A DNA stretch of 64,000 nt. Source: Lachnospiraceae bacterium. GTDB taxonomy: Bacteria; Bacillota; Clostridia; Lachnospirales; Lachnospiraceae. The DNA lies in NCBI GenBank assembly GCA_910575005.1, contig CAJTCL010000001.1, forward strand, positions 186,001 to 250,000, read 5' to 3'. Every line of letters begins with the position of its first letter. Position 1 is the first letter of the stretch. Below the pieces are notes generated by a model that was not told the DNA's origin, ran no database searches, and saw only the letters and a program-made list of their open reading frames with translations. The position numbers and the translations under genes were made by a program. Positions 1-64,000 of the stretch are shown here, piece by piece.

Positions 1-684
1 ATCTTCCTCACTCTGCCCAAGCATATCTTTAAACATACTGCTCAGCTCCTCAATATCCTCCTTCTGCTTTTTGACATAGACATCATCTGCCACATATTTT
101 GAGAGCTGTTCACTCTCTTGAGGCGTGAGCTCCAACTGCTGGGTTCTGAGCACAGACTGTTTTACCGCCAAATTACTGCTGGGCAGACTCTTAAGCTTTT
201 GAGAGATCGTGCGATAGAGATTTTCTGCTTTCTTTTCAATAATCACTGTATAATCTTGATTCATCTCAAAAGACACCAGTTCCTCCACATAACCACACAA
301 TCCACTGCAAGGCAATCCGCCTAAAATCTCCCAGGCATTTGAAAGTGTAATTTCACCCTCTCGCTCACCATAGGTAGTAGACATTACAATTGGCTGCATA
401 TAGGTGGCAGCAATCTTTTCTTTATCTCCGTAGAGCCAACAGGCATCCAAAAACTGCTGCATATAACCCCCAATGCCCAGCCATTCCACTGTCGTTGCCA
501 AAATAATGCCATCCGCATCCTTAATTGTCTGTGGCAGTGTGGTGATACTGTTCTTGTGCTCATAGATATTATAGCGTTCCACTTCTACCCGAAGCTCTGT
601 CAACACTTCCTGCATTTTATTGACCACATACAGGGTCGGATCATCCAACAGTCCCCGCCCCCCATAATAAATATTTACTTTCAT
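1..684 (-). CDS. Flavodoxin-fold NAD(P)H-dependent FMN reductase-like protein (3' end outside window)
   Basis: I translated this stretch by hand: an ATG at 684 opens a frame that stays open to the left edge (228 codons), so the C-terminus is missing. The start MKVNIYYGGRG and the stretch around residues 60-115 (DGIILATTVEWLGIGG, then MQQFLDACW and a TTYGERE loop) resemble the flavodoxin-like fold of NADPH-dependent FMN reductases, where such loops contact the flavin. The region after about residue 150 is helical and not assignable. A ribosome binding site GGAGGC lies at 693-698, and a promoter at 717-745 serves the gene alone. It is likely cytosolic. The substrate is unknown, and the flavin assignment rests on fold-like motifs only. 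Confidence 0.72.
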   Translation of the reverse strand, partial: MKVNIYYGGRGLLDDPTLYVVNKMQEVLTELRVEVERYNIYEHKNSITTLPQTIKDADGIILATTVEWLGIGGYMQQFLDACWLYGDKEKIAATYMQPIVMSTTYGEREGEITLSNAWEILGGLPCSGLCGYVEELVSFEMNQDYTVIIEKKAENLYRTISQKLKSLPSSNLAVKQSVLRTQQLELTPQESEQLSKYVADDVYVKKQKEDIEELSSMFKDMLGQSEED

Positions 685-716
685 TTTAAAAAGCCTCCAA
701 ATTTTTGAATACCTTT

Positions 717-745
717 AGTATATAAAGTTTTGAGAATAAAATCAA
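717..745 (-). promoter_or_regulatory. SigA-type promoter of the flavodoxin-like gene
   Basis: On the minus strand TTGATT (740-745) and TATACT (717-722) are separated by 17 bp, about 35 bp upstream of the start codon at 684. Confidence 0.7.
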
Positions 746-784
746 TCTTTTTCTAATTTGAGTTTCCCCATTTTGTAAATTCAT

Positions 785-883
785 AGTACCAAAAGACATA
801 AAAGTGCCATAGAAAGCTAGCTTTCCAGACACTTTTTGTGCAAGATGTCTATGCTGCCAAAGGCAGCACGACCTTTTGGTACT
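785..883. repeat. 99-bp nested inverted-repeat element, possible structured RNA or miniature element
   Basis: The outer arms AGTACCAAAAG (785-795) and CTTTTGGTACT (873-883) are perfect 11-bp inverted repeats. Inside, AGACAT (794-799) can pair with ATGTCT (845-850). AAAAGTG (800-806) pairs with CACTTTT (830-836) and encloses the 14-bp palindrome GAAAGCTAGCTTTC (812-825). GCTGCC-AAA-GGCAGC forms a hairpin at 853-867. Together they make a three-way-junction-like fold. It sits between the end of the FHA gene and the promoter of the flavodoxin-like gene; no coding frame explains it. Confidence 0.6.
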
Positions 884-953
884 GAAAGATAGGTTTTTAT
901 AAAAAATGGGGAACTAAAGTTTTCTAAGTGTATCATATTAAATTGCTATTTTT

Positions 954-2324
954 TTAAGAAAATAAATACTCTTCCGCGCCAAAACGAACCCTGTCTCCTC
1001 TGCTCAATTGTCTAGGTTGATGGTATTCTAAAACCTCATCATTGAGATATGTGCCATTCGTAGAATTTAAATCTTCGATATAAAATTGTCCTTCCTGAGT
1101 ATATATTTTTGCATGGAGACGACTAACACCTTCCGACTGTATTACGCCATCTACCTGCGCACAATTCTTACCAATCAAAAAAATCTCTCTCTCGATAGTA
1201 AAATTTTCACATTGACCAATTCCTTGATAAATCAGCTTTCCCAGAGGTTTATCCACAGGTGCACAAAGAATCTCTGTTGGCCGCAGCAAATGATTATCCT
1301 GTACAAAGCTTTGTTGATAGGCTTCCCTCTCTTGAATTAGCATCTGTTTTGGTTTCTGAATATTGTCATTTTTATTATAACCTTTTTTCGCCTGTTGGTG
1401 AAAACTTTTCATAGAAAACAATTGTTTTGACTTCTTTTTATCTATTGTGCTAACTCGTGCTTTGGCTTCCCTATTCTCTTCCCTTTGTATTATATTTGGG
1501 ATTTTGGCTTTCCATTCAGAAATTTTGTTCTTTAAAAAATCTGTCAACAATGGTTCTTTTTTTCTCTGTTTATCTGTTTTTTTCTTCGCTGTATTTTCTT
1601 TGTTCTGTGCATTCCCACTGTATAATTTATCAGAAACATGTCTTTTTTTGACTGTTGTTTTTTCTATATTCTCAATCTGCTCTGTGTAAACTTGTGCTTC
1701 TTGCTGCTGATTTTTGTTGTTATACTCCTGTGATTTGGACTGACAATCTTCCCCTAGTTGTTCATGCTCTTGCTTTGACCATATTCCATCACTCATGGAT
1801 ATCCGCAAAATATTTCTGATATTTGCATTTTCCTGAATACAAAGCTGATAGATCTGATAAGCCAGCTCTGTTGCAGCCTGATCTTGATGGTCTATTTGTC
1901 GTAAAAACTGTTCCATACACTCCACAAAAGCCTTTGCCAAATTTTTATGATAAAAAGGCAGATAAGTAAATTGCAGACTGCCATCCTCAAGATTTACATA
2001 GATAAAATCCATCTTTAGACAAATTCCGTCCTCCCGCAACAGATATTCTCTGGCACTAGCACATACTTTTTGTATGGAAAAAAGTATTGTCTGCAATAAC
2101 TGATAATCTATTTTTCTTCCCGAAAGATAATCCGCGATCTGTTGTTTTCCACTAATGTCGTACAGGTACCTTCTTTTCCCTTCCAAAACAGAAGTCTGTA
2201 GCTGCAAAAATCCCGAAATGTGATGTCCTTCTAGCATATGTAACTCATACTTTTGTGCTGTCTCCCCATCTTCTTCCACGCACATATAACTTCCGCTCAG
2301 ATTTTTTCGATATGTCACTTCCAT
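954..2324 (-). CDS. FHA-domain protein with N-terminal DUF6382-like region
   Basis: The 456-residue protein has three parts. Residues 1-175 resemble the DUF6382 domain found in clostridial FHA proteins of Tad pilus loci. A low-complexity, basic, Lys/Gln-rich linker covers about 190-340. The C-terminal FHA domain (about 375-455) shows the hallmarks GVSRLHAKIY, the STNGTYLN loop and LSRGDRVRFG. FHA domains bind phosphothreonine, so the protein probably links Ser/Thr phosphorylation to pilus assembly or regulation; that role is inferred. No signal peptide is visible, so it is cytosolic. It is the last gene of the Tad operon, 42 bp after the small TadE-like gene. Confidence 0.85.
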   Translation of the reverse strand: MEVTYRKNLSGSYMCVEEDGETAQKYELHMLEGHHISGFLQLQTSVLEGKRRYLYDISGKQQIADYLSGRKIDYQLLQTILFSIQKVCASAREYLLREDGICLKMDFIYVNLEDGSLQFTYLPFYHKNLAKAFVECMEQFLRQIDHQDQAATELAYQIYQLCIQENANIRNILRISMSDGIWSKQEHEQLGEDCQSKSQEYNNKNQQQEAQVYTEQIENIEKTTVKKRHVSDKLYSGNAQNKENTAKKKTDKQRKKEPLLTDFLKNKISEWKAKIPNIIQREENREAKARVSTIDKKKSKQLFSMKSFHQQAKKGYNKNDNIQKPKQMLIQEREAYQQSFVQDNHLLRPTEILCAPVDKPLGKLIYQGIGQCENFTIEREIFLIGKNCAQVDGVIQSEGVSRLHAKIYTQEGQFYIEDLNSTNGTYLNDEVLEYHQPRQLSRGDRVRFGAEEYLFS

Positions 2325-2366
2325 TTTTAATATCCCGCCTCCTCTCTTATTATTTGAATACTTGAT

Positions 2367-2582
2367 CTAATCATTTTCTAACAATTCTAGATTCCGAAAC
2401 TTCGCCGCCGGTTCAAATTCATCCCACATTTCCTGTTTCTCTACAATTATTACAGTATCTTCATATAGATCAATTCCCTGTTGAGTAAGCCAAAAAATAC
2501 AAAGTAAAATGATTGGAACAATGATCGCTGCTTCCACTGTGATACTGCCCTGTGCTTCTCTTTTCTGTGTTATGCCATACAT
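2367..2582 (-). CDS. Small TadE-like pseudopilin
   Basis: I chose the ATG at 2582 because GGAGGAG lies 7-8 bases upstream, giving 71 residues. After a short basic N-terminus comes GSITVEAAIIVPIILL, the Gly/Glu-containing prepilin-like motif followed by one membrane helix, typical of TadE-like minor pilins. The C-terminus (ENEND-type acidic tail after WDEFEPAAKF) is short and acidic. The gene starts two bases after the stop of the prepilin peptidase that could process it, so the two are probably translationally coupled. It may be a minor pilin or a pilus-assembly factor in the membrane. Confidence 0.78.
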   Translation of the reverse strand: MYGITQKREAQGSITVEAAIIVPIILLCIFWLTQQGIDLYEDTVIIVEKQEMWDEFEPAAKFRNLELLEND

Positions 2583-2584
2583 TT

Positions 2585-3004
2585 TTACACTCCTCCAAGT
2601 ATCATGAGAAAATAAGAAATCAATAAAAATGGTACAAAAGCAATCTCCTCTTTCCCCTTCTTCTTTTTCACAACCAAAAGCCCAAGTGACCATAATGCTG
2701 CTAACAAAAGTCCCATCATAAATAATTCTAAATTCTTGGAACCTCCCAGATATACACCTGTAACTGCAAGCAAAATTCCGTCTCCCACTCCCACGCTTCC
2801 TCTTGTCACCAGACTGACCAGAATAAGCGCCAGCCCCAATAACATTCCCCATAAAATACTGTAAATAGAACATACTGGAGCCATCAAATGCAGAAATATA
2901 CCACCGACTCCAAACATCAAGATATACATAACTGTTAATTTTTTTTGTTTTACATCCTCTAAACTGCACCAGCCCAACAAAGCAAGCAATATAATTTTCT
3001 GCAT
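2585..3004 (-). CDS. A24-family prepilin peptidase, short form
   Basis: The 139-residue, strongly hydrophobic protein has about five membrane helices. The two catalytic aspartates of the A24/TadV family are visible: D17 in LEDVKQKK near the N-terminus and the second in the GVGDG motif (about residues 72-76). These membrane proteases cut leader peptides of type IV and Flp pilins. It is the second such enzyme in this operon (the other is 10335-10835) and sits directly before a small TadE-like pilin, which may be its dedicated substrate. It lacks an N-methyltransferase domain, as is usual in the Tad branch. Confidence 0.82.
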   Translation of the reverse strand: MQKIILLALLGWCSLEDVKQKKLTVMYILMFGVGGIFLHLMAPVCSIYSILWGMLLGLALILVSLVTRGSVGVGDGILLAVTGVYLGGSKNLELFMMGLLLAALWSLGLLVVKKKKGKEEIAFVPFLLISYFLMILGGV

Positions 3005-3103
3005 CTTCTTCTCCTCACTGCATTCAATTTTTCTTCTTAAAATTTAACTTTAATGCGACAAGAATAAAACTGTTTTAACAATATTATTCAAACATAAATT
3101 GAA

Positions 3104-3937
3104 CTAATTTCCACTACATCGCAAACAGGGTCTTTTTCCCCCTATCTTTGACTTTTCTATCATATAAATTGTTCGTTTTAAACCACTGCAATCAATTTTG
3201 TAATGGTAACAGTCTCCTTCCTGGGTCACATAGACAATCTGCCCTCTTTTCTGCCCTTTGGTACAATGTCCACAAGGCTCATATTTTCCATCCTTATCCA
3301 AACCTGCTGCCCCCATAGACTTGACAGATAATTTTAAATGGGTACAATCTCGCTTCAGATGGTAAACACTCTGAGTGGGAGTGATAAACACCCATTCCCC
3401 ATCTGTATCTGCCCCTTCTTTCTGTTGTAATCCAGTCCAGCGATGCATGCGGCGTCCCTGTGAAATCTTCATAGGAGTTGTGCCCCAAAAACGAATTGGA
3501 AACTTTAGTTGATATGTAATACTAACATCTATCGAATCCTGATCAACCTTTGTTCCCTTCCAGGAAAAACCGACAACTCCACCTTGAATCAATGATAAGG
3601 AAACCTTCTGTTGCACAAGTTCCTTATAAAATGCTGCTTTTGTCAGATTTTCTACTGTTTTCTCAGAGTGCTGTTTTAACAACACCGTATCTGACACTGC
3701 ACAATCAAGTGCATTTCCCACCTTATACTGCACCTGCATCATCAAAAATAAAGATAAGACAACGGCGGCTGCAAACAAAAACAATGGCATCGTCAATGCC
3801 GCCTCCACCGTAATACTGCCCCTTAGAAGGACACGGGAAAGTGCCTCAGATGAGGATTTTTCCCCAATTTCTTTTTCTGTAAAACATTTTTGCCTGAGAG
3901 AGATTATTTTCTTTTCCTTTCCTATTATTCGAGGCAC
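3104..3937 (-). CDS. TadE-like pseudopilin with two C-terminal zinc-ribbon-like repeats
   Basis: The start is a GTG at 3937, supported by GAGGAGG about 9 bases upstream; the protein has 277 residues. After a basic cytosolic leader, GSITVEAALTMPLFLF (about 40-55) begins a single membrane helix in the TadE style. The C-terminal third carries two related units, VFITPTQSVYHLKRDCTHL with a later CGHC, and VYVTQEGDCYHYKIDCSGL with a later CLRC. Each unit has the YHxxxxC plus CxxC pattern expected of a small metal-binding fold. The operon position among tad genes suggests a minor pilin that exposes this metal-binding tip; zinc binding is inferred. Confidence 0.8.
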   Translation of the reverse strand: MPRIIGKEKKIISLRQKCFTEKEIGEKSSSEALSRVLLRGSITVEAALTMPLFLFAAAVVLSLFLMMQVQYKVGNALDCAVSDTVLLKQHSEKTVENLTKAAFYKELVQQKVSLSLIQGGVVGFSWKGTKVDQDSIDVSITYQLKFPIRFWGTTPMKISQGRRMHRWTGLQQKEGADTDGEWVFITPTQSVYHLKRDCTHLKLSVKSMGAAGLDKDGKYEPCGHCTKGQKRGQIVYVTQEGDCYHYKIDCSGLKRTIYMIEKSKIGGKRPCLRCSGN

Positions 3938-4065
3938 TTACCAATATCCTCCTCTCTATTCACAATTCGCTCTGCAAATCTTGGTGCGGGATTCGTAACA
4001 ACTTTTTCTTGCATTAACTTTCCGAACACTCGTCTTCGATATAGTTCTAGTTTTCAATTATTTCT

Positions 4066-5592
4066 TCACTTAAGATACGAATAACTGCGGCTTTTTTGAA
4101 AATGATAGGTTCCATCTTTGGTCTTAACAACAGTGATAAATCCTAAAAATAATGATTCTGATGCATAAAGACCCTCCATCTGCATTCCATAAAACTGATG
4201 ATCAAATCGAAACTGTGGCTGCTGCAGCTTGACATTCTGTTCTATTACATCCATTGCCCGATACACCAATGTATCTTCCTTAACCAAAAGCAGTAAAAGT
4301 TGTAGATACTCCCGATAACTTAATCCTTCTTTTCGACTGTCTGTTTTTTTATCTTTTTCCACAAGAACCTCTTCCCCAATTGAAATATCACTCTTCCACT
4401 CGCTCACTTGCTTAATCAAGGGAATCCTGCCGCCAGAAAGCAGACAGCGCAAATCCAATATACTTTCAATATAACTCCAAGCCAATAAAATTCCGATCTG
4501 CACTGCCTGAATCAAAGGTGCTATCCCTGTAAATCCCACAGCGGCAGTTGCAATCTCCAACGCCAGCGCATACTTTACTTTATCTTGCATAATGGTCGCA
4601 AAATTTCCAGCTTCCCGAATCAAAAGCAGCTCCTTTACTGTCTTTTCCAGATTTTCCTGATCGGAACCTTTACCAGCCACACAGTATTCCAGCTCATAGT
4701 CAAGTGCATGTTCTGTACTTTTGCCTTCTCCAGTCCCAGTTTTACAGGCAAAAAAATGATTTAGATACTGCAAAAACCATAATTTATCTAACCCTTTGTG
4801 ATCTGGAGATTTCATATTACCTTCAGCTCTGCGACGATACTTTAAGGTTTCCTGTAAAGAAATTGACTTGCCAGAAATCTCTGAAGGGTTTTCCACAACC
4901 ACTGTAAGAATAGCCGATTTTTTCAACAAATCTACGGAATCCACAGGATTTTCTGGTAGATCCTTTTGTGGTATATCTGGCAGCACTATCTCTTCCTTCT
5001 CTGGAACATCAGATGTCACCTCTTTCTCCTCTGCTTCTTCTTCAAAATTTTCAGCTTCTTCCATAGCATTTTTGGCAAAATCCCATTGCTGTTCTAGCTC
5101 TTTGCTCTCCTCAGCCATCTGCTCCCCCTTCTGAAATCTTTGTTTTAAAGCCTCCACTGCACCCGCTGCTAATTGTTCTTGAATCGCAAGACAAGCCTGT
5201 TTTTCAAAAGCTGCCCCTGAATTGTCTGTTGCCAGTGAATACTCTGTAATTTCTAAGCTCTTCAATGCGATCTGAAAAAAACCTGCTCCTTTCTGTTCCA
5301 AAGCCGCCTGTTTCATCCATCTTCCTTCCAACAGAGCAAGATCTAACTGATCTGTTTGATTGCTCCCATCCAGAAACAACAGTCGATAATCCTCCCACAA
5401 GCCAATATTATATTCTCCAAAAGCAGATTCCAGTTCCAGAAGCAGACTGCGCTGGGCAATCTGACTCAGTGCCTGTACCCTTGCTGCTTCCAGCAAAGAG
5501 AAGAAAAGGGAGAAGACCAAGGTTAAAATTAAAGTTAAAAATAGTGTCATACTGCCATTTGGTCTTGCTCTTATAGATAGATTCTGCCGCAT
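4066..5592 (-). CDS. DUF5702-like Tad pilus-associated membrane protein (TadG-like)
   Basis: The 508-residue protein starts with a basic leader and a single hydrophobic helix (about 14-36, MTLFLTLILTLVFSLFFSLLE), typical of DUF5702 proteins found in clostridial Tad loci, where they take the place of TadG. Residues 160-215 are very acidic and coiled-coil-like (Glu/Gln/Pro-rich). A further hydrophobic segment lies near residues 340-375. The bulk is probably outside the membrane. It lies between the Flp pilin gene and the TadE-like gene. The family assignment rests on the N-terminus, length and context; no enzymatic motif is seen. Confidence 0.72.
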   Translation of the reverse strand: MRQNLSIRARPNGSMTLFLTLILTLVFSLFFSLLEAARVQALSQIAQRSLLLELESAFGEYNIGLWEDYRLLFLDGSNQTDQLDLALLEGRWMKQAALEQKGAGFFQIALKSLEITEYSLATDNSGAAFEKQACLAIQEQLAAGAVEALKQRFQKGEQMAEESKELEQQWDFAKNAMEEAENFEEEAEEKEVTSDVPEKEEIVLPDIPQKDLPENPVDSVDLLKKSAILTVVVENPSEISGKSISLQETLKYRRRAEGNMKSPDHKGLDKLWFLQYLNHFFACKTGTGEGKSTEHALDYELEYCVAGKGSDQENLEKTVKELLLIREAGNFATIMQDKVKYALALEIATAAVGFTGIAPLIQAVQIGILLAWSYIESILDLRCLLSGGRIPLIKQVSEWKSDISIGEEVLVEKDKKTDSRKEGLSYREYLQLLLLLVKEDTLVYRAMDVIEQNVKLQQPQFRFDHQFYGMQMEGLYASESLFLGFITVVKTKDGTYHFQKSRSYSYLK

Positions 5593-5614
5593 CCAACCTT
5601 CCCCTCCTTATTTA

Positions 5615-5782
5615 TTAAATCTTATTGGCCTGTGTTGTAATTTTTTTGAGGACTTTATTTACCAGACTGGTAATCTGTGTTTTAAATATCGCTGCTAAGC
5701 TAATCAAAATCACGATAATTAAAATGACTTCGACAACACCCATTCCATCCTCTTCTTCTAAAAATGCTCTCCATTCTCTCAT
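5615..5782 (-). CDS. flp: Flp-type (Flp1) pilin, major pilus subunit
   Basis: This 55-residue gene was found by hand translation between the TadC and TadG-like genes. It begins MREWRAFLEEEDGMGVVEVI and continues with one hydrophobic helix (about 15-33), then a basic amphipathic tail ending in TTQANKI. The DGMGVVEVILI segment is the type IVb pilin cleavage region with the invariant glutamate; the peptidases in this operon probably cut after the glycine. AGGAGGAAG precedes the ATG with good spacing. As the smallest and most abundant expected subunit, it forms the pilus fibre outside the cell. Confidence 0.85.
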   Translation of the reverse strand: MREWRAFLEEEDGMGVVEVILIIVILISLAAIFKTQITSLVNKVLKKITTQANKI

Positions 5783-5833
5783 ACTTCTTCCTCCTTGATA
5801 AATTTAAGATATTAAAATGATACTTGCTATTTA

Positions 5834-7111
5834 TTAAAAACTCAGTGACAATCCAGCCGGAATAATCATAATTGCCAGCACAATGGCTAACATAATACCC
5901 ATTGGCAACAGTAGCTTTGTACTTGCTTCCTCCCCTGTCTGCTTCGCCCTGGCCTTACGCTGTTCATAAGCCTCTTGTTCCTCTTCCTCCAAAAGTTTTT
6001 GCATCCCCTTAGCTCCCTTTCGCACATTCTGTACAATCAGTGCGGATAATTTGCGATATGCACTAAGTTGACAGCGCCTGCCAAAATTTTCATAGGCCTG
6101 CAATTCTGCCACACCATCGCGAACTTCATAGAGTACCATCAACATTTCCTCATAGGCATAATGCTGTTTGATCTCTCCTTCCTGCTGCTTTCGTTGATAG
6201 GTAAGTGCAATCTTTTCCCATGCCAGAGAAATATTCATCCCTGCCCCCAAGAGGAGTGACAGCTTACTGACAATATCTGGATAATCCAGCATCATCTGTT
6301 TTTCCCGTTCGGTCTGACTGCGCTTTTTTTCTTCTTTTTCTCTGAAAAATATGCCCACAGCCAGAACTGCTCCCATCAATACACAAATTAAACTGCGGTT
6401 GATCTTCTTCTCTTTCCAGATAATTTTCTTACCGTCTATCTGTTGTGGCAGCTCAATATAATCCACATTTTCTTGCTGATTTTGTTCAGATATCAACTTT
6501 TTCAACTTTTGTTCCAATTGCTCTGGTGCAGATTTTTTTCTGGGAACAGCCTGAATAGAAAATTGATACAGGCATGTTTCCCCCTGACAGGAAAGCTCTG
6601 CGGTAATCTCTATCAATACTGGATGGTCTGGTTCCTGCTCCATCGTCCCATCTGCACCAAAGACATCATAATCAGAAAAACTGTAGACTGCCTCCACAGC
6701 CTCTTGCTGTAAATACTGCGGCAGATACAAAGAACCTGTAACCTGATCTTTAGATACATTTTTCCCCAATATAGCGATATCCAGCTCTTGTTTGGCACGC
6801 TTTAGGCATTCTTGTCTCTGAACCTTTGTCAGCTTACGTTCCTCAATTTCAAGTTTTAGTGGATAATTTTCAATTTCTCCCTCTGCATCAATCTGAAATT
6901 CTTTTTCTAGAATCCCCTGCCCTGGCTCATTTCTGACGATCTTATTGCCCTGTGTCTTTGTCCCCTCCATCCAGGCCACTATCAGCGCCAACAAAAAAGC
7001 GGCCGTTAAAATAAGTGCTGCCTGATATGCCTTTTTATCTCCGCCAACTTTGTGTTTTAAATATCTTGCAACAATAAGACAGCATATCGCCCCTGCAAAA
7101 TTCCAGTACAT
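5834..7111 (-). CDS. tadC: TadC-like pilus platform protein with an extra soluble domain
   Basis: I start at the ATG at 7111 (MYWNFAGA), which has a GGGGGTGG site and avoids a 60-base overlap with tadB; this gives 425 residues. Two N-terminal membrane helices (about 2-17 and 31-50) are followed by a ~180-residue soluble region, a third helix (about 240-257), a GspF/T2SSF-type domain (about 265-400; DYPDIVSKLSLLLGAGM) and a final helix near the C-terminus. TadC works with TadB as the inner platform that couples the TadA ATPase to pilin. The inserted soluble region is not normal for TadC and is of unknown function. Confidence 0.8.
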   Translation of the reverse strand: MYWNFAGAICCLIVARYLKHKVGGDKKAYQAALILTAAFLLALIVAWMEGTKTQGNKIVRNEPGQGILEKEFQIDAEGEIENYPLKLEIEERKLTKVQRQECLKRAKQELDIAILGKNVSKDQVTGSLYLPQYLQQEAVEAVYSFSDYDVFGADGTMEQEPDHPVLIEITAELSCQGETCLYQFSIQAVPRKKSAPEQLEQKLKKLISEQNQQENVDYIELPQQIDGKKIIWKEKKINRSLICVLMGAVLAVGIFFREKEEKKRSQTEREKQMMLDYPDIVSKLSLLLGAGMNISLAWEKIALTYQRKQQEGEIKQHYAYEEMLMVLYEVRDGVAELQAYENFGRRCQLSAYRKLSALIVQNVRKGAKGMQKLLEEEEQEAYEQRKARAKQTGEEASTKLLLPMGIMLAIVLAIMIIPAGLSLSF

Positions 7112-7122
7112 AATTCCACCCC

Positions 7123-7863
7123 CTAAATCTGGATATCTAATATCTTTTCTGCCAAGAAAAATGCTCCCAGATATCCTAAAAGACATACTGTCATTACAGA
7201 TACTCCCAAAAGATTTCCATAAAGCGGTGTTAAAAATTCTGGTGATGTTGCTCCTACATAGAATAAAATCCCAAAAGGAACAAAATCCATAATACGCTGC
7301 TCTGTTCGCTTGGCTGTCACCACAGTCTCTATCTCTCGCTCAACCTCAGATTTTTGACGAATCTTATCCACAGTACCATAAAATATTTTCATCATATCTC
7401 CTCCGCTGCGCTTGGCAAATCCAAAAACCTGTGCAAAACTTATAATCTCTTCTATTCCACTTCGCTGTGCAAAATCATCCAATAATTGTTCTAATGGCAT
7501 ATTGAGCTGTACCTTGTGATTGATATTGCGAAATTCCTGCGCAATTATGGTTTTACTGCCATATAGCCCCACATACTCCTGCCATGCCTCTACAAATGCA
7601 TTTTCCATTGCATACCCAGCTTTCAGTGCAGCCACTGTCATCTGTAAAATTTCGCGAAACTGAAATAACATCTGCTGTCTCTGTCTTCGCAAAAGATACT
7701 CTCTGAGGTGTTTTTTTACAAGCATGTACAATGGTATAGCCCCTGCCATTCCATAAGGACTTCGATAAAACAACCAGGAAATGATTCCAGAAATCCCTAC
7801 TGTTATAAGAAATCCGCATAGCTTTTCCTTATAATTTAATCTGTAATTCCTATAATCTCGAAT
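7123..7863 (-). CDS. tadB: TadB-like pilus platform protein (start uncertain; possible ATT start)
   Basis: The protein has membrane helices near its N-terminus (GFLITVGISGIISWLF) and C-terminus and a T2SSF domain (QFREILQMTVAALKAGYAMENAF, then SGGDMMKI), the normal TadB arrangement. The start is a problem. An ATG at 7959 gives 278 residues but has no good ribosome binding site, and its first 32 codons lie inside a tandem repeat. GGAGGG at 7873-7878 is perfectly placed nine bases before an ATT at 7863, just where TadB homologues usually begin (RDYRNYRLNYKEKL); that gives 246 residues. I annotate the ATT start as most likely, with the ATG as the alternative. Confidence 0.75.
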   Translation of the reverse strand: MRDYRNYRLNYKEKLCGFLITVGISGIISWLFYRSPYGMAGAIPLYMLVKKHLREYLLRRQRQQMLFQFREILQMTVAALKAGYAMENAFVEAWQEYVGLYGSKTIIAQEFRNINHKVQLNMPLEQLLDDFAQRSGIEEIISFAQVFGFAKRSGGDMMKIFYGTVDKIRQKSEVEREIETVVTAKRTEQRIMDFVPFGILFYVGATSPEFLTPLYGNLLGVSVMTVCLLGYLGAFFLAEKILDIQI

Positions 7864-8093
7864 TCTTAGCTTCCCTCCTTCTCTCCTTTCACTACATCCA
7901 TAGATTATACCTTCACTTTCATAACTCTTTGCTTCCCTCTCTCCTTTCACTACATCCATAGATCATACATTCACTTCCATAACTCTTAGTTTCCTTCTCT
8001 GCTTTCATTACATCCATAAATTATACATTCACTTCCATAACTCTTTGCCCTCTCTCCTTTGACTACATACACAATTCATCCCTGCACTTCCAT
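7861..8093 (-). repeat. About four tandem ~58-bp units duplicating the tadA end and ribosome binding site
   Basis: Read on the minus strand, the units start at 8093, 8038, 7980 and 7922 and have lengths of about 55, 58, 58 and 62. The first unit is the last six codons of tadA (MEVQG stop) plus the spacer with AAAGGAG. Each later unit repeats that block, so each begins ATG-GAA-GTG or ATG-AAA-GTG and stops after five codons (MEVNV, MEVNV, MKVKV). Confidence 0.85.
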
Positions 8094-9281
8094 GCCTGCT
8101 GCATACAGCTTTCCACGATGAATTAACTTGCCTTTCTGCTGCCAGCTTCCGCTAATCTTTCCATTGTACACACCCATTTCCACGAACTCATAGAGAGGAT
8201 TCAAGCGAATCTCGCCCTCTTCCATCTTATCAATCTCCATAATAGAGAGCATTCTCCTGCTGCGATCTCTAAGTCTGCCTAGATGAACCAAAATGTCCAC
8301 TCCTGCGGCAATCTGAGCTCGAATGGCCATTAATGGCAGCTCCATCCCCATCAAAACCATTGTTTCCATGCGGCTGACCATATCTTGGCAGCTATTGGCA
8401 TGTCCTGTACTCAAAGAACCATCATGGCCAGTATTCATGGCCTGCAGCATGTCCAAACATTCTGCCCCGCGGATCTCTCCTACTACAATCCGGTCTGGGC
8501 GCATGCGCAGTGCTGTACGAATCAGATCTCGTATTGTAATCGCCAGCGTTCCCTCTGGTCCTGCATTTCTTGTCTCCAGCCGCACCAAATTTGCAATACC
8601 TTGGATCTGCAGCTCTGCGGAATCTTCTATTGTTATCACACGTTCTGTTTTGGGAATAAATTCAGATAATGCATTTAGAAATGTTGTCTTTCCAGAGCCA
8701 GTTCCTCCAGAAATAAAGATATTATAACCTGCCCTGACTAGTGTTGCCAGAAATTCAGCACACTCCTGGCTAATAGATTCTCCATCAATCATTTGTTCCA
8801 TCAATATTGGATGTTTGGGAAATTTCCGAATGGAGACGACTGGTCCTTCTAAAGCCACTGGAGGTAGTACTACATTAACTCTGGAACCATCAGACAGTCT
8901 CGTGTCTGCGATTGGCTCTGCTTCATTGATGACTCGATTATGATTTCCGACCATCTGTTGAATAATATCTTCTAGTTTCTCCCGAGAGGAAAAAGATTTT
9001 TCCCAAGTTCGGATCTCTCCTTTTCTCTCATAAAATATATGGTCTGCTCCATTTACCATAATCTCTGTGATCTCATCCTCATCCAATAATTCCTGCAGAA
9101 CATCCAACTTGCGCAGCGAATGAAACACTTGCTGTCTCAGTTCCCGCCGCCAATTTAAGGGTATCACCCGCACCTTAGCCTCACGACAAATCTCTTCATC
9201 AATCACTGCCAGTAATTCCTGTTCCTCATGTTCTCTTGTCATGTCCAACTGTGCTAAGACATTTTTTCTAATCTGTTCCAC
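8076..9281 (-). CDS. tadA: TadA/CpaF-family pilus assembly ATPase
   Basis: This hexameric secretion ATPase powers Flp pilus assembly at the cytosolic face of the membrane. It has the CpaF N-terminal helical domain, then the RecA-like core: Walker A GGTGSGKT, the Asp-box region TIEDSAEL, Walker B with VVGEIRG, and the His box TGHDGSLSTGHAN. GGGGGT upstream points to a GTG at 9281 (401 residues); an in-frame TTG at 9296 lies too close to its own site. The start overlaps the end of tadZ by 14 bases, so the genes are coupled. The 3' end is the source of the downstream tandem repeat. Confidence 0.93.
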   Translation of the reverse strand: MEQIRKNVLAQLDMTREHEEQELLAVIDEEICREAKVRVIPLNWRRELRQQVFHSLRKLDVLQELLDEDEITEIMVNGADHIFYERKGEIRTWEKSFSSREKLEDIIQQMVGNHNRVINEAEPIADTRLSDGSRVNVVLPPVALEGPVVSIRKFPKHPILMEQMIDGESISQECAEFLATLVRAGYNIFISGGTGSGKTTFLNALSEFIPKTERVITIEDSAELQIQGIANLVRLETRNAGPEGTLAITIRDLIRTALRMRPDRIVVGEIRGAECLDMLQAMNTGHDGSLSTGHANSCQDMVSRMETMVLMGMELPLMAIRAQIAAGVDILVHLGRLRDRSRRMLSIMEIDKMEEGEIRLNPLYEFVEMGVYNGKISGSWQQKGKLIHRGKLYAAGMEVQG

Positions 9282-10338
9282 CTTGTACCCCCGCAATCCC
9301 TCTGCTAAAATCGCCCAAACTGCCCCACAACCATTGCTGCATTCTATCCGCTGCTGCGCAAATCTCTAGATTTATGGTAGGCAAATCCAAATAAATGAGC
9401 TTGTGATTCGACTTAATATTTGTCTGCCTCTCTGTCATTTGCTGGAATTGATATAGAGGACCTTCATGTAATTCACCATGTTCTGTGGTAATATAAACTC
9501 GGCTGCACAGATCAAGAAGCTGATAAAAACCAGGAATCATCATTCCAAAATCTAAAAGTATCACATCATAACTACTCTTTCTCTTCAAAAGCTGTATAAA
9601 CTTGACATAATCCTGCGCTGTCACTTCACTTAAACAGCCCCCATCTTCTGCTGGTGGAATATAATGAACTCCCTCCATCGTATAAAGTGCACTATTGACA
9701 CAATCCATGATATTTACTTCATTGCTCAGGCACAAATACATCACATCTAGCAAGTCCCTCTCATATTTTTCTTGAAACCACCCTTCAAAACCAGCACATT
9801 CCTTAAAATTGATATAGAGCACCTTCTCTCTCTGAGTCAATGCATGTGCAAATGTCAAGGCAAATGGTGTCTGCCAGATACTATGTCCAGGTGAATAAAT
9901 ACCGATAATCTCCTTATTTACACCATCCTCTGCATGTGTTCTGCCGCCCCATTGCTGATAATAAAAAAATACTTCTCTGAGAATCTGAGATGCTGGTTGG
10001 TATTTTTCTACTGCCATAAGCCCCAAAACATGCGCCGTATCTGCGAGCTCCTCTCCATGCAGATAAAGCCACATTGTGTCTTCCTGCCAAGATTCTTTCT
10101 TGCGTTCATCCCTGGCTTTCTGCTGCTTTAAAAGCTCCCTAACCTGCACATGCTCCAAAAATCCTTGATCTAATAATATAATATCTGGTCGATGGATGCT
10201 GAAATTTTCCAGAAAACATTCTGGAGAACAAAACGACATTGCCTGCAATTCTCCTCTATGCTCCAGAGAAATCCATTCTCCCAGCCTTTCAGCATATACT
10301 CCGTCCGTATCACAAACGGCAATTATAATTTTACTCAA
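9268..10338 (-). CDS. tadZ: TadZ/CpaE-like pilus localisation protein
   Basis: The true start is most likely a TTG at 10338: GGAGGTGG sits just upstream and TTG overlaps the stop of the prepilin peptidase (TTGA), the usual sign of coupling. The 356-residue protein starts SKIIIAVCDTDGVYAERL, a receiver-like N-terminal domain with D-rich strand ends, followed by a MinD/ParA-like half (EIIGIYSPGHSIWQTPFALTFA, YDVILLDFGMMIP). The P-loop position reads SPGHSIWQT, so the Walker A lysine is absent, as in many atypical TadZ proteins. TadZ marks the site of pilus assembly, at or near the pole in other bacteria. Confidence 0.78.
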   Translation of the reverse strand: MSKIIIAVCDTDGVYAERLGEWISLEHRGELQAMSFCSPECFLENFSIHRPDIILLDQGFLEHVQVRELLKQQKARDERKKESWQEDTMWLYLHGEELADTAHVLGLMAVEKYQPASQILREVFFYYQQWGGRTHAEDGVNKEIIGIYSPGHSIWQTPFALTFAHALTQREKVLYINFKECAGFEGWFQEKYERDLLDVMYLCLSNEVNIMDCVNSALYTMEGVHYIPPAEDGGCLSEVTAQDYVKFIQLLKRKSSYDVILLDFGMMIPGFYQLLDLCSRVYITTEHGELHEGPLYQFQQMTERQTNIKSNHKLIYLDLPTINLEICAAADRMQQWLWGSLGDFSRGIAGVQGGTD

Positions 10339-10835
10339 TAAGCCACCTCCATAGCGATCGCATATCCAATTAAAATTGCAATTGAAAAATGAATGACATG
10401 ATTTTCTTCCTGAGATTCTTTTGGATATTTCAATATCCTGCCAGTAAGCATTACCTGACAAATATAACCTTTGAATACCCACAGACGAGAAATGAGATTT
10501 CGATGATAGAGAAGCTTACACAGAGATATGCCTGCCCCCACAAGAAAAGATAGCACTATGGTTATAATAAGTAACTGAAACCCCCAAATACCGCCAATCA
10601 TGGAAAATAATTTGATATCACCTGCCCCAAGGGCACGTATCAGAAATAATAGATAAAATAAGATAATTGGTATAGAAACGTTTAGAATAAAAACGCCCAG
10701 TCCTTTTACTCCTGCTTCCAGCACCTGAAGAAAAAGTCCTGATACAAAACCACTGACGATCAGTCGATTACTGATCCGAAAACTTTGTATGTCCATCACC
10801 ACTGCAACACTTAAAAGTGTCAAGCTTACGAACAT
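10335..10835 (-). CDS. tadV: A24-family prepilin peptidase (TadV/CpaA-like)
   Basis: The 166-residue membrane protein carries the two catalytic aspartates of the family: DIQSFRISN (about residue 15) and GAGDIKLF (about 70-77). It has five to six hydrophobic helices. It processes the Flp pilin and TadE-like proteins encoded downstream. It is the first gene of the Tad operon: a near-consensus promoter lies at 10905-10933 and GGGGAG precedes its ATG. Its stop overlaps the TTG start of tadZ. Confidence 0.9.
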   Translation of the reverse strand: MFVSLTLLSVAVVMDIQSFRISNRLIVSGFVSGLFLQVLEAGVKGLGVFILNVSIPIILFYLLFLIRALGAGDIKLFSMIGGIWGFQLLIITIVLSFLVGAGISLCKLLYHRNLISRLWVFKGYICQVMLTGRILKYPKESQEENHVIHFSIAILIGYAIAMEVAY

Positions 10836-10904
10836 CTTTAACTCCCCAATTCATCACCTCTCTTTGAATTAATTCTCCTGCTCGCGAATCAGTGATTGAT
10901 TTGG

Positions 10905-10933
10905 ATTATAAATCAAGTTGTTAAAATTGTAAA
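10905..10933 (-). promoter_or_regulatory. SigA-type promoter of the Tad/Flp pilus operon
   Basis: On the minus strand TTTACA (10928-10933) and a perfect TATAAT (10905-10910) are separated by 17 bp, about 70 bp upstream of the first gene. No other equally good promoter was noticed before 954, so the whole 9.9-kb gene string may be one transcript. Confidence 0.8.
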
Positions 10934-10969
10934 GTATCTTCTGGGAAATTTTTCATTTTTGTATATATG

Positions 10970-11242
10970 TTACAAGAATCGATACAGTAAAATTCCATAG
11001 ATCAGCGCAAAACCGCTGATACCAAGGGTTCCGATTGTCAAAATACTAACAGGGTTAATGCCTGCCGCTACCGCAATACCCTGACTTTCCAAAATACTGT
11101 TGACAACACAAATTCCCACTGCACCTCCTGCACTACGCAAAATAAACACAGCAATCTTGGCAGATTTCTGCTTGATCGTTCCCATAAGAAGCACCAGCAA
11201 ACAGACTCCAATAATTGCACCCATCCCATAATAAAGTTCCAT
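10970..11242 (-). CDS. bofA: BofA-like sporulation membrane protein
   Basis: AAAGGAG precedes the ATG at 11242, so I choose 90 residues starting MELYYGMGA; an upstream in-frame ATG at 11260 lacks a site. The protein has three hydrophobic stretches and the family signature GINPVSILTIGTLGISGFAL. In Bacillus BofA inhibits processing of pro-SigmaK in the forespore outer membrane. Its presence suggests a sporulating lineage, although clostridial roles may differ. In Bacillus it neighbours yaaL in the same direction; here the YaaL-like gene is next to it but divergent. Confidence 0.8.
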   Translation of the reverse strand: MELYYGMGAIIGVCLLVLLMGTIKQKSAKIAVFILRSAGGAVGICVVNSILESQGIAVAAGINPVSILTIGTLGISGFALIYGILLYRFL

Positions 11243-11422
11243 CTCCAGCTCCTTTTTCATTTAAAAAATATCTCTCACTATGATATATATACTTTCTGGA
11301 AAAATTTATGACTTTTTTGTATAGATTGGAAATGTTCTGCTTATACTTTAAGTAAAGGAATTGTTACCGTAACTTTACAGAACACCGCAATACATTGTTT
11401 CAAAAAGGGAGGGGGATGCAAT

Positions 11423-11674
11423 ATGTTCCAAATTGCAAAAAAAGAACCACAAACAACTGCTTATTCTTTACTATTAGATGATCTTGAAAAAGCTAGATAT
11501 GATTTAGCACTTGCCTATGACAACTTTGAAAATGCGATGGAGCCTGATCTGATTGATTACTGTATTTATCAGGTAAATGCATTACAAATGCGCTACAAAT
11601 TCCTGTTGACAAAGGCAAAACAGTTCAATGAGGATTCCTATGCAAGGAATCCTCTGGAACTTTCTGAATCCTGA
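11423..11674 (+). CDS. yaaL: YaaL-like (DUF2508) small protein
   Basis: The 83-residue soluble protein (LLLDDLEKARYDLALAYDNFENA, then PDLIDYCIYQVNALQMRYKFLL) matches the DUF2508/YaaL pattern: a helical pair linking an EP-DLIDYCIY motif. Its function is unknown; in Bacillus it lies by recR and bofA. GGGAGGGGG sits 8 bases before the ATG. The last 37 bases overlap the 3' end of fliS on the other strand, so the two transcripts would converge and overlap. Confidence 0.78.
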   Translation: MFQIAKKEPQTTAYSLLLDDLEKARYDLALAYDNFENAMEPDLIDYCIYQVNALQMRYKFLLTKAKQFNEDSYARNPLELSES

Positions 11675-12114
11675 AGGGTCTCTGTAAGGCTGCCCTTCTG
11701 ATAAGTCATACCAGCCACAACATGCTGTGTATGCTGCATCAGTGGTTCTGATGTATCCTGCTGCGCCGCTTCTTTAAAAGCATCGTAGAGGTTCTTCAGA
11801 ACCTTCTGAGCATCCTGAAGGTTCTGAAGATCATTTTTACATACAGCCATAGCTAAAAGCTGATCCACAAAGCGGTACTCTGCATACAGCTCACCGGATA
11901 TCTGATATCTGAAATCTAAATCTTCCATCAATCTTCCCACAACCTGTCTTGCATTCACCACTGCCCGCTTAAATGATTTATAATCATTAACATCTTTCGC
12001 CTGAATACCATCATCAAGATATGCAAAGAGTATATCATACATAATCACAATCATTTGGCCTTGATTGCAATTACTCAATCTTCTGGTAAACTCCTGCTTT
12101 TTCTCCTGTGTCAT
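11638..12114 (-). CDS. fliS: FliS-like flagellin export chaperone
   Basis: GGAGGGAAACC supports the ATG at 12114 (158 residues, MTQEKKQEF). The protein is all-helical, with the FliS-type start MTRRLSNCNQGQMIVIMYDILFAYLDDG and a later RRAVNARQVVGRLMEDLDF-like helix. FliS binds the flagellin C-terminus and prevents premature polymerisation. It lies 37 bases after flagellin, as expected for a dedicated chaperone. It is longer than many FliS proteins by a C-terminal tail rich in Ser/Gln. The other convergent gene overlaps its last 37 bases. Confidence 0.82.
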   Translation of the reverse strand: MTQEKKQEFTRRLSNCNQGQMIVIMYDILFAYLDDGIQAKDVNDYKSFKRAVVNARQVVGRLMEDLDFRYQISGELYAEYRFVDQLLAMAVCKNDLQNLQDAQKVLKNLYDAFKEAAQQDTSEPLMQHTQHVVAGMTYQKGSLTETLQDSESSRGFLA

Positions 12115-12151
12115 TGGTTTCCCTCCTGTCTGCTCAACTGACACTCAATTC

Positions 12152-13600
12152 TTACTGCAAAAGCTGTAATACCTGCTGCGGAAGATCATTTGCCTGTGCA
12201 AGCACAGATGTAGCTGCCTGAGTGAGAACATTGTATTTCGTATACTCTGTCATCTCCTCTGCCATATCCACATCTTCAATTCGGGAAAGTGCCTGAGTCA
12301 TATTCTCCTCAGAACCATCCAAACTGCTGACAGCATAATCCAAACGATTCATATATGCTCCAATGGAAGAACGCACCTCGCTGACCTTGGAAACGGCTCC
12401 ATCATAGCTAGTGATTGCACGGCTGGCACCGGTAACAGTACATACATTAACTTCATCAATATATAATGTCTGAGAAGAAATTTCTGAAATTCGCACTTCC
12501 ATTGTCTGATTTTCATTGGCTCCAATCTGAAGAGTCATTGGCCCCATATTTGTGACTTCCATATTCACAGTTCCTGTAGTTCCTGGTTCCACCTCAAACT
12601 TCATTTCAAAACCGCTGCGGTCTGAAATAGTCACATAATTTCCATCCGTGAGAATCGTAGCCTGTGTACCAAATCCCTTGTCATTGGCGTCAAAAGCAAT
12701 CTCTACATCCTTGCCTACTTCCTGGTTATTCGTACCAATTCCTAGAAATCCTGCCAATGCTGGATTATCACATTTGATATTCATCTCAGCACTGTTACCA
12801 TAACGATCAGAGACAAATACTAGATTTCCCCCCTGAGACACATCATTGGGAACATAACCAGCATTTTCTGGTGTTCCGCCTGTGGCATTCAAATTCCCAA
12901 CCACAATCAGATTTACCTCTCCGCGTTCTGCGCCCTCGCGCATCTTTTCATAGACAGCGCTAAACGTTTCACCTTCTTTAATCTCCACTTCTACACCATT
13001 GATTACCACTGTTCCTTCTGCACCTGCTGGCACTGTTGCATTTGCGGTCAATCCTGCACCACCGGCTAATACAGCATGTTCAGCATCTGCAGTGATATTC
13101 ACAGAATACATATTGGCCATCACTGAATCAGAGATATCCATGCGTTTAATTCCACGGCTGTCTGGATAGACACGCTGGTCTAAAGTCCCATCCAACAGCG
13201 GTTTTGTATTAAATTCTGTATCTCTTGATATCCGGTCAACCTCTTCTGTCAAAGAAGAAATCTCCAACTGAATAGCATCCAAATCATCTGGTGTATTGGT
13301 ACCATTGGCTGCCTGAACAGAAAGTTCACGCATTCTCTGAAGCATGCTATGCACTTCATTTAACGCCCCATCTGCAATCTGCAATACGGAAGTACCATCC
13401 GCCGCATTTCTGGATGCCTGATCTAAACCTTTGATCTGTGATGTCATTTTACTGGCAATCGCCATTCCTGCCGCGTCATCGGATGCACGGTTAATCCGCA
13501 GACCAGTGGACAAACGTTCAATAGAATTTGACAAGCTATTCTCTGTTCCTAACAATCTTTTATTGGCAATCATGGCTGACATATTGTGATTAATTTTCAT
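12152..13600 (-). CDS. fliC: Flagellin
   Basis: The 482-residue protein has conserved flagellin ends. The N-terminus is MKINHNMSAMIANKRL, then the D0/D1 helices with NRASDDAAGMAIA and LQRMRELSVQAANGT; the C-terminus is the SRIEDVDMAEEMTEYTK helix ending QANDLPQQVLQLLQ. The central 170-370 region is variable and surface exposed. LQRMRELSVQ corresponds to the conserved D1 stretch that TLR5 recognises in other flagellins. AGAGAGG precedes the ATG. Only 26 bp separate it from the upstream 1038-residue gene, so it is probably on the transcript from the SigD-like promoter at 16830. Confidence 0.95.
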   Translation of the reverse strand: MKINHNMSAMIANKRLLGTENSLSNSIERLSTGLRINRASDDAAGMAIASKMTSQIKGLDQASRNAADGTSVLQIADGALNEVHSMLQRMRELSVQAANGTNTPDDLDAIQLEISSLTEEVDRISRDTEFNTKPLLDGTLDQRVYPDSRGIKRMDISDSVMANMYSVNITADAEHAVLAGGAGLTANATVPAGAEGTVVINGVEVEIKEGETFSAVYEKMREGAERGEVNLIVVGNLNATGGTPENAGYVPNDVSQGGNLVFVSDRYGNSAEMNIKCDNPALAGFLGIGTNNQEVGKDVEIAFDANDKGFGTQATILTDGNYVTISDRSGFEMKFEVEPGTTGTVNMEVTNMGPMTLQIGANENQTMEVRISEISSQTLYIDEVNVCTVTGASRAITSYDGAVSKVSEVRSSIGAYMNRLDYAVSSLDGSEENMTQALSRIEDVDMAEEMTEYTKYNVLTQAATSVLAQANDLPQQVLQLLQ

Positions 13601-13626
13601 GTTAAATACCTCTCTTCTGATTTATT

Positions 13627-16600
13627 TTAGGACATAGCCTGCCCCATCTGTTTCATTTCTTCTAAAAATCCTTTGGCAATCCCATACAAAGTCTTCGTCT
13701 GTACTTGATATGCCTCTTCCCCTGTCTCTTCGCGAGAGACATTATTGGTTTTTTCTGCGGCAAAACGATTGAGATCCAATTGCTCACTGTGAATCATATC
13801 CAGGGTCCAAGACTTTTGTCCCTCTTGGGCCAACTGTTCCTTAATGTTCTCTGCCTGGTTTTTCAGTTCTTCTGTTGTATCATGGGAGTCTGAGGCAATA
13901 TAAGCTTTCACAGAATCCCCCTGTACCTGAAATCTCGCTGCCACTTTGCCAAGCTTGGTGTTCTCAAAGAACACATCCACTCTTCCCTTCTCTTCCTTGC
14001 CTCTGACAATCTTAAGCTGTACATTTGTCAGTTCATCTGCCACCAATACCGGAATTGCATAATGTTCCTCTTTGGCCATATTGGTCCCCAGCGCAATCTG
14101 CTGACGTAAAATCTTCATATCCCGCAAATCTCTGCTGCTGACTTCTTCCGATTCTACCATCGTCTTCATCACATTTTCAGCCGTCTCTGCCAGTTTCCTA
14201 TGAGCTTTGGCCATATCCTCCGGCGTCTTAACAGCCTCGCCAAACTCTTCGATAATATCAGCTTTTACCTGTTCTAAGTCTGGATCTTTTTTCAAATTTT
14301 CCTTATTAAACAAGGATTTAAACATTCCCTCCCGTGAATTTAACATCCGGTTAGCTGCCATAATATTGTAAGCTGTCACTGGCATATCATGACCTGTCAA
14401 AATCTGAAGTATCTGAGCCTCTGCTTTCTTTGCCTGTGAAAACTCCTGTAATTGTTCCTGATAATAAGCTTCATCCGATTCGGTGTCCCTAGGCGCCTCC
14501 CGCAACTGCCACAGTAATTCCTCTGGCGTCATATCCTCCACAGCTTTCTGAGACTGTGCCTGCTGCATTCCCTCTGGTGTCGCAAACTTCAAAGCTTCCT
14601 TGGCACAATCTGTCTGATATGCTGCCTCAATCTGCTGCGAAATGCTCAATTCCTGAGAAGCAATCGTCTCTGCCTCACCAAAATTATTATCCACCGATAC
14701 ATTGATCCCTGGATTGCGGTTGGTACGCACTGCTGTCAACAGATTCTTCATTGAAAGTTCCGCTCCCTGTTGAACCAGCGCACCAATCACTGCTCCATCT
14801 GTCTTATCAATCTGATTCAGCATTCGATAGATGCCAATATAACTATCCCGTTCTTGTTGTGTGATTTCTTTATTTTGTTCCAGCTTCCAGAGATATTTAC
14901 TAAATTTCTCCTCACCGCCTGCATCCAGATGATTTTTAATCTCCTCCGCTTTGGCGTTAAGTTGTTCTATATTCATTTCCAGAGGATTTACACCCTCTCG
15001 AATCATCTCCACTACCACAGATGGGGATAAATTCTGGAATAAGTTCTGCACTTTCTGGTCTGCTGCCTTCATCTGTAAGATGGAATCATCCGTAATCTCC
15101 ATCTGATTATAAGCAAGGATTCTCACTGCTCTGCGGTTTGCCTCAGAAATTTCCAGATTTAAATCCTCCAAAATATCATCTACATTCCGAAATGCTTTCT
15201 GGATAGAGTCTCCCAGATCTGCCCTTGGTGTAGTCTGCAGCGTCTCATAAGCCTGCCCTGCACGCTCCATCTGCGCCTGTTTGGAAACACCAGCTTCATG
15301 GATTGCCTCTACACTGTCCTGATCTGTATTTACCGTCCCCAGAATATAAGCTGGTACACCTTTCAGTTCTTGAGCCTTTGTCATAGTATCAGCAAACAAA
15401 ACCGCATTTTCCTGTGTAGGCTCAACTCCACTCTGACTTAACAAATTCGTGTAATATGCATTCTCCTGTGCCTTTAACTGTTCCACCAATTCTGCCAAAG
15501 GCTGTGTCTCAATAGCAATTCCCTGTTTTAACAAGGAATAATTCGCCTGCGCTGTCATCGCCAGCCGAATTTCTTCCAACTGGCGCCTTGCTTTGATAAA
15601 TGCCAGATCTTCCTTGGCATATTCTGGAATAAAAGATTCCTCTTTCTGTGACTGTCCCTGACTGTCTGTGCCTGCCTGCTGCTGTGCACTGTTCTGCGCT
15701 GCTTTCAGACTCTCAATACTCAGTGGTACTCCTTTTTGTACCACATTCCAGATATCCTGATCTGTTGCTTGCTCCACCACCTCTGCCGCTTGTGCGGCAC
15801 GTTCCATATTACTGTAACCAGAAAGCAGAATGGCATCTCCTGGACGGTTTCCCTCCGCCATAGCCTCCATCATCGCATCCATTGTCTGCTGTTTTTCAGG
15901 AGGCAGCTGGGCATCTTTTAGATCTGTCACATATTTAAGATTTTCTGCTGTCAGAGGAATCTGCTGTCTTAACATCCACTCGCTACTAGAAAGCGTGCTG
16001 TCATTAACTGGAAGGCCAGCCTCTTTAATTACCTTAGCAATCTGTGCCTTAAGACCATCATCCAATTCCACGCCTGCCCCCCGAGGCTGTCCGGCCGCTG
16101 CACTGGTACTGTGCTGTGCCATATAAAGATTTTCAATCGTCGGTGCAAGATCATGATCTAACATATATTTGACTGCTTCATCACTGCAGGCAGTAAGATC
16201 TGCAGCCTGCTGCTGTGCTTCTTTACAATCTGTAATATTTTCTTCTGTAACTGGAAGATCCGCTTGCTGCATAGCGGCCTCCAACTGCTTTGCTGCCCCG
16301 ATGCTGCCCGCCATCTCCTCAAGCTTCTCTGCACTTAGATTATCTCCAAAGACACTGATATCCACGCCCGCCTTGGCCAGTTCCATCTTAATTTTATCCA
16401 TCTCTGTGACAATGGTATCAACATCCGATCCATTCACAGTATATCCATCCTCTTCCAGCTTCTCACAGTCACCTTCTGACAAGGCGTTGGACACTGCCTG
16501 CATCTTCTCCTGCATCACCTGAAGCTCCATATTTTCTGCTTCCTGGCTAATCTGGTCTAACTGGGATTCGCCGGAAAAAAAGGGTCTGTCCACTGTCGTC

Positions 16601-16743
16601 TGCTGTACAGAAGTTACCTTGCCTGTATTTTTCTCTACCTTACTGGCAGTGGTCTTTTCAGCGATGACCGTAACATTCCCTTTGATCTCCACCTTATTTT
16701 GGGTTTGGGTAATTTCCGCTAAATTATTGTTCTCTACTCTCAT
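13627..16743 (-). CDS. Large DUF6240-like protein, possibly a flagellar hook-length control protein
   Basis: The 1038-residue soluble, acidic, Gln/Glu-rich protein has no signal peptide. At least eight stretches share a degenerate pattern of G-x-P/L-x-T-x-x-N followed by a helix (for example ADLPVTEENI, HDLAPTIENL, QIPLTAENLKYV, KGVPLSIESL, HDMPVTAYNI), so the body is a repeat array. The last 160 residues (VQLKIVRGKEEKGRVDVFF, later a substrate-like QGDSVKAYI and a helix) resemble the hook-length control C-terminal domain of FliK. I recall the DUF6240 label for proteins of this type. It lies just before flagellin behind a SigD-like promoter, so a flagellar role is likely. Confidence 0.6.
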   Translation of the reverse strand: MRVENNNLAEITQTQNKVEIKGNVTVIAEKTTASKVEKNTGKVTSVQQTTVDRPFFSGESQLDQISQEAENMELQVMQEKMQAVSNALSEGDCEKLEEDGYTVNGSDVDTIVTEMDKIKMELAKAGVDISVFGDNLSAEKLEEMAGSIGAAKQLEAAMQQADLPVTEENITDCKEAQQQAADLTACSDEAVKYMLDHDLAPTIENLYMAQHSTSAAAGQPRGAGVELDDGLKAQIAKVIKEAGLPVNDSTLSSSEWMLRQQIPLTAENLKYVTDLKDAQLPPEKQQTMDAMMEAMAEGNRPGDAILLSGYSNMERAAQAAEVVEQATDQDIWNVVQKGVPLSIESLKAAQNSAQQQAGTDSQGQSQKEESFIPEYAKEDLAFIKARRQLEEIRLAMTAQANYSLLKQGIAIETQPLAELVEQLKAQENAYYTNLLSQSGVEPTQENAVLFADTMTKAQELKGVPAYILGTVNTDQDSVEAIHEAGVSKQAQMERAGQAYETLQTTPRADLGDSIQKAFRNVDDILEDLNLEISEANRRAVRILAYNQMEITDDSILQMKAADQKVQNLFQNLSPSVVVEMIREGVNPLEMNIEQLNAKAEEIKNHLDAGGEEKFSKYLWKLEQNKEITQQERDSYIGIYRMLNQIDKTDGAVIGALVQQGAELSMKNLLTAVRTNRNPGINVSVDNNFGEAETIASQELSISQQIEAAYQTDCAKEALKFATPEGMQQAQSQKAVEDMTPEELLWQLREAPRDTESDEAYYQEQLQEFSQAKKAEAQILQILTGHDMPVTAYNIMAANRMLNSREGMFKSLFNKENLKKDPDLEQVKADIIEEFGEAVKTPEDMAKAHRKLAETAENVMKTMVESEEVSSRDLRDMKILRQQIALGTNMAKEEHYAIPVLVADELTNVQLKIVRGKEEKGRVDVFFENTKLGKVAARFQVQGDSVKAYIASDSHDTTEELKNQAENIKEQLAQEGQKSWTLDMIHSEQLDLNRFAAEKTNNVSREETGEEAYQVQTKTLYGIAKGFLEEMKQMGQAMS

Positions 16744-16829
16744 ATCTGCGCCTCGTTATCCTCTATTCCTACTTCCGTCCCGAAACTGTCTGCCTTATAA
16801 AAATCTGACAGCTTCTTCTGTCCTTAAGT

Positions 16830-16857
16830 ATTTCGGTAACTATCCGCAAAAACTTTA
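16830..16857 (-). promoter_or_regulatory. SigD/FliA-like flagellar promoter
   Basis: On the minus strand TAAAGTTT begins at 16857 and ACCGAAAT ends at 16830; between TAAA and the second box are 16 bp. The consensus is TAAA-N15-GCCGATAW. It lies 87 bp before the 1038-residue gene, which precedes flagellin, so the match fits the expected flagellar regulon. Confidence 0.55.
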
Positions 16858-16897
16858 TGGCAACTAATCAGAACCCCTGAAAAATATTACATCCGTA

Positions 16898-19447
16898 TTA
16901 TTCAAGATACCCCAAGAACACGTTTCCTGCCCCTGCAAAAAAGGCTTCACTGTCCTGAAGACCCATTTTTCTGGCACTATTCTCCATTGGCTGATATAAA
17001 ATCGTATTGTGCTCATCATATCCAATAATCAGTACTGCCTGATCTCCCACCATAGCAAATACTGGTGTTCCAAGATTCACATAATATAAAACCTGACTCA
17101 CACTGCACCCAGAGAGATCTATCACTTGCCGGTTTTCTAAAGCTTCCTGTAAAATCTGTCTTGGTGTTTCCCCACGCACAAGAAGAGCTTCCACATCAAT
17201 GCTCACTTCTTCTGTCTTCAGCAAATATGTCAGACAACGCGCCACAGAATTATCACTAATACCATCTGTATCTATCAAACCAGAGCCAATCATTGGCTGT
17301 GATGTTTTCCTGCCTCTGCACCAAATATATTTCTGTTGCGGCCCAATCACTACTCCCATGTTTTCATCTGCACAGAGAATCGCCCCCATAATTGACGGTG
17401 TAGACATCAATATTTTTCCAGCACTAAAAACATAATAGTACTGTCGTTTCTTCCCTGTATCTAAATTGACAGTCCTTTTTTTATCAATCACCACTTCCTT
17501 AGGAATCTTTACTAAGGGCTGTTTGCTGTCTTCTGCCTTAGCACCGGCAAGCGTCAATTCTACCTGCGTCTGCTTTGTCTCTGATGTACTGCTGCCAATC
17601 ATAATCAAACGGCTGGATTCCATCTGTTGATTTTTGATCGTGTCCTGCTCTGCTGGCATATAACTATTCCCTGAACGAATCTCCCGATCAAGAAAAATCG
17701 TCTCCTGTTCCACATAGGCATTGGAAACATAATAGCCCTCTTTTTGATATTCCTTAATCATGTTTGAATTTCTATCTACAATTGTTATCTTGTACATTGG
17801 AAATCTGATATTTCCGGCTGTATCTGCTGTCACATCCTCTTCTCTTGCTGTTCCATAGACAAAATCACTCTCCACAAATCCCACCGGCTTTAAATATTCA
17901 TTTCCATTGCTTTCTATTGTCCGAACTGCCTCTCCTTCTAGATCCATAACCTTAAGCGTTTGAGCTCTGCTGGCATCCTTTTCATCCTGCCACGCAATAT
18001 AACGCCCATTCTCAGATACCGCATAACCGCCCGGGCTCAAATTCTCAACTACAGCTTCCGCCTCATGATTATACAGATCAATCCGATATAAATGCCCATC
18101 TGCCAACAGATAAAAGATATTCTCATCATTCACATAAAATGTCTTTCCCCAATCAGCTTTTAGCATCTGATAGGAACGGTCTGAGGGCAGAAATAATTCC
18201 TCCTCCACAGTATTTCCCACACTGTCATAATGGTACACTCCGATTCCAGTCTGTCCCTCATGGCGTCCACGATTCATATAACCATAGACAACAAAATCCA
18301 TGCTCCCTGCCTCATTGATTCGCATAATCTGAATCTGATGCTGATTATTATTTTCTCGCGCGGAAATTCCTTCAGGACTGCGGAAACTATATACTTGAAA
18401 AAGTTGGTGACTATCTCCATGATAGCTCCACAATTCTCCTTCTTGGACAAATGCAATAATATTTCCCTTCTCATTAGCCATATATTTGACATCTGAAGAA
18501 CGTATCCCCAAAAGTAACTTATTCTTATCAACTGTACTGTTTTCTCCCCGAAAAATTTGATCCATATTGCGTTCATAATTCAACAGAGACATTCGGTTAA
18601 TACTGTTATTGTATCGTACTCGATAATATTCTTCCACATTATAATACTCTACCTCACCGTTATCTCCTGTGGAAGTCACTACATATTGAAGAACAATCGT
18701 ATTATAGGAACTGCCCATCTCCTTTATTGAGGACACAGGTAACTCCAGCCTTTTACATTGAAAATCTCCCCAACTCACCTGAGATAGACTGGAATGAATG
18801 GTTACTCTCTGCAATGTGGTATTATCTGCCTGATTGTTTGGTTCCAGATAAGTGGCAAGCTCCCCTGATCTCGCCTTGTCAAAAGTTTTTTCATGAAAAT
18901 CCATTACAAAGTCCAGGGATTCCTTGACAAAATATTCTTTTTCCCGCATCATTCTGGTATAGTAATACACATCTTTGCCGCCGCTATTTACAATAATCAC
19001 CAGCACATATTCCTGATCCTCTTCCAATATATTTTCAAATTTCAACTTGGCATGAACCTCTCCATTTTCCTCTGAAACAAGATCAGCATCTCCATTTTCA
19101 ATGAGCCGCTGCATATCCATAGAGCGCACCTCATAAGAGAGCCCTTCAATCTGATTTTCGTAAGTTTTCACCACCACTGGCAGTGTCAATCCTTCCTGCA
19201 ATGGTGTAATGGTATCACGCATCGCTGTGCCGTCCATCTCTGAACTGTACCCATAAAGCTCATTGATCTTCACATTGTCTCTCTGCAGATAAACTACTGG
19301 CAATGTTGCTGGAGCCATCTCTGAGGTGAGATCAAATCCACTGTGATGATCTAAAAGTCCCATTACCGCTATTGTAGCTATCGCAGCCACAACCAATACC
19401 ACGGTTTTAATCAAACCTTTTCGCATCCTGTCTGTCATCCTTTCCAT
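16898..19447 (-). CDS. Membrane-anchored propeller protein with degenerate C39-like C-terminus
   Basis: The 849-residue protein has one N-terminal membrane helix (about 12-31; alternative in-frame starts at 19438 and 19426 keep it) and is otherwise outside the membrane. Residues about 320-560 look like a beta-propeller (repeated strand pairs around YMANEKGNIIAFVQEGELWSY and NENIFYLLADGHLYRIDL). The last 130 residues resemble a C39-family peptidase-like fold: GTPVFAMVGDQAVLIIGYDEHN occupies the catalytic His strand, but the His is replaced by Asp and no Asp-Pro follows. It therefore looks like a pseudo-peptidase binding domain. I do not recognise the whole protein. It overlaps the upstream methyltransferase by 41 bases. 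Confidence 0.6.
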   Translation of the reverse strand: MERMTDRMRKGLIKTVVLVVAAIATIAVMGLLDHHSGFDLTSEMAPATLPVVYLQRDNVKINELYGYSSEMDGTAMRDTITPLQEGLTLPVVVKTYENQIEGLSYEVRSMDMQRLIENGDADLVSEENGEVHAKLKFENILEEDQEYVLVIIVNSGGKDVYYYTRMMREKEYFVKESLDFVMDFHEKTFDKARSGELATYLEPNNQADNTTLQRVTIHSSLSQVSWGDFQCKRLELPVSSIKEMGSSYNTIVLQYVVTSTGDNGEVEYYNVEEYYRVRYNNSINRMSLLNYERNMDQIFRGENSTVDKNKLLLGIRSSDVKYMANEKGNIIAFVQEGELWSYHGDSHQLFQVYSFRSPEGISARENNNQHQIQIMRINEAGSMDFVVYGYMNRGRHEGQTGIGVYHYDSVGNTVEEELFLPSDRSYQMLKADWGKTFYVNDENIFYLLADGHLYRIDLYNHEAEAVVENLSPGGYAVSENGRYIAWQDEKDASRAQTLKVMDLEGEAVRTIESNGNEYLKPVGFVESDFVYGTAREEDVTADTAGNIRFPMYKITIVDRNSNMIKEYQKEGYYVSNAYVEQETIFLDREIRSGNSYMPAEQDTIKNQQMESSRLIMIGSSTSETKQTQVELTLAGAKAEDSKQPLVKIPKEVVIDKKRTVNLDTGKKRQYYYVFSAGKILMSTPSIMGAILCADENMGVVIGPQQKYIWCRGRKTSQPMIGSGLIDTDGISDNSVARCLTYLLKTEEVSIDVEALLVRGETPRQILQEALENRQVIDLSGCSVSQVLYYVNLGTPVFAMVGDQAVLIIGYDEHNTILYQPMENSARKMGLQDSEAFFAGAGNVFLGYLE

Positions 19448-20576
19448 CCTGTAGTGCAGCCAGTGTAGGCATCACATGCAAAAAATCTATCACTTTGCGC
19501 CATTCATCACTCTTTTTTGCTTTACCATTTTTTACCGCACGGATCAATATATTCTTTGGTGTATGTTCCATATCAATAAATTCCATGATCTGCACCTGAT
19601 AGCCCTTACTCTCTAAAATTTGAGCGCGGAGCGCATCTGTAAACAATGCTGCCATGCGTTCTTTCACTAATCCATATTGCAAAATAGGGGCTAACAGTTC
19701 ATTTCTTATCTGTGCATTCAACTCATGCTGGCAGCAGGGCACAGACAGAATTACTTTCGCCCCCCAGCGAATTGCCTTGTCCAATGCATAGTCTGTCGCT
19801 GTATCACAGGCATGGAGACTGACCACCATATCCACCTGCCCGACACCTTCATATCCTGCAATGTCTCCCACATAAAAATCTAATCCCTGATACCCATACT
19901 TTTGAGCCAGCTCGCGACAATGCTCAATCACATCCTCCTTTAAATCCAGCCCAATCATATGCACTTGATATCCCTTTAATTCCTTCAAATAATGGTACAT
20001 GGCAAATGTCAAATAAGATTTTCCACATCCAAAATCTATGATTGTCACTTCCCGTTCTCTGGGAAGCTTGGGCAAAATATCCTCAATAAATTCCAAAAAC
20101 CGATTAATCTGGCGAAACTTATCATACTTTGCATGAGAAATTTTTCCTTCCTTTGTCTGCACACCAAGATCCATTAAAAATGGAATCTTCTGCTGCGGAT
20201 CAAGAATATATTTTTTCTTCTTATTATGGGATAAATCTCCATTTTTTACACAGCCTGTGCTTTTTTTCTCTTTTATTTTGATTTTTCCTTTCTTGCTTAC
20301 TAAAACAGTAGCTTGTCCAATCTCAGAAAAAATCTCAAGTTGGCGATACATCAACATCCATTTCATCACAGCTTCCACAACTTCTTGCTGCTTAAAGTTA
20401 TAATGAAACACCTTTTTTTCCTGTTGGACGCTTGCCTGAAAAATTAATTTTTCTTTCAGCAACACCGGACGGAGGCTGATTTTTACAGCCTCCGCCTGAG
20501 TTCTGGGATTACTGATTACTAGTTGAACCAATGTTCTATCTAAATATTTATATAAAAGTGATTCTAATTCTTTCAT
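19407..20576 (-). CDS. SAM-dependent methyltransferase, RNA-type (GSTCD/Methyltransf_32-like)
   Basis: The 389-residue protein has a Rossmann methyltransferase core in its C-terminal half: motif I DFGCGKSYLTFA (about 200), then IGLDLKEDVIEHC and VVSLHACDTATDYAL, with VPCCQHEL nearby. These features occur in GSTCD/Methyltransf_32-type enzymes, which act on unknown substrates, possibly RNA. A Lys-rich stretch (about 95-125) separates an N-terminal helical domain. It is cytosolic. It lies 30 bases after the Gly-Pro repeat gene, and its 3' end overlaps the membrane-protein gene, so all three may be co-transcribed. Confidence 0.75.
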   Translation of the reverse strand: MKELESLLYKYLDRTLVQLVISNPRTQAEAVKISLRPVLLKEKLIFQASVQQEKKVFHYNFKQQEVVEAVMKWMLMYRQLEIFSEIGQATVLVSKKGKIKIKEKKSTGCVKNGDLSHNKKKKYILDPQQKIPFLMDLGVQTKEGKISHAKYDKFRQINRFLEFIEDILPKLPREREVTIIDFGCGKSYLTFAMYHYLKELKGYQVHMIGLDLKEDVIEHCRELAQKYGYQGLDFYVGDIAGYEGVGQVDMVVSLHACDTATDYALDKAIRWGAKVILSVPCCQHELNAQIRNELLAPILQYGLVKERMAALFTDALRAQILESKGYQVQIMEFIDMEHTPKNILIRAVKNGKAKKSDEWRKVIDFLHVMPTLAALQDGKDDRQDAKRFD

Positions 20577-20606
20577 ACGTAAACCCTTCTGTTTCTTTTG
20601 CAGTTT

Positions 20607-21350
20607 TTACCACCAGCGACGGCATCTTCTATGTCTGCACCGACGCTGGTACATCTCATTAAATAACAATACCTCAATAAGATTTTTCAATCCGTTGTCT
20701 CTTGGCGGTCTCCTTGGTCCCCAGCCTGGGCCTGGCGGTGGTCCTGGTGGTCTTCCTGGTCCCCAGCCTGGGCCTGGCGGTGGTCCTGGTGGTCTCCCTG
20801 GTCCCCAGCCTGGGCCTGGCGGCGGTCCTGGTGGTCTTCCTGGCCCCCAGCCTGGGCCTGGCGGCGGTCCTGGTGGTCTTCCTGGTCCCCAGCCTGGGCC
20901 TGGCGGCCTTCCTGGTCCCAGCTGTGCTACCAAATTTCCCTCTAACGGAATCTCTTCTGCCTCCATATCTGATTCCTCATAAGCACCTTCCTCATATTGT
21001 TCTCTCTCATACAAGCCTCTATCACTCTGTTCTACTTCAAATTTCTGAATATCTTGCTGACCTTCTGCCGCACTATCATAGATGCGCTTCACAATCTGGC
21101 TTATCATTACCTTGTCAGGATATTCATCAAACATCAGGCTGCCTTCGTATTCCATTTTATCACATTCGTCTTCCACCATTTCCTGAATAGAACGAACTTC
21201 TTTGGGATACATTCCCTTTAATTTCTCCAAATCCCTGGCGTATTCCAGCTCCTCCATATATACGGTCTGCATGGGATATGCCATATAAAAGGGCACTTTA
21301 GACATATTTTGTTCAGGGTTCCTGAAAAATATTTCCTGTTTCTGGTCCAC
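20607..21350 (-). CDS. Gly-Pro-rich tandem-repeat protein with cationic C-terminus
   Basis: The start is a GTG at 21350 with GGGAG upstream; length 247. Residues 1-85 form a helical, acidic N-terminal domain with KMEYEGSLMFDEYPDK. Residues 140-215 carry about five copies of a 14-residue unit, GPGWGPGRPPGPPP (42 bp per unit). The end is RRCRHRRCRRWW, extremely basic and Cys-containing. It looks like a small collagen-like or coat/structural protein; no known family is certain. The region upstream carries CATATAGTA (21379-21387), similar to sporulation sigma -10 boxes, but no matching -35 spacing was found. Confidence 0.7.
   Translation of the reverse strand: MDQKQEIFFRNPEQNMSKVPFYMAYPMQTVYMEELEYARDLEKLKGMYPKEVRSIQEMVEDECDKMEYEGSLMFDEYPDKVMISQIVKRIYDSAAEGQQDIQKFEVEQSDRGLYEREQYEEGAYEESDMEAEEIPLEGNLVAQLGPGRPPGPGWGPGRPPGPPPGPGWGPGRPPGPPPGPGWGPGRPPGPPPGPGWGPGRPPGPPPGPGWGPRRPPRDNGLKNLIEVLLFNEMYQRRCRHRRCRRWW
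20701..20915 (-). repeat. 42-bp tandem repeat (about five units) inside the Gly-Pro-rich gene
   Basis: The 42-bp unit encodes GPGWGPGRPPGPPP. Copies differ at a few bases (tggt/cggt, ctt/ctc) but keep frame, so copy-number changes would alter the protein by 14 residues at a time. Confidence 0.85.
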
Positions 21351-21762
21351 AGTTATTCTCCCATTTTTTCTATCTCTATACTATATGCCTGATTTCCGGT
21401 TATGCTACTGCGGTCTTAAGTTACTGTCAAAAGAAGCCGCGCCGCGGCAAGCTCTAAAAATAGAAACGAGAAAAATACCAATTGCTCTGCCAGCTTAATG
21501 TTTTATTGGATGCATCCAAAAATATGTCGCTGTCCATCAATTACTCTGCACATACAGCCACTCATGGATAATCCAAATGATTATTTTAAGCATAATATTA
21601 TATTTTTCTAAGTATACTGCTCTCCAGTATAGCACATTTAGGAATATTTTGCCAGATATTGTATGAAAAGTAAAAGATTGATATACTATTTCTGTTACAA
21701 TTTACCTGTCAGCCAATCTGAAGATAATCACAGGCATCAGAACTATTGAAAAGGAGTATTAC
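21351..21762. other. Divergent intergenic region with cbiK promoter
   Basis: This 412-bp gap separates the minus-strand Gly-Pro gene from cbiK. It holds the cbiK promoter (21659-21687) and a perfect inverted repeat TATACTG-ctctc-CAGTATA (21613-21631) just upstream of it. GCCGCG-C-CGCGGC-like sequence occurs near 21440. I looked for a B12 riboswitch box and did not find one. Confidence 0.6.
21659..21687 (+). promoter_or_regulatory. SigA-type promoter of cbiK
   Basis: TTGTAT (21659-21664) and TATACT (21682-21687) are separated by 17 bp, about 75 bp before the ATG. Confidence 0.65.
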
Positions 21763-22548
21763 ATGACATACAAAAAAGGTATCTTATTGGTAAGCTTTGG
21801 AACCAGCTATTTAGACAGCAAAGCGAAAACAATAGATAAAATAGCCGCAGATGTCACTCTGGCATTTCCCGATTACCAAATTTATCAGGCATGGACGAGC
21901 AAAATGATTCTGCGCATCCTAAAAAACAGAGACAATCTCTACATCCCCTCTTTGGAAGAAGCCATGAGTGAGATTATCTCTGATGGCATTGAACAATTGA
22001 TTATCCAGCCTACCCATCTAATCAATGGTATCGAAAATGATGTGATGATTCACACCATCCAAACTCAGGCTCCTCCTACCCTGTCCCTCACCTTTGGCGC
22101 ACCACTGCTCAGCAGTACAGATGACCACAAAGCTGTCCTAAAAGCTGTACTCTGTGAATTTTCTGAAATTCCCAGTGAAGATGCCATAGTATTTATGGGA
22201 CATGGCACCACCCACTATGTAAACTCGGTCTATGCCGCGCTGGATTACATGTTCAAAGAAATGGGACATCCCAATATTTTTATGGGAACTGTGGAAGCTT
22301 ACCCTGACCTAAATACCATAATCCGCCAGGTGTCAATAACTTCTGCCAAATGTGTACATTTAATTCCTTTTATGCTGGTGGCAGGCGATCATGCCAACAA
22401 TGATATGGCAGGAGATTCCCCCAATTCTTGGAAGTCTTTATTTGAAGCTGCTGGATATGAAGTCATCTGTCATCTAAGGGGATTAGGCGAATATCAAGGA
22501 ATACGAGAGATTTATCTTGAACATCTGCAAAAAGCACAAACCCTCTAA
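21763..22548 (+). CDS. cbiK: Anaerobic sirohydrochlorin cobaltochelatase CbiK
   Basis: The 261-residue protein inserts cobalt into sirohydrochlorin in the oxygen-independent cobalamin pathway. It has the two-domain chelatase fold: start KKGILLVSFGTSYLDSK, the catalytic first histidine in IQPTHLINGIENDVM, FMGHGTTHYVNSVY in the middle, and the metal-site motif LIPFMLVAGDHANNDMAGD. AAAGGAG precedes the ATG. It stands alone, with its own promoter and terminator, away from other cobalamin genes. The typical B12-riboswitch is not visible upstream. Cytosolic. Confidence 0.9.
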   Translation: MTYKKGILLVSFGTSYLDSKAKTIDKIAADVTLAFPDYQIYQAWTSKMILRILKNRDNLYIPSLEEAMSEIISDGIEQLIIQPTHLINGIENDVMIHTIQTQAPPTLSLTFGAPLLSSTDDHKAVLKAVLCEFSEIPSEDAIVFMGHGTTHYVNSVYAALDYMFKEMGHPNIFMGTVEAYPDLNTIIRQVSITSAKCVHLIPFMLVAGDHANNDMAGDSPNSWKSLFEAAGYEVICHLRGLGEYQGIREIYLEHLQKAQTL

Positions 22549-22566
22549 AAAAATTTCTCATAATAT

Positions 22567-22602
22567 AACTGCCGGAAGAAACAAGCTCCTCCGGCAGTTT
22601 TG
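22567..22602 (+). terminator. Intrinsic terminator of cbiK
   Basis: AACTGCCGGA (22567-22576) pairs perfectly with TCCGGCAGTT (22590-22599), followed by TTTTG. It lies 19 bp after the cbiK stop. Confidence 0.85.
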
Positions 22603-22747
22603 ATATTCTGACAATCTATTCTAGATGAGATGATATTTTCCATTTCACAATCACAATGGATATAGCCAAGGGCACCCCATTATGACACACTCCTTCGGAG
22701 TGGTCTCTTATGGTATGATGATTGAAAATTTATTTTATAAATCATTC

Positions 22748-24640
22748 CTAGTACTGGAATACAGCTACGCCATAAGCTGGAAGCGGATAAGCAAAGGAAA
22801 ATGGACGATTATCACATTCCTTCTTTACAGCCCGATATACCAACGGACGATTGACACCCTCTCCTCCATATTTTTTCTCATCACTGTTAAAGATCAGCTT
22901 ATACTGTTTTTTCAGTGGTACGCCAACCCGATAATCTTCCCAATCCATCGGTGTAAAATTGCAGATAAACAACAGATTATTTTTTCCATTTTTGCTCTTA
23001 CGCACAAAACTGAACACACTGCGGAAATTATCATCGGCATTAATCCACTCAAAATTATCTGTCGCACTGTCTGCTTCATACATTACAGGATATTTTCTAT
23101 ATAAGTGCAGTAAATCCTTAAAATAAGTCTGTAATTGTTGATGTTCTGGCTCCTGCAGTAAAAACCAATCCAGTTCGCGTTCCTCGCTCCACTCTCGAAG
23201 CTGTCCAAATTCTTGTCCCATAAATAACAGCTTTTTGCCAGGATGTCCCATCATAAAACCATAACCTGCCTTCAGATTGGCAAATTTATCTTTGCCCAAT
23301 CCTGGCATTTTATTGACCATAGAGCATTTCAGATGTACCACCTCGTCATGCGACAATACCAGAATATACTGTTCACTGTGATTATAGCTCATGGCAAAAG
23401 TCATACGATTATGGTTGTCCTTTCTAAAATAAGGGTCTAATTTCATATAATCAAGGAAATCATGCATCCAGCCCATATTCCACTTGTAACTGAAATTCAG
23501 TCCCTCATCTTCCACTTTTCCTGTCACTCGCGGCCATGCGGTAGATTCCTCTGCAATCATGACAGCCCCTGGATTTCTTCCTAAAATCAAAGTATTGATA
23601 TGTTTAAAGAACTCAATTGCTTCCAGATTTTTGTTTCCGCCATATTCATTTGCCACCCACTGGCCATCTTGTTTCCCATAATCCAGATAAAGCATAGAAG
23701 CCACAGCATCCACGCGCAATCCATCGATATGATAATGTTCAATCCACATCAAGGCGCTACCAATCAGGAAATTCTTAACCTCTGTCTTGCCGTAATCAAA
23801 AATCTTTGTTCCCCAGTCTGGATGCTCTCCCTTTCTTGGATCTGCATACTCATACAGACAAGTGCCATCAAATTCAGCCAATCCATGTGCATCTTTGGGA
23901 AAATGTGCCGGAACCCAATCTAAAATCACTCCAATATTATGTTCATGCATGTAATTTACCAGATATACAAAGTCCTCTGGTGTTCCATAGCGGGATGTTG
24001 GTGCATAGTACCCTGTCACCTGATACCCCCAGGAACCGTCAAATGGATATTCTGAAATTCCCATCAATTCCACGTGTGTATAACCCATTTCTATTACATA
24101 CTCTGTAAGCCTCTCTGCCAGTTCTCGATAAGTATAAAATCCCTCATCCTCTCTGCCAGGATGACGCATCCAAGAACCTGGATGTACCTCATAAATTGCC
24201 ATCGGCTGACTGTGCACATCTTTACAAGCCTTGCGCTTTTCCATCCATTTTGTATCTGTCCATTTAAAATTAGTGATATCTGTGATCCTGGAAGCTGTAC
24301 CTGGACGCAATTCCGCATAATTGGCATAAGGATCTGCTTTGTAGAGTGATCTGCCATCTGGCGTCTCAATGTAAAACTTATACAGATCTCCCACTGCTGC
24401 CTGTGGCACAAATAATTCATACACCCCCATCGGCTCTAGCCGAGTCATCTCATCCGCATCTTCCTTCCAGTCATTAAAAGTTCCGATCACAGAAACTTTC
24501 TGTGCATTTGGCGCCCACACTGCAAAATATACCCCCGCAGTGCCATCTTTTGTACAGGGATGTGCCCCTAATTTCTTATAAATATCGTAGTGTGTTCCCT
24601 GTCCCAAATAATACATATCCAGTTTTGAAAAATGTTCCAT
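22748..24640 (-). CDS. glgB: 1,4-alpha-glucan branching enzyme GlgB
   Basis: GlgB makes alpha-1,6 branches in glycogen. I start at the ATG at 24640 (630 residues, MEHFSKLDMYYLGQGTHYD), because AGGAG lies 8 bases upstream; an in-frame ATG at 24670 overlaps the upstream gene. An N-terminal CBM48 domain (AVWAPNAQKVSVIGTFNDW) precedes the GH13 core with conserved regions DWVPAHF, GLRVDAVASMLY (the nucleophile Asp), AEESTAWP (the acid Glu) and LSHDEVVH. The length is normal for this family. It follows the TPR/ATPase gene closely; no other glycogen gene is in the window. Confidence 0.95.
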   Translation of the reverse strand: MEHFSKLDMYYLGQGTHYDIYKKLGAHPCTKDGTAGVYFAVWAPNAQKVSVIGTFNDWKEDADEMTRLEPMGVYELFVPQAAVGDLYKFYIETPDGRSLYKADPYANYAELRPGTASRITDITNFKWTDTKWMEKRKACKDVHSQPMAIYEVHPGSWMRHPGREDEGFYTYRELAERLTEYVIEMGYTHVELMGISEYPFDGSWGYQVTGYYAPTSRYGTPEDFVYLVNYMHEHNIGVILDWVPAHFPKDAHGLAEFDGTCLYEYADPRKGEHPDWGTKIFDYGKTEVKNFLIGSALMWIEHYHIDGLRVDAVASMLYLDYGKQDGQWVANEYGGNKNLEAIEFFKHINTLILGRNPGAVMIAEESTAWPRVTGKVEDEGLNFSYKWNMGWMHDFLDYMKLDPYFRKDNHNRMTFAMSYNHSEQYILVLSHDEVVHLKCSMVNKMPGLGKDKFANLKAGYGFMMGHPGKKLLFMGQEFGQLREWSEERELDWFLLQEPEHQQLQTYFKDLLHLYRKYPVMYEADSATDNFEWINADDNFRSVFSFVRKSKNGKNNLLFICNFTPMDWEDYRVGVPLKKQYKLIFNSDEKKYGGEGVNRPLVYRAVKKECDNRPFSFAYPLPAYGVAVFQY

Positions 24641-24659
24641 ACCTCTCACTCCTGTTCCC

Positions 24660-27600
24660 TTAATCTTCAAAATCTTTCTCTCTCAGATACAGATACCCCT
24701 CGGGACTGAACTTCTTTCTTCCAAAAAGTTTTTTTAATCCTCCCCGATCTGCACTTCTGATGGCCTCATCCATAATATCTTTTACCTCTGTCAGAGTAGT
24801 AGCTTCATCCAGCTTTTGAATATTACTGATGCGATTATAAAGTGCCAGTATTCCCATATCATCAATTTCACATTCTTGTTCTTTTGCATACGCCTTAGCA
24901 AATTGCACCAGCTCATCACTGGTAAATACAGGTATCTTAACGCGTTCCGTAAACTTTTTTGCAAAATTTACATCCCTGCTTAACACTTGCTCGATTCCAG
25001 CCCTGGTATCTTCCATAATTACCAACAAGCCATCGGTATTCTGTTCCATTAAAAGTGACAGCCTGATTGCCGTCTCTTGAGAAATCTCTCCAGCTTTCTC
25101 AATAATTAAATACCCACCTGCTATTTTCTTTATTAACTGGTTCAGCTCTTTTCCATTTAGAGATTTTCCAGTAATCTTACCAACTCTTCCGGTGGGATGT
25201 CTTCCACTTTTCTTGATTACTTTAATCAGATCTGTTGCCAAAACTGTCTTTCCACTGCCTCTTCCCCCCATAATCAAAATATTGCCGCTGGAAGAACTGT
25301 TGTCTTTTCCTTTCCTATGTAATGCCCCTTCTAATACTTGGCAGAGCTGCTGCTCCATCCCAGTAACTGGCACAAAATAAGAAAAAATTTCCTTTTGTTC
25401 TTCACTCAATCTGCGAATATGTCCTTCAGGCTCTTCTATCTTGATCTTTGGTACACTAACCTTTTCTTCTCTGGAGGCCTTTGCCGCCCGAAATACCGAT
25501 TCCAAATACTGTTCGGCATCACTTTCCTCATGCTCTGCTGTTTGCTCTGCGGTCTGTTGCTCAATCAGTTTCTCCAACGACATGGAAGGCTCCTGCTTTG
25601 TCTTGTCAATGGGCTTTGGAAGGCTTTTTTCTATAGAAGATTTCTGTTCTGCTGCTTTTTTTCTTTGTATCTTCTTCAAATACTCCTCTGGTATCGGTTC
25701 CCCAAGAATCTTTGCAGCCTCTTCCCAGCTTGAAATCTGCTCAAACGCTGACTCTGATTCTTTCTGTAATGTAGAAATTCCTTCTGGCCGTTGATGCTTT
25801 CCTGGCCCTTTCTGTTGTATATACTGCTCTTTTCTCTGTGGAACTTCCCTATCATCTTCCATAGGCGTATATTTTTCCTCTAGCTGCTGATGTTTGTCTG
25901 TCTCTTTCTGAGCTGCATATACCAGTTCTGACTGTTGATAATCTCCTTCCTTCTCTGGCGGATAATTCTCATAATCTTCTAATGCTATATATTCCTCTTC
26001 TGACTGGTATTCTCCTGTCACTTTCTGGGATTCATACTTCTTTTCTGGCTGATGATACTCTCCTGGAGCTTTCTGGGATTCATACCTCTTTTCTGGCTGT
26101 TGGTATTCTTCTGTCACTTCCAGTGGATCGTTTTCATAACTTTCTTCTGGTATATATTCTTTCTCCAGCGAATAATTTTCATAATCTTCTGGCAATGCAT
26201 CCGCTCCTGCTTCTTGCTCTGGTCTATACCTCTCTTCTAACTGATGATACTCTCCTGGAGCTTTCTGGGATTCATACCTCTCTACTGACTGGTCATATTC
26301 TTCTGACACTTCCAGTGGACCATTCTCATAATCTTCTGGCAGATATTCCCCATATGCTTGCCCTGATGCATATATCTCTTTTGGCTGTTGGAGCTGTTCC
26401 GTCTCTTCTATTGGATAACTCTCATAACCTTCTGGCAACATGTATTCCCTATCATCTTCTGGGGGTGCATACTCCCCATATTCTTGTTCTGGTGCATACA
26501 TCTCTTCTGGTGTATATTGATTATAACCTTCCTCTGATATATACATCTCTTCTGGCGGGTACTCTCCATAATCTTCTTCTGACACATACATCTCTTCTGG
26601 CGGGTACTCTCCATAATCTTCTTCTGACGCATACATCCCTTCTGGCTGCTGATATGTTCCAGTTCCTTCTGATAGCGCATACATCTCTTCTGGTGTATAT
26701 CCATCATAGCCTTCCTCTGGTGCATACATCCCTTCCGGCTGCTGTCCCTTTCCAATTCCTTCCAATGGCACATACATCTCTTCTGGCGGGTATTCTCCAT
26801 AACCTTCTTCTGACACATACATCTCTTCTGGCGGATATTCTCCATAACCTTCTTCTGACGCATATATCTCTTCTGGCGGGTATTCTCCATTGCCTTTTTC
26901 TGACATATCACCTTCTTGCAGCACATATTCCCTATCATTTTCTGGCGGTGCATACTCCCTATATTCTTGTTCTGGTGTATGCATCCCTTCTTCTGGATAT
27001 CCTCCATACTCTTGTTCTGATGTATACATCTCCTCTGGTGAATATTCTCCATACTCTTGTTCTGATGTATACATCTCCTCTTGTGGATATTCTTCATAAT
27101 TTTCTTCTAACGGCTGCTGTTTGGGAAGATTCTGCAAGTAACGCTCTGCCAACAATTCCTGAGGACTAATGCCAGCCTCCAGTTTTGGTATAATATGATT
27201 GAGACGCTCCCTAAATTCCCTAGTTTCCTGAAGAGCACGAGCTTTCACAGATTCCAAACGCCTTTGCTGAGCAGTTGCCATAATTGTCTCCGCCACCTGT
27301 TTCGTTCTCTCCCACTCTGCCAGCACATCTTCAATTCTCATCTGCCCATTCACCTGAGGTTCATGCAGATCACCTCCCTGAATTGACATTCGATATTGTC
27401 CATCCCAATCCTCTGCAAGCATCTCTCGAAAATCATCTCTCAGAGAACTGTCAATCTCTTCATCGGTCTCAATATAACTATATGACTCCTCTTCTGGCGC
27501 CAGCTCCTCCTGCGGAACCTGAAGGTAAGGTATTTCCTCCACGATCTTTTTGATGTTATGCATCGTATCTTCGACCATCTCTTTGTTATCTGCTTCTAAG

Positions 27601-28358
27601 ATCTGCTGCATACTCTTAGCAATTTCAGCCTGAAGATTTGATGTATTAAACCGGCTCGTATTGGCAGTAATATCTGGAATCTGCATCACCTCCTGAAGTA
27701 CCTGATCTGATTCTGAAACTTCTGTAGAAGAAACTTTTGGCCCCTCTTGTTTAAACTGACGGTACTTCTCCTCCTGAACTTCATTCAAAGGTTGATACAA
27801 CATTTTTAACTCCAACGCCTTTTCCACATATTTTCCATCACCAAAATAAAGCACTAGTTCGTCACAGACTTCGACACACCGTTCACTGTTCCTAATACGA
27901 TGATAAAGATAAGCCAATTCAAATGCCCATTCCTCTGTATATTCCCGTTCCTTGAATTCCTCCAGTATATCAATCTGTTCTTGCAGGCCTGCTCCACTCA
28001 GCTTCGCAATCTGATAGCGGAGAATATATTTCTGATTATCATAAGGGGCAACTTCCAAAAATTCCTCATAATACTCCCTTGCCTCATCTAAATTTCCCAT
28101 TTTCAAGCAAACTAAAGTCAGACGGTACAAAATATTTCTGCCCACTGATGCACGGTCATATGCCATTTGAAGAATATCGTAGCTATCATCATATCGTTTA
28201 TTCCTGTCATAAATCTCTCCCACCATACACAGCGTCGCTGCACTTTTTACCTTCCTCCAGTTAATCGAATCTGCAATATCTGCCGCTGTTATATAATCCT
28301 TTATCTCAACCAGATTTTTTAACTGTTCGAGTTTTAGCTTGTATTCGTATTTGTCCAA
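24660..28358 (-). CDS. TPR protein with long Glu/Tyr/Pro repeat linker and C-terminal AAA-type ATPase
   Basis: The likely start is a TTG at 28358 (GAGGTG six bases upstream) rather than the GTG at 28367; about 1232 residues. The first 200 residues are TPR-like helical repeats. Residues about 420-900 are acidic repeats dominated by a 15-residue unit like GEYPPEEMYVSEEGY, then less regular ENYPPEKE/RYESQKAPGEYHQ units. The C-terminal ~220 residues carry a P-loop GGRGSGKT (about 1015) and a weak Walker B LIIEKAGE. This resembles CbbX/SpoVK-like ATPases. Function is unknown. It is cytosolic by sequence, directly upstream of glgB. Confidence 0.7.
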   Translation of the reverse strand: MDKYEYKLKLEQLKNLVEIKDYITAADIADSINWRKVKSAATLCMVGEIYDRNKRYDDSYDILQMAYDRASVGRNILYRLTLVCLKMGNLDEAREYYEEFLEVAPYDNQKYILRYQIAKLSGAGLQEQIDILEEFKEREYTEEWAFELAYLYHRIRNSERCVEVCDELVLYFGDGKYVEKALELKMLYQPLNEVQEEKYRQFKQEGPKVSSTEVSESDQVLQEVMQIPDITANTSRFNTSNLQAEIAKSMQQILEADNKEMVEDTMHNIKKIVEEIPYLQVPQEELAPEEESYSYIETDEEIDSSLRDDFREMLAEDWDGQYRMSIQGGDLHEPQVNGQMRIEDVLAEWERTKQVAETIMATAQQRRLESVKARALQETREFRERLNHIIPKLEAGISPQELLAERYLQNLPKQQPLEENYEEYPQEEMYTSEQEYGEYSPEEMYTSEQEYGGYPEEGMHTPEQEYREYAPPENDREYVLQEGDMSEKGNGEYPPEEIYASEEGYGEYPPEEMYVSEEGYGEYPPEEMYVPLEGIGKGQQPEGMYAPEEGYDGYTPEEMYALSEGTGTYQQPEGMYASEEDYGEYPPEEMYVSEEDYGEYPPEEMYISEEGYNQYTPEEMYAPEQEYGEYAPPEDDREYMLPEGYESYPIEETEQLQQPKEIYASGQAYGEYLPEDYENGPLEVSEEYDQSVERYESQKAPGEYHQLEERYRPEQEAGADALPEDYENYSLEKEYIPEESYENDPLEVTEEYQQPEKRYESQKAPGEYHQPEKKYESQKVTGEYQSEEEYIALEDYENYPPEKEGDYQQSELVYAAQKETDKHQQLEEKYTPMEDDREVPQRKEQYIQQKGPGKHQRPEGISTLQKESESAFEQISSWEEAAKILGEPIPEEYLKKIQRKKAAEQKSSIEKSLPKPIDKTKQEPSMSLEKLIEQQTAEQTAEHEESDAEQYLESVFRAAKASREEKVSVPKIKIEEPEGHIRRLSEEQKEIFSYFVPVTGMEQQLCQVLEGALHRKGKDNSSSSGNILIMGGRGSGKTVLATDLIKVIKKSGRHPTGRVGKITGKSLNGKELNQLIKKIAGGYLIIEKAGEISQETAIRLSLLMEQNTDGLLVIMEDTRAGIEQVLSRDVNFAKKFTERVKIPVFTSDELVQFAKAYAKEQECEIDDMGILALYNRISNIQKLDEATTLTEVKDIMDEAIRSADRGGLKKLFGRKKFSPEGYLYLREKDFED
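25985..27105 (-). repeat. Repetitive Glu/Tyr/Pro-coding tract (mainly 45-bp units)
   Basis: The DNA behind the linker repeats degenerate units encoding about 15 residues (EYPPEEMYxSEEGYG). The opposite strand carries a long open frame (25982-27169) only because of this composition. Confidence 0.75.
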
Positions 28359-28438
28359 CTGTTTCACCTCAGAATTATGTTAAAAAGTAGCACTGTGCCA
28401 CTACCCACAGTTAGTATCCTGCGAAGCCAAGTCCCTCA

Positions 28439-28468
28439 ATTATACAGCAAAATTGTGAATAGTAACAA
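28439..28468 (-). promoter_or_regulatory. SigA-type promoter of the TPR/ATPase-glgB unit
   Basis: TTGTTA (28463-28468) and TATAAT (28439-28444) are separated by 18 bp, about 80 bp upstream of the TTG start. Confidence 0.55.
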
Positions 28469-28583
28469 TACCCCTGATTATCGTCCATATCATTCCTAGT
28501 CTAACATATTTCCCCAGTAAATGTCAAAATTTCTGTGCGTATTTCCGGAGTTGGAAAAATTTACCAAAACATATTAGCACATT

Positions 28584-29942
28584 TTATTTTTTCTTATGCC
28601 CTTTTTTATCTGTCATCTTCTCTAAAAGTCTACTTTTCTTCTTGTCCTTTTTCTGAACTTCCTCTTGATCTTTCTGAAAACAGATTAACTGATTTTGATC
28701 TGTATCTAATTTCTCGGCAAAAATATAGCTCTCACTATCTTGAGGAAGTTGTTTTCTCTTCAATGCATAATTTAAAATATTGCGAATGATATAAAAAATC
28801 ACTGCAAACACTGGAACCCCAATAATCATGCCTGGAATCCCAAAGACTCCTCCTCCAATCAGAATTGCAAATACCACCCAAAAAGAGGATAACCCTGTAG
28901 AATCCCCTAAAATCTTAGGGCCGATAATATTCCCATCCACCTGTTGCAATACCAGAATAAACAGAATAAAATACAAGCCTTGGATTGGATTCGCCAGCAT
29001 AATAAGAATCGCACTGGGCACAGCACCAAGATAAGGACCAAAAAATGGAATCACATTAGTGACACCTACAATAACACTGACCAACACCGTGTAAGGCATT
29101 TTCATTAGATACAGGCAGATAAAGCATAAAATCCCAATAATCAGAGAATCTAGAATTTTTCCAGAGATAAATCCACCAAAAATCTCATTACTTTTATGAA
29201 CCGTATGGATAATCGCATTGGCCTGTTTGCCAGGAAAAATTGCATAGACAAGTTTTTTACTCTGTCCGATAAAACTTTCCTTGCTCATCAGTACATAAAT
29301 AGAAATAATAATGCCGATTACTACATTAAATACAATTCTCACTGCTCCAATTACTCCAGAAGTCAGCCCAGCCACAATATTTTTGGTTTGCGGTAAAAAT
29401 TCTGTTTTGGCCCAATTTTCAAAAAATTCTGTTCCCTTTGTCAGCCCAATTTCCAGATAACCGGACAACTCACTGTCATTATCAACATAATCACTGATCC
29501 AGTCCATAAAATTATTGACCTGTTTGGGCAGTGTACCGATCATACCATTGATACTCTTATAAAGTTCTGGGATTACCATCTGCATCAACACACCAATAAC
29601 TAACAGAACAAAAAGTAGCGCTCCTGCCACACTGACTCCCCGCACTACTTTCTTTGCCTTCTGCTGATTCTTTATTTTTTGTTCTAGCACAGGCATTAAA
29701 TGGTGTTCTTCAAAATTAACAATCGGTGTCATTAGATAGGCAAACACTAAGCCAATTGTAATTGGCTGCAAAATCACCATAATTTGACTCAAAATCTGAG
29801 TGAATCCATGATACCGATAAATTAGGAAAAAAAACGCAATGCAGCCTACAATGACTAAAAATGAGGTAAGCCCTACTGCTAAATAGGGCTTAATGTTCCA
29901 ATTTGCTTTTTCCTCAACCTGTCTCTTCTCTTGTTCTTCCAA
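28584..29942 (-). CDS. AI-2E family membrane transporter
   Basis: The 452-residue protein belongs to the AI-2E/PerM-like membrane family: two N-terminal helix clusters, a soluble middle segment (about 120-205), then the conserved C-terminal membrane part with GGFISGKILDSLIIGILC, VIPFFGPYLGAVPS and KILGDSTGLSSFWVVFAILIGGG. The true substrate is usually unknown. The C-terminal 50 residues are very basic. The start is a TTG at 29942; GGAGG lies 11 bases upstream, so the exact start is less certain. The gene stands between the hydratase gene (shared direction, 88-bp gap) and a short region before the TPR/ATPase promoter. Confidence 0.85.
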   Translation of the reverse strand: MEEQEKRQVEEKANWNIKPYLAVGLTSFLVIVGCIAFFFLIYRYHGFTQILSQIMVILQPITIGLVFAYLMTPIVNFEEHHLMPVLEQKIKNQQKAKKVVRGVSVAGALLFVLLVIGVLMQMVIPELYKSINGMIGTLPKQVNNFMDWISDYVDNDSELSGYLEIGLTKGTEFFENWAKTEFLPQTKNIVAGLTSGVIGAVRIVFNVVIGIIISIYVLMSKESFIGQSKKLVYAIFPGKQANAIIHTVHKSNEIFGGFISGKILDSLIIGILCFICLYLMKMPYTVLVSVIVGVTNVIPFFGPYLGAVPSAILIMLANPIQGLYFILFILVLQQVDGNIIGPKILGDSTGLSSFWVVFAILIGGGVFGIPGMIIGVPVFAVIFYIIRNILNYALKRKQLPQDSESYIFAEKLDTDQNQLICFQKDQEEVQKKDKKKSRLLEKMTDKKGHKKK

Positions 29943-30030
29943 ATTAAATGCATCCTCCTACCATTAATTAGATCAGGACATTGCAAATATAAATGCCGCT
30001 GGCGCTTCACAATGCCCTGTCTGATATGCT

Positions 30031-32337
30031 CTAGCCCTTATAGTAATTGATCAGGCATCCTTTTAATATAATTGTACGTTCATCTTCTGTCAATTCTCCC
30101 AACTCCAAAGTAAACGCCTTCAATTCCTGCCCTTTCACTACATAAGCAGAAATTTGTGTTTTACACTCCTCCACAGCTCTGCGAATATCTGGAATAAAAA
30201 TATAATCTCCATTTGTAAAGGGCAATTCACCTGTTGGAATTAAAAATGGCAGCATTCCCCAATTAATCAGGTTGGAGCGGTAACGCTTGGTCGCATATTC
30301 ATTGGCAATATTTGCCCAGCCTCCCAGCACTTTCTGACAAGAGGCAGCCTGTTCTCTCGCAGAACCATCCCCTGGCTTCACTGCAAAAATAGTGCTTCCA
30401 AACCCTAAATACCCCGCTTCTTTGTTCTTGGCAAAATCTTTCTCTGGAAATGCCTTGTTAATAGCCTCCATTACAGGTTTTAACTCTTCCACTGCATCTA
30501 CTGGACAGCTCTGCGCTTCCAATGCCTGCTGCGCTTTTTGAATCTCTTTCGCACGTCCTACATAGGCTGGATCCTTTCTGGACAGTGTAAACTCTGCCAG
30601 TCCCAGTGGATTAGAACGATAAGAAGACGTCTCCCCAGAGGGTATCAGTTCATCCGTTGTCGTAACTGGATCATGAATCTCAGAGACCACCTTTAATACC
30701 ATATTTTCTGGAAGTTCACTCATCTTTGGCCAATCTTTAATGTTAGGACCAAATTTGATTTCCTGGTTTGAATCTGCCGCTCCCTTACTGTCAAATACGC
30801 GATTCGCGTAAATTCTGCTGTCAAAATGATATTTTGGATTGGTGTAATACACATCCATATCGGTGGCAGGCGTCAAATAACCTTTGTTCGCCGCAGTTGC
30901 TGCAATAGAACGAGCATCCATCAGCGCTACAGATGCAATTTGGCCGCTCTGAAGCTTGCTTCCCTCACGATTTGGGAAATTCCGAGTGGAATGACGGATG
31001 GAAAATCCATTGTGGCTTGGGGTATCACCAGCGCCAAAACATGGACCACAGAACGCTGTTTTTAAAATCGCTCCCGTTTCCATCAAAGTTTCTGCCGCTC
31101 CCGTCTTCATCAATTCCATATAAATTGGCATACTTGCTGGATATACGCTTAACGTAAACTCATCAGAACCAATACTTGCGCCCTCCATAATATCAGCCGC
31201 AGCACAAATATTTTCAAAACCTCCGCCGGCACATCCAGCGATAATTCCCTGATCTACATAGAGTTTTCCATTTCTCACTTTATCTTTAAGACTAAATTCT
31301 ACTGCACCATCTAAACTTACCAGTGCCTTTTTCTCACAATCATCCAAGATTTCTAACAGATTAGCATTCAACTCTTCAATGGTATAAGTGTTGCTGGGAT
31401 GGAATGGCATGGCAATCATCGGCTTTACCTTGTCAAGTTCCACTTCAATCATTCCATCATAATATGCAACCTTGCCCGGATTTAACTCCTTGTAATCGTT
31501 TGCTCTGCGATGAATTTCATAAAATTCACGGATGGTATCATCTGTACTCCAGATCGAAGACAAACAGGTCGTCTCTGTTGTCATAACATCAATACCAATC
31601 CTAAAATCAGCACTAAGATTAGAGACACCAGGTCCTACAAATTCCATCACTTTATTATTCACATAACCATTAGCAAACACAGCTCCAATAATCGCCAGAG
31701 CCACATCTTGAGGCCCTACCCCGCGCTGTGGTTTACCAGTTAGATACACACCTACTACTTTCGGCATATTGATATCATAAGTTTTATTGAGCAGCTGTTT
31801 TACCAGCTCTGGTCCACCCTCTCCCATTGCCATTGTGCCCAATGCGCCATAACGGGTATGAGAGTCGGAACCTAAAATCATCTTCCCGCCCTCTGCAAGC
31901 ATCTCTCTAGCATACTGATGAATTACTGCCTGATGTGGTGGCACATAGACCCCGCCATACTTTTTGGCACATGTCAATCCAAACATATGATCATCTTCAT
32001 TGATCGTTCCTCCCACTGCGCACAAGGAATTATGACAATTGGTAAGCACATAGGGAACCGGAAATTTCTCCAGCCCTGAGGCTCTTGCTGTCTGAATAAT
32101 TCCTACAAAAGTGATATCATGGGAAGTGAGCTTGTCGAACTTTATTTTCAGCTTTTCCATATTCCCAGATGTATTATGCTCCGACAGTATGCCATAAGCA
32201 ATGGTATTTCTAGCTGCTTCCTCTTTCGTCACCACTGCCCCGGTCTTTGCCTGGATCGCCGCAGATTCCTGTCCATCTTCTGGAATTAAGGTATCTTGGT
32301 TCACCAGATACACACCGCCGTCATGTAATTTAATCAT
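30031..32337 (-). CDS. Aconitase-superfamily hydratase
   Basis: I start at the ATG at 32337 (768 residues), preceded by AGGAGG; longer frames would overlap the kinase gene. The protein has the full two-domain aconitase fold with three cluster cysteines: the one in [11 protein letters not shown] and two in [17 protein letters not shown]. It is closest to the YbhJ-like 'putative hydratase' branch rather than classic aconitase A. It probably carries a [4Fe-4S] cluster and hydrates/dehydrates an unidentified carboxylic acid in the cytosol. Gene context (hybrid kinase upstream, AI-2E family transporter downstream) gives no clue to substrate. Confidence 0.85.
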
Positions 32338-32386
32338 ATTTTTTCCTCCTGATTTCATTGATTCTATCTTTTCATTCTGCTCAAGC

Positions 32387-34750
32387 TTAAGCCATATATT
32401 CCTTGAGCTTACGGTGCAGCACTTCCAACTCAATCGGCTTAGTCAGATATGCTGTCATTCCCACATCCTCCGCATACTTGATATCCTCCTGAAGCGCATT
32501 TGCAGACAATGCCACAATCGGCACACTTAAAGAATCTGGCCGCTTCAGAGAACGAATCTTTTTAGTCGCTGTAAACCCATCCATCACCGGCATACGGATA
32601 TCCATCAATACCAACTGGTACCAATATGGGGCTGAATTTTCAAATTTCTTCACAGCCTCCAAGCCATTTTGTGCTGCTTCCACAACTAAATTGTGTTCTT
32701 CTAACAATGTCCTTACAATTTCCAGGTTAATCTCATTATCTTCCACTACTAATACATGCTCACCCTGAAAATTCCCTAAACTTGATTTTCCTAAGTCAGA
32801 TGCACTCTGCCCATTTGACTGGTCTGTGATCTTTAGAGGAATCTCAATCATAAAGCAGCTTCCCTCACCAAGCTTACTGCTAAAAGAAATCTTTCCTCCC
32901 ATCCGTTCAACCAAATTCTTGGTCAGCGGCAGGCCGAGCCCGCTTCCTTCAAATTGTCTTTCCGCCGCAGCACTCTCCTGCTCAAATGGTTGAAACATTA
33001 CCTTTTGAAATTCCTCACTGATACCGACGCCAGTATCTTTGACAATCATCTGAATCAGTGCCTGATTCCCTTTGCGCATCTTCTGGCGAATTTCTAACGA
33101 AATCTCACCTTCTTGATCTGTATATTTAATGGCATTGTTTAACAGATTCATCAATACTTGATTAATCCGCAATTCATCTCCCAAATAATTTCCCAAGGCC
33201 TCATCATCCAAATACAGCTCAAAATGTTGATGTTTCTCAGCAATCTGAGGCGTGATCATAATCACGATTCCTTGGACTAATGTGTGTAAATTAAATCTTT
33301 TTTCCACAATCATCAGTTTGCCGCTTTCGATACATGACATATCCAAGATATCACTGATCATTGACAGCAAATATCGGGTGGAAATCCCGATCTTCTCCAG
33401 ACAATCCTCCAATTTCTGCGGATTATTCAAATTGGAGGAAGCAATATCAGACATCCCCAAAATTGCATTGATCGGCGTACGTATATCATGAGACATACGA
33501 GAAATAAAATCTGATTTCGCATGATTGGCCTTGCGCGCTTCCCTCAAAGCTTCCTCCAGCTTCTGCTTTTTACGCTCATCCTCCCGCCTTTTATCATCAA
33601 TATCACGAATCAATATTAAAATCCGAAATACATCCTGACTGCCCGATAAGAGATGTACCTGATTGGAATACCAACGGCAGCCTCCATCCTTGCCTTTGCG
33701 CTGATATTCAAAATAAACTTGCCCGCTTTCTTTCTTCAGTCTTTTTTTCAGAAAATCCGCAGACATTCCTTCATGATATCTGCTGCGTGATTCCTCACTG
33801 ACCTGCATTTTCTCAATCTTGTCCACAGTCTCATCATAACTCTGCCCCAACAGAATACTGATCAATCCATTCTCGCTGTACTGGAAGCTATGCACCTGTC
33901 CGCCATTCAAATCCGCTTCATATATTCCATCATACAGATCACGAATGCTGGCAGCAAACCTCTTGCTGGCTTCTTTTTCCTTGCTGACAGCTTCTAGCAT
34001 CTGCGCTTCCAACTGCTTTTGTTTATCAATATTCCTGCTCAGGGAAACTTGCAGCACGTCATCATTATAAGGATTATCAATTCGTAACACATGCGTATCT
34101 GTCCAATGATAGCATCCATCTTTCCCCATCTGCCGATGCTCCATGTAACGCGAAGTACCTCCATCCTCATAAAGTTTCAGCAGACTCTCTCTGCTGAAAT
34201 TTTTCACAAATGCATCCCGAAAATCTGGATGCATAGACTGTGAATCACTTACAATCAGCTCGTCAAATACACCAGAATCCGGTGCATTCTGATTTTCAAA
34301 ATCGGCATACTCCACCATAACATAAGTATTTTTCGTCAAATTGATGGAGATAACCATAGAATAAATTTGAGACACTGCAATATACATCTGTGTGCGCCCC
34401 AGCTCCAACTCTTGTTCCCGCTCTGTGGGTACATGGATGCTGAGAGAAATCAGATATGCAGGTATCTCGCCCCACATGATCCTTGTGGCGCTTGTATCCA
34501 TCGCCCTTCCAAAAGGTGTCAAATAATTCACCACAGTATTACTGTCCCGATCCCCTATACTCTTCAAGGGACAATTGATACAGCTCCCATTCCATACCTC
34601 ACTGCATACTTTTCCATTGGCAAATCCTGGGTGGATCTGTTCCATACATTTGTTATAATATAGAACCTCATGGCTTTCTTGCTCCACCACAAAAATAGCA
34701 GTGCTTGCTATGTTGTCCAACACTTTCTTCCACTGATTCAAATTTTCCAT
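32387..34750 (-). CDS. PAS-containing hybrid sensor histidine kinase with receiver domain
   Basis: The 787-residue protein lacks obvious membrane helices, so it is likely cytosolic. An N-terminal PAS-like domain contains clustered cysteines ([14 protein letters not shown]); at least two further PAS/PAC-type segments follow (about 100-260 and 285-385). The kinase core is HisKA with [15 protein letters not shown], then HATPase with [11 protein letters not shown] and DTGVGI, GSGLGL. The C-terminal receiver (about 670-787) has [19 protein letters not shown]. It ends 49 bp before the hydratase start, and its promoter at 34799-34827 lies inside an inverted repeat. Signal is unknown. Confidence 0.88.
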
Positions 34751-34780
34751 TTGTTACCCGTTTCCCTTGTATTGTAATAT

Positions 34781-34827
34781 TGACTGTCCTTCTCAAACAG
34801 TATACCGCGTTTTTGTAGGACAGTCAA
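34781..34827 (-). promoter_or_regulatory. Kinase promoter flanked by a perfect 10-bp inverted repeat
   Basis: TTGACTGTCC (34781-34790) and GGACAGTCAA (34818-34827) are perfect inverse copies. On the minus strand the right-hand copy holds the -35 TTGACT (34822-34827) and a TATACT -10 lies at 34799-34804 (17-bp spacer); the other copy falls just after the expected transcription start. Confidence 0.65.
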
Positions 34828-34854
34828 ATGTTGAAACAATTGGAAAGCATATTT

Positions 34855-37587
34855 TTATTCTAATATCTCTGATGACTGCAAAAGCGCCTGATTTTCCGGC
34901 TCTTGTGCAAAACTGAGCATTACTTTAAACAGATCTCCATCCAAATAAATTTGGAAGGTTCCTCCCATCATCATAGTAAGATTCTTGGCAATGGACAATC
35001 CAAGGCCGCTGCCTTCTGTACTCCTAGATACATCTCCCCGAATAAATCGCTCTGTCAATTCATCCGCCTGGATATTTAGAGGATTTTCTGAAATATTTTT
35101 AATAGAAAATAAAACTTCCGTCCCATCTGTCTGCATGTCCACATAAACTCTGGTTCGCTCCATCGCATATTTTGCCACGTTATTGTAAATATTTTCCAAC
35201 ACCCGCCAAATTCGTCTGCCGTCGGCAAGGATCACTACAGATTCCTTGGGAAGATTTGACACAATCTGTAGATTGCGCGCCTCAAATTTCTCTGCAAATT
35301 CTCCTTCTGTCTGATGCACCAGTTCCACCAAATTGATTCGTTCTATATTAAGTGTAATATTGCCTGAGCTAATTCTGGAAACTTCTACCAAATCCTCTGT
35401 CAGCTGCTTTAAACGCTGTGACTTACTGTCAAGAACTGCAATATAGCTGCAGGCCCGCTCATTTTGCAGATCCTCCCGTTTCAGCAAATCCACATAATTG
35501 ATAATTGATGTCAAGGGGGTCTTAATATCATGAGATACATTGGTGATCAAATCTACCTGCAGACGCTCATTCTTCATACTGTCATCTACTGCATGATATA
35601 AGCCGTCTCCAATCGCATTCACTGCCGCGGCAAGCCTGCGGTTATCCCCCCTCAGCTCGTTCTCAGCAATCTTATATTCCAGATTCCCACTGGCAATTTT
35701 TCCAATACCTTCTAGAACTTTATTTCGCTGCACGCCCTCTCGTATAATCAGCACTGCCTCTACGCCGCTCAACAGCAAAAACAAAAATACGCCCGCCCAG
35801 AAATTTTCAGTATAATAAGCTTCCGCCAACATTGGCAAAATACACAGACAGGCCATGAAATGCAATCCAAACCAGATCACCATCTTAGTAGAAGATTTCC
35901 TGCTTCTAAATAACAGAGCAATCCCACACAAAAACCATCTCAAAATACTGTGGGACCACAGCACCCCTGCTCGAATCCTGCGCACAAAACTCAAATAAAA
36001 TACCATAAACAATACGGTCCCTGCAAATGTAATTCCTCCTGACAGCATCATCAAACTGCTGATACTTTCTGCTCCAAAACGATAAAACATGCTTGCCGCC
36101 GCAAAGATAAAGATAATAGTCTGCACCGCTGCCAGCAAAAACATAACTTCTGTAGGAATTCGGTCAAAAAGATTCAGATACACTTCTCCTGAATCATCCC
36201 GTTTACCAGCCACAATGCTCAGATAAATGAGACAAATCAGTGCAAACAGAAAACTAAGCGCCGCTCCCCACAGACTGATCTTAATCCAGGGATGCAGGCG
36301 GCTGTATTCCTGTTTTGCCTCCAGGAAACGGTCTGCATGAGGAAACTTGGTATTTACAGCCACAAACAACCCATTTCCTTTCTTGCCAAATGCCGGCTCC
36401 AAACTGGAATAGAATAGCTCTTCCATGCCCTTGACATTGGTTTCCAAACGCACTTCCTCTTCCTGATAATACAAATATTTCCCCAAACTCTTTCCATAAG
36501 CCGGCAAATCCATTTCCAAGATATTTTTCATGTTGGTAAAAAGATTACCTTCTTTTCCCTTGACAACCAAATAGATAAGGTTACTGCCCTCAGACGCCAA
36601 ATTATAATTGTTGAGACATTTCTTGTACATGCTTACTTCTTCGCCTATATATTTCAAAGTAAATCCCAATGCCTGATAGGAATTGCGCATCTGTTCCAGG
36701 GAAAAATTACCCTTCATGAAATTCTCCCAAATACCAACCTTTCCAACCGGAAGATACTCCTCATCTACAAAGTCCTGTTGTGAGCTCTTACTGACATATT
36801 TCATCTCCATGTCCGACAATACCCATTGCAGCTCTCCAACAGACAGCTCATAAAGCTGCCCACTGATAATTTTCTCAATAATCTGATCAACATCAATTTC
36901 TTTGGACTCTGTTTTTAAATCCTCTGTCTGTTCCATACGCTCTTGGTTCTGATCTGAATGGCTGGTACTTTGTTGTTCATCCTCCATATAGGATGGTATC
37001 ATTGTGGTACTATAAGCCCCCCCATAACGATGTTCCACATTTTGAATAATTACCTCTCGCAGCTCTGGCACCATCTCATTGAGACTGTTAATTGCTTTTC
37101 CCTCGCTGAATACAAGTTCACCATTCTTATAAATATTCTGTTTTTGCTGAATCTCATCGTTTTCCACATAATACTCAGACACAAATTCAAAATGAGATTC
37201 CTGATATTCTCTTGCCCACTCTACCAGCTCTCCAAGGTAATATCGTATGGTGTTTTTCTTGCGCTTTTCAGGCAGTTCCTCTGAGAGTTCCTGCCGCTCA
37301 TAATACTGTCCGATGTCCACCAATTTTTCCTCATCATAGACACCATTCGTCTCAAATTTTCTGCGCAATTCCACGAATTGAAGAATCGCCTTCGTCTCTG
37401 CCGCAAATTGATCGGTAAAATACCCAGATTCCTCAAAATTACTGCTGCTTTTTTCACCAAAATTTAAGATATTCCTTTCATGAAGCAGCAATAATAACAG
37501 CAAACATAAGATCAAAACTACAATCAAAATCTGTTCTGCTGCCAATACGGTTGCTTTCATCCCTGCAGAATACCGTAACTTCTTCAC
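34855..37587 (-). CDS. Membrane-bound sensor histidine kinase
   Basis: The 910-residue sensor has an N-terminal membrane helix (about 12-38), a large outside domain (about 45-440), and a cluster of six or so membrane helices between about 440 and 620. A HAMP-like linker follows. The kinase core has NVSHDIKTPLTSIINYVDLL (His phosphorylation), then NNVAKYA and RSTEGSGLGLSIAKNL. Its receiver partner is the adjacent upstream gene 37600-38298 (12-bp gap), so the pair is one operon. The large sensory region is unusually big for VanS-like kinases. The signal is unknown. Confidence 0.88.
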   Translation of the reverse strand: MKKLRYSAGMKATVLAAEQILIVVLILCLLLLLLLHERNILNFGEKSSSNFEESGYFTDQFAAETKAILQFVELRRKFETNGVYDEEKLVDIGQYYERQELSEELPEKRKKNTIRYYLGELVEWAREYQESHFEFVSEYYVENDEIQQKQNIYKNGELVFSEGKAINSLNEMVPELREVIIQNVEHRYGGAYSTTMIPSYMEDEQQSTSHSDQNQERMEQTEDLKTESKEIDVDQIIEKIISGQLYELSVGELQWVLSDMEMKYVSKSSQQDFVDEEYLPVGKVGIWENFMKGNFSLEQMRNSYQALGFTLKYIGEEVSMYKKCLNNYNLASEGSNLIYLVVKGKEGNLFTNMKNILEMDLPAYGKSLGKYLYYQEEEVRLETNVKGMEELFYSSLEPAFGKKGNGLFVAVNTKFPHADRFLEAKQEYSRLHPWIKISLWGAALSFLFALICLIYLSIVAGKRDDSGEVYLNLFDRIPTEVMFLLAAVQTIIFIFAAASMFYRFGAESISSLMMLSGGITFAGTVLFMVFYLSFVRRIRAGVLWSHSILRWFLCGIALLFRSRKSSTKMVIWFGLHFMACLCILPMLAEAYYTENFWAGVFLFLLLSGVEAVLIIREGVQRNKVLEGIGKIASGNLEYKIAENELRGDNRRLAAAVNAIGDGLYHAVDDSMKNERLQVDLITNVSHDIKTPLTSIINYVDLLKREDLQNERACSYIAVLDSKSQRLKQLTEDLVEVSRISSGNITLNIERINLVELVHQTEGEFAEKFEARNLQIVSNLPKESVVILADGRRIWRVLENIYNNVAKYAMERTRVYVDMQTDGTEVLFSIKNISENPLNIQADELTERFIRGDVSRSTEGSGLGLSIAKNLTMMMGGTFQIYLDGDLFKVMLSFAQEPENQALLQSSEILE

Positions 37588-37599
37588 TTCACCACCACC

Positions 37600-38298
37600 T
37601 TAATTGGCTAATTTCTCTATCTTATATCCCACTCCCCAAACTACTTTTAAATATCTTGGCTCCTTGGGGTTAATCTCAATCTTCTCACGAATATGGCGAA
37701 TATGCACTGCCACTGTATTATCTGCTCCAATCGCATCTTCATTCCAGATGCTCTCATAAATCTGATTGATGGAAAATACTTTTCCTTGGTTTCTAACCAA
37801 AAGCAGCAAAATATTATATTCAATCGGTGTCAGTTTTACCGGCTCCTCATCCACTAACACCTCTTTCAAATCATCATTGATTATCAGTCCCCCTGCCTGA
37901 TAGATACGTTTGCTGCCCTCAGCTGCATTTCCCAGCTGTGTGTAACGCCGAAGCTGTGATTTTACCCGTGCTACCAGTTCCAGTGGATTGAACGGTTTGG
38001 TTACATAATCATCTGCACCAATATTTAATCCCAAAATCTTATCTGCGTCTTCAGACTTTGCTGAGAGGATAATAATTGGAATACTGCTCTCCTCCCTAAT
38101 TTTTAACGTCGCTCGTATTCCATCTAGTTTGGGCATCATCACATCAATAATCAAAAGATGTATTTCATGCTCTTTTAGTACCTGCAGTGCCTGTTCTCCA
38201 TCGTAAGCTTTGAGAATATGATAACCCTCCTGCTGCAAATAAATTTCTATGGCATCTACAATCTCTTTATCATCATCACAAACTAAAATATTTTTCAT
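37600..38298 (-). CDS. OmpR/VanR-type response regulator
   Basis: The 232-residue regulator (start MKNILVCDDDKEIV at 38298; an in-frame ATG at 38310 is possible) has a receiver domain with DDD at the start, LLIIDVMMPKLDG (phosphorylated Asp) and ILSAKSED, then a winged-helix DNA-binding domain (KLTPIEYNILLLL, NQIYESIWNEDAIGADNTVAVHIRHIREKI). It is the partner of the 910-residue kinase directly downstream. Its target genes are not visible here. Confidence 0.9.
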   Translation of the reverse strand: MKNILVCDDDKEIVDAIEIYLQQEGYHILKAYDGEQALQVLKEHEIHLLIIDVMMPKLDGIRATLKIREESSIPIIILSAKSEDADKILGLNIGADDYVTKPFNPLELVARVKSQLRRYTQLGNAAEGSKRIYQAGGLIINDDLKEVLVDEEPVKLTPIEYNILLLLVRNQGKVFSINQIYESIWNEDAIGADNTVAVHIRHIREKIEINPKEPRYLKVVWGVGYKIEKLAN

Positions 38299-38731
38299 TT
38301 CCTTCACCATCCTTTGCTAATAAACCACCAACATTTTTTATCATACTTTTAATATAAGCTGTGCCACCATATTTTCCTCATTGTAGCAAATATTTTTTAA
38401 ATTAGAAAAGGGATTTTATTAAGATTTTTTAAATATGCAGAATTTTATAACAATTTAACCCAAAAAAATGAGAAATGAAGATCTCTAAATTTGTATGACA
38501 GCTTTGCTGACGTCTCTGTGTCTTTGGAATTCTAAATAGTTACACAATTTATAATAATTCTTCTCTATTCAGGATATCCTAACATTCAAGAATATACATA
38601 ACTATTCAGAGCCCCAAAAAAATAAAAAGTCAAACCGATCAAATTTCTTTGAAAAAAACTGAATTTCTATTTCCATGAGGTTTTGAATAGTTACAAAATA
38701 TTTAGAATCTATGTTTTAGAAAGGATATCAT
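38299..38731. other. AT-rich divergent intergenic region with repeated AATAGTTACA motifs
   Basis: This 433-bp gap separates the response regulator and the dehydrogenase gene. AATAGTTACA occurs at 38535-38544 and again at 38686-38695 (in TTGAATAGTTACAAAATA), and its inverse TAACTATTC lies at 38599-38607. They may be regulator sites. A convincing SigA promoter pair for the + strand was not settled. Confidence 0.45.
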
Positions 38732-39706
38732 ATGAAAATTGCATTTTACACCACCAAACCCTATGACCGGATATGGTTTGAGCCTATGGCCAAACAATAT
38801 AAAATGGAACTGCTATTTTTGGAAGCTCCCTGCCGCCCCAATACACTTGATCTTGCCGCAGGGTGTGAAGCGATCTGTATTTTTATCAATGATCAGATCA
38901 CTGCAAAGATGATTGACCGCCTCACAAAGATGCACGTAAAAGCCATTCTGCTTCGTTCCGCAGGATTCAATCATGTAGATATTGAGGCCGCGCGGGGCAA
39001 AATCCATGTGCTAAGAGTTCCCAGCTATTCTCCAGAAGCTGTGGCCGAATATGCCACTGCAATGCTTCTGACTGTCAACCGTTTTACACACCGCGCCTAC
39101 ACACGCACACGGGATTTTAATATGAGCATCAATGGATTGATGGGTGCAGATCTGCACCAGAAAACCGCTGGAATCATTGGCACTGGTAAAATTGGTCAGT
39201 CTATGATCCGCATCTTAAAAGGATTTGATATGAAAATTTATGCTTACGATCTCTATCCCAATCAGGATTTGGATGTGGAATATGTGGAACTTCCAGAATT
39301 ATTTGCAAAATCCCATGTCATCTCTCTGCACTGTCCACTGACTAAGGAAACTTATCATATCATTGACAAATCAGCCATCGAACAGATGCAGCAAGGCGTC
39401 TATTTAATCAACACCTCACGTGGAGCGCTAATCGACACAAATGCACTGATCAATGGCTTATTGGACAAAAAAATTGCAGGTGTAGGACTGGATGTCTATG
39501 AGGAAGAGAGCGGCGTTTTTTATGAAGATCTCTCCGATGAGATTATTCAGGACAACACTTTGGCACGACTGATGACCTTCCCCAATGTACTGGTCACTTC
39601 CCATATGGGATTTTTTACCTCAGAGGCTATGCAGGCAATTGCTGTGGAGACAATGGAAAATGCCCATGCATTGGAGCATGGACTTCCACTGGTCAATGAA
39701 GTATAA
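38732..39706 (+). CDS. ldhA: D-2-hydroxyacid dehydrogenase, D-lactate dehydrogenase type
   Basis: The 324-residue NAD-dependent enzyme has the D-isomer-specific dehydrogenase fold. The cofactor loop is GIIGTGKIGQSMIRI, the catalytic Arg stretch is NTSRGALIDTNAL, the Glu is in GVGLDVYEEESG, and the His is in VTSHMGFFT. The start of the protein (MKIAFYTTKPYDRIWFE) and the FNHVDIEAA helix match D-lactate dehydrogenases. It would reduce pyruvate to D-lactate to recycle NADH during fermentation; substrate is inferred. AAAGGA precedes the ATG. The next gene converges on it 27 bp downstream. Confidence 0.85.
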   Translation: MKIAFYTTKPYDRIWFEPMAKQYKMELLFLEAPCRPNTLDLAAGCEAICIFINDQITAKMIDRLTKMHVKAILLRSAGFNHVDIEAARGKIHVLRVPSYSPEAVAEYATAMLLTVNRFTHRAYTRTRDFNMSINGLMGADLHQKTAGIIGTGKIGQSMIRILKGFDMKIYAYDLYPNQDLDVEYVELPELFAKSHVISLHCPLTKETYHIIDKSAIEQMQQGVYLINTSRGALIDTNALINGLLDKKIAGVGLDVYEEESGVFYEDLSDEIIQDNTLARLMTFPNVLVTSHMGFFTSEAMQAIAVETMENAHALEHGLPLVNEV

Positions 39707-39732
39707 TCCTTTTTTGTTTGTCATTGCACTAT

Positions 39733-40809
39733 TTATCGTTTACCAAACAAAGAGCGGCGCTCTCTTTTGCCAGGTGCACCTGAGCCTTTTGCACTCTCCT
39801 TCCATCTGAAATACTCCGCATCTAGATCCACTCGGATCTCAGGCGGAGGTTCTGGAAGACCAATCTCATCTATGTACATTTCTGATTCCGCTCCTACTGC
39901 TTCTGCATACAATTTATCTGAGAGATCATATTGTACATCACCGCTATCTTCATAATAATGGTCCATCTGCGGTGAAAGCCCCTGGGTTTGTGTATATATT
40001 CCCCCTGTCTCAGAAGGCATCGAACCCTGATCAGGAATATCCATTCCAGACATATCTTCAATTTCAAGCGCCTGTTCTCTGCTGCGCGCTGCGCGCTGAC
40101 GCAGTCTCTCCGCAAACTCTTTCCCTGTCACTCTTGCCAAACTCTCTTCCTCCTCTTTTCTAGGATTGATTTCTGGCTGTGTCAAGTCATAGCTTTTGCC
40201 TGCGCGTTCAAAATATGCTTCATTGATGCGAATCTCTGGCTGAATGGAAGAATAAGTCTTTCCTTCATTCTGAATGCACTTTTCCTTCTTACCTTGTGCT
40301 TCCTGCAAGCGTTCCCGTTCCAGTTTCTTATTGATCTCCTCGATCAGCTTAATATATTTATTCGTATCTGCAAAATCCTGTAGCTGGCTGGTAAGCTCCA
40401 ATTGATTGTGACGTACCCGCTCTCTCTCTTCTTGCATCTCTGTATTCACTTCACGAAAAATCTTCTGAACAGAATTGTTTGCATCTTCCATAATATGGCA
40501 GATACGATTGATCGCATCATCCGTATACATAATAGATGCCGCGTAAATATCATCTGCATGTCGGCTGGCCTTTTGTATAATCTCTTCTCCTCGTTTCTCA
40601 CAGCGACGCTCCGCCAATTCATGTCTCTGACTGGTGACTTCATACTGATCCATTGCCTCGTAAACAGCCAGATTCAACTGTTCAAGCAATTCAAATACTT
40701 TCGCTTTCTCCACAATAATCCAATTTTCCTCACTATCATAAGGCTTACTGCTAGAAAATAAAAGATGGATATTTTTCAAAATATGTTCTATTTTATCCTG
40801 TACGCTCAT
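39733..40809 (-). CDS. Coiled-coil protein of unknown function
   Basis: The 358-residue soluble protein has a long coiled-coil (about 40-190; QKASRHADDIYAASIMYTDDAINRI, then EEINKKLERERLQEAQ), resembling DivIVA-like or V-type ATPase subunit H/E-like helical proteins at low level. The rest is disordered with acidic patches, ending in a basic RRSLFGKR tail. I cannot name a function. It has its own promoter at 40868-40896. It converges on the dehydrogenase gene. Confidence 0.75.
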   Translation of the reverse strand: MSVQDKIEHILKNIHLLFSSSKPYDSEENWIIVEKAKVFELLEQLNLAVYEAMDQYEVTSQRHELAERRCEKRGEEIIQKASRHADDIYAASIMYTDDAINRICHIMEDANNSVQKIFREVNTEMQEERERVRHNQLELTSQLQDFADTNKYIKLIEEINKKLERERLQEAQGKKEKCIQNEGKTYSSIQPEIRINEAYFERAGKSYDLTQPEINPRKEEEESLARVTGKEFAERLRQRAARSREQALEIEDMSGMDIPDQGSMPSETGGIYTQTQGLSPQMDHYYEDSGDVQYDLSDKLYAEAVGAESEMYIDEIGLPEPPPEIRVDLDAEYFRWKESAKGSGAPGKRERRSLFGKR

Positions 40810-40867
40810 AGCTTCATTCCTCTGATTTGTTTCTTTTTCTATTCATCATATGCTCTTACTTCTTCCT

Positions 40868-40896
40868 ATTATATCCAATGCTTATTGACATGGCAA
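40868..40896 (-). promoter_or_regulatory. SigA-type promoter of the coiled-coil gene
   Basis: TTGCCA (40891-40896) and TATAAT (40868-40873) are separated by 17 bp, about 60 bp upstream of the ATG. Confidence 0.75.
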
Positions 40897-40991
40897 GAAA
40901 AATCAAATTTTCAAAAATTTTCCACCTTATATAAAAAATTTTTGTTATATTCAAGCTTTTTACCCGACGAATCGCATCCTATGGCGCATAA

Positions 40992-41128
40992 GGGAACAAA
41001 GAATCCTGCAAAGCAGGATTCCCCGCTTGCGGCGGGTCGCTTTTGCGACATATTTCATTTCCGCTGCAATGTGATCATTGTTTTTTATCTTATGGGAAAT
41101 CCAGAGGAATTTCCCATAAGATAAAAAA
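40992..41128. repeat. Structured ~137-bp interspersed repeat, copy A
   Basis: Hairpins in order: GAATCCTGC-AAA-GCAGGATTC (41001-41021), CCCGC/GCGGG (41022-41036), GTCGC-TTTT-GCGAC (41036-41049), CAATG/CATTG (41067-41080), and a perfect 20-bp inverted repeat (41081-41100 with 41109-41128) around the loop CCAGAGGA. The near-identical copy B is at 57417-57549. Confidence 0.85.
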
Positions 41129-41151
41129 AGAGACTGTCAAACGACAGCCCC
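41123..41151 (-). terminator. Intrinsic terminator of hydG
   Basis: On the minus strand GGGGCTGTC (41143-41151) pairs with GACAGTCTC (41130-41138) using two G-U pairs, followed by seven T residues (41123-41129). Those T residues are also the outer end of repeat copy A. Confidence 0.75.
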
Positions 41152-41228
41152 TCTCTATCACAAATCACTTATTTTTTAATCTCTGACAAAAACCATTTCT
41201 TACAGAAGAATATCAACGGATGGATGCT

Positions 41229-42647
41229 TTAAAACCGAAAATCACGCTCTCCTTTATGGATATTGGCAAGATAATCAACCACCTTCTCCTTTACTTTTGA
41301 ATTGGTAATCACATCCAATTCCTTGTCAATCAAAGCCTCTCCTACTTTCTTAGTCTCTTCCGAGGCATAATCCTCCAGGTATTCTTTTAAGGTCATCAAT
41401 GCATTGGGATGACAGCAATTTACAATCTGCCCACTCTTTAAAAGAAACATAAAACGGTCTCCCGTTCTTCCTTCTCGGTAACAGGCTGTGCAAAAACTTG
41501 GCACATATCCCATCTCCATCAACCACTTTACCACCTCATCCAACGTACGATTGTCACTGACGTCAAACTGTGCAGAATTTTCTTCCTCTGGTTCTGGTTC
41601 AACATAGCCGCCGACACTGGTTCTGGACGCCCCGCTGATCTGTGAAATCCCCAGATGCAGAACTTTCTCTCGACAGGCCTTGCTCTCCCTGGTGGAGACA
41701 ATCATCCCTGTATAGGGCACGGCAATCCGAATGCAAGCGACAATCTTCGCAAAAATTTCATCGGAAATACCATTGTCAAACACATCTGGATCAATATCAT
41801 CTGCCCGACGCAGACGGGGCACACTGATGGTATGGGGGCCAACGCCTTTATACGCCTCTAGGTGCTCTGCATGCATTAAAATCCCAATAAAATCATACTG
41901 ATAATTATTCAGCCCAAATAATACGCCCAGACCCACATCATCAATTCCGCCATCCATCGCACGGTCCATTGCCTCAGTATGGTAGGCATAATCATGTTTG
42001 GGGCCAGTGGGATGTAATTTTTCATAGGATTCCTTATGATATGTCTCCTGAAATAAAATGTAAGTGCCAATGCCTGCCTCTTTTAATTTCTGGTAATTCT
42101 CCACAGTAGTTGCGGCAATATTTACATTAACACGACGAATAGCGCCGTTCTTATGTTTAATGCTGTAAATCGTTTTGATACATTCCAAAATATATTCAAT
42201 CGGATTATTTACCGGATCTTCGCCGGCCTCCAATGCCAGACGCTTATGGCCCATATCCTGAAGCGCCATTACCTCTTTTACAATCTCCTCCTGTGTCAGT
42301 TTCTTTCTGGCAATATGCTTATTCTTGGCATGATAGGGACAGTATTCACAACCATTGATACAATAATTAGATAAATACAAAGGTGCAAACATCACGATGC
42401 GGTTGCCATAAAAATCCTTCTTGATCTGTTCTGCCAATGCATAAATTTCTTGATTTTTATCCTCCAGTTCACAATCTAAAAGCACTGCTGCTTCACGATG
42501 TGAAAGCCCTTTACGCTCTCTGGCCTTTGTAAGAATCTGATCAATCAAAGCTCGGTTATTTTTATTTTCCTTTGCAAATGCCAAAGATTCCACAATCTCC
42601 TCATGACTGATAAACTCTTCCGCTTTTGGTGACATTACTTGATACAT
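41229..42647 (-). CDS. hydG: [FeFe]-hydrogenase maturase HydG (radical SAM tyrosine lyase)
   Basis: HydG cleaves tyrosine to make the CO and CN ligands of the hydrogenase H-cluster. The 472-residue protein has the radical-SAM motif in SNYCINGCEYCPYH (CxxxCxxC, about 95-108) and the HydG-specific C-terminal second cluster CTACYREG plus a later cysteine in IVNCCHPNA. The length is standard. It lies 50 bp after hydE in the same direction, and both are probably cotranscribed. HydF and the hydrogenase itself are not in the window. Confidence 0.95.
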   Translation of the reverse strand: MYQVMSPKAEEFISHEEIVESLAFAKENKNNRALIDQILTKARERKGLSHREAAVLLDCELEDKNQEIYALAEQIKKDFYGNRIVMFAPLYLSNYCINGCEYCPYHAKNKHIARKKLTQEEIVKEVMALQDMGHKRLALEAGEDPVNNPIEYILECIKTIYSIKHKNGAIRRVNVNIAATTVENYQKLKEAGIGTYILFQETYHKESYEKLHPTGPKHDYAYHTEAMDRAMDGGIDDVGLGVLFGLNNYQYDFIGILMHAEHLEAYKGVGPHTISVPRLRRADDIDPDVFDNGISDEIFAKIVACIRIAVPYTGMIVSTRESKACREKVLHLGISQISGASRTSVGGYVEPEPEEENSAQFDVSDNRTLDEVVKWLMEMGYVPSFCTACYREGRTGDRFMFLLKSGQIVNCCHPNALMTLKEYLEDYASEETKKVGEALIDKELDVITNSKVKEKVVDYLANIHKGERDFRF

Positions 42648-42697
42648 TTTTCTCCTCCTTATAATTGCTGTATTTTAACAGGAAATACATTCTACGA

Positions 42698-43753
42698 TTA
42701 GCAACGCATTTTGATCGGGGAATCGCCTCTGTCAACCACTAATTGATAGCCAATGCTCTCCATCCTGCGATTCAGACACATACGGCATTCTGCCGCCTCA
42801 TCTCCAGTGCAAATTTTATTGTCGTATAGTTGATATTTCGCGCGCACAGAACTTGGGGATAAATTAGGCATCACTACATTTGCCCCTGCCAAAATCCCTT
42901 GTTCTCTCCCTTGTGGATCTATGGTTCCCAGAGCTGTGGTAGCTGGCAGCAAAAGCTCCGGCAGCATAATCCGCAAAAGCCCAATCATAAATAATGTTAG
43001 TTCTACCGTCCCTCCAGATTCCTTTGCAAAAGGCGTATCATGATGGGGCACAAAGGGACCAATGCCAACCATATGCGGCTGAAGTTCACGGATAAATAAC
43101 ATATCTTGCGCCAAATGCGCGGCTGTCTGCCCTGGGCTGCCCACCATAAACCCTGTACCTGTCTGGTAGCCGATTTCTTTTAAATCCCAAAGGCATTGCT
43201 GACGATGTTTGGCTGACAATTCTTTCGGATGCAGACTTTGATAATGTGTGGAATCAGCCGTCTCATGCCGCAGCAGATAACGGTCAGCTCCAGCTTCATA
43301 CAAGCCCTGATAGCTCTCTTTTGACCGCTCCCCTAGCGACAGCGTAATGGCACAATCTGGATAACTCCTTTTGATCGCATGAACAATCTCTTCTAGCTTT
43401 TGCTGTGTAAACCAACCATCTTCCCCACCCTGAAGCACAAAGGTACGAAATCCCAATTTATATCCTGTCTCACAACATTCCATGATCTGTTCTTTGGTCA
43501 AGCGGTAACGCTTTGCACTCTGGCTGCTTCTGCGGATGCCGCAATAAAAACAATCATTTTTACAATAGTTTGTAAATTCAATCAGTCCTCTGGTATAGAT
43601 TCGATTGCCAAAATATTTCTGTTGCCAGTTCCTTGCCTTAGCAAACAGATACTGGGCAGTATCATCGTTGCGGTTTTCAATCAGATCAATCCATTCCTCT
43701 TTGGTTAGCCTCGATGTGGTTTCCAATTTATCAATCAACTGCTTTGGCTGCAT
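42698..43753 (-). CDS. hydE: [FeFe]-hydrogenase maturase HydE (radical SAM)
   Basis: HydE acts in building the H-cluster, probably on the dithiomethylamine/iron precursor. The ~350-residue protein carries the radical-SAM motif FTNYCKNDCFYCGIRRSS (about 65-75) and the C-terminal CTGDEAAECRMCLNRR, an auxiliary-cluster-type cysteine group. The start is ambiguous: the ATG at 43753 is preceded by GAGG at a long distance, while GTG/TTG at 43762/43765 are a bit too close to it. I use the ATG. It precedes hydG. Confidence 0.92.
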   Translation of the reverse strand: MQPKQLIDKLETTSRLTKEEWIDLIENRNDDTAQYLFAKARNWQQKYFGNRIYTRGLIEFTNYCKNDCFYCGIRRSSQSAKRYRLTKEQIMECCETGYKLGFRTFVLQGGEDGWFTQQKLEEIVHAIKRSYPDCAITLSLGERSKESYQGLYEAGADRYLLRHETADSTHYQSLHPKELSAKHRQQCLWDLKEIGYQTGTGFMVGSPGQTAAHLAQDMLFIRELQPHMVGIGPFVPHHDTPFAKESGGTVELTLFMIGLLRIMLPELLLPATTALGTIDPQGREQGILAGANVVMPNLSPSSVRAKYQLYDNKICTGDEAAECRMCLNRRMESIGYQLVVDRGDSPIKMRC

Positions 43754-43910
43754 AATTTGCACCAAACCTCAAGCAAAAATACCTGCATTTTCATTTGAGG
43801 CGCAAACACAATGGGTAAAAATATGTGTTTGCATTTTATCCTTTCTTGTTTTTTCTTTGACCCTTTCTGCTATATCAGCACACTAAGACATTCTTGAATA
43901 AATACATAAT

Positions 43911-43942
43911 AATTTAAAATCCCTGTACCAAAAGGTACAGGG
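43911..43942 (-). terminator. Terminator-like hairpin between the 5'-nucleotidase and hydE
   Basis: CCCTGTACC (43921-43929) and GGTACAGGG (43934-43942) form a perfect 9-bp stem with an AAAA loop on the plus strand; on the minus strand it is followed by ATTTTAAATT. It may end the 5'-nucleotidase transcript or a leader/ncRNA ahead of hydE. Confidence 0.6.
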
Positions 43943-44006
43943 ACAGCCGAAAGAGTGATCCCATTGTCTCTTGCGTTTACAATAATTTCAATGAGAACAC
44001 TTTATA

Positions 44007-44118
44007 TACTATGAATGCTGCACCGTTCCTTTCAGGATCGCCTTGTGGTCTGGTCTGCTAAATTTTATCAGGTTTACAGTCAGAAATTCTTCCTGCGCAC
44101 CTGCTCTTATTCATAGTA
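44007..44118 (-). ncRNA. Candidate structured RNA, 112 nt, closed by a 10-bp perfect stem
   Basis: TACTATGAAT (44007-44016) and ATTCATAGTA (44109-44118) are perfect inverse copies. Read on the minus strand the inside includes TCTGACTG/CAGACCAGA and TCC/GGA pairing possibilities. No known RNA family was recognised: the SRP RNA tetraloop core and riboswitch boxes I know are absent. A terminator-like hairpin follows about 65 bp downstream. Confidence 0.35.
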
Positions 44119-44137
44119 ACATGATTTTTTGAAAAAT

Positions 44138-46075
44138 TCAATGCCTGCGCTTTTTGATTTTTACAATCACCAATGCCGCCAAGAGAATCAAAATAACGAA
44201 TAAAATTGATACGATACTAAAAATCGTCCTGGCGATCTGATTGGGATTGACAAACACAGCCAACGCGCTATTGTCATTGTCAATAATTTTCCGGTTATGG
44301 GTTGTATGGTAATAGTCTGGTATCTCAGATTTTCCTTCTGTCTTTGGAAAAGATTCCAAATATTTGGCCAAAGATGCCCAAGCCTTTAATTCCTGTCCAT
44401 CCACGTGAATAATATGATTTTCCAACTCTTGTTGGGAAATCTCCCTGCCCTCTGCATCTCTGGGTACTATTGATAAAATACCATAAGACTGTTCCTCCAC
44501 AGCGCCAAGCATCTGGCCAGTATATAAATCGGCAATCACTCGATAGAGTTTGGTATCTTCAAGCTCCTCTGTTTTTCCATCCACGTCCTGAAGATGTACG
44601 TTTGTAACCTTATTTAAAATCAACCGACTGGGATTGATCGTATAAGATAACCCGCTGCTATAGAGCTGTGCCGTGGTCATCATCGGAGAGATGGAGGCAT
44701 CCACTTCCGCCATCGTTTTGACATCTGCTCCAGTAAGATAGACACTGACCAAGGGATATCCTGGCACGCCATCCGCTCCAATTCCCAGGGATAAAATCTG
44801 AAAAGCATCCGAAACAGTAATCTCTGTTTCCTTGTGCAAGGTATCACGAATACAGCCGCTGGGCACAACTGCGATATCCGCTGGTTTTTGTTCCCCTGTA
44901 TCGCTATTGTTCACTGCATATAGATAGGCATCTGCGAGAAGATTTCCCAAAGGTTCCTCCTGCAAAATTTCCCCAAGGCCATTGATTTTCGTAAATTCCC
45001 AGGGATTATAGGCCAGCACTTGATCTTTGCTATAGCCAAACTGTGAGAGGTATTCCTGATCAATCGTTGTCCCCAGCTTAGCAATTTTGTCCACTGTTTC
45101 CTGATCACTGTCATAGCTTTCATCCAGAAGTGTGAGCTGATAATCTTCCAGTTTCCAGCGGCCGTTGTCCTTCTGGCACATGGTAAGAGAACCGATACGG
45201 GCGCCATATTCTCCAGTGGAGACAATAGCTGTCTCCCCATGAATAATTGGCTGTTCTAAAATACTATGAGTATGGCCACTGATAATCAAATCAAGCTGCG
45301 GCACTGCTTTTGCCAGCAATTCATCCTCTGACTTTTTCTCGTCCTCCCAGGTCCCACTGTGAGAAATACAGACAATCATGTCCGCTTGTTCCTGTTCTTG
45401 AATCGTCTTTACTGTCTGTTTGACCGCCTCCACTGGTTCCTGAAATATCAAGGCACAAGTTGGTGCACACTCTAGTGAATCTTTGCCAAATACACCAATC
45501 ACTGCGACATTGAGATCACCTTTTTCCAACATAATATAAGGCTTTACACCATAAGAATCAAAGGCTTTTTGCAATAATGCTCCTTCTTTTGCCTTTTCTC
45601 CTTTTAAAGTCTGCTCCCAATCCACATTGCACACCACCAATGGTGGAATGCGCTCCTTGCTCTCCTGCGCTGATGCCAACATATGAGCCAACCCGCTGCT
45701 TCTGTAATCAAACTCATGGTTTCCAAATGTAGCAGCATCCACTCCCAGATACCCTAACATCCTAAGTTCTGCAGCCTGTGTCTCAAATACGGTCTGATAC
45801 AGCGTTCCCATAGAAAAATCTCCGCCATCTAGAAATAATAAATTTTCTTCCTCTGCCCGCTGTTGTTTCAGATAAGTCATCATCCGTGCAAATCCGCCAA
45901 CGCTCTTTTCTTCGCCATTCTCCTCCAGATAAAATGGTTCCAGATGCGAGTGAAGGTCATGTGTAAATACTACTTTTAATTCTCTATTTTCCTTTGCAGA
46001 TACCCACATTCCCGGCAGCACCAAAAACACTAGAACGAACAATAGCATTTTCCATATTTTAACTGTTTTTTTCAT
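44138..46075 (-). CDS. 5'-nucleotidase/UshA-family metallophosphoesterase, surface-anchored
   Basis: The start at 46075 (MKKTVKIW) has an AAGGGGTG site, giving 645 residues. A signal peptide (KKTVKIWKMLLFVLVFLVLPG-type, cleaved after VSA) leads to a calcineurin-like metallophosphoesterase domain with HDLHSHLEP, GGDFSMG, GNHEFD, SGHTHSI; then the UshA-type 5'-nucleotidase C-terminal domain; then a C-terminal membrane helix (about 620-640) with a basic tail. It is expected to hydrolyse extracellular nucleotides or sugar-nucleotides. The gene lies 30 bp after the DUF362 ferredoxin gene. Confidence 0.88.
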   Translation of the reverse strand: MKKTVKIWKMLLFVLVFLVLPGMWVSAKENRELKVVFTHDLHSHLEPFYLEENGEEKSVGGFARMMTYLKQQRAEEENLLFLDGGDFSMGTLYQTVFETQAAELRMLGYLGVDAATFGNHEFDYRSSGLAHMLASAQESKERIPPLVVCNVDWEQTLKGEKAKEGALLQKAFDSYGVKPYIMLEKGDLNVAVIGVFGKDSLECAPTCALIFQEPVEAVKQTVKTIQEQEQADMIVCISHSGTWEDEKKSEDELLAKAVPQLDLIISGHTHSILEQPIIHGETAIVSTGEYGARIGSLTMCQKDNGRWKLEDYQLTLLDESYDSDQETVDKIAKLGTTIDQEYLSQFGYSKDQVLAYNPWEFTKINGLGEILQEEPLGNLLADAYLYAVNNSDTGEQKPADIAVVPSGCIRDTLHKETEITVSDAFQILSLGIGADGVPGYPLVSVYLTGADVKTMAEVDASISPMMTTAQLYSSGLSYTINPSRLILNKVTNVHLQDVDGKTEELEDTKLYRVIADLYTGQMLGAVEEQSYGILSIVPRDAEGREISQQELENHIIHVDGQELKAWASLAKYLESFPKTEGKSEIPDYYHTTHNRKIIDNDNSALAVFVNPNQIARTIFSIVSILFVILILLAALVIVKIKKRRH

Positions 46076-46104
46076 GAAACACCCCTTCCTGGACAAGCTT
46101 TTTC

Positions 46105-47220
46105 TTAAATCTCAATCAATTCATACTCCTGGCTGCCAATGCCGATTTTTTGGGCATGTTCCACACAGGATTTCCAGTTGGTATCAGGATGCACCATATG
46201 AAAGCAATCCTGATGATCTTCGTGATGGCTGTGTCCATCTTCACATATCACACTTCCAGCAATCAACGGCTGGCGATTGCAGGCGTCAGCACAGGCCACA
46301 TCCAGCGCCACCGGATCAAAAGAGGCAAACATTCCCACATCGGGAATAATTGGGATATCATTCTCTGCATGGCAGTCACAATTAGGAGAAACATCACAGA
46401 CAATGGAAATATGAAAATGCGGACGGTCATTCAGTACCGCTTTGCTGTACTCTGCCATTTTATAATTAAGTATATCGCTCGAATCCCCAAAGGATGGCTC
46501 TATCGCATCTTTGGGACAGACACCGATGCAGCGTCCACAGCCAGCACATTTCTCATGATTGATGGAAGCCTTCTTGTCAGTAACGGTAACTCCTTGATGG
46601 GCACATACCTTAGTACACATCTTACAGCCAATACAGTTCTCTTGATTTACATATGGTTTTCCTTCACTGTGCATCTCCATCTTTCCAGCTCTAGAACCAC
46701 ATCCCATGCCGATATTTTTTAGTGCTCCTCCAAACCCAGCCATCTCATGTCCTTTAAAATGATTGAGAGATATAAACACATCTGCATCCATCACAGCCCT
46801 GCCAATCTTTGCCTCCTTTATGTATTCGCCATTGACAGGAACCAACTCTTCGTCTGTACCTTTTAATCCATCTGCAATAATCACATGGCAACCAGTAGAA
46901 AATGGAGTAAAGCCGTTCTCATAAGCTGTGTCCAAATGATCAAGAGCATTCTTTCTGCTTCCAACATACAAAGTATTGCAGTCTGTCAGAAATGCTTTTC
47001 CTCCAAGCTCCTTCACCACATCTACAACTACCTTCGCATAATTTGGCCGCAGGAATGCAAGATTTCCTAGCTCGCCAAAGTGAATCTTAATCGCTGCATA
47101 TTTGTCAGTAAAATCAATATCCTTAATTCCCGCTGTCACAATCAGACGCTTCAATTTTGCTGGAATATTCTCTGTGTAAGATGTTTTAAATGTAGTAAAA
47201 TATACCTTTGATTTTTCCAT
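46105..47220 (-). CDS. DUF362 protein with a two-[4Fe-4S] ferredoxin domain
   Basis: The true start is the ATG at 47220 (371 residues), preceded by AAAGGAG; the longer frame would overlap the -10 box at 47282-47287. The N-terminal ~190 residues form a DUF362-like domain (SLNHFKGHEMAGFGGALKNIGMG). Two [4Fe-4S] motifs follow: CIGCKMCTKVC and CAGCGRCIGVC (about 190-250). The C-terminal part (CDCHAENDIPI, DPVALDVACADACNR) completes the family. It likely transfers electrons in an unknown cytosolic reaction. Confidence 0.88.
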   Translation of the reverse strand: MEKSKVYFTTFKTSYTENIPAKLKRLIVTAGIKDIDFTDKYAAIKIHFGELGNLAFLRPNYAKVVVDVVKELGGKAFLTDCNTLYVGSRKNALDHLDTAYENGFTPFSTGCHVIIADGLKGTDEELVPVNGEYIKEAKIGRAVMDADVFISLNHFKGHEMAGFGGALKNIGMGCGSRAGKMEMHSEGKPYVNQENCIGCKMCTKVCAHQGVTVTDKKASINHEKCAGCGRCIGVCPKDAIEPSFGDSSDILNYKMAEYSKAVLNDRPHFHISIVCDVSPNCDCHAENDIPIIPDVGMFASFDPVALDVACADACNRQPLIAGSVICEDGHSHHEDHQDCFHMVHPDTNWKSCVEHAQKIGIGSQEYELIEI

Positions 47221-47658
47221 ATTAAATGCTCCTTTTCTCTCCGCTTCATCTAGGGGAATACTTCCCCTGTATCTAAAATCCATTATAACAGATTTACAGA
47301 ATTTAATAACGATTTTTTTACCATTTCTTCACAATTTCTTTTGAATTCTTTATGTTTCTTTTAGAAAATGTCCACACTTTGCACACATTTATATCTTATA
47401 CTTGATTTATCAAATGAAGTTGATGACTTACATAAAGCGCGCACCGTTGGTTATCAGCTTCGACTAACAACAATCTAGCTTTACAATTGGTAAAGTAGTT
47501 TACATATATGTGGCGGTGCCACCGCCCAAGATGTGGCACCCCATGAAACATTTCATAAATTTACTCCCCCAAAAGCGTTGCCGCAAGGCAGCGCTTTCCT
47601 TCCGTTTACCAACCTATATTTCTTGTTTTTAGTCTTCTCTCCCGTTTACCATTGGCTC
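47221..47658. other. Intergenic region with several hairpins
   Basis: The gap holds the DUF362 gene's extended -10 promoter (47282-47290), GGTGCCAC/GTGGCACC (47515-47522 with 47533-47540), ATGAAA-CA-TTTCAT (47542-47555), and AAAGCGTTGCC-GCAA-GGCAGCGCTTT (47572-47597, one G-U). The last may end the amidohydrolase transcript. No gene was found. Confidence 0.55.
47282..47290 (-). promoter_or_regulatory. Extended -10 promoter of the DUF362 gene
   Basis: On the minus strand TGTTATAAT fits an extended -10 box, about 62 bp before the start at 47220. It shows that the longer frame beginning at 47283 is not the true gene start. Confidence 0.6.
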
Positions 47659-48600
47659 TCAATCATGTCTGGCATACGTCACTCTGCCGTCAATCAGCAC
47701 ATATTTAATTTTCGTATCCGAAATCATAGGATTGCCAGCAGCAATTACAAAATCTGCATCCTTGCCAATTTCTAGTGAACCTACTCGCGCCTCTACACCA
47801 ATATGTTTGGCCGCATGGATTGTAATTGCCCGCAGTGCCTCAAACGCATCCATACCAGAATTGACTGCCAGGCCAGCACAGAGCGCAAGATACTGCTGTG
47901 GAATCACTGGGGAATCTGTGATAATAGATACTTGACAGCCCGCCCGTGCCAAATCCCCTGGTGTAGCAAAGCTCTTGTTCTTTAGCTCAAATTTCGTAGC
48001 ATGTCCCAATAAAGGGCCTACGGCAAGCGGATAGCCTTCCTTTGCCAAATCATCTGCAATCAGAGAACCATCGGTACAGTGATCTAACTGCAGTGCAGTA
48101 TCAAATTCCTTAGCAATGCGAATTGCAGTATAGATATCATTGGCTTGATGTACATGTGCTTTTAACGGCATCTCGCCACGAATTACCGGAATCAATGCTT
48201 CCAGTTTTGGATCATAGGGTGGACGTTTTAGTATATCTTCCCCTGCCGCGACACAAGTCACTCCTCCTTCCATAGCCAAACGAATACTTTCATCCTGAGG
48301 GTTAATACCGTCTACCGCTGATAATTCTGGTGTCAAGGAATCTGTAACCTCATTGTAATCTGCCCCTTCAAATCCAATCCCATATCCGTCCAATCCCAAA
48401 TGACAGTGTGCTTCCACAAAACCAGGATAAACCTGCAGTCCTTTGACATCCAAAAGTTTTGTCTGATCTATCATCTCTGCGTCCAAAGTTGGGGCAATCT
48501 TCCTAATCTTTCCACCTTCGACCAGAATGTCTGCCAGGTATGGCTCTCTATGAACCGCATCATGAACTAGTCCCTGCCTGATCATCAGCCTCTCTTCCAT
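47659..48600 (-). CDS. Imidazolonepropionase-like amidohydrolase with an apparent internal shortening
   Basis: The ATG at 48600 follows AGGAGG closely (313 residues). The metal-site residues of the amidohydrolase fold are present: HCH in EAHCHLGLD, H in AHVHQANDI, H in LDHCTDG and D in ITDSPVIP. Compared with the family members I recall (about 380 residues), there is no segment between GGVTCVAAG and KLEALIPVIRGE, where about 60-70 residues are expected; the frame is intact. Substrate is unknown; the C-terminal IEIGKDADFVI-like signature is normal. Confidence 0.75.
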   Translation of the reverse strand: MEERLMIRQGLVHDAVHREPYLADILVEGGKIRKIAPTLDAEMIDQTKLLDVKGLQVYPGFVEAHCHLGLDGYGIGFEGADYNEVTDSLTPELSAVDGINPQDESIRLAMEGGVTCVAAGEDILKRPPYDPKLEALIPVIRGEMPLKAHVHQANDIYTAIRIAKEFDTALQLDHCTDGSLIADDLAKEGYPLAVGPLLGHATKFELKNKSFATPGDLARAGCQVSIITDSPVIPQQYLALCAGLAVNSGMDAFEALRAITIHAAKHIGVEARVGSLEIGKDADFVIAAGNPMISDTKIKYVLIDGRVTYARHD

Positions 48601-48663
48601 TTTGTGCCTCCTTCCTGCCAATAGTATGGCACAAAATAGAATTTATAATTCTTTTGAAAGGTA

Positions 48664-48700
48664 AAAGGGAAACAACCTCTGTAACGAAGCGTCTCCCTTT
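48664..48700 (-). terminator. Possible terminator of the GH31 gene
   Basis: AAAGGGA (48694-48700 read on minus) pairs with TCCCTTT (48664-48670), with a loose loop; a short T run follows. It lies 19 bp beyond the GH31 stop. Confidence 0.4.
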
Positions 48701-48718
48701 GTCTGTTATCTCTATACT

Positions 48719-50701
48719 TTACTCTAATTTCAAGAATACTGGCATACTCTCTAATGTCACTGGCTGATCAATCAGCGCTCCACCTTCATATAATGTACCT
48801 GTCTCACAATCCTTCCAGGAAGCTCCTCTGGGAAGATACACCTTCCTTGTACAAATTCCGGCTTCCAGAATAGGCGCTACCAGCAATTTATCTCCATACA
48901 TATATTGATCTTCCAGAATCCAGCACATTGCATCTTCTGGAAACTCATAAAACATCGTCCGCATCACTGGCGTTCCTTTGAGGTGTGCCTCTTCCATAAG
49001 CCTTCTGGTGTAATCCCGCATCTGTTCACGCATATGCATATATTTTTCACAGATGCCATATACCTCTTCCCCATAACTCCAGACTTCATTTGCCGCTCCA
49101 GAACGACAGGTAGCGCCTCCAGTAGTTCCCACCTGTGGCTGCCTTGGCTCTCGATCTCCATGAAGACGCATTACCGGACAGAATGTCCCCCACTGGAACC
49201 AACGGACAAATAATTCCCGAAATTGCGGATCGTTGGGATCTCCGCCGTGGAAGCCCCCAATATCAGTCGTCCACCAAGGAATCCCCGCAAGCCCCATATT
49301 GAGTCCTGCTGCAAGCTGATTTCTCATACTGTCAAAGCTTGAGGCAATATCCCCAGACCACACCAAAGCGCCATATTTTTGGCTTCCTGCCCAGGCACAT
49401 CTTAACAGATTGACAATATTTTCTTGTCCCTCCTGCTCCATACCCTCATAAAAAGTCTTAGCATATTCCACCGGATAGATATTGCCGATTTCTAAATCAG
49501 TCCCTGCATAATAGCGATAATTATCAAACTCATAAGCTGTATATTCCGGCTCCGCCTCATCCAGCCAAAACACCTGAATACCTTTGTCATAATAATTTTT
49601 CTTAACCTTCCGCCACAAATACCTCCTTGCTCCTGGGTTGGTGGCGTCATAATGAATGGTTGCACCCTGGAAATCCAGACCCACGCGAACGCCTCGCTCT
49701 GTGCGAATCAAGTAACCCTTCTCCAACATTTCTTGATAATTCTCACTCTCTTTGTCCACCGTCGGCCATATGGAAACCATCAATTCAATGCCCATCTCTT
49801 TTAATTCCTCAATCATGGCGTCTGGATCTGGCCAGTAAGTAGGATCAAATTTCCATTCCCCCTGTTTCGGCCAATGAAAATAATCAATCACAATCACGTC
49901 AATTGGCAGATTTCTTCTCTTATACTCCCTGGCAACCTCCAAAAGTTCTTCCTGCGTCTGATAGCGCAGCTTGCACTGCCAAAAACCCAGCCCATACTCT
50001 GGCATCATGGGCACTGTTCCTGTCACCTTTGCATAGGCTTCCTCAATCTCTGCCGGAGTGTCTCCAGCCACCAGCCAGTAATCAAGGATTTTCGTTCCAT
50101 ATGATTCAAAACTGGTAATATTGTGGCCGAACACTGCTCTGCCCACTGCTGGATTATTCCACAAAAGTCCATATCCCAGGGAAGAAATAGCAAATGGCAC
50201 ACTTGACTGAGAATTTCTGTGTGCCATCTCCAAATCCACTCCTTTGAGATTCAGATAAGGCTGCTGATACTGTCCCATACCATATATTTTTTCATTGCGG
50301 TCTATCGATTCAAATCGCATTGTGAGATGATAATCGCCGCCGATATTGGGACGAAATTCTCTGGCTTCCACCTCGATGGCACTGCATTTTGGATCTGTCA
50401 GCTCCCGACGGTCTCTCCAATATTCTTCCAGAAGCAAATTACCATTCTGATGATACATGGTAATCTTACCGCCCGCGGTAATATGAACTCGCAATTTTCT
50501 ATTGATCAATTCTGCTCCATCGGCTGTAATATTGACAACAACATCTTTTACCTCAGGCTGCCTGATCAGAGCCCAATTTTTTTCAGGCATTATTGCCTGT
50601 TTGGTGGCGCGTACACGCACTGCATCTTCCCCCCAAGGTTCTACCCAAAGTTCCTCTGCATCATAATGAAAGATAATCCGATTTCCTTCCTGTCTAAACA
50701 T
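48719..50701 (-). CDS. GH31 glycoside hydrolase (alpha-xylosidase/alpha-glucosidase type)
   Basis: The 660-residue cytosolic enzyme shows the GH31 core: GLGFWQCKLRYQTQEELLEVA, the nucleophile-region WLDEAEPEYTAYEFDNYRYY (WxDEAEPE; the same motif type as Xyl31A-like alpha-xylosidases), SGDIASSFDSMRNQ with TDIGGFHGG, and HGDREPRQPQV. No signal peptide is seen, so it splits an imported oligosaccharide, possibly an alpha-xyloside. It is the last gene of the sugar operon after two ABC permeases, whose substrate it probably digests. Confidence 0.88.
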   Translation of the reverse strand: MFRQEGNRIIFHYDAEELWVEPWGEDAVRVRATKQAIMPEKNWALIRQPEVKDVVVNITADGAELINRKLRVHITAGGKITMYHQNGNLLLEEYWRDRRELTDPKCSAIEVEAREFRPNIGGDYHLTMRFESIDRNEKIYGMGQYQQPYLNLKGVDLEMAHRNSQSSVPFAISSLGYGLLWNNPAVGRAVFGHNITSFESYGTKILDYWLVAGDTPAEIEEAYAKVTGTVPMMPEYGLGFWQCKLRYQTQEELLEVAREYKRRNLPIDVIVIDYFHWPKQGEWKFDPTYWPDPDAMIEELKEMGIELMVSIWPTVDKESENYQEMLEKGYLIRTERGVRVGLDFQGATIHYDATNPGARRYLWRKVKKNYYDKGIQVFWLDEAEPEYTAYEFDNYRYYAGTDLEIGNIYPVEYAKTFYEGMEQEGQENIVNLLRCAWAGSQKYGALVWSGDIASSFDSMRNQLAAGLNMGLAGIPWWTTDIGGFHGGDPNDPQFRELFVRWFQWGTFCPVMRLHGDREPRQPQVGTTGGATCRSGAANEVWSYGEEVYGICEKYMHMREQMRDYTRRLMEEAHLKGTPVMRTMFYEFPEDAMCWILEDQYMYGDKLLVAPILEAGICTRKVYLPRGASWKDCETGTLYEGGALIDQPVTLESMPVFLKLE

Positions 50702-50718
50702 TTTTCACCAATCCCTTT

Positions 50719-51567
50719 CTATCCTTTTACTGCACCGCTGGTCATACCACTAATGATATATTTCTGCATAAAAATGAAAATTAATGTAACTGGTATAATT
50801 GTCACCACAGCAAAAGCGGTCAAGTAACTCCATTTCGTTCCATACTGGCCCATAAAGTTAAAAATTCCTGCAGTAATCGGCCGCTTCTGCTGGTCAATGA
50901 TAAAGGTCATGCCATAGGCTAAATCTCCCCATGCATACAGGAAAGAGAAGATAGCACATACCATTACGCCTGGCTTTGCCACTGGAATTAATACCCGAAC
51001 AAATGCTGTAAAACGGTTGCATCCATCAATATATGCCGCCTCTTCCAACTCTTTTGGAATAGAGGCAAAATAATTTTTCAGTATTAAAATAGAAAATGGT
51101 ATTCCAATGGTCGCATCTGCAATAATAGCTGCGATCGGCGTATTATAGACATGCATTCCTTTAAACATCATAAACATCGGAGTCAACAGTACTGCCACTG
51201 GCAGCATCTGTGTGACCAAAAATCCTAAAAGCATCATTCCACGCCCTTTAAATTTATATTTTGCAATGCCATAAGAAGCCGGAACTGCCAAGACTACCGC
51301 GATCACCATCGCTCCCATAGAAATGATGAAACTATTAAAAAATGAATGGAACATATTAAAATCGCCATTTTCCACCTGAGCCGCATAGGAATTTAAGTTT
51401 AACTGTTCTGGAATGATCGTCGGTGGAATACGAAAAATTTCCTGCTCTGTTTTCAGAGATGTCACAACAATCCAAAATACCGGAAACAGCAGGACACATA
51501 AAATTACCACAGCCAGCACCGATAATGCCACATTTTTACCGCCACGAATTGTCTTTTCTTCACCCAT
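50719..51567 (-). CDS. Sugar ABC transporter permease, MalG type
   Basis: The ATG at 51567 overlaps the stop of the upstream permease by one base and follows GGAGGATGAGG, giving 282 residues. Six membrane helices and the CUT1 permease signature EEAAYIDGCNRFTAFVRVLIPVAKPG (EAA loop contacting the ATPase) identify it. It forms the translocation pore with the upstream MalF-type permease. The ATPase is not in this window; CUT1 systems often use a shared one. Confidence 0.9.
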   Translation of the reverse strand: MGEEKTIRGGKNVALSVLAVVILCVLLFPVFWIVVTSLKTEQEIFRIPPTIIPEQLNLNSYAAQVENGDFNMFHSFFNSFIISMGAMVIAVVLAVPASYGIAKYKFKGRGMMLLGFLVTQMLPVAVLLTPMFMMFKGMHVYNTPIAAIIADATIGIPFSILILKNYFASIPKELEEAAYIDGCNRFTAFVRVLIPVAKPGVMVCAIFSFLYAWGDLAYGMTFIIDQQKRPITAGIFNFMGQYGTKWSYLTAFAVVTIIPVTLIFIFMQKYIISGMTSGAVKG

Positions 51568-52469
51568 CAATCCTCATCCTCCTTTGTCGCTTTTAGATAA
51601 AATACGCCTACAATCATTAAGATCACCAACAGGATATTGGCAACTGCCGAACCTTTGCTGTACTTAAACATTTCAAAAGAAAGCTTATAAGAATACGTTG
51701 ATAACATATGAGTGGAATTTACCGGCCCGCCTCCTGTCATCACATACACAAGGTCAAACACCTTAAAGGTGTAGATAAATCCAAGAATCAGCACTGACTC
51801 TATCGTCGGCCGCAATAAGGGAAGCGTAATCTTAAAAAACGTCTGTACCTTTCCTGCCCCATCGATGGAAGCACTCTCATACAATTCTTTGGGAATTGTG
51901 GTCAGCCCTGTAGAAATCAAAATCATATTAAAGGGAATTCCAATCCAGACATTGGCACAGACGATAGCAAACAGCGCCGTATTCGTCGAAGTCAGCCAAT
52001 CAATATTTTCTGAGATAATGCCCAGGCTGTTTAGTATGTAATTCAAAATTCCCACATCTGTACCAAAAATAAACTTGAAAATCAATGCTGTAACTGTAAT
52101 CGGAATCATCCAGGGAATCAACATCAGTCCGCGAATAGGTTTGGAAACACTGAAATGTTGACTAAAAAACAATGCCAGCAAAAATCCTATGATAAACTGC
52201 AAAATAAGGCAGCATACCGTAAAAAGCAATGTATTGACCAATGATCTGATAAATACAGGATCCTGGAAAATATCTATATAGTTTTGAAGCCCTGCAAATG
52301 GTTTATGGTCTGCTGTCAAAGTTCTCACCGTAACATCCTGAAAACTCAAGATAATATTTCTCACAATGGGATAACCGACAAACACAAGCATATAGAGAAA
52401 TGCTGGCAGCACAAATAATATTCCTACGTTATCAAACTTAAAAAATTTCTTCTTTTTCGCCTGATTCAT
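51567..52469 (-). CDS. Sugar ABC transporter permease, MalF type
   Basis: The 300-residue membrane protein has six helices and the CUT1 EAA loop ELYESASIDGAGKVQTFFKITLPLLRPTI. It pairs with the MalG-type permease downstream. It follows the binding-protein gene after a strong hairpin (52494-52528), which probably lowers permease expression relative to binding protein. Confidence 0.9.
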   Translation of the reverse strand: MNQAKKKKFFKFDNVGILFVLPAFLYMLVFVGYPIVRNIILSFQDVTVRTLTADHKPFAGLQNYIDIFQDPVFIRSLVNTLLFTVCCLILQFIIGFLLALFFSQHFSVSKPIRGLMLIPWMIPITVTALIFKFIFGTDVGILNYILNSLGIISENIDWLTSTNTALFAIVCANVWIGIPFNMILISTGLTTIPKELYESASIDGAGKVQTFFKITLPLLRPTIESVLILGFIYTFKVFDLVYVMTGGGPVNSTHMLSTYSYKLSFEMFKYSKGSAVANILLVILMIVGVFYLKATKEDED

Positions 52470-52493
52470 ACGTTTTCCTCCTTAATTTTGGGA

Positions 52494-52528
52494 ACAAAAA
52501 GGGAGTATACGGAAGATCCGCATACTCC
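52494..52528 (-). terminator. Intercistronic hairpin between binding-protein and permease genes
   Basis: On the minus strand GGAGTATGCGGA pairs with TCCGTATACTCC (one G-U), loop TCT, followed by CTTTTTG. Such partial terminators are known between binding-protein and permease genes (as in malE-malF). Confidence 0.75.
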
Positions 52529-52542
52529 GCACCTCAGATTGC

Positions 52543-53868
52543 CTATTTAGTTACAATCCCATCAATGACCTGCTGGGCAGCATCCGCCGCTTCCTGGGGC
52601 TGTTTTTCGCCGGTCATCACCTGGTTAAATGCAAGAGAAATAGCATCTGACACCTCTGGCCACTCCGCAAGAGGCCCTCTTGCCTTGGCATACTCTAACT
52701 GCTTGGTAAAGCTTTTCATTTCCTCATCGTCGGCAAATTGTCCCTCTGCAATGGCCTTATCTGCGGAGGTATAGCCAAGAGCGCCCATCAGATATTCTAC
52801 CTGCTCTTTGGCTGTCGCATATTCGAGGAATTTCAAAGCGCCTTCCTCATTGCCTCCTGAAATCACTGCATAGTTTTCTCCGCCAAGCGCAGAGGCATAT
52901 TCTTTGTCTTGCGGAATCAAGGCAACTTTCCAGTTCAAATCAGGCGCTTCCTCCCTCATAGCAGCAATCTGCCACGGTCCATTGATCATCATCGCCACAT
53001 TGCCAGAGATAAACTGATTCATGACGTCTCTTTGTGTCCAGTTGATACACTCTTTACTCATAGCCCCAGATTCAATCAATTCCTTTACTAAGGTCAAGGC
53101 TTTTACGCCTCCCTCAGAGTTAATCTCATAGGCACCTGCCCCTGTAGACCATACCCAAGGCATAAAATTGAAGGTTCCCTCCTCATTCTGAAGGCTGCAG
53201 AATGCAAAACCTGTCACTTTATCCTTAGTAAGTTTTACGGCTGTCTCTTTTAACTCCTCCCAGTTTGTAGGCGCTTTGCAGCCAGCCGCATCCAGTAAAT
53301 CCTGATTATAATACAAACCCAGACAATTTACCCCAAAAGGTACGCCATATAAGGTTCCGTCAATCGTACAGGAATCCACAGCTCCCTGATAATAATTTGA
53401 GACATCAAACTTTCCTGATAAATCTGCAAAAATTCCCATTGTTGCATAAGAAGCATGATCTGGAGAATCTAAAATTGCAATATCTGGCAGCTCATCCGCA
53501 GAAGCACCAATAGATAACTGCTTCTTAAAATCTGCAAATGGCACATACTTTGCACTGACTGTAATGTCGCTCTGAGAAGCATTATAATCACTGATCACCT
53601 TATCAAGTGCTTTCTGATGACCTTCTGTCTCCCAGTAATACCAAATCGTTACTTCCTGGCCGCCGCCAGATGAAGATTCATTTGAACCATTGTTTGACGC
53701 TTCCCCTTGCGCATCCTGTTTTTGATTCGCTCCTGCATTTTCACTGGATGCTGTACTCTCGCCCTGATCTGTCTTTTGGTCATTTTCTGCATTTTTTCCA
53801 CAGCCTGCCAGCAATCCAACGCTTAACACCACTGCCATAAACACAGACGCCACCTTCTTCAATTTCAT
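52543..53868 (-). CDS. Sugar-binding lipoprotein of a CUT1 ABC transporter
   Basis: The 441-residue protein has a lipobox LSVGLLAGC (about 14-22), an N-terminal Ser/Asn/Gln-rich linker (about 25-70), and then the periplasmic-binding-type fold with YYWETEGHQKALDKVISDYN and GPWQIAAMREEAPDL. It captures a sugar outside the cell. The gene has its own promoter (53908-53937) and follows the YesN-like regulator gene. The sugar is unknown; the downstream GH31 suggests an alpha-linked oligosaccharide. Confidence 0.92.
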   Translation of the reverse strand: MKLKKVASVFMAVVLSVGLLAGCGKNAENDQKTDQGESTASSENAGANQKQDAQGEASNNGSNESSSGGGQEVTIWYYWETEGHQKALDKVISDYNASQSDITVSAKYVPFADFKKQLSIGASADELPDIAILDSPDHASYATMGIFADLSGKFDVSNYYQGAVDSCTIDGTLYGVPFGVNCLGLYYNQDLLDAAGCKAPTNWEELKETAVKLTKDKVTGFAFCSLQNEEGTFNFMPWVWSTGAGAYEINSEGGVKALTLVKELIESGAMSKECINWTQRDVMNQFISGNVAMMINGPWQIAAMREEAPDLNWKVALIPQDKEYASALGGENYAVISGGNEEGALKFLEYATAKEQVEYLMGALGYTSADKAIAEGQFADDEEMKSFTKQLEYAKARGPLAEWPEVSDAISLAFNQVMTGEKQPQEAADAAQQVIDGIVTK

Positions 53869-53907
53869 AATCGTTCCTCCTCTTTTCTTTTTGTAACATC
53901 AGTTTAC

Positions 53908-53937
53908 CTTATAAAAACATCTTAGAAAACAGGACAA
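53908..53937 (-). promoter_or_regulatory. SigA-like promoter of the sugar-binding protein gene
   Basis: TTGTCC (53932-53937) and TATAAG (53908-53913) are separated by 18 bp, about 40 bp before the ATG. The YesN-like regulator is the likely activator. Confidence 0.55.
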
Positions 53938-53963
53938 TTATTTAAAAGGTAGAGGATTCTAAA

Positions 53964-55499
53964 CTACTTATGTGTTTTTCGATATTCCGCCGGAGAATAT
54001 CCGGTTGATTCCCGAAACACTTTGCCAAAATATTTACTGTCCGTATATCCTACCTGCAAGGCAATCTCATATTGCTTCATCTGAGTTCCTACCAAAAGCT
54101 CTTTTGCCTTATTAACTCGATAATTTTTCAGATAACTGCTGTAGGTTTCTCCAACCTCTTTGTGAAACTGCATACTCAAATATTCTGGTGTCACGTTAAG
54201 CTTCAGCGCAATCTCATCCAGTGTAATTCCAGATTGATAAAATTCATGAATCATGCTCTTCATACGCCTTACCGTCAAGTGAGCGATTCCATCCTCCAAA
54301 TCTCTAGGGCCGATCTGTGCAAACAATTCTTGCAATATGGATTCCAATTCCCAAAATAGTTTCGCTCTCATTATTCTGTCAAGAATTTCCTGCTGGTTGA
54401 GACTTTCGTAATCGAGCATATTGATTTCCTTGGTGATATTGATCACAGCCCAAGTAAATCTGACATAACATTCCTTGATATCCTTTGGTGTATACAATTT
54501 CTCACAGGAAAAATAGTTTAAAAAACTTTGGATAATTCTTTGCGCCTGTTCCATATTTCCCAAACACAATTCTGCTTTCAGCCGGTTTTCCATCTCTATG
54601 GGATAGATACAGACCCCTGTCTGTACCTGTAAAATTTTCGGGTATGCAATCAACACATCCTGACCCAAAGTCAAGGACCAATCCATATACTGGCAGAGCG
54701 TATCAAACGCATCTTTCAAACCATTCATTCCCTGAGCCAATATCCAACCCACGGCTGCTAACTCCATGTTAGCTGCATGCTGAAGCATCCAGCACTGAAT
54801 CCTGCGCTCTAACTCTCGAATATCATGAAACTGATAAATGGCAATCACCAGAGATTGTTCGTAATCAGCTTTAATCACACAAAACTGCAAATCGCCATTC
54901 ACGCTCAATAGATTTTCCCACTCACGTTGAATACGGTCTGCTTTGTCTTTATAGAAGGTTCCAAGATAGATACATACCTCTGCAATCTCCTGCCTGGTCT
55001 GTATGCCATATTTTCCCAGAAGATATTCTTCCATATCCATATCAATATCTAATTTTGTCTGCCCATAGAGAACAGTCCCCATAATTTGTTCCAGTGTGCC
55101 AAGTGCCTGCGGTTGTACATTTTTTTCTTTTTCAATCTGCGTTTTTATAGTATTCAAAGCCTTAGAAAATTCATCCACAGATACAGGCTTTAGCAGATAT
55201 TCCGTAACCCCAAGTCTCATTGCCTGACGAGCATATTCAAACTCTGAATAGGCACTCAACACAATTGACTTTGTGGCAAGCCCAAGCTCCTGCATTTTCT
55301 GAAGCATTTCCAGACCGCTCATATCCGGCATACGGATATCCGTAATCACAATATCTGGCTGTTCCTTTTGTATCAATTCTAATCCGGCCTTTCCATTGGA
55401 TGCACTTCCTGCAAATTCATACTCTGGTCCCATCATCTCAAGCAGGCCCTCAATTCCTTCTCGAATCCTGATTTCATCTTCTACTACGACTACCTTCAT
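53964..55499 (-). CDS. YesN/AraC-type response regulator
   Basis: The 511-residue protein has an N-terminal receiver (VVVEDEIRIREG, DIVITDIRMPDMSG, KPVSVDEF), a ~250-residue middle region, and an AraC-type helix-turn-helix pair at the C-terminus (ITLDEIALKLNVTPEYLSMQFHKEVG, QVGYTDSKYFGKVF). It overlaps the upstream kinase by 4 bases, so they form a two-component pair that probably activates the sugar-uptake genes in response to the sugar or the extracellular signal. Confidence 0.92.
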   Translation of the reverse strand: MKVVVVEDEIRIREGIEGLLEMMGPEYEFAGSASNGKAGLELIQKEQPDIVITDIRMPDMSGLEMLQKMQELGLATKSIVLSAYSEFEYARQAMRLGVTEYLLKPVSVDEFSKALNTIKTQIEKEKNVQPQALGTLEQIMGTVLYGQTKLDIDMDMEEYLLGKYGIQTRQEIAEVCIYLGTFYKDKADRIQREWENLLSVNGDLQFCVIKADYEQSLVIAIYQFHDIRELERRIQCWMLQHAANMELAAVGWILAQGMNGLKDAFDTLCQYMDWSLTLGQDVLIAYPKILQVQTGVCIYPIEMENRLKAELCLGNMEQAQRIIQSFLNYFSCEKLYTPKDIKECYVRFTWAVINITKEINMLDYESLNQQEILDRIMRAKLFWELESILQELFAQIGPRDLEDGIAHLTVRRMKSMIHEFYQSGITLDEIALKLNVTPEYLSMQFHKEVGETYSSYLKNYRVNKAKELLVGTQMKQYEIALQVGYTDSKYFGKVFRESTGYSPAEYRKTHK

Positions 55500-57298
55500 A
55501 CAGTCTTCCTGCCTCCTTCTGAAGATACTGGCAGGGTAATATAGATTCTAGTGTACTGATGCTCTTGACTTTCTACTTGAATCTGTGCCTGTTCTTCATA
55601 ATATAACCGAATCCGGTACAATGCATTCTTAAGCCCAATTTGATTCTTATCTTCTGTCTCCTGAAAAATCCCTTGATTCATCTGTTCCGCCACGCTTTGG
55701 GGCATTCCGGTTCCATTATCCTCAATCACAATCTGTAATCTATCCGTTTTCCACATTTCCATTTTAATTTTTAACATTGGTTTTCTCTCAATGTTTTTGA
55801 ATCCATGCACAAAACTATTCTCCACAAAAGGCTGAATCAACAGTTTATGAACTTTGAGTTCCATAAGCTCTGGCGGTATCTCAATCGTACTTTCAAAGCC
55901 ATCCTTTAGCCTCGTCTGCTGCAAAAACAAGTATTGTTTCAACCACTCATATTCTTCCCGAATGGTAACAATCCCATTACTGTTATCAATCCCATAACGC
56001 AGTATGGTGGCCAATGCTGTAATCGCTCTGCTGATCTCAAATTCTTTTCTGCCAATGGCAATCCAGTTGATGGTATCTAGGGTATTATAGAGAAAATGGG
56101 GATTGAGCTGTGCTTCCAATGCCGTAATCTCTGCATCTTTCTTCTGCCGGTCTAACCGTTTTTCTGTCTCCACTGATTCTAAGAGACGATCCATCGTTGT
56201 ATTGTACTGATGAGCAATCACTTTCACTTCACTGGGCATTTTCCGATCAATTTCTACCCGTTCCTGGCGCCGTCCCTCTTCGGCGGACTGCATAATCCGC
56301 ACCACTGATTTGATAGAACCTGTCAATTCCCTGGTGAGAAATGCAATAATTACAATCAAAATAGCTACCGAAAAAGAAAAAATTGTAAAGGTAATTCCTT
56401 GCTGCTGTTTAATTTCATCCAAAACTTCATGCTGATTAGACACATTTACAATATCCCAATTTAACTTATCATCATGCACATAATCAATGGAGACACTATC
56501 TCGGTCAAAAATATTTTGTTGGATGGCAAAATCTCGATACTGCAGCTTTTTATCCTTTTCCCCATTGATCATTGCACTTCCCAGCAAATCTTTGTCTTTA
56601 TATGATACTAGTTTTCCTTCCTGATCTACAATAAAACTGTAGGCAACAGAATCTTGTCCATCCCCAGTACAAATATTGTGGAGCATCTGTTCATCAACAC
56701 TCATAATGATAATTCCAATATTTTCATTTCGTCTGTTATAATCCACAATTCTGTGTCCCAAATGGAAAAGAAAATTCCTCTCATTTAAAGATTCTTTCGC
56801 CTCACTGGTTGATATTACAAACATTTTATTTTCATCAATATATTTGTTGTAGAGTTGTTTCTGGTCAATCCCAAGATTAGGAATCCAGGAACTTCTGGTG
56901 ATGGAACCAGTGATAGAATCATAAAATACCAAGGTTCCATCCTCGGTGATGACAGAAAGATCCCTGATATAATCCTTGGCATAAAGATAAGCCCTCAGGA
57001 TTCTTCTCAAGTGGTTCTTGCTGACCACAAGATCCTCGCCGCGATTGATTTTGTTGATTAAATGTACTACATCATCATCAGAATAAATCTGAACCAAGAT
57101 ATCCTGATAAGATTCCACACTAATTTCCAATGTAGTCTTTGTACGGCTGAGATTGTATTTCATCAGCTTTTTATTGTTGTCATTTACAATATTCAAAATG
57201 TGATAGTACGAAAACATTGTAATCAAGAGAATGGGGATCATAGATATTCCCATAAAAGAGATCACTAATTTCATCCCCAAGCTTTTATGCCTGCCCAT
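55496..57298 (-). CDS. YesM-type sensor histidine kinase
   Basis: The start at 57298 (MGRHKSLGMKLV) follows GGGAGCAGG at good spacing; an earlier ATG at 57337 has none. The ~600-residue protein has a membrane helix near residue 20, a ~270-residue extracellular sensory domain, a second helix (about 320-340), a HAMP-like region, and a HisKA_7/HATPase core (LEAQLNPHFLYNTLDTINWI, later NGTGMP). It pairs with the YesN-like regulator. Signal presumably relates to the sugar-uptake genes downstream. Confidence 0.92.
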   Translation of the reverse strand: MGRHKSLGMKLVISFMGISMIPILLITMFSYYHILNIVNDNNKKLMKYNLSRTKTTLEISVESYQDILVQIYSDDDVVHLINKINRGEDLVVSKNHLRRILRAYLYAKDYIRDLSVITEDGTLVFYDSITGSITRSSWIPNLGIDQKQLYNKYIDENKMFVISTSEAKESLNERNFLFHLGHRIVDYNRRNENIGIIIMSVDEQMLHNICTGDGQDSVAYSFIVDQEGKLVSYKDKDLLGSAMINGEKDKKLQYRDFAIQQNIFDRDSVSIDYVHDDKLNWDIVNVSNQHEVLDEIKQQQGITFTIFSFSVAILIVIIAFLTRELTGSIKSVVRIMQSAEEGRRQERVEIDRKMPSEVKVIAHQYNTTMDRLLESVETEKRLDRQKKDAEITALEAQLNPHFLYNTLDTINWIAIGRKEFEISRAITALATILRYGIDNSNGIVTIREEYEWLKQYLFLQQTRLKDGFESTIEIPPELMELKVHKLLIQPFVENSFVHGFKNIERKPMLKIKMEMWKTDRLQIVIEDNGTGMPQSVAEQMNQGIFQETEDKNQIGLKNALYRIRLYYEEQAQIQVESQEHQYTRIYITLPVSSEGGRKTV

Positions 57299-57416
57299 AG
57301 CCTGCTCCCTTCTATTTTTAATAGCTTTTCTCCCCATTCTGAAAATTATAATCTTGTGTATTTATCTTCCCTATCTTTGCCCTACATTATAGTTGATTAT
57401 TTTTATTGTTTCAAGA

Positions 57417-57549
57417 GGGAACAAAGAATCCTGCTTTGCAGGATTCCCCGCCTGCGGCGGGTCGCTTTTGCGACATATTTCATTTCCGCTGCAGTGCGAT
57501 CATTGTTTTTTCTTATAGGAAATCCAGAGGAATTTCCTATAAGAAAAAA
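57417..57549. repeat. Structured ~133-bp interspersed repeat, copy B
   Basis: Same hairpin order as copy A at 40992-41128. The first hairpin has loop TTT instead of AAA. The last hairpin (57506-57523 with 57532-57549) has 18 perfect base pairs and an A-T pair where copy A has G-C. Its outer end is again the T-run of the neighbouring terminator. Confidence 0.85.
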
Positions 57550-57574
57550 TATGCAGGCTCCGTAAGGAACCTGC
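57544..57574 (-). terminator. Intrinsic terminator of the short flagellin gene
   Basis: On the minus strand GCAGGTTCC (57566-57574) pairs with GGAGCCTGC (57553-57561) with one G-U, loop TTAC, then ATATTTTTTC. The T-run is the outer end of repeat copy B. Confidence 0.8.
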
Positions 57575-57584
57575 ACACTCAGTC

Positions 57585-58367
57585 TTAAGAATTAAACCTC
57601 AAAAGCTGTACTACTCTTCCATTTTCTTCTTCTCGCTTCTTCTGCATCATAAGCCGGTATTCTTCCAATAAGTTATTCTTCTTCATATCTGATATCGCTT
57701 TTGGAAAATCAAGATCCTCAATACGGCTGCCTGCTGCTGTCGTGTTAAGTGATGCATAGGAATTATAATTCATCGTGTAATCCAAACGATTGGATGTAGC
57801 CCCCAACTCGCTTCTGGATGAAGAAACCTTATCTAATGCATTGTCAATGACAGATAAATCAAAATCTCCCGTGACATCAAAATCTTCAATTCCCAATGCT
57901 GCCAATGTGGAATCTGGCATATTGATCTCCATACCACTGCCATCTGGTCCAGATGCCACATGGGAAGTTCCCATCTTCCCATCCAACAGATTCATGGTAT
58001 TAAAGGTTGTGTTTTTAGCTGCATCAGAAATGGACTGTTTTAACTGGTCAATCTCCTGCTGCATAGCATTTCGCTCAGAATCGCCATAAATCGCGGTATT
58101 AGATGCCTGTACGCCCAATTCACGGATGCGCTGCAAGGAATCTGTAATCGTTGACAATCCTCCCTCTGCTACATTCACCATATCTTTGGATGTCGCTGCA
58201 TTGCGTCTGCCTACGTCATAACCATTTCTCTGTGTACGCAGTTTCTCGGCAATGGAAAGTCCTGCTGCATCATCCGCAGCCGAATTAATCCGTTTGCCAC
58301 TGGCAAGCTGACGATAATTTTGATATAAATTTCTTCTGCTGACATTACTGATACTAGAAATACTCAT
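57585..58367 (-). CDS. Short flagellin-like protein with an atypical C-terminus
   Basis: GGGAGG supports the ATG at 58367, giving 260 residues (MSISSISNVSRRNLYQ). The N-terminal helices are flagellin-like: SGKRINSAADDAAGLSIA, LQRIRELGVQASN. The C-terminal domain has the normal NRLDYTMN helix and SRIEDLDF, but the last ~30 residues are EEYRLMMQKKREEENGRVVQLLRF instead of the small, hydrophobic QAATSVLAQAN-type helix. It may be a minor or non-filament flagellin. Its promoter is at 58496-58524. Glycosyltransferase genes follow upstream in the same direction. Confidence 0.8.
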   Translation of the reverse strand: MSISSISNVSRRNLYQNYRQLASGKRINSAADDAAGLSIAEKLRTQRNGYDVGRRNAATSKDMVNVAEGGLSTITDSLQRIRELGVQASNTAIYGDSERNAMQQEIDQLKQSISDAAKNTTFNTMNLLDGKMGTSHVASGPDGSGMEINMPDSTLAALGIEDFDVTGDFDLSVIDNALDKVSSSRSELGATSNRLDYTMNYNSYASLNTTAAGSRIEDLDFPKAISDMKKNNLLEEYRLMMQKKREEENGRVVQLLRFNS

Positions 58368-58495
58368 AGATATACCTCCCTTCCTGAGTATTAGCATAAA
58401 ATTTAATGCTTCTTACTGATTGCTGTCTTTGATCTTTCGTCTGTTCCAGAAATCCCTTACAGCAATGCTATGCTATAAGACTTTCTTTCGTTCTT

Positions 58496-58524
58496 ATTAT
58501 AACAGCCGTAATTGGAAATCTCAA
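58496..58524 (-). promoter_or_regulatory. SigA-type promoter of the short flagellin gene
   Basis: TTGAGA (58519-58524) and TATAAT (58496-58501, preceded by TGT) are separated by 17 bp, about 130 bp before the ATG. It is not SigD-like, in contrast to the promoter in front of the main flagellin unit. Confidence 0.7.
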
Positions 58525-58561
58525 GCAGATTTTCCTGATTTTATCAGTGAAACAAGATTCT

Positions 58562-59701
58562 TTACATTCCATCTGAAATTAGTTGCAGCCTCTTCTTCGC
58601 TGGCTCATAATTTCCACACTTTTGATAAGATTCCTTTGCTTCTTCGAAATGTCCAAGGCACTCATAAATCACCCCAATATTATAATTTGCTGCATAAGAA
58701 TTGACTCCCACACTTCTGCATTCCGGCCACACAAGCGCTTTTTTAAATTCCGATATTGCCTGATCAAACCTGGCATTTTTCATATAAATTAATCCCATAA
58801 GGAACTGAAAATCTGCACTGATACCAAACTCCTGATAAATATTTTCAAATGACAAAGCCACCTGCTCTTGTCCACTGTTAAGCAAGGCATAACCATATGT
58901 CTCTACCATATCAATGACATACTCAAGCTTAGGATTTAGGTCAAATCTAAGCCCCCTGTCAAAATATTCACATGCCTGAGCAGATTTTCCCGCCATATAA
59001 TAACTCTTTCCAAGCTGATACAGCAAATATGGAATCTGCGCCTCAAGTTCTGCTGCTTCAACTGGTTTATTCTTCTTTTGAAGTTCCTCCTGTTTTGCTG
59101 TAATATATGTCAGTTCTTTCTCAAGCAAATCAATATTTCTCTTTGCTTTGCGCTCTTTCTCCTCTGGACTAAGGTCATATCCAGTATGCAAAAAGGTCAA
59201 AGGCGATAACCAGGTTTTCGCTTCCTTTTCTGGCTTCTGTCCGGCCTTGCGTAATACCACCTGCTCATGAATTCTGCCCTGATAATGAAATTTCCTGCGA
59301 TCAAATATGCGATTGAGCCATTCTCTGTTTTCCTGTTGAATCCCATCTCTGACAAAAATATTTCTCCTTCGGACGCGCCCAATCCCCGCTGATTCTTGGT
59401 TAATCAGCTGCTTTAGTTTCTTCAAATCTATATCTGTCAATGGTTCCAGAAATTCATCACTGTCTACCACCAACACTAGATCATGCTGCGCTTTTGATAT
59501 TGCATAATTTTTTGCCGCCGCAAAATCGTCACACCATTCAAATTGATATAATCTATCTGTAAATTCTCTCACTGCTTCTATGGTGCCATCTGTGGAACCA
59601 GTGTCCACCACCACCAATTCGAATCCGTAACCAGATAGGCTGGCAAGACAGCGCTTAATATTTTTCTCTTCATTTTTTGTGATCACACAGACTGATAACA
59701 T
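58562..59701 (-). CDS. Glycosyltransferase family 2 protein with TPR-like C-terminus
   Basis: The start at 59701 (MLSVCVITKNEEKNI; AAGGG upstream) gives 379 residues. The GT2 domain shows VVVDTGSTDGT, CDDFAAAKNYA and the metal motif VDSDEF (about 85-92). After residue 190 the protein is helical, TPR-like (YFDRGLRFDLNPKLEYV, FDQAISEFKKALVW). Such GT-A/TPR proteins often modify surface glycans or glycoproteins. It lies between the short flagellin gene and other glycosyltransferases; it may glycosylate flagellin. Confidence 0.85.
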   Translation of the reverse strand: MLSVCVITKNEEKNIKRCLASLSGYGFELVVVDTGSTDGTIEAVREFTDRLYQFEWCDDFAAAKNYAISKAQHDLVLVVDSDEFLEPLTDIDLKKLKQLINQESAGIGRVRRRNIFVRDGIQQENREWLNRIFDRRKFHYQGRIHEQVVLRKAGQKPEKEAKTWLSPLTFLHTGYDLSPEEKERKAKRNIDLLEKELTYITAKQEELQKKNKPVEAAELEAQIPYLLYQLGKSYYMAGKSAQACEYFDRGLRFDLNPKLEYVIDMVETYGYALLNSGQEQVALSFENIYQEFGISADFQFLMGLIYMKNARFDQAISEFKKALVWPECRSVGVNSYAANYNIGVIYECLGHFEEAKESYQKCGNYEPAKKRLQLISDGM

Positions 59702-59746
59702 CGCCCTTTTCCCTTCCCACAACTACAATACTTTCTCAAAACAAGA

Positions 59747-61378
59747 CTACACTGCCGTCTCAAAGATAAATTTTTCTGCCTCATATAACAGACGCATTGG
59801 ATGGTCCCAGCTTCCACATAGTTCCACAATTTTTTGCTTTTCCTCCATTGAAAGCTGTGCACTCTGATAGTTAAATTTTAGAATCCGCAATTTACATACA
59901 TTACAAAGTTCTGTCAGTTCTTCCAGTGTGAATCCTTTCTCAGCATCACTACGATCTGATCTAATACATTGAGCATTAAAAACTACGATCAGAATCTTTC
60001 CTTTTGCAGATAGAAACGCTTTTGCTTTCTCCAAAAACTGCTTGGCCTGTCCAGAGAGTACTTTATCCATCAAAATATAATCAAAAGATTTATGTAACTG
60101 AGTACTTTCCTCTTGATTGTCACCTTCACGATTCAGAGAGATTTCTTCTGCTTCCATTTCCAAAAAATCTCCTTGTATTACATTGGTCACTCCTCTGGCA
60201 AGACGCGCTAAAAATTCATTTTTTTCAATTCCCAACACTTTAGCACCTGGAAAACGACTTTCAATTCTTGCCAATCCTGCCCCCAATTTACAACCGATCT
60301 CCAACACTCGCAATGATGTTCCCCTAGGCTTTATCATATCAACAAGCGCTGTCTCTACTGCACTGGCAAGTATTAAATCCATACCATATTTTTCAGCTAG
60401 TTTCTTCTGATTGATTTTCAATAAACTTAAGAACCGCTCTGGCGCTCTCTGAAATGCTTTACTGCCATAGTGAAAAATAAAACTGTTTTTGACCAAACAA
60501 AGTTGATAACCTGCCAATAACAGGCGAATGCTTAGGTCATTGTCTTCAAAATTACCAGGAGAAAAACGGGTATCTAAAATTTCTGGCAAAACGGTTCCTG
60601 ATGCTGCCTGCTCCTTTTCTAATAACTTTCTCAATGCAATTCTCTTAATCAACATGGCAAACCCTACCAACCAACTCTTTTTTTCGTAAGGATATTTCAT
60701 GGGAACATTATTGTCTTCTGCAAATTGTAACCACTCTTTGATTGTCTCAAATTGTTGTGGCACCTGCTGATAATTGACTACATTGTTTGACACACTGCCA
60801 ACTGCTCCAATCTGCTCGTTTTCATATAATCCCATGCGCAGCCAAAAAATGGCATTTGGAGGGACAACTGTATCATTATTCAATAAAAAAATATCCGATT
60901 CCTCTAACGCGAGAGCAATTCCCTGATTGCAGCCATATGGAAAACCTTGATTTTCCTGATTTTCAATCAGTCGAATATCCTTCTGCTGCCGAAGCCATTG
61001 TACAATTCCATCCGTAGAAGCATTATCCACCACAATCAGTTCATAAGTTTGGGGACTGTTATTTTGACGAAGACTCTCGATACAGGTCTGTGTAAGTTCT
61101 CCATGATTATAGGATAATAATATCACTGCTGTCTTTGCCACAACAAAACCCGGCTGATTCTCTAACGTTCTCATTGCGTTTTTGCATTCTCTGCAAAATG
61201 GATCCATTGGTTCGCCACGCAGCTCAGTTTCTTTGTCTATATCTAGAACTTGTGTTTCATGCTCTTTTTGATAATGATACAATGCATTTTCATAACACAG
61301 CCAAGACTGGTTGATATTTTTATCCCGATATTGTTCTGCAAGCTCCTTGTATAAGCTGCTTTGCTTTTTTGCACTCAC
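59747..61378 (-). CDS. Fused glycosyltransferase family 2 and methyltransferase
   Basis: The GTG at 61378 follows GAGGAGG; length 543. Residues about 80-325 form a GT2 domain (AVILLSYNHGELTQTCIESLRQ, VVDNASTDG, FLLNNDTVVPP, FEDNDLSIRL). Residues about 350-530 resemble a SAM-dependent methyltransferase (VLEIGCKLGAGLARIESRFPG, a later FDYILMDKVL). A short N-terminal region precedes the GT2 domain. The enzyme could add a methylated sugar. It belongs to the glycosyltransferase run after the short flagellin. Confidence 0.83.
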   Translation of the reverse strand: MSAKKQSSLYKELAEQYRDKNINQSWLCYENALYHYQKEHETQVLDIDKETELRGEPMDPFCRECKNAMRTLENQPGFVVAKTAVILLSYNHGELTQTCIESLRQNNSPQTYELIVVDNASTDGIVQWLRQQKDIRLIENQENQGFPYGCNQGIALALEESDIFLLNNDTVVPPNAIFWLRMGLYENEQIGAVGSVSNNVVNYQQVPQQFETIKEWLQFAEDNNVPMKYPYEKKSWLVGFAMLIKRIALRKLLEKEQAASGTVLPEILDTRFSPGNFEDNDLSIRLLLAGYQLCLVKNSFIFHYGSKAFQRAPERFLSLLKINQKKLAEKYGMDLILASAVETALVDMIKPRGTSLRVLEIGCKLGAGLARIESRFPGAKVLGIEKNEFLARLARGVTNVIQGDFLEMEAEEISLNREGDNQEESTQLHKSFDYILMDKVLSGQAKQFLEKAKAFLSAKGKILIVVFNAQCIRSDRSDAEKGFTLEELTELCNVCKLRILKFNYQSAQLSMEEKQKIVELCGSWDHPMRLLYEAEKFIFETAV

Positions 61379-61461
61379 GTTTTTTGCCTCCTCTTAGTAA
61401 TGTGTGATCATATTTTTCTACACAACACCCTTCCGTTTGCTTCTGTGGATCATTTGACTTC

Positions 61462-62682
61462 TTAAAGAGAATGTTCTTGTACAAGTTGAAACATCTGTTT
61501 GACCCGTGTCTCATAGGAGAAAAACTTCTGTACCTTTAAATAACCACAATGTGCAATTTCCTGACGTTCCTTTTCATGGGATAAATAATAACGAATCTTA
61601 TCCAATAACTCCTCTGCACTGCCATATAATACAAGCTCTTTGCCATCTTCAAATTGCTCTGCAAGTTCCGTCTGATAATTGGAAAGTAAGAATCCTCCAG
61701 CCCCCATAATATCCAGCGCCCGCAGTGGAATCCCACTCTGAATAGAACGCAAAGTGATATTCAAATTAATCTTTGAACCACAAAATATTTGGGGCATTTC
61801 CTCCCTATAACTTACTGTTCCGCCAGCCTCTGCCCCAGGAACAATTGCTCTGTCTGAGGCGGTGTACAGTGTCAGCGGATAATGTTTGGAAATGCTATTC
61901 AGCAAACAAATCCGTTCTTTGGAAGTAATTTTTTCGTTGATCATTGCTGTGTACAATTCCTGTTTTGATACAGAATAAGATTCTGGCAGTTCCATTGCGA
62001 GATATTGATTCATCTGTACCAAAATATCCTCTGTCAATAATTCCGATACAAAATTATATCCATATACCCTCTCCTGCGCCTCAATAATCCCCTCCAAATA
62101 ACCTTTCAAATATTCTGGCAGGTATTGAATCTGGTCATAACGATTCCTCTCATATAAACTTCCCACAAAACTGACTGCTGGGAAATCTACAGCATTGCCC
62201 TGGCGCACATTTGCGCTACTGTTAATCTTTGCCGCTGGTATGTGGTTGCTATCCGTCCAGGAAAACTTTAACATGCTGCCCAGCCTTCTGGTATTGACTG
62301 CCAATGGAAAATGATACAGATGGGGAATCTCCAACTGCTTCAGAGACAAAAACTGCACCTGATCAAAGACAAATATATAATTACATGCACACTTTGCCGC
62401 TGGAGAATACAAGGTCCAATGTGGACAATCATAAATCCATGAAATATATTTTATTTGTAATCTGTCTGCCGTTTTCGCAATCAGCGGGAAAAAATTAAAG
62501 GAAAAGATACTATCACAAGCATACTGTTCTATCACTTTTGATAATTGCTCTGTAAATGCTTGATCCTCCTCATAATCATGAAATGGAATATTGCACTTCA
62601 CAACACCATTGCCCAGAAAAAGTAAGGTCTCTTCCATATCCTCCTGGGAGTTCTCAAACCACGTATAATATAAAATCCTCAT
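61462..62682 (-). CDS. CgeB-like glycosyltransferase (DUF3880-containing)
   Basis: The 406-residue protein starts MRILYYTWFENSQEDM and has the CgeB/DUF3880-type N-terminal half (SWIYDCPHWTLYSPAAKC, YIFVFDQVQ), then a GT1-type C-terminal half with INLNITLRSIQSGIPLRALDIMGAGGFLLSNYQTE, matching CgeB-like spore/flagellar glycosyltransferases. It lies in the glycosyltransferase run between the GT2-methyltransferase fusion and the StrF-like gene. Sugar and acceptor are unknown. Confidence 0.82.
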   Translation of the reverse strand: MRILYYTWFENSQEDMEETLLFLGNGVVKCNIPFHDYEEDQAFTEQLSKVIEQYACDSIFSFNFFPLIAKTADRLQIKYISWIYDCPHWTLYSPAAKCACNYIFVFDQVQFLSLKQLEIPHLYHFPLAVNTRRLGSMLKFSWTDSNHIPAAKINSSANVRQGNAVDFPAVSFVGSLYERNRYDQIQYLPEYLKGYLEGIIEAQERVYGYNFVSELLTEDILVQMNQYLAMELPESYSVSKQELYTAMINEKITSKERICLLNSISKHYPLTLYTASDRAIVPGAEAGGTVSYREEMPQIFCGSKINLNITLRSIQSGIPLRALDIMGAGGFLLSNYQTELAEQFEDGKELVLYGSAEELLDKIRYYLSHEKERQEIAHCGYLKVQKFFSYETRVKQMFQLVQEHSL

Positions 62683-62709
62683 TTGCTTATCCTCATAATT
62701 ATTATTTTT

Positions 62710-63753
62710 TTATACCAGCATAGTATGCTTAGTGATAATCTGTCTTGCCATAATGGAAATATCTGGACAATTTCCCAAGCAATCTGGCGCATACTTATTC
62801 CTGCGCAGCCAAAACTTTACTTGCAGATATTTCTGATATGCCTGAGTAAAAGAACCACAGTCATATAAAAATCCCTGTTCAACGGGACGTTGTGCCGCAG
62901 ACTCTTCTGCAATGATTTCTAAAATATTCTTCAATATCGCCATTTCGGTATCAAAAAAACGCTCATCCTCTAATTTCTGAAACATGTCACTTAATTCTTG
63001 TATATGACCTAGGAATAACAATGACTTCCATTGTTCTTTCAATTCCATCATAAGCGCAAAACGTTCCCTATTGCTGGGAGGATAGACTAGAGGCTGCCCG
63101 CTGTAATCTGGCAATATCTCTCCATAGGCTCTAAGAAATTCCTCTTGTGCCCTGTCATAATCAACTAGATTCAAATATCCACAGTCATGAATACACCAAG
63201 GCTGATCTTGTGCCGGAATCCACACTTCATAACCTTCTCGCTGATATTCCAGGGACTTAGAAATATCATAAAAATCCCAACCAGACAGCCATTCTTCCCG
63301 CCAAGGTATATCTACTCTGGTCATCAAAAGCATTCCATCTAACACAGCCGCCCTTTGCTCTTTCTTACATAATTCATTGTGAAATGCTCTCTTCTCATTA
63401 CAGCCAAATACATTACCTATATCCCAGCTTCTATAAAATCTGCGTTCCAAAGAAATTTGCCGTGCTCCTAATACTCCCACAAGCCCTGCTTTTGGATGAT
63501 CTTCAAATAGCTTTAGCATATGCAAAAGAAAATCTCGGTTTATTAAAAATACATCTTGGTGCATATACACTTTATATTCTGCATCTGTTTGCTGCATCGC
63601 CTGTTGATATCCTTGACACATAGATGTCGCTGCCCGTACTGGATAAACCTCCAATTCAACTCCTTGTGGCAAATGAAGCCGTTCAATGTAAAAAAGACAT
63701 TCCTGATAATAACATTCATCGTTGACACAGATGATAAACGCAATTTTTCTCAT
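62710..63753 (-). CDS. StrF-like glycosyltransferase-type protein
   Basis: The 347-residue protein has a GT-A-like domain: AFIICVNDECYYQECLFYIERL, MCQGYQQAMQQTDAEYKVYMHQDVFLI and GWDFYDISKSLEYQREGYEVWIPA. The HQDVF stretch likely replaces the usual DxD motif, as in StrF-type glycosyltransferase-like proteins. It starts at an ATG at 63753. It is the first gene of the minus-strand glycosyltransferase run, and the + strand gene on the right diverges from it. Confidence 0.8.
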   Translation of the reverse strand: MRKIAFIICVNDECYYQECLFYIERLHLPQGVELEVYPVRAATSMCQGYQQAMQQTDAEYKVYMHQDVFLINRDFLLHMLKLFEDHPKAGLVGVLGARQISLERRFYRSWDIGNVFGCNEKRAFHNELCKKEQRAAVLDGMLLMTRVDIPWREEWLSGWDFYDISKSLEYQREGYEVWIPAQDQPWCIHDCGYLNLVDYDRAQEEFLRAYGEILPDYSGQPLVYPPSNRERFALMMELKEQWKSLLFLGHIQELSDMFQKLEDERFFDTEMAILKNILEIIAEESAAQRPVEQGFLYDCGSFTQAYQKYLQVKFWLRRNKYAPDCLGNCPDISIMARQIITKHTMLV

Positions 63754-63877
63754 AACCTTTCCTTTCTCTGCCTATGTAGAAACACAACTTTTATAGGATA
63801 ATATCATAAAATCATCTCCCCTAATTATTCTTAATATGATATACTGAAAATATAAATTTTGACAAAGGAGCTTTTTG

Positions 63878-64000
63878 ATGCATAAATTACCAGATATATC
63901 CATTATTATTCCATGTTATAATGCCGCTGACTATCTTCCAGCCTGCATTGAAAGTTTAAAAAACCAAACTATTGGGATGGAAGACCTTCAATTTATCTTT
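63878..64000 (+). CDS. Glycosyltransferase family 2 (3' end outside window)
   Basis: The open frame beginning MHKLPDISIIIPCYNAADYL and continuing PACIESLKNQTIGMEDL is a classical GT2 start. AAAGGAG (63864-63870) sits 7 bases before the ATG. The gene runs off the right edge. It diverges from the StrF-like gene; a TATACT (63840-63845) may be its -10 box. Confidence 0.85.
   Translation, partial: MHKLPDISIIIPCYNAADYLPACIESLKNQTIGMEDLQFIF

Follow-up and report, generated by a model that had tools for sequence, protein, structure and literature searches.

Hairpin-bounded repeats behind intrinsic terminators in Lachnospiraceae as candidate non-autonomous mobile elements

Two near-identical sequences of ~135 bp, copies A and B, located in the window (the whole 64,000-nucleotide stretch of DNA analysed here), belong to a dispersed family whose members adjoin intrinsic terminators. 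On balance, each copy appears to be a non-autonomous mobile element that targets terminators, its movement depending on a putative enzyme that is supplied in trans and probably acts on single-stranded DNA. The preliminary description of the two copies overlooked their position; sequence comparison has shown that the element sits directly after a terminator hairpin and its T-tract.

Structure and reading strand of the window copies

Copy A (40994..41128, minus strand, from T-tract to TTTGTTC) and copy B (57419..57549, minus strand) are both present, as first reported, and match with 92% identity (blast, A to B, E 9.4e-50). The paired G-C to A-T exchange between them, the 2-bp insertion on both arms of the copy A hairpin and the AAA/TTT loop flip were all found in the sequence, and the main hairpins are common to both copies. 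The covariance model (CM) R1 matched copy A with 153.2 bits (model positions 1-135) and copy B with 147.6 bits (57551-57419), both copies being among the 33 rows from which the model was built. The proper strand of both copies is best read as the minus strand, that of the adjacent genes, because the unit starts in the terminator T-tract of the adjoining minus-strand gene. On this strand, the predicted folds of copy A (-62.8 kcal/mol, z -8.7) and copy B (-61.7 kcal/mol, z -9.3) were each reached by none of 200 shuffles.

Read in this direction, the unit consists of a T-tract start, the near-perfect palindrome H1, the branched stem H2, the terminator-like hairpin H3 and the terminal TTTGTTC, the position of which was set by the family alignment and by sites at which other copies have an empty counterpart; elsewhere, the 3' end is often TTTCTTG or TTTTTTA. 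Copy A begins in the T-tract of the intrinsic terminator (41125..41156; scan, 14 pairs followed by a T-run) of the upstream radical SAM/BATS protein gene (41229-42647, identified by its domains). Its H1, a long palindrome assigned from fold and pair counts (41081..41128), includes the target T-tract with the following A (41128-41122) and a complementary A-tract (41087-41081). H2 (41027..41069; fold and alignment A1) is an outer stem with an inner GTCGC/GCGAC hairpin, and H3, GAATCCTGC/GCAGGATTC (41001..41021; fold and pair counts), is followed by the 3' end TTTGTTC (40994..41000). About 100 bp past the copy lies a promoter-like site (40868..40896), put forward on its consensus match alone (11/12), and then the next gene (39733-40809), all of these features being on the minus strand.

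The arrangement around copy B is the same, also on the minus strand. Its start is the T-tract of the intrinsic terminator (57547..57580; scan, 15 pairs followed by a T-run) of the flagellin gene (57585-58397, identified by its domains), and the H1 palindrome (57506..57549; fold) is 2 bp shorter than in copy A. H2 (57452..57494; fold and alignment) and H3 with the TTTGTTC end (57419..57446; fold and sequence) follow; a second promoter-like site, again a consensus match alone (11/12), is located 5 positions past the copy (57386..57414), and the next gene encodes a histidine kinase (55496-57337).

One proposed structural detail, the CAATG/CATTG mini-hairpin, had to be given up as a conserved helix. 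The linker differs among 33 aligned copies, another small hairpin takes its place in most of the copies read from other genera, and the other half of the pairing is part of the H2 stem. The absence of a convincing protein was borne out: neither of the two plus-strand ORFs overlapping copies A and B (119 and 92 aa) matches a Pfam family, and a coding reading was rejected.

Family size, spread and insertion behind terminators

Both copies exist as described, but the family is far larger than two: in the own genome of the window, 51 blast rows, some of them weak or short, merge into 36 places. Alignment A1 comprises 33 of 35 non-redundant copies picked from these 51 (L008 and L050 omitted). By blast, 23 of 28 congeneric and 29 of 61 related genomes have element matches, and matches were also obtained in 53 of 120 genera of the family Lachnospiraceae. 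Variants were read at ~125 to 200 bp; the element holds no gene and is too short to encode a reverse transcriptase. Many genera retain the H2 stem and the H1 apex. Beyond the family, in others of the same class, the H1 apex and the terminator-adjacent position are found again, combined with a middle that is unrelated. An H1-only model gave at least 124 and at least 43 rows, both palindrome strands counted, in two nearly complete genomes; 24 loci from the H1-only search had stretches of at most 214 bp in common, and no gene-bearing version of the element was seen in the 16 of them inspected. In the open-licence texts consulted, no description of this repeat family was found.

At C17:3960-4988 of the own genome, two half-elements lie 0.9 kb apart on either side of a 221-aa ORF, which belongs to the 4'-phosphopantetheinyl transferase superfamily and was rejected as a transposase. 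Element copies were also noticed in one Roseburia plasmid and in ten unannotated phage records; a search of viral contigs for the exact element pattern gave no match.

The position behind terminators is a property of the family. Among congeneric copies, 47 of 68 have a strong hairpin abutting the T-tract upstream, compared with 4 of 66 in the downstream control; among copies from other genera, the numbers are 18 of 27 and 1 of 27. In 53 of 63 loci, the element and the ORF closest upstream share a strand, a count from a set of 64 in which some places are doubled (L001/L025, L007/L018, L013/L022, L010/L024) or orthologous (L032/L033) and in which the simple ORF caller drew an ORF across the element in 12 loci.

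Insertion is indicated by empty counterparts, which are clean at two loci only, one of them within multi-copy sequence, and which place the element after the T-tract with no target duplication. The site TTTTTA^TAGTG is empty in genomes G027, G013 and G022 and filled in G028, with near variants of the empty site in G012 and G008; a second filled site of G028 has its empty counterpart in G024, and duplication is absent there too. Of six further loci put through the dapA-site check (L179-L184), only L180 was anchored. At the copy A locus in a relative, the element is absent together with ~85 bp more, and site occupancy varies between relatives. No movement was seen between the near-identical strains G017 and G028, in which, for the flanks checked, sites are in common or contigs break. 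Moreover, copies stand behind other copies or elements, in chains (9 of 50 junctions examined), which is possible because the end of the unit is itself a hairpin with a T-tract. Two copies, L261 and L263, are 100% identical over 137 bp in different flanking sequences. A non-autonomous mobile, REP-like repeat had been among the possibilities first named, and the dispersal, the genus- and family-wide spread, the empty counterparts and the chains support it well.

Covariation and the nature of the fold

The covariation seen between the two copies extends to many homologues, across which it lies far above that of shuffles; this answers the objection, raised in advance, that homologues might show none beyond chance. 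It had been taken as direct evidence that the fold is selected; the covariation is indeed strong, but the argument is weaker if an RNA is meant, the exchanges being almost all of the Watson-Crick type. Pair statistics were taken from the first 66 of 116 matches of a CM search with 65 loci as input; the remaining 50 scored at most 45.9 bits and included many reverse-strand matches on the H1 palindrome and some neighbouring partial copies. One H1 pair occurs in these 66 rows as all four Watson-Crick pairs, with zero G-U pairs or mismatches. The share of G-U pairs is 1.3% in H3, compared with 10.7% in the host terminators next to it. Covariation so nearly restricted to Watson-Crick pairs points to hairpins formed in DNA, or to palindromes under repair, more than to an RNA under selection. 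At the same time, a structured ncRNA family, also proposed at first, found no support beyond the folding itself: there were no Rfam matches at gathering score in the window, and at one copy only matches far below that score.

The compensatory changes could be read as the product of replication, in which the palindrome arms are corrected from each other, the changes being silent on selection and the structure a by-product; this is possible, though rather unlikely. Double changes with few G-U intermediates fit such correction, as do the frequencies of both AAA (29/69) and TTT (18/69) among H3 loops and a host-derived target T-tract that sometimes has a matching partner (L086). The last point concerns the complementary A-tract located 3' of H1, where the junction position covaries; some chain junctions are mismatched, so that the junction covariation may reflect repair after insertion. 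Against arm correction stands the maintenance across many genera of the H1 apex and of the H2 stem, whose arms are ~25 nt apart. Loop types are paired with their reverse complement no more often than by chance (6 of 11, null mean 4.7, P 0.45), which tells against arm correction and led us to reject hairpin inversion as the origin of the AAA/TTT flips. Arm correction accounts for the covariation but not for the dispersal, and it can hold together with the mobile-element explanation. The family is also a warning that compensatory changes in palindromes need not signal a functional RNA.

Proposed transposition and comparison with known systems

In the mobile-element explanation, an enzyme supplied in trans would recognise two features on one exposed DNA strand, the 5' H1 palindrome, whose apex ATAGGAAA/TTTCCTAT several families of the class retain, and the 3' hairpin H3. 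The enzyme would cleave behind both the target T-tract and the terminal TTTNTTN, and the single strand would be pasted behind another terminator, by analogy with the peel-and-paste fashion of IS200/IS605; base pairing with the A-tract next to H1 may be how the target T-tract is read. New copies arriving behind terminators would come to lie between operons and do little harm. Palindromes of this short, interspersed kind are common; here the landing site, the ends and the lack of duplication are all readable from the sequence. The mobilising gene was not found in searches for Y1, Y2 and RVT_1 families, despite numerous copies, some of them identical, and none of the three (Y1_Tnp, Y2_Tnp, RVT_1) tracks the presence of the element; G024 in particular, nearly complete and with dozens of copies, has neither Y1 nor reverse transcriptase. 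The enzyme, if found, could yield a new single-strand or terminator-directed insertion reaction.

Group IIC introns insert without target duplication. They are also described as inserting at intrinsic terminators (PMC4424553, in the part consulted), and spread through RNA, in the manner of a bacterial SINE, would have a read-through transcript ending at H3 copied into a terminator T-tract by a reverse transcriptase of this type. We consider it unlikely, although the element end resembles a terminated transcript, the two loci with empty counterparts share with these introns a place behind intrinsic terminators and the lack of duplication, and RVT_1 genes occur widely in the group, in 24 of 37 genomes of one search and 16 of 18 of another. 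No RVT_1 match was obtained in two element-rich genomes, G024 (99% complete, 4 contigs) and G036 (20 CM matches), nor in the carriers G002, G009 and G016 (92, 63 and 82% complete), whereas RVT_1 is present in G005, G006, G010 and G026, all of which lack an element blast match. Unlike the introns, the element has ~135 bp, no reverse transcriptase gene and no Rfam match indicative of a ribozyme, and G-U pairs are so scarce that an RNA fold is not suggested.

IS200/IS605 elements insert 3' of a short target with no duplication. Their ends carry hairpins and they pair guide with target, the guides being located 5' of the hairpins (PMC6006769 and PMC8266576, in the parts consulted). The present element resembles them in the hairpins at both ends, the possible guide-target pairing and the insertion 3' of a short target with no duplication (two loci), and REP/BIME/REPIN repeats with RAYT in being high-copy, gene-less palindromes, mostly intergenic. 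A REP-type repeat moved by a past Y1 transposase (RAYT/TnpA-REP or IS200/IS605 TnpA), since lost from several genomes, would agree with the hairpins at both ends, with the possible guide-target pairing and with the coming and going of Y1 genes (seven matches in G028, none in its close relative G017), but is quite improbable. Y1_Tnp (PF01797) had no match in 10 of 23 congeneric carriers (G002, G007, G008, G009, G011, G017, G019, G021, G022 and G024), five of them at least 95% complete. Around 31 Y1 and reverse transcriptase loci, the element profile gave one weak partial match only, the sole exception among the 23 Y1 loci. In contrast to IS200/IS605, the target is a terminator T-tract, the complementary tract is located 3' of the palindrome, and tnpA is neither inside the element nor consistently in the genome. 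In contrast to REP/BIME/REPIN, no GTAG/GTGG foot was seen, the H1 foot being a T-tract, and the element is a three-hairpin, terminator-linked unit with no consistent Y1 gene.

A functional RNA or 3' UTR module, boosting or stabilising terminators and selected at useful genes with duplication incidental, is very improbable: the frequent place 3' of genes on the gene strand, the strong folding and the terminator-like H3 favour it, but near-identical copies in differing flanks (L261/L263), varying occupancy, chains, fewer G-U pairs than in host terminators and the lack of Rfam matches at gathering score speak against it.

Other mobile systems fit poorly. IS91-type (Y2) elements have GTTC/CTTG in the target; here CTTG belongs to the element itself and is absent from the empty counterpart. 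Y2 transposase was found in 8 of 24 genomes tested and not in the own genome, the 16 genomes with no match including element-rich ones, and an IS91-type origin was rejected. A DDE-type MITE was likewise rejected, there being no target duplication at the empty counterparts and the ends being two different hairpins. Among the repeats of Firmicutes, the bcr1, BOX and RUP types are short and structured or interspersed, bcr1 being named as mobile in a cited title; the present family is like them in this and differs, by the partial descriptions consulted, in terminator targeting and self-chaining, which those descriptions do not mention. With low confidence, the family could be viewed as a separate class of mobile elements, spanning several bacterial families: gene-less, hairpin-defined units that would find intrinsic terminators by a reaction on single strands, chain through their own landing site and depend for movement on an enzyme family whose role as transposase has yet to be recognised. 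The T-tract target, the H1 apex and, in many cases, the TTTGTTC end would be in common, with the middle exchanged.

Fold and double changes of the repeated element

The two look-alike stretches of the window at 40992-41128 (copy A) and 57417-57549 (copy B) are real repeats, copy B being recovered by copy A at 92% identity (E 9.4e-50). Neither copy carries a gene; the preliminary description had seen no convincing protein in either. Both copies are adjoined by minus-strand genes, and in the minus-strand reading each copy begins inside the terminator T-run of the preceding gene, which encodes a radical SAM/BATS protein at copy A and flagellin at copy B. The order of the element on this strand is T-tract, near-perfect palindrome H1, A-tract, linker, branched stem H2 with an inner hairpin, terminator-like hairpin H3, and a TTTGTTC end. 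The promoter-like site of the next gene begins 5 positions past copy B, which thus occupies the gap between the stop signal of one gene and the likely start signal of the next.

Whichever strand was folded, both copies did far better than shuffled sequences (z between -8.5 and -9.3). The paired hairpin changes noticed earlier are present in the sequence, with one reservation: CAATG/CATTG, described as a mini-hairpin, does not form a conserved helix. In an alignment of 33 element copies, 94.3% of the cells were paired, and two-sided changes occupied 59 cells; the shuffles gave 18.2, none of 500 attaining 59, and slid structures gave no more than 6. For H1 alone, aligned from 19 copies including three from other families, 38 two-sided changes were counted against 7.5. 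Covariation was thus above chance in both cases, contrary to the refuting outcome named in the preliminary description. One H1 pair was occupied, in 66 model-fitted rows, by UA in 36, CG in 17, GC in 7 and AU in 6, with no G-U and no mismatch. The G-U share in the 66 rows, the low value of which is partly inheritance because the rows are related, was 0.8% in H3; within H2 it was 1.4% for the outer stem and 2.7% for the inner one, H1 had 3.1% (23 of its 29 G-U cells in a single apex pair), and the target run had 4.4%. When a single hairpin finder was applied to both, G-U made up 10.7% of 777 pairs in the adjacent host terminators versus 1.3% of 842 pairs in H3. Covariation had been regarded as direct evidence of a selected fold; the double changes were indeed many, but G-U intermediates were few, and this combination fits a selected RNA less well than it fits DNA-acting hairpins or a repair process that copies one arm onto its partner.

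Terminators, empty sites and chains

A strong hairpin stood directly against the upstream T-tract in 47 of 68 copies from the same genus and 18 of 27 from other genera, versus 4 of 66 and 1 of 27 in the downstream-flank control; the scoring accepted short loops only, and several copies scored as misses show visible larger-loop hairpins. The nearest upstream ORF was on the same strand as the element in 53 of the 63 loci having one, a count in which a few places were entered twice. The position behind terminators is not due to chance.

At locus L116 in genome G028, the filled site has the order TTTTTA, element, TAGTGG, and the empty counterparts read TTTTTA^TAGTG in G027, G013 and G022, TTTTTAGAGTGG in G012 and CTTTTATAGCGG in G008. 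At L117, a second site in G028, the counterpart in G024 was empty at the corresponding point, with a different terminator hairpin. Comparison of the filled sites with these counterparts, which are related sequences and possibly not strict orthologues, because their matched flanks are 79-90% identical and the L116 sequence is multi-copy per genome, revealed no target duplication at either site. Several species of the genus carry multiple copies per genome of a ~200 bp stretch with the strong terminator GAATCCCCCGACTGTAATGGCGTACAGTCGGGGGATTC (L116, L142, L143, L146, L174-L177). At the copy A site in G027, the terminator is kept and the element is missing, together with ~85 additional bases. One terminator upstream of a gene read as dapA (L003, L046, L178, L180, L169, L171, L170) carries different element or H1 versions in the own genome (G000), G019, G027 and G024, possible remnants of the first 20 bases of the element in G021 and G003, and none in G012; judging from these sequences, this place may have been occupied repeatedly, or the element there may have exchanged its body.

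Element copies also form chains, lying immediately behind H3 of another copy. By the stricter count, 6 of 50 junctions lay behind a same-family H3 and 3 of 50 behind the end of a sister family, and 4 of the remaining 41 resemble chain junctions by eye. In most of the 66 rows, the A-tract opens with a base that can pair with the final base of the target run (A-U 31, C-G 11, G-C 8, G-U 5, U-A 4, mismatches at least 4), and at L116 that final base is in most empty counterparts. A guide reading the target would be one account of this junction. Against a guide stand mismatches at some chain junctions, and also the other six A-tract positions, which mostly remain A where the target varies; two-sided change occurred at only 3 of them in the 33-copy alignment (5 cells).

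Spread, variants and neighbours

The copy count and covariance-model search of relatives suggested in the preliminary description revealed many more copies than the two. In the own genome, 51 blast rows merged to 36 places, some short or weak. The element was matched in 29 of 61 genomes, namely the own genome, 23 of 28 congeneric genomes and 5 of 8 from other genera of the family, with no match in 24 genomes from other families of the order. Of 120 genera of the family, 53 yielded the unit in a search with the model built from the 33 copies; at most 27 candidates were scored per genome, so copy counts are lower bounds. In G008, contigs C126, C46, C9 and C92 end in or close to copies of the element, a pattern to be expected from a high-copy repeat that interrupts assembly, and true copy numbers may be higher than counted.

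A class-wide draw of 148 genomes gave 11 matched genomes, the own included. Seven of the nine loci displayed had a hairpin and T-tract upstream and an H1-like palindrome, its apex altered in L238; six of the seven came from other families, their middle being unrelated over the part that the match covers, and four of the six have a TTTGTTC end. Locus L236 held the element's own unit without a clear upstream terminator, and L237 has the look of a chance match.

Variants within the genus have an extra hairpin in the H1 loop, a ~78 bp internal insert or different H3 sequences. Sister families (L103, L070, L084, L248 and L255 in G013, G024 and G008) have H1 and the kind of end in common with the element and a different body; one example ends GGGCTTGCCCAC-TTTGTTC, another has GCGCAGCTCGCGGG plus an H3 of the GAATGCGC type, and copies of one family are found behind copies of another.

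At L010 (G000:C17:3960-4988), a gene of the 4'-phosphopantetheinyl transferase superfamily lies between two half-elements, one with H1 and one with H2-H3, and is either a chance neighbour or a gene caught within an element. The 243-kb plasmid NZ_CP135163.1 of Roseburia sp. 831b carries a copy at position 308-437 (78% identity), a possible route for the element between species. Full or partial copies occur in MT838488.1, MT839789.1, MT836217.1, MT836725.1 and six more phage records, unannotated and from human fecal samples, where they represent phage carriage or host DNA.

Candidate mobilisers and known systems

The Y1_Tnp transposase profile was present in 33 of 61 genomes and was not found in 10 of 23 congeneric carriers, including G024 (4 contigs, 99% complete). 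The reverse-transcriptase profile RVT_1 had no match in G024 or G036 and occurs in genomes without a blast match to the element. IS91-type Y2 was detected in 8 of 24 genomes tested, G024 having merely a fragment, and was not found in the own genome. These distributions imply that several carriers have lost the mobiliser, that it is an enzyme of a different type, or that these profiles missed it.

Among the readings first offered, that of a non-autonomous mobile element is the one retained: the copies are gene-less, and the family is terminator-targeting, non-autonomous and probably mobile. It is possibly a new class. Group IIC introns are like the element in site choice, and IS200/IS605 elements are like it in hairpin ends and clean insertion, but a defining feature was tested for each of the two systems, and in neither case did the element show it.
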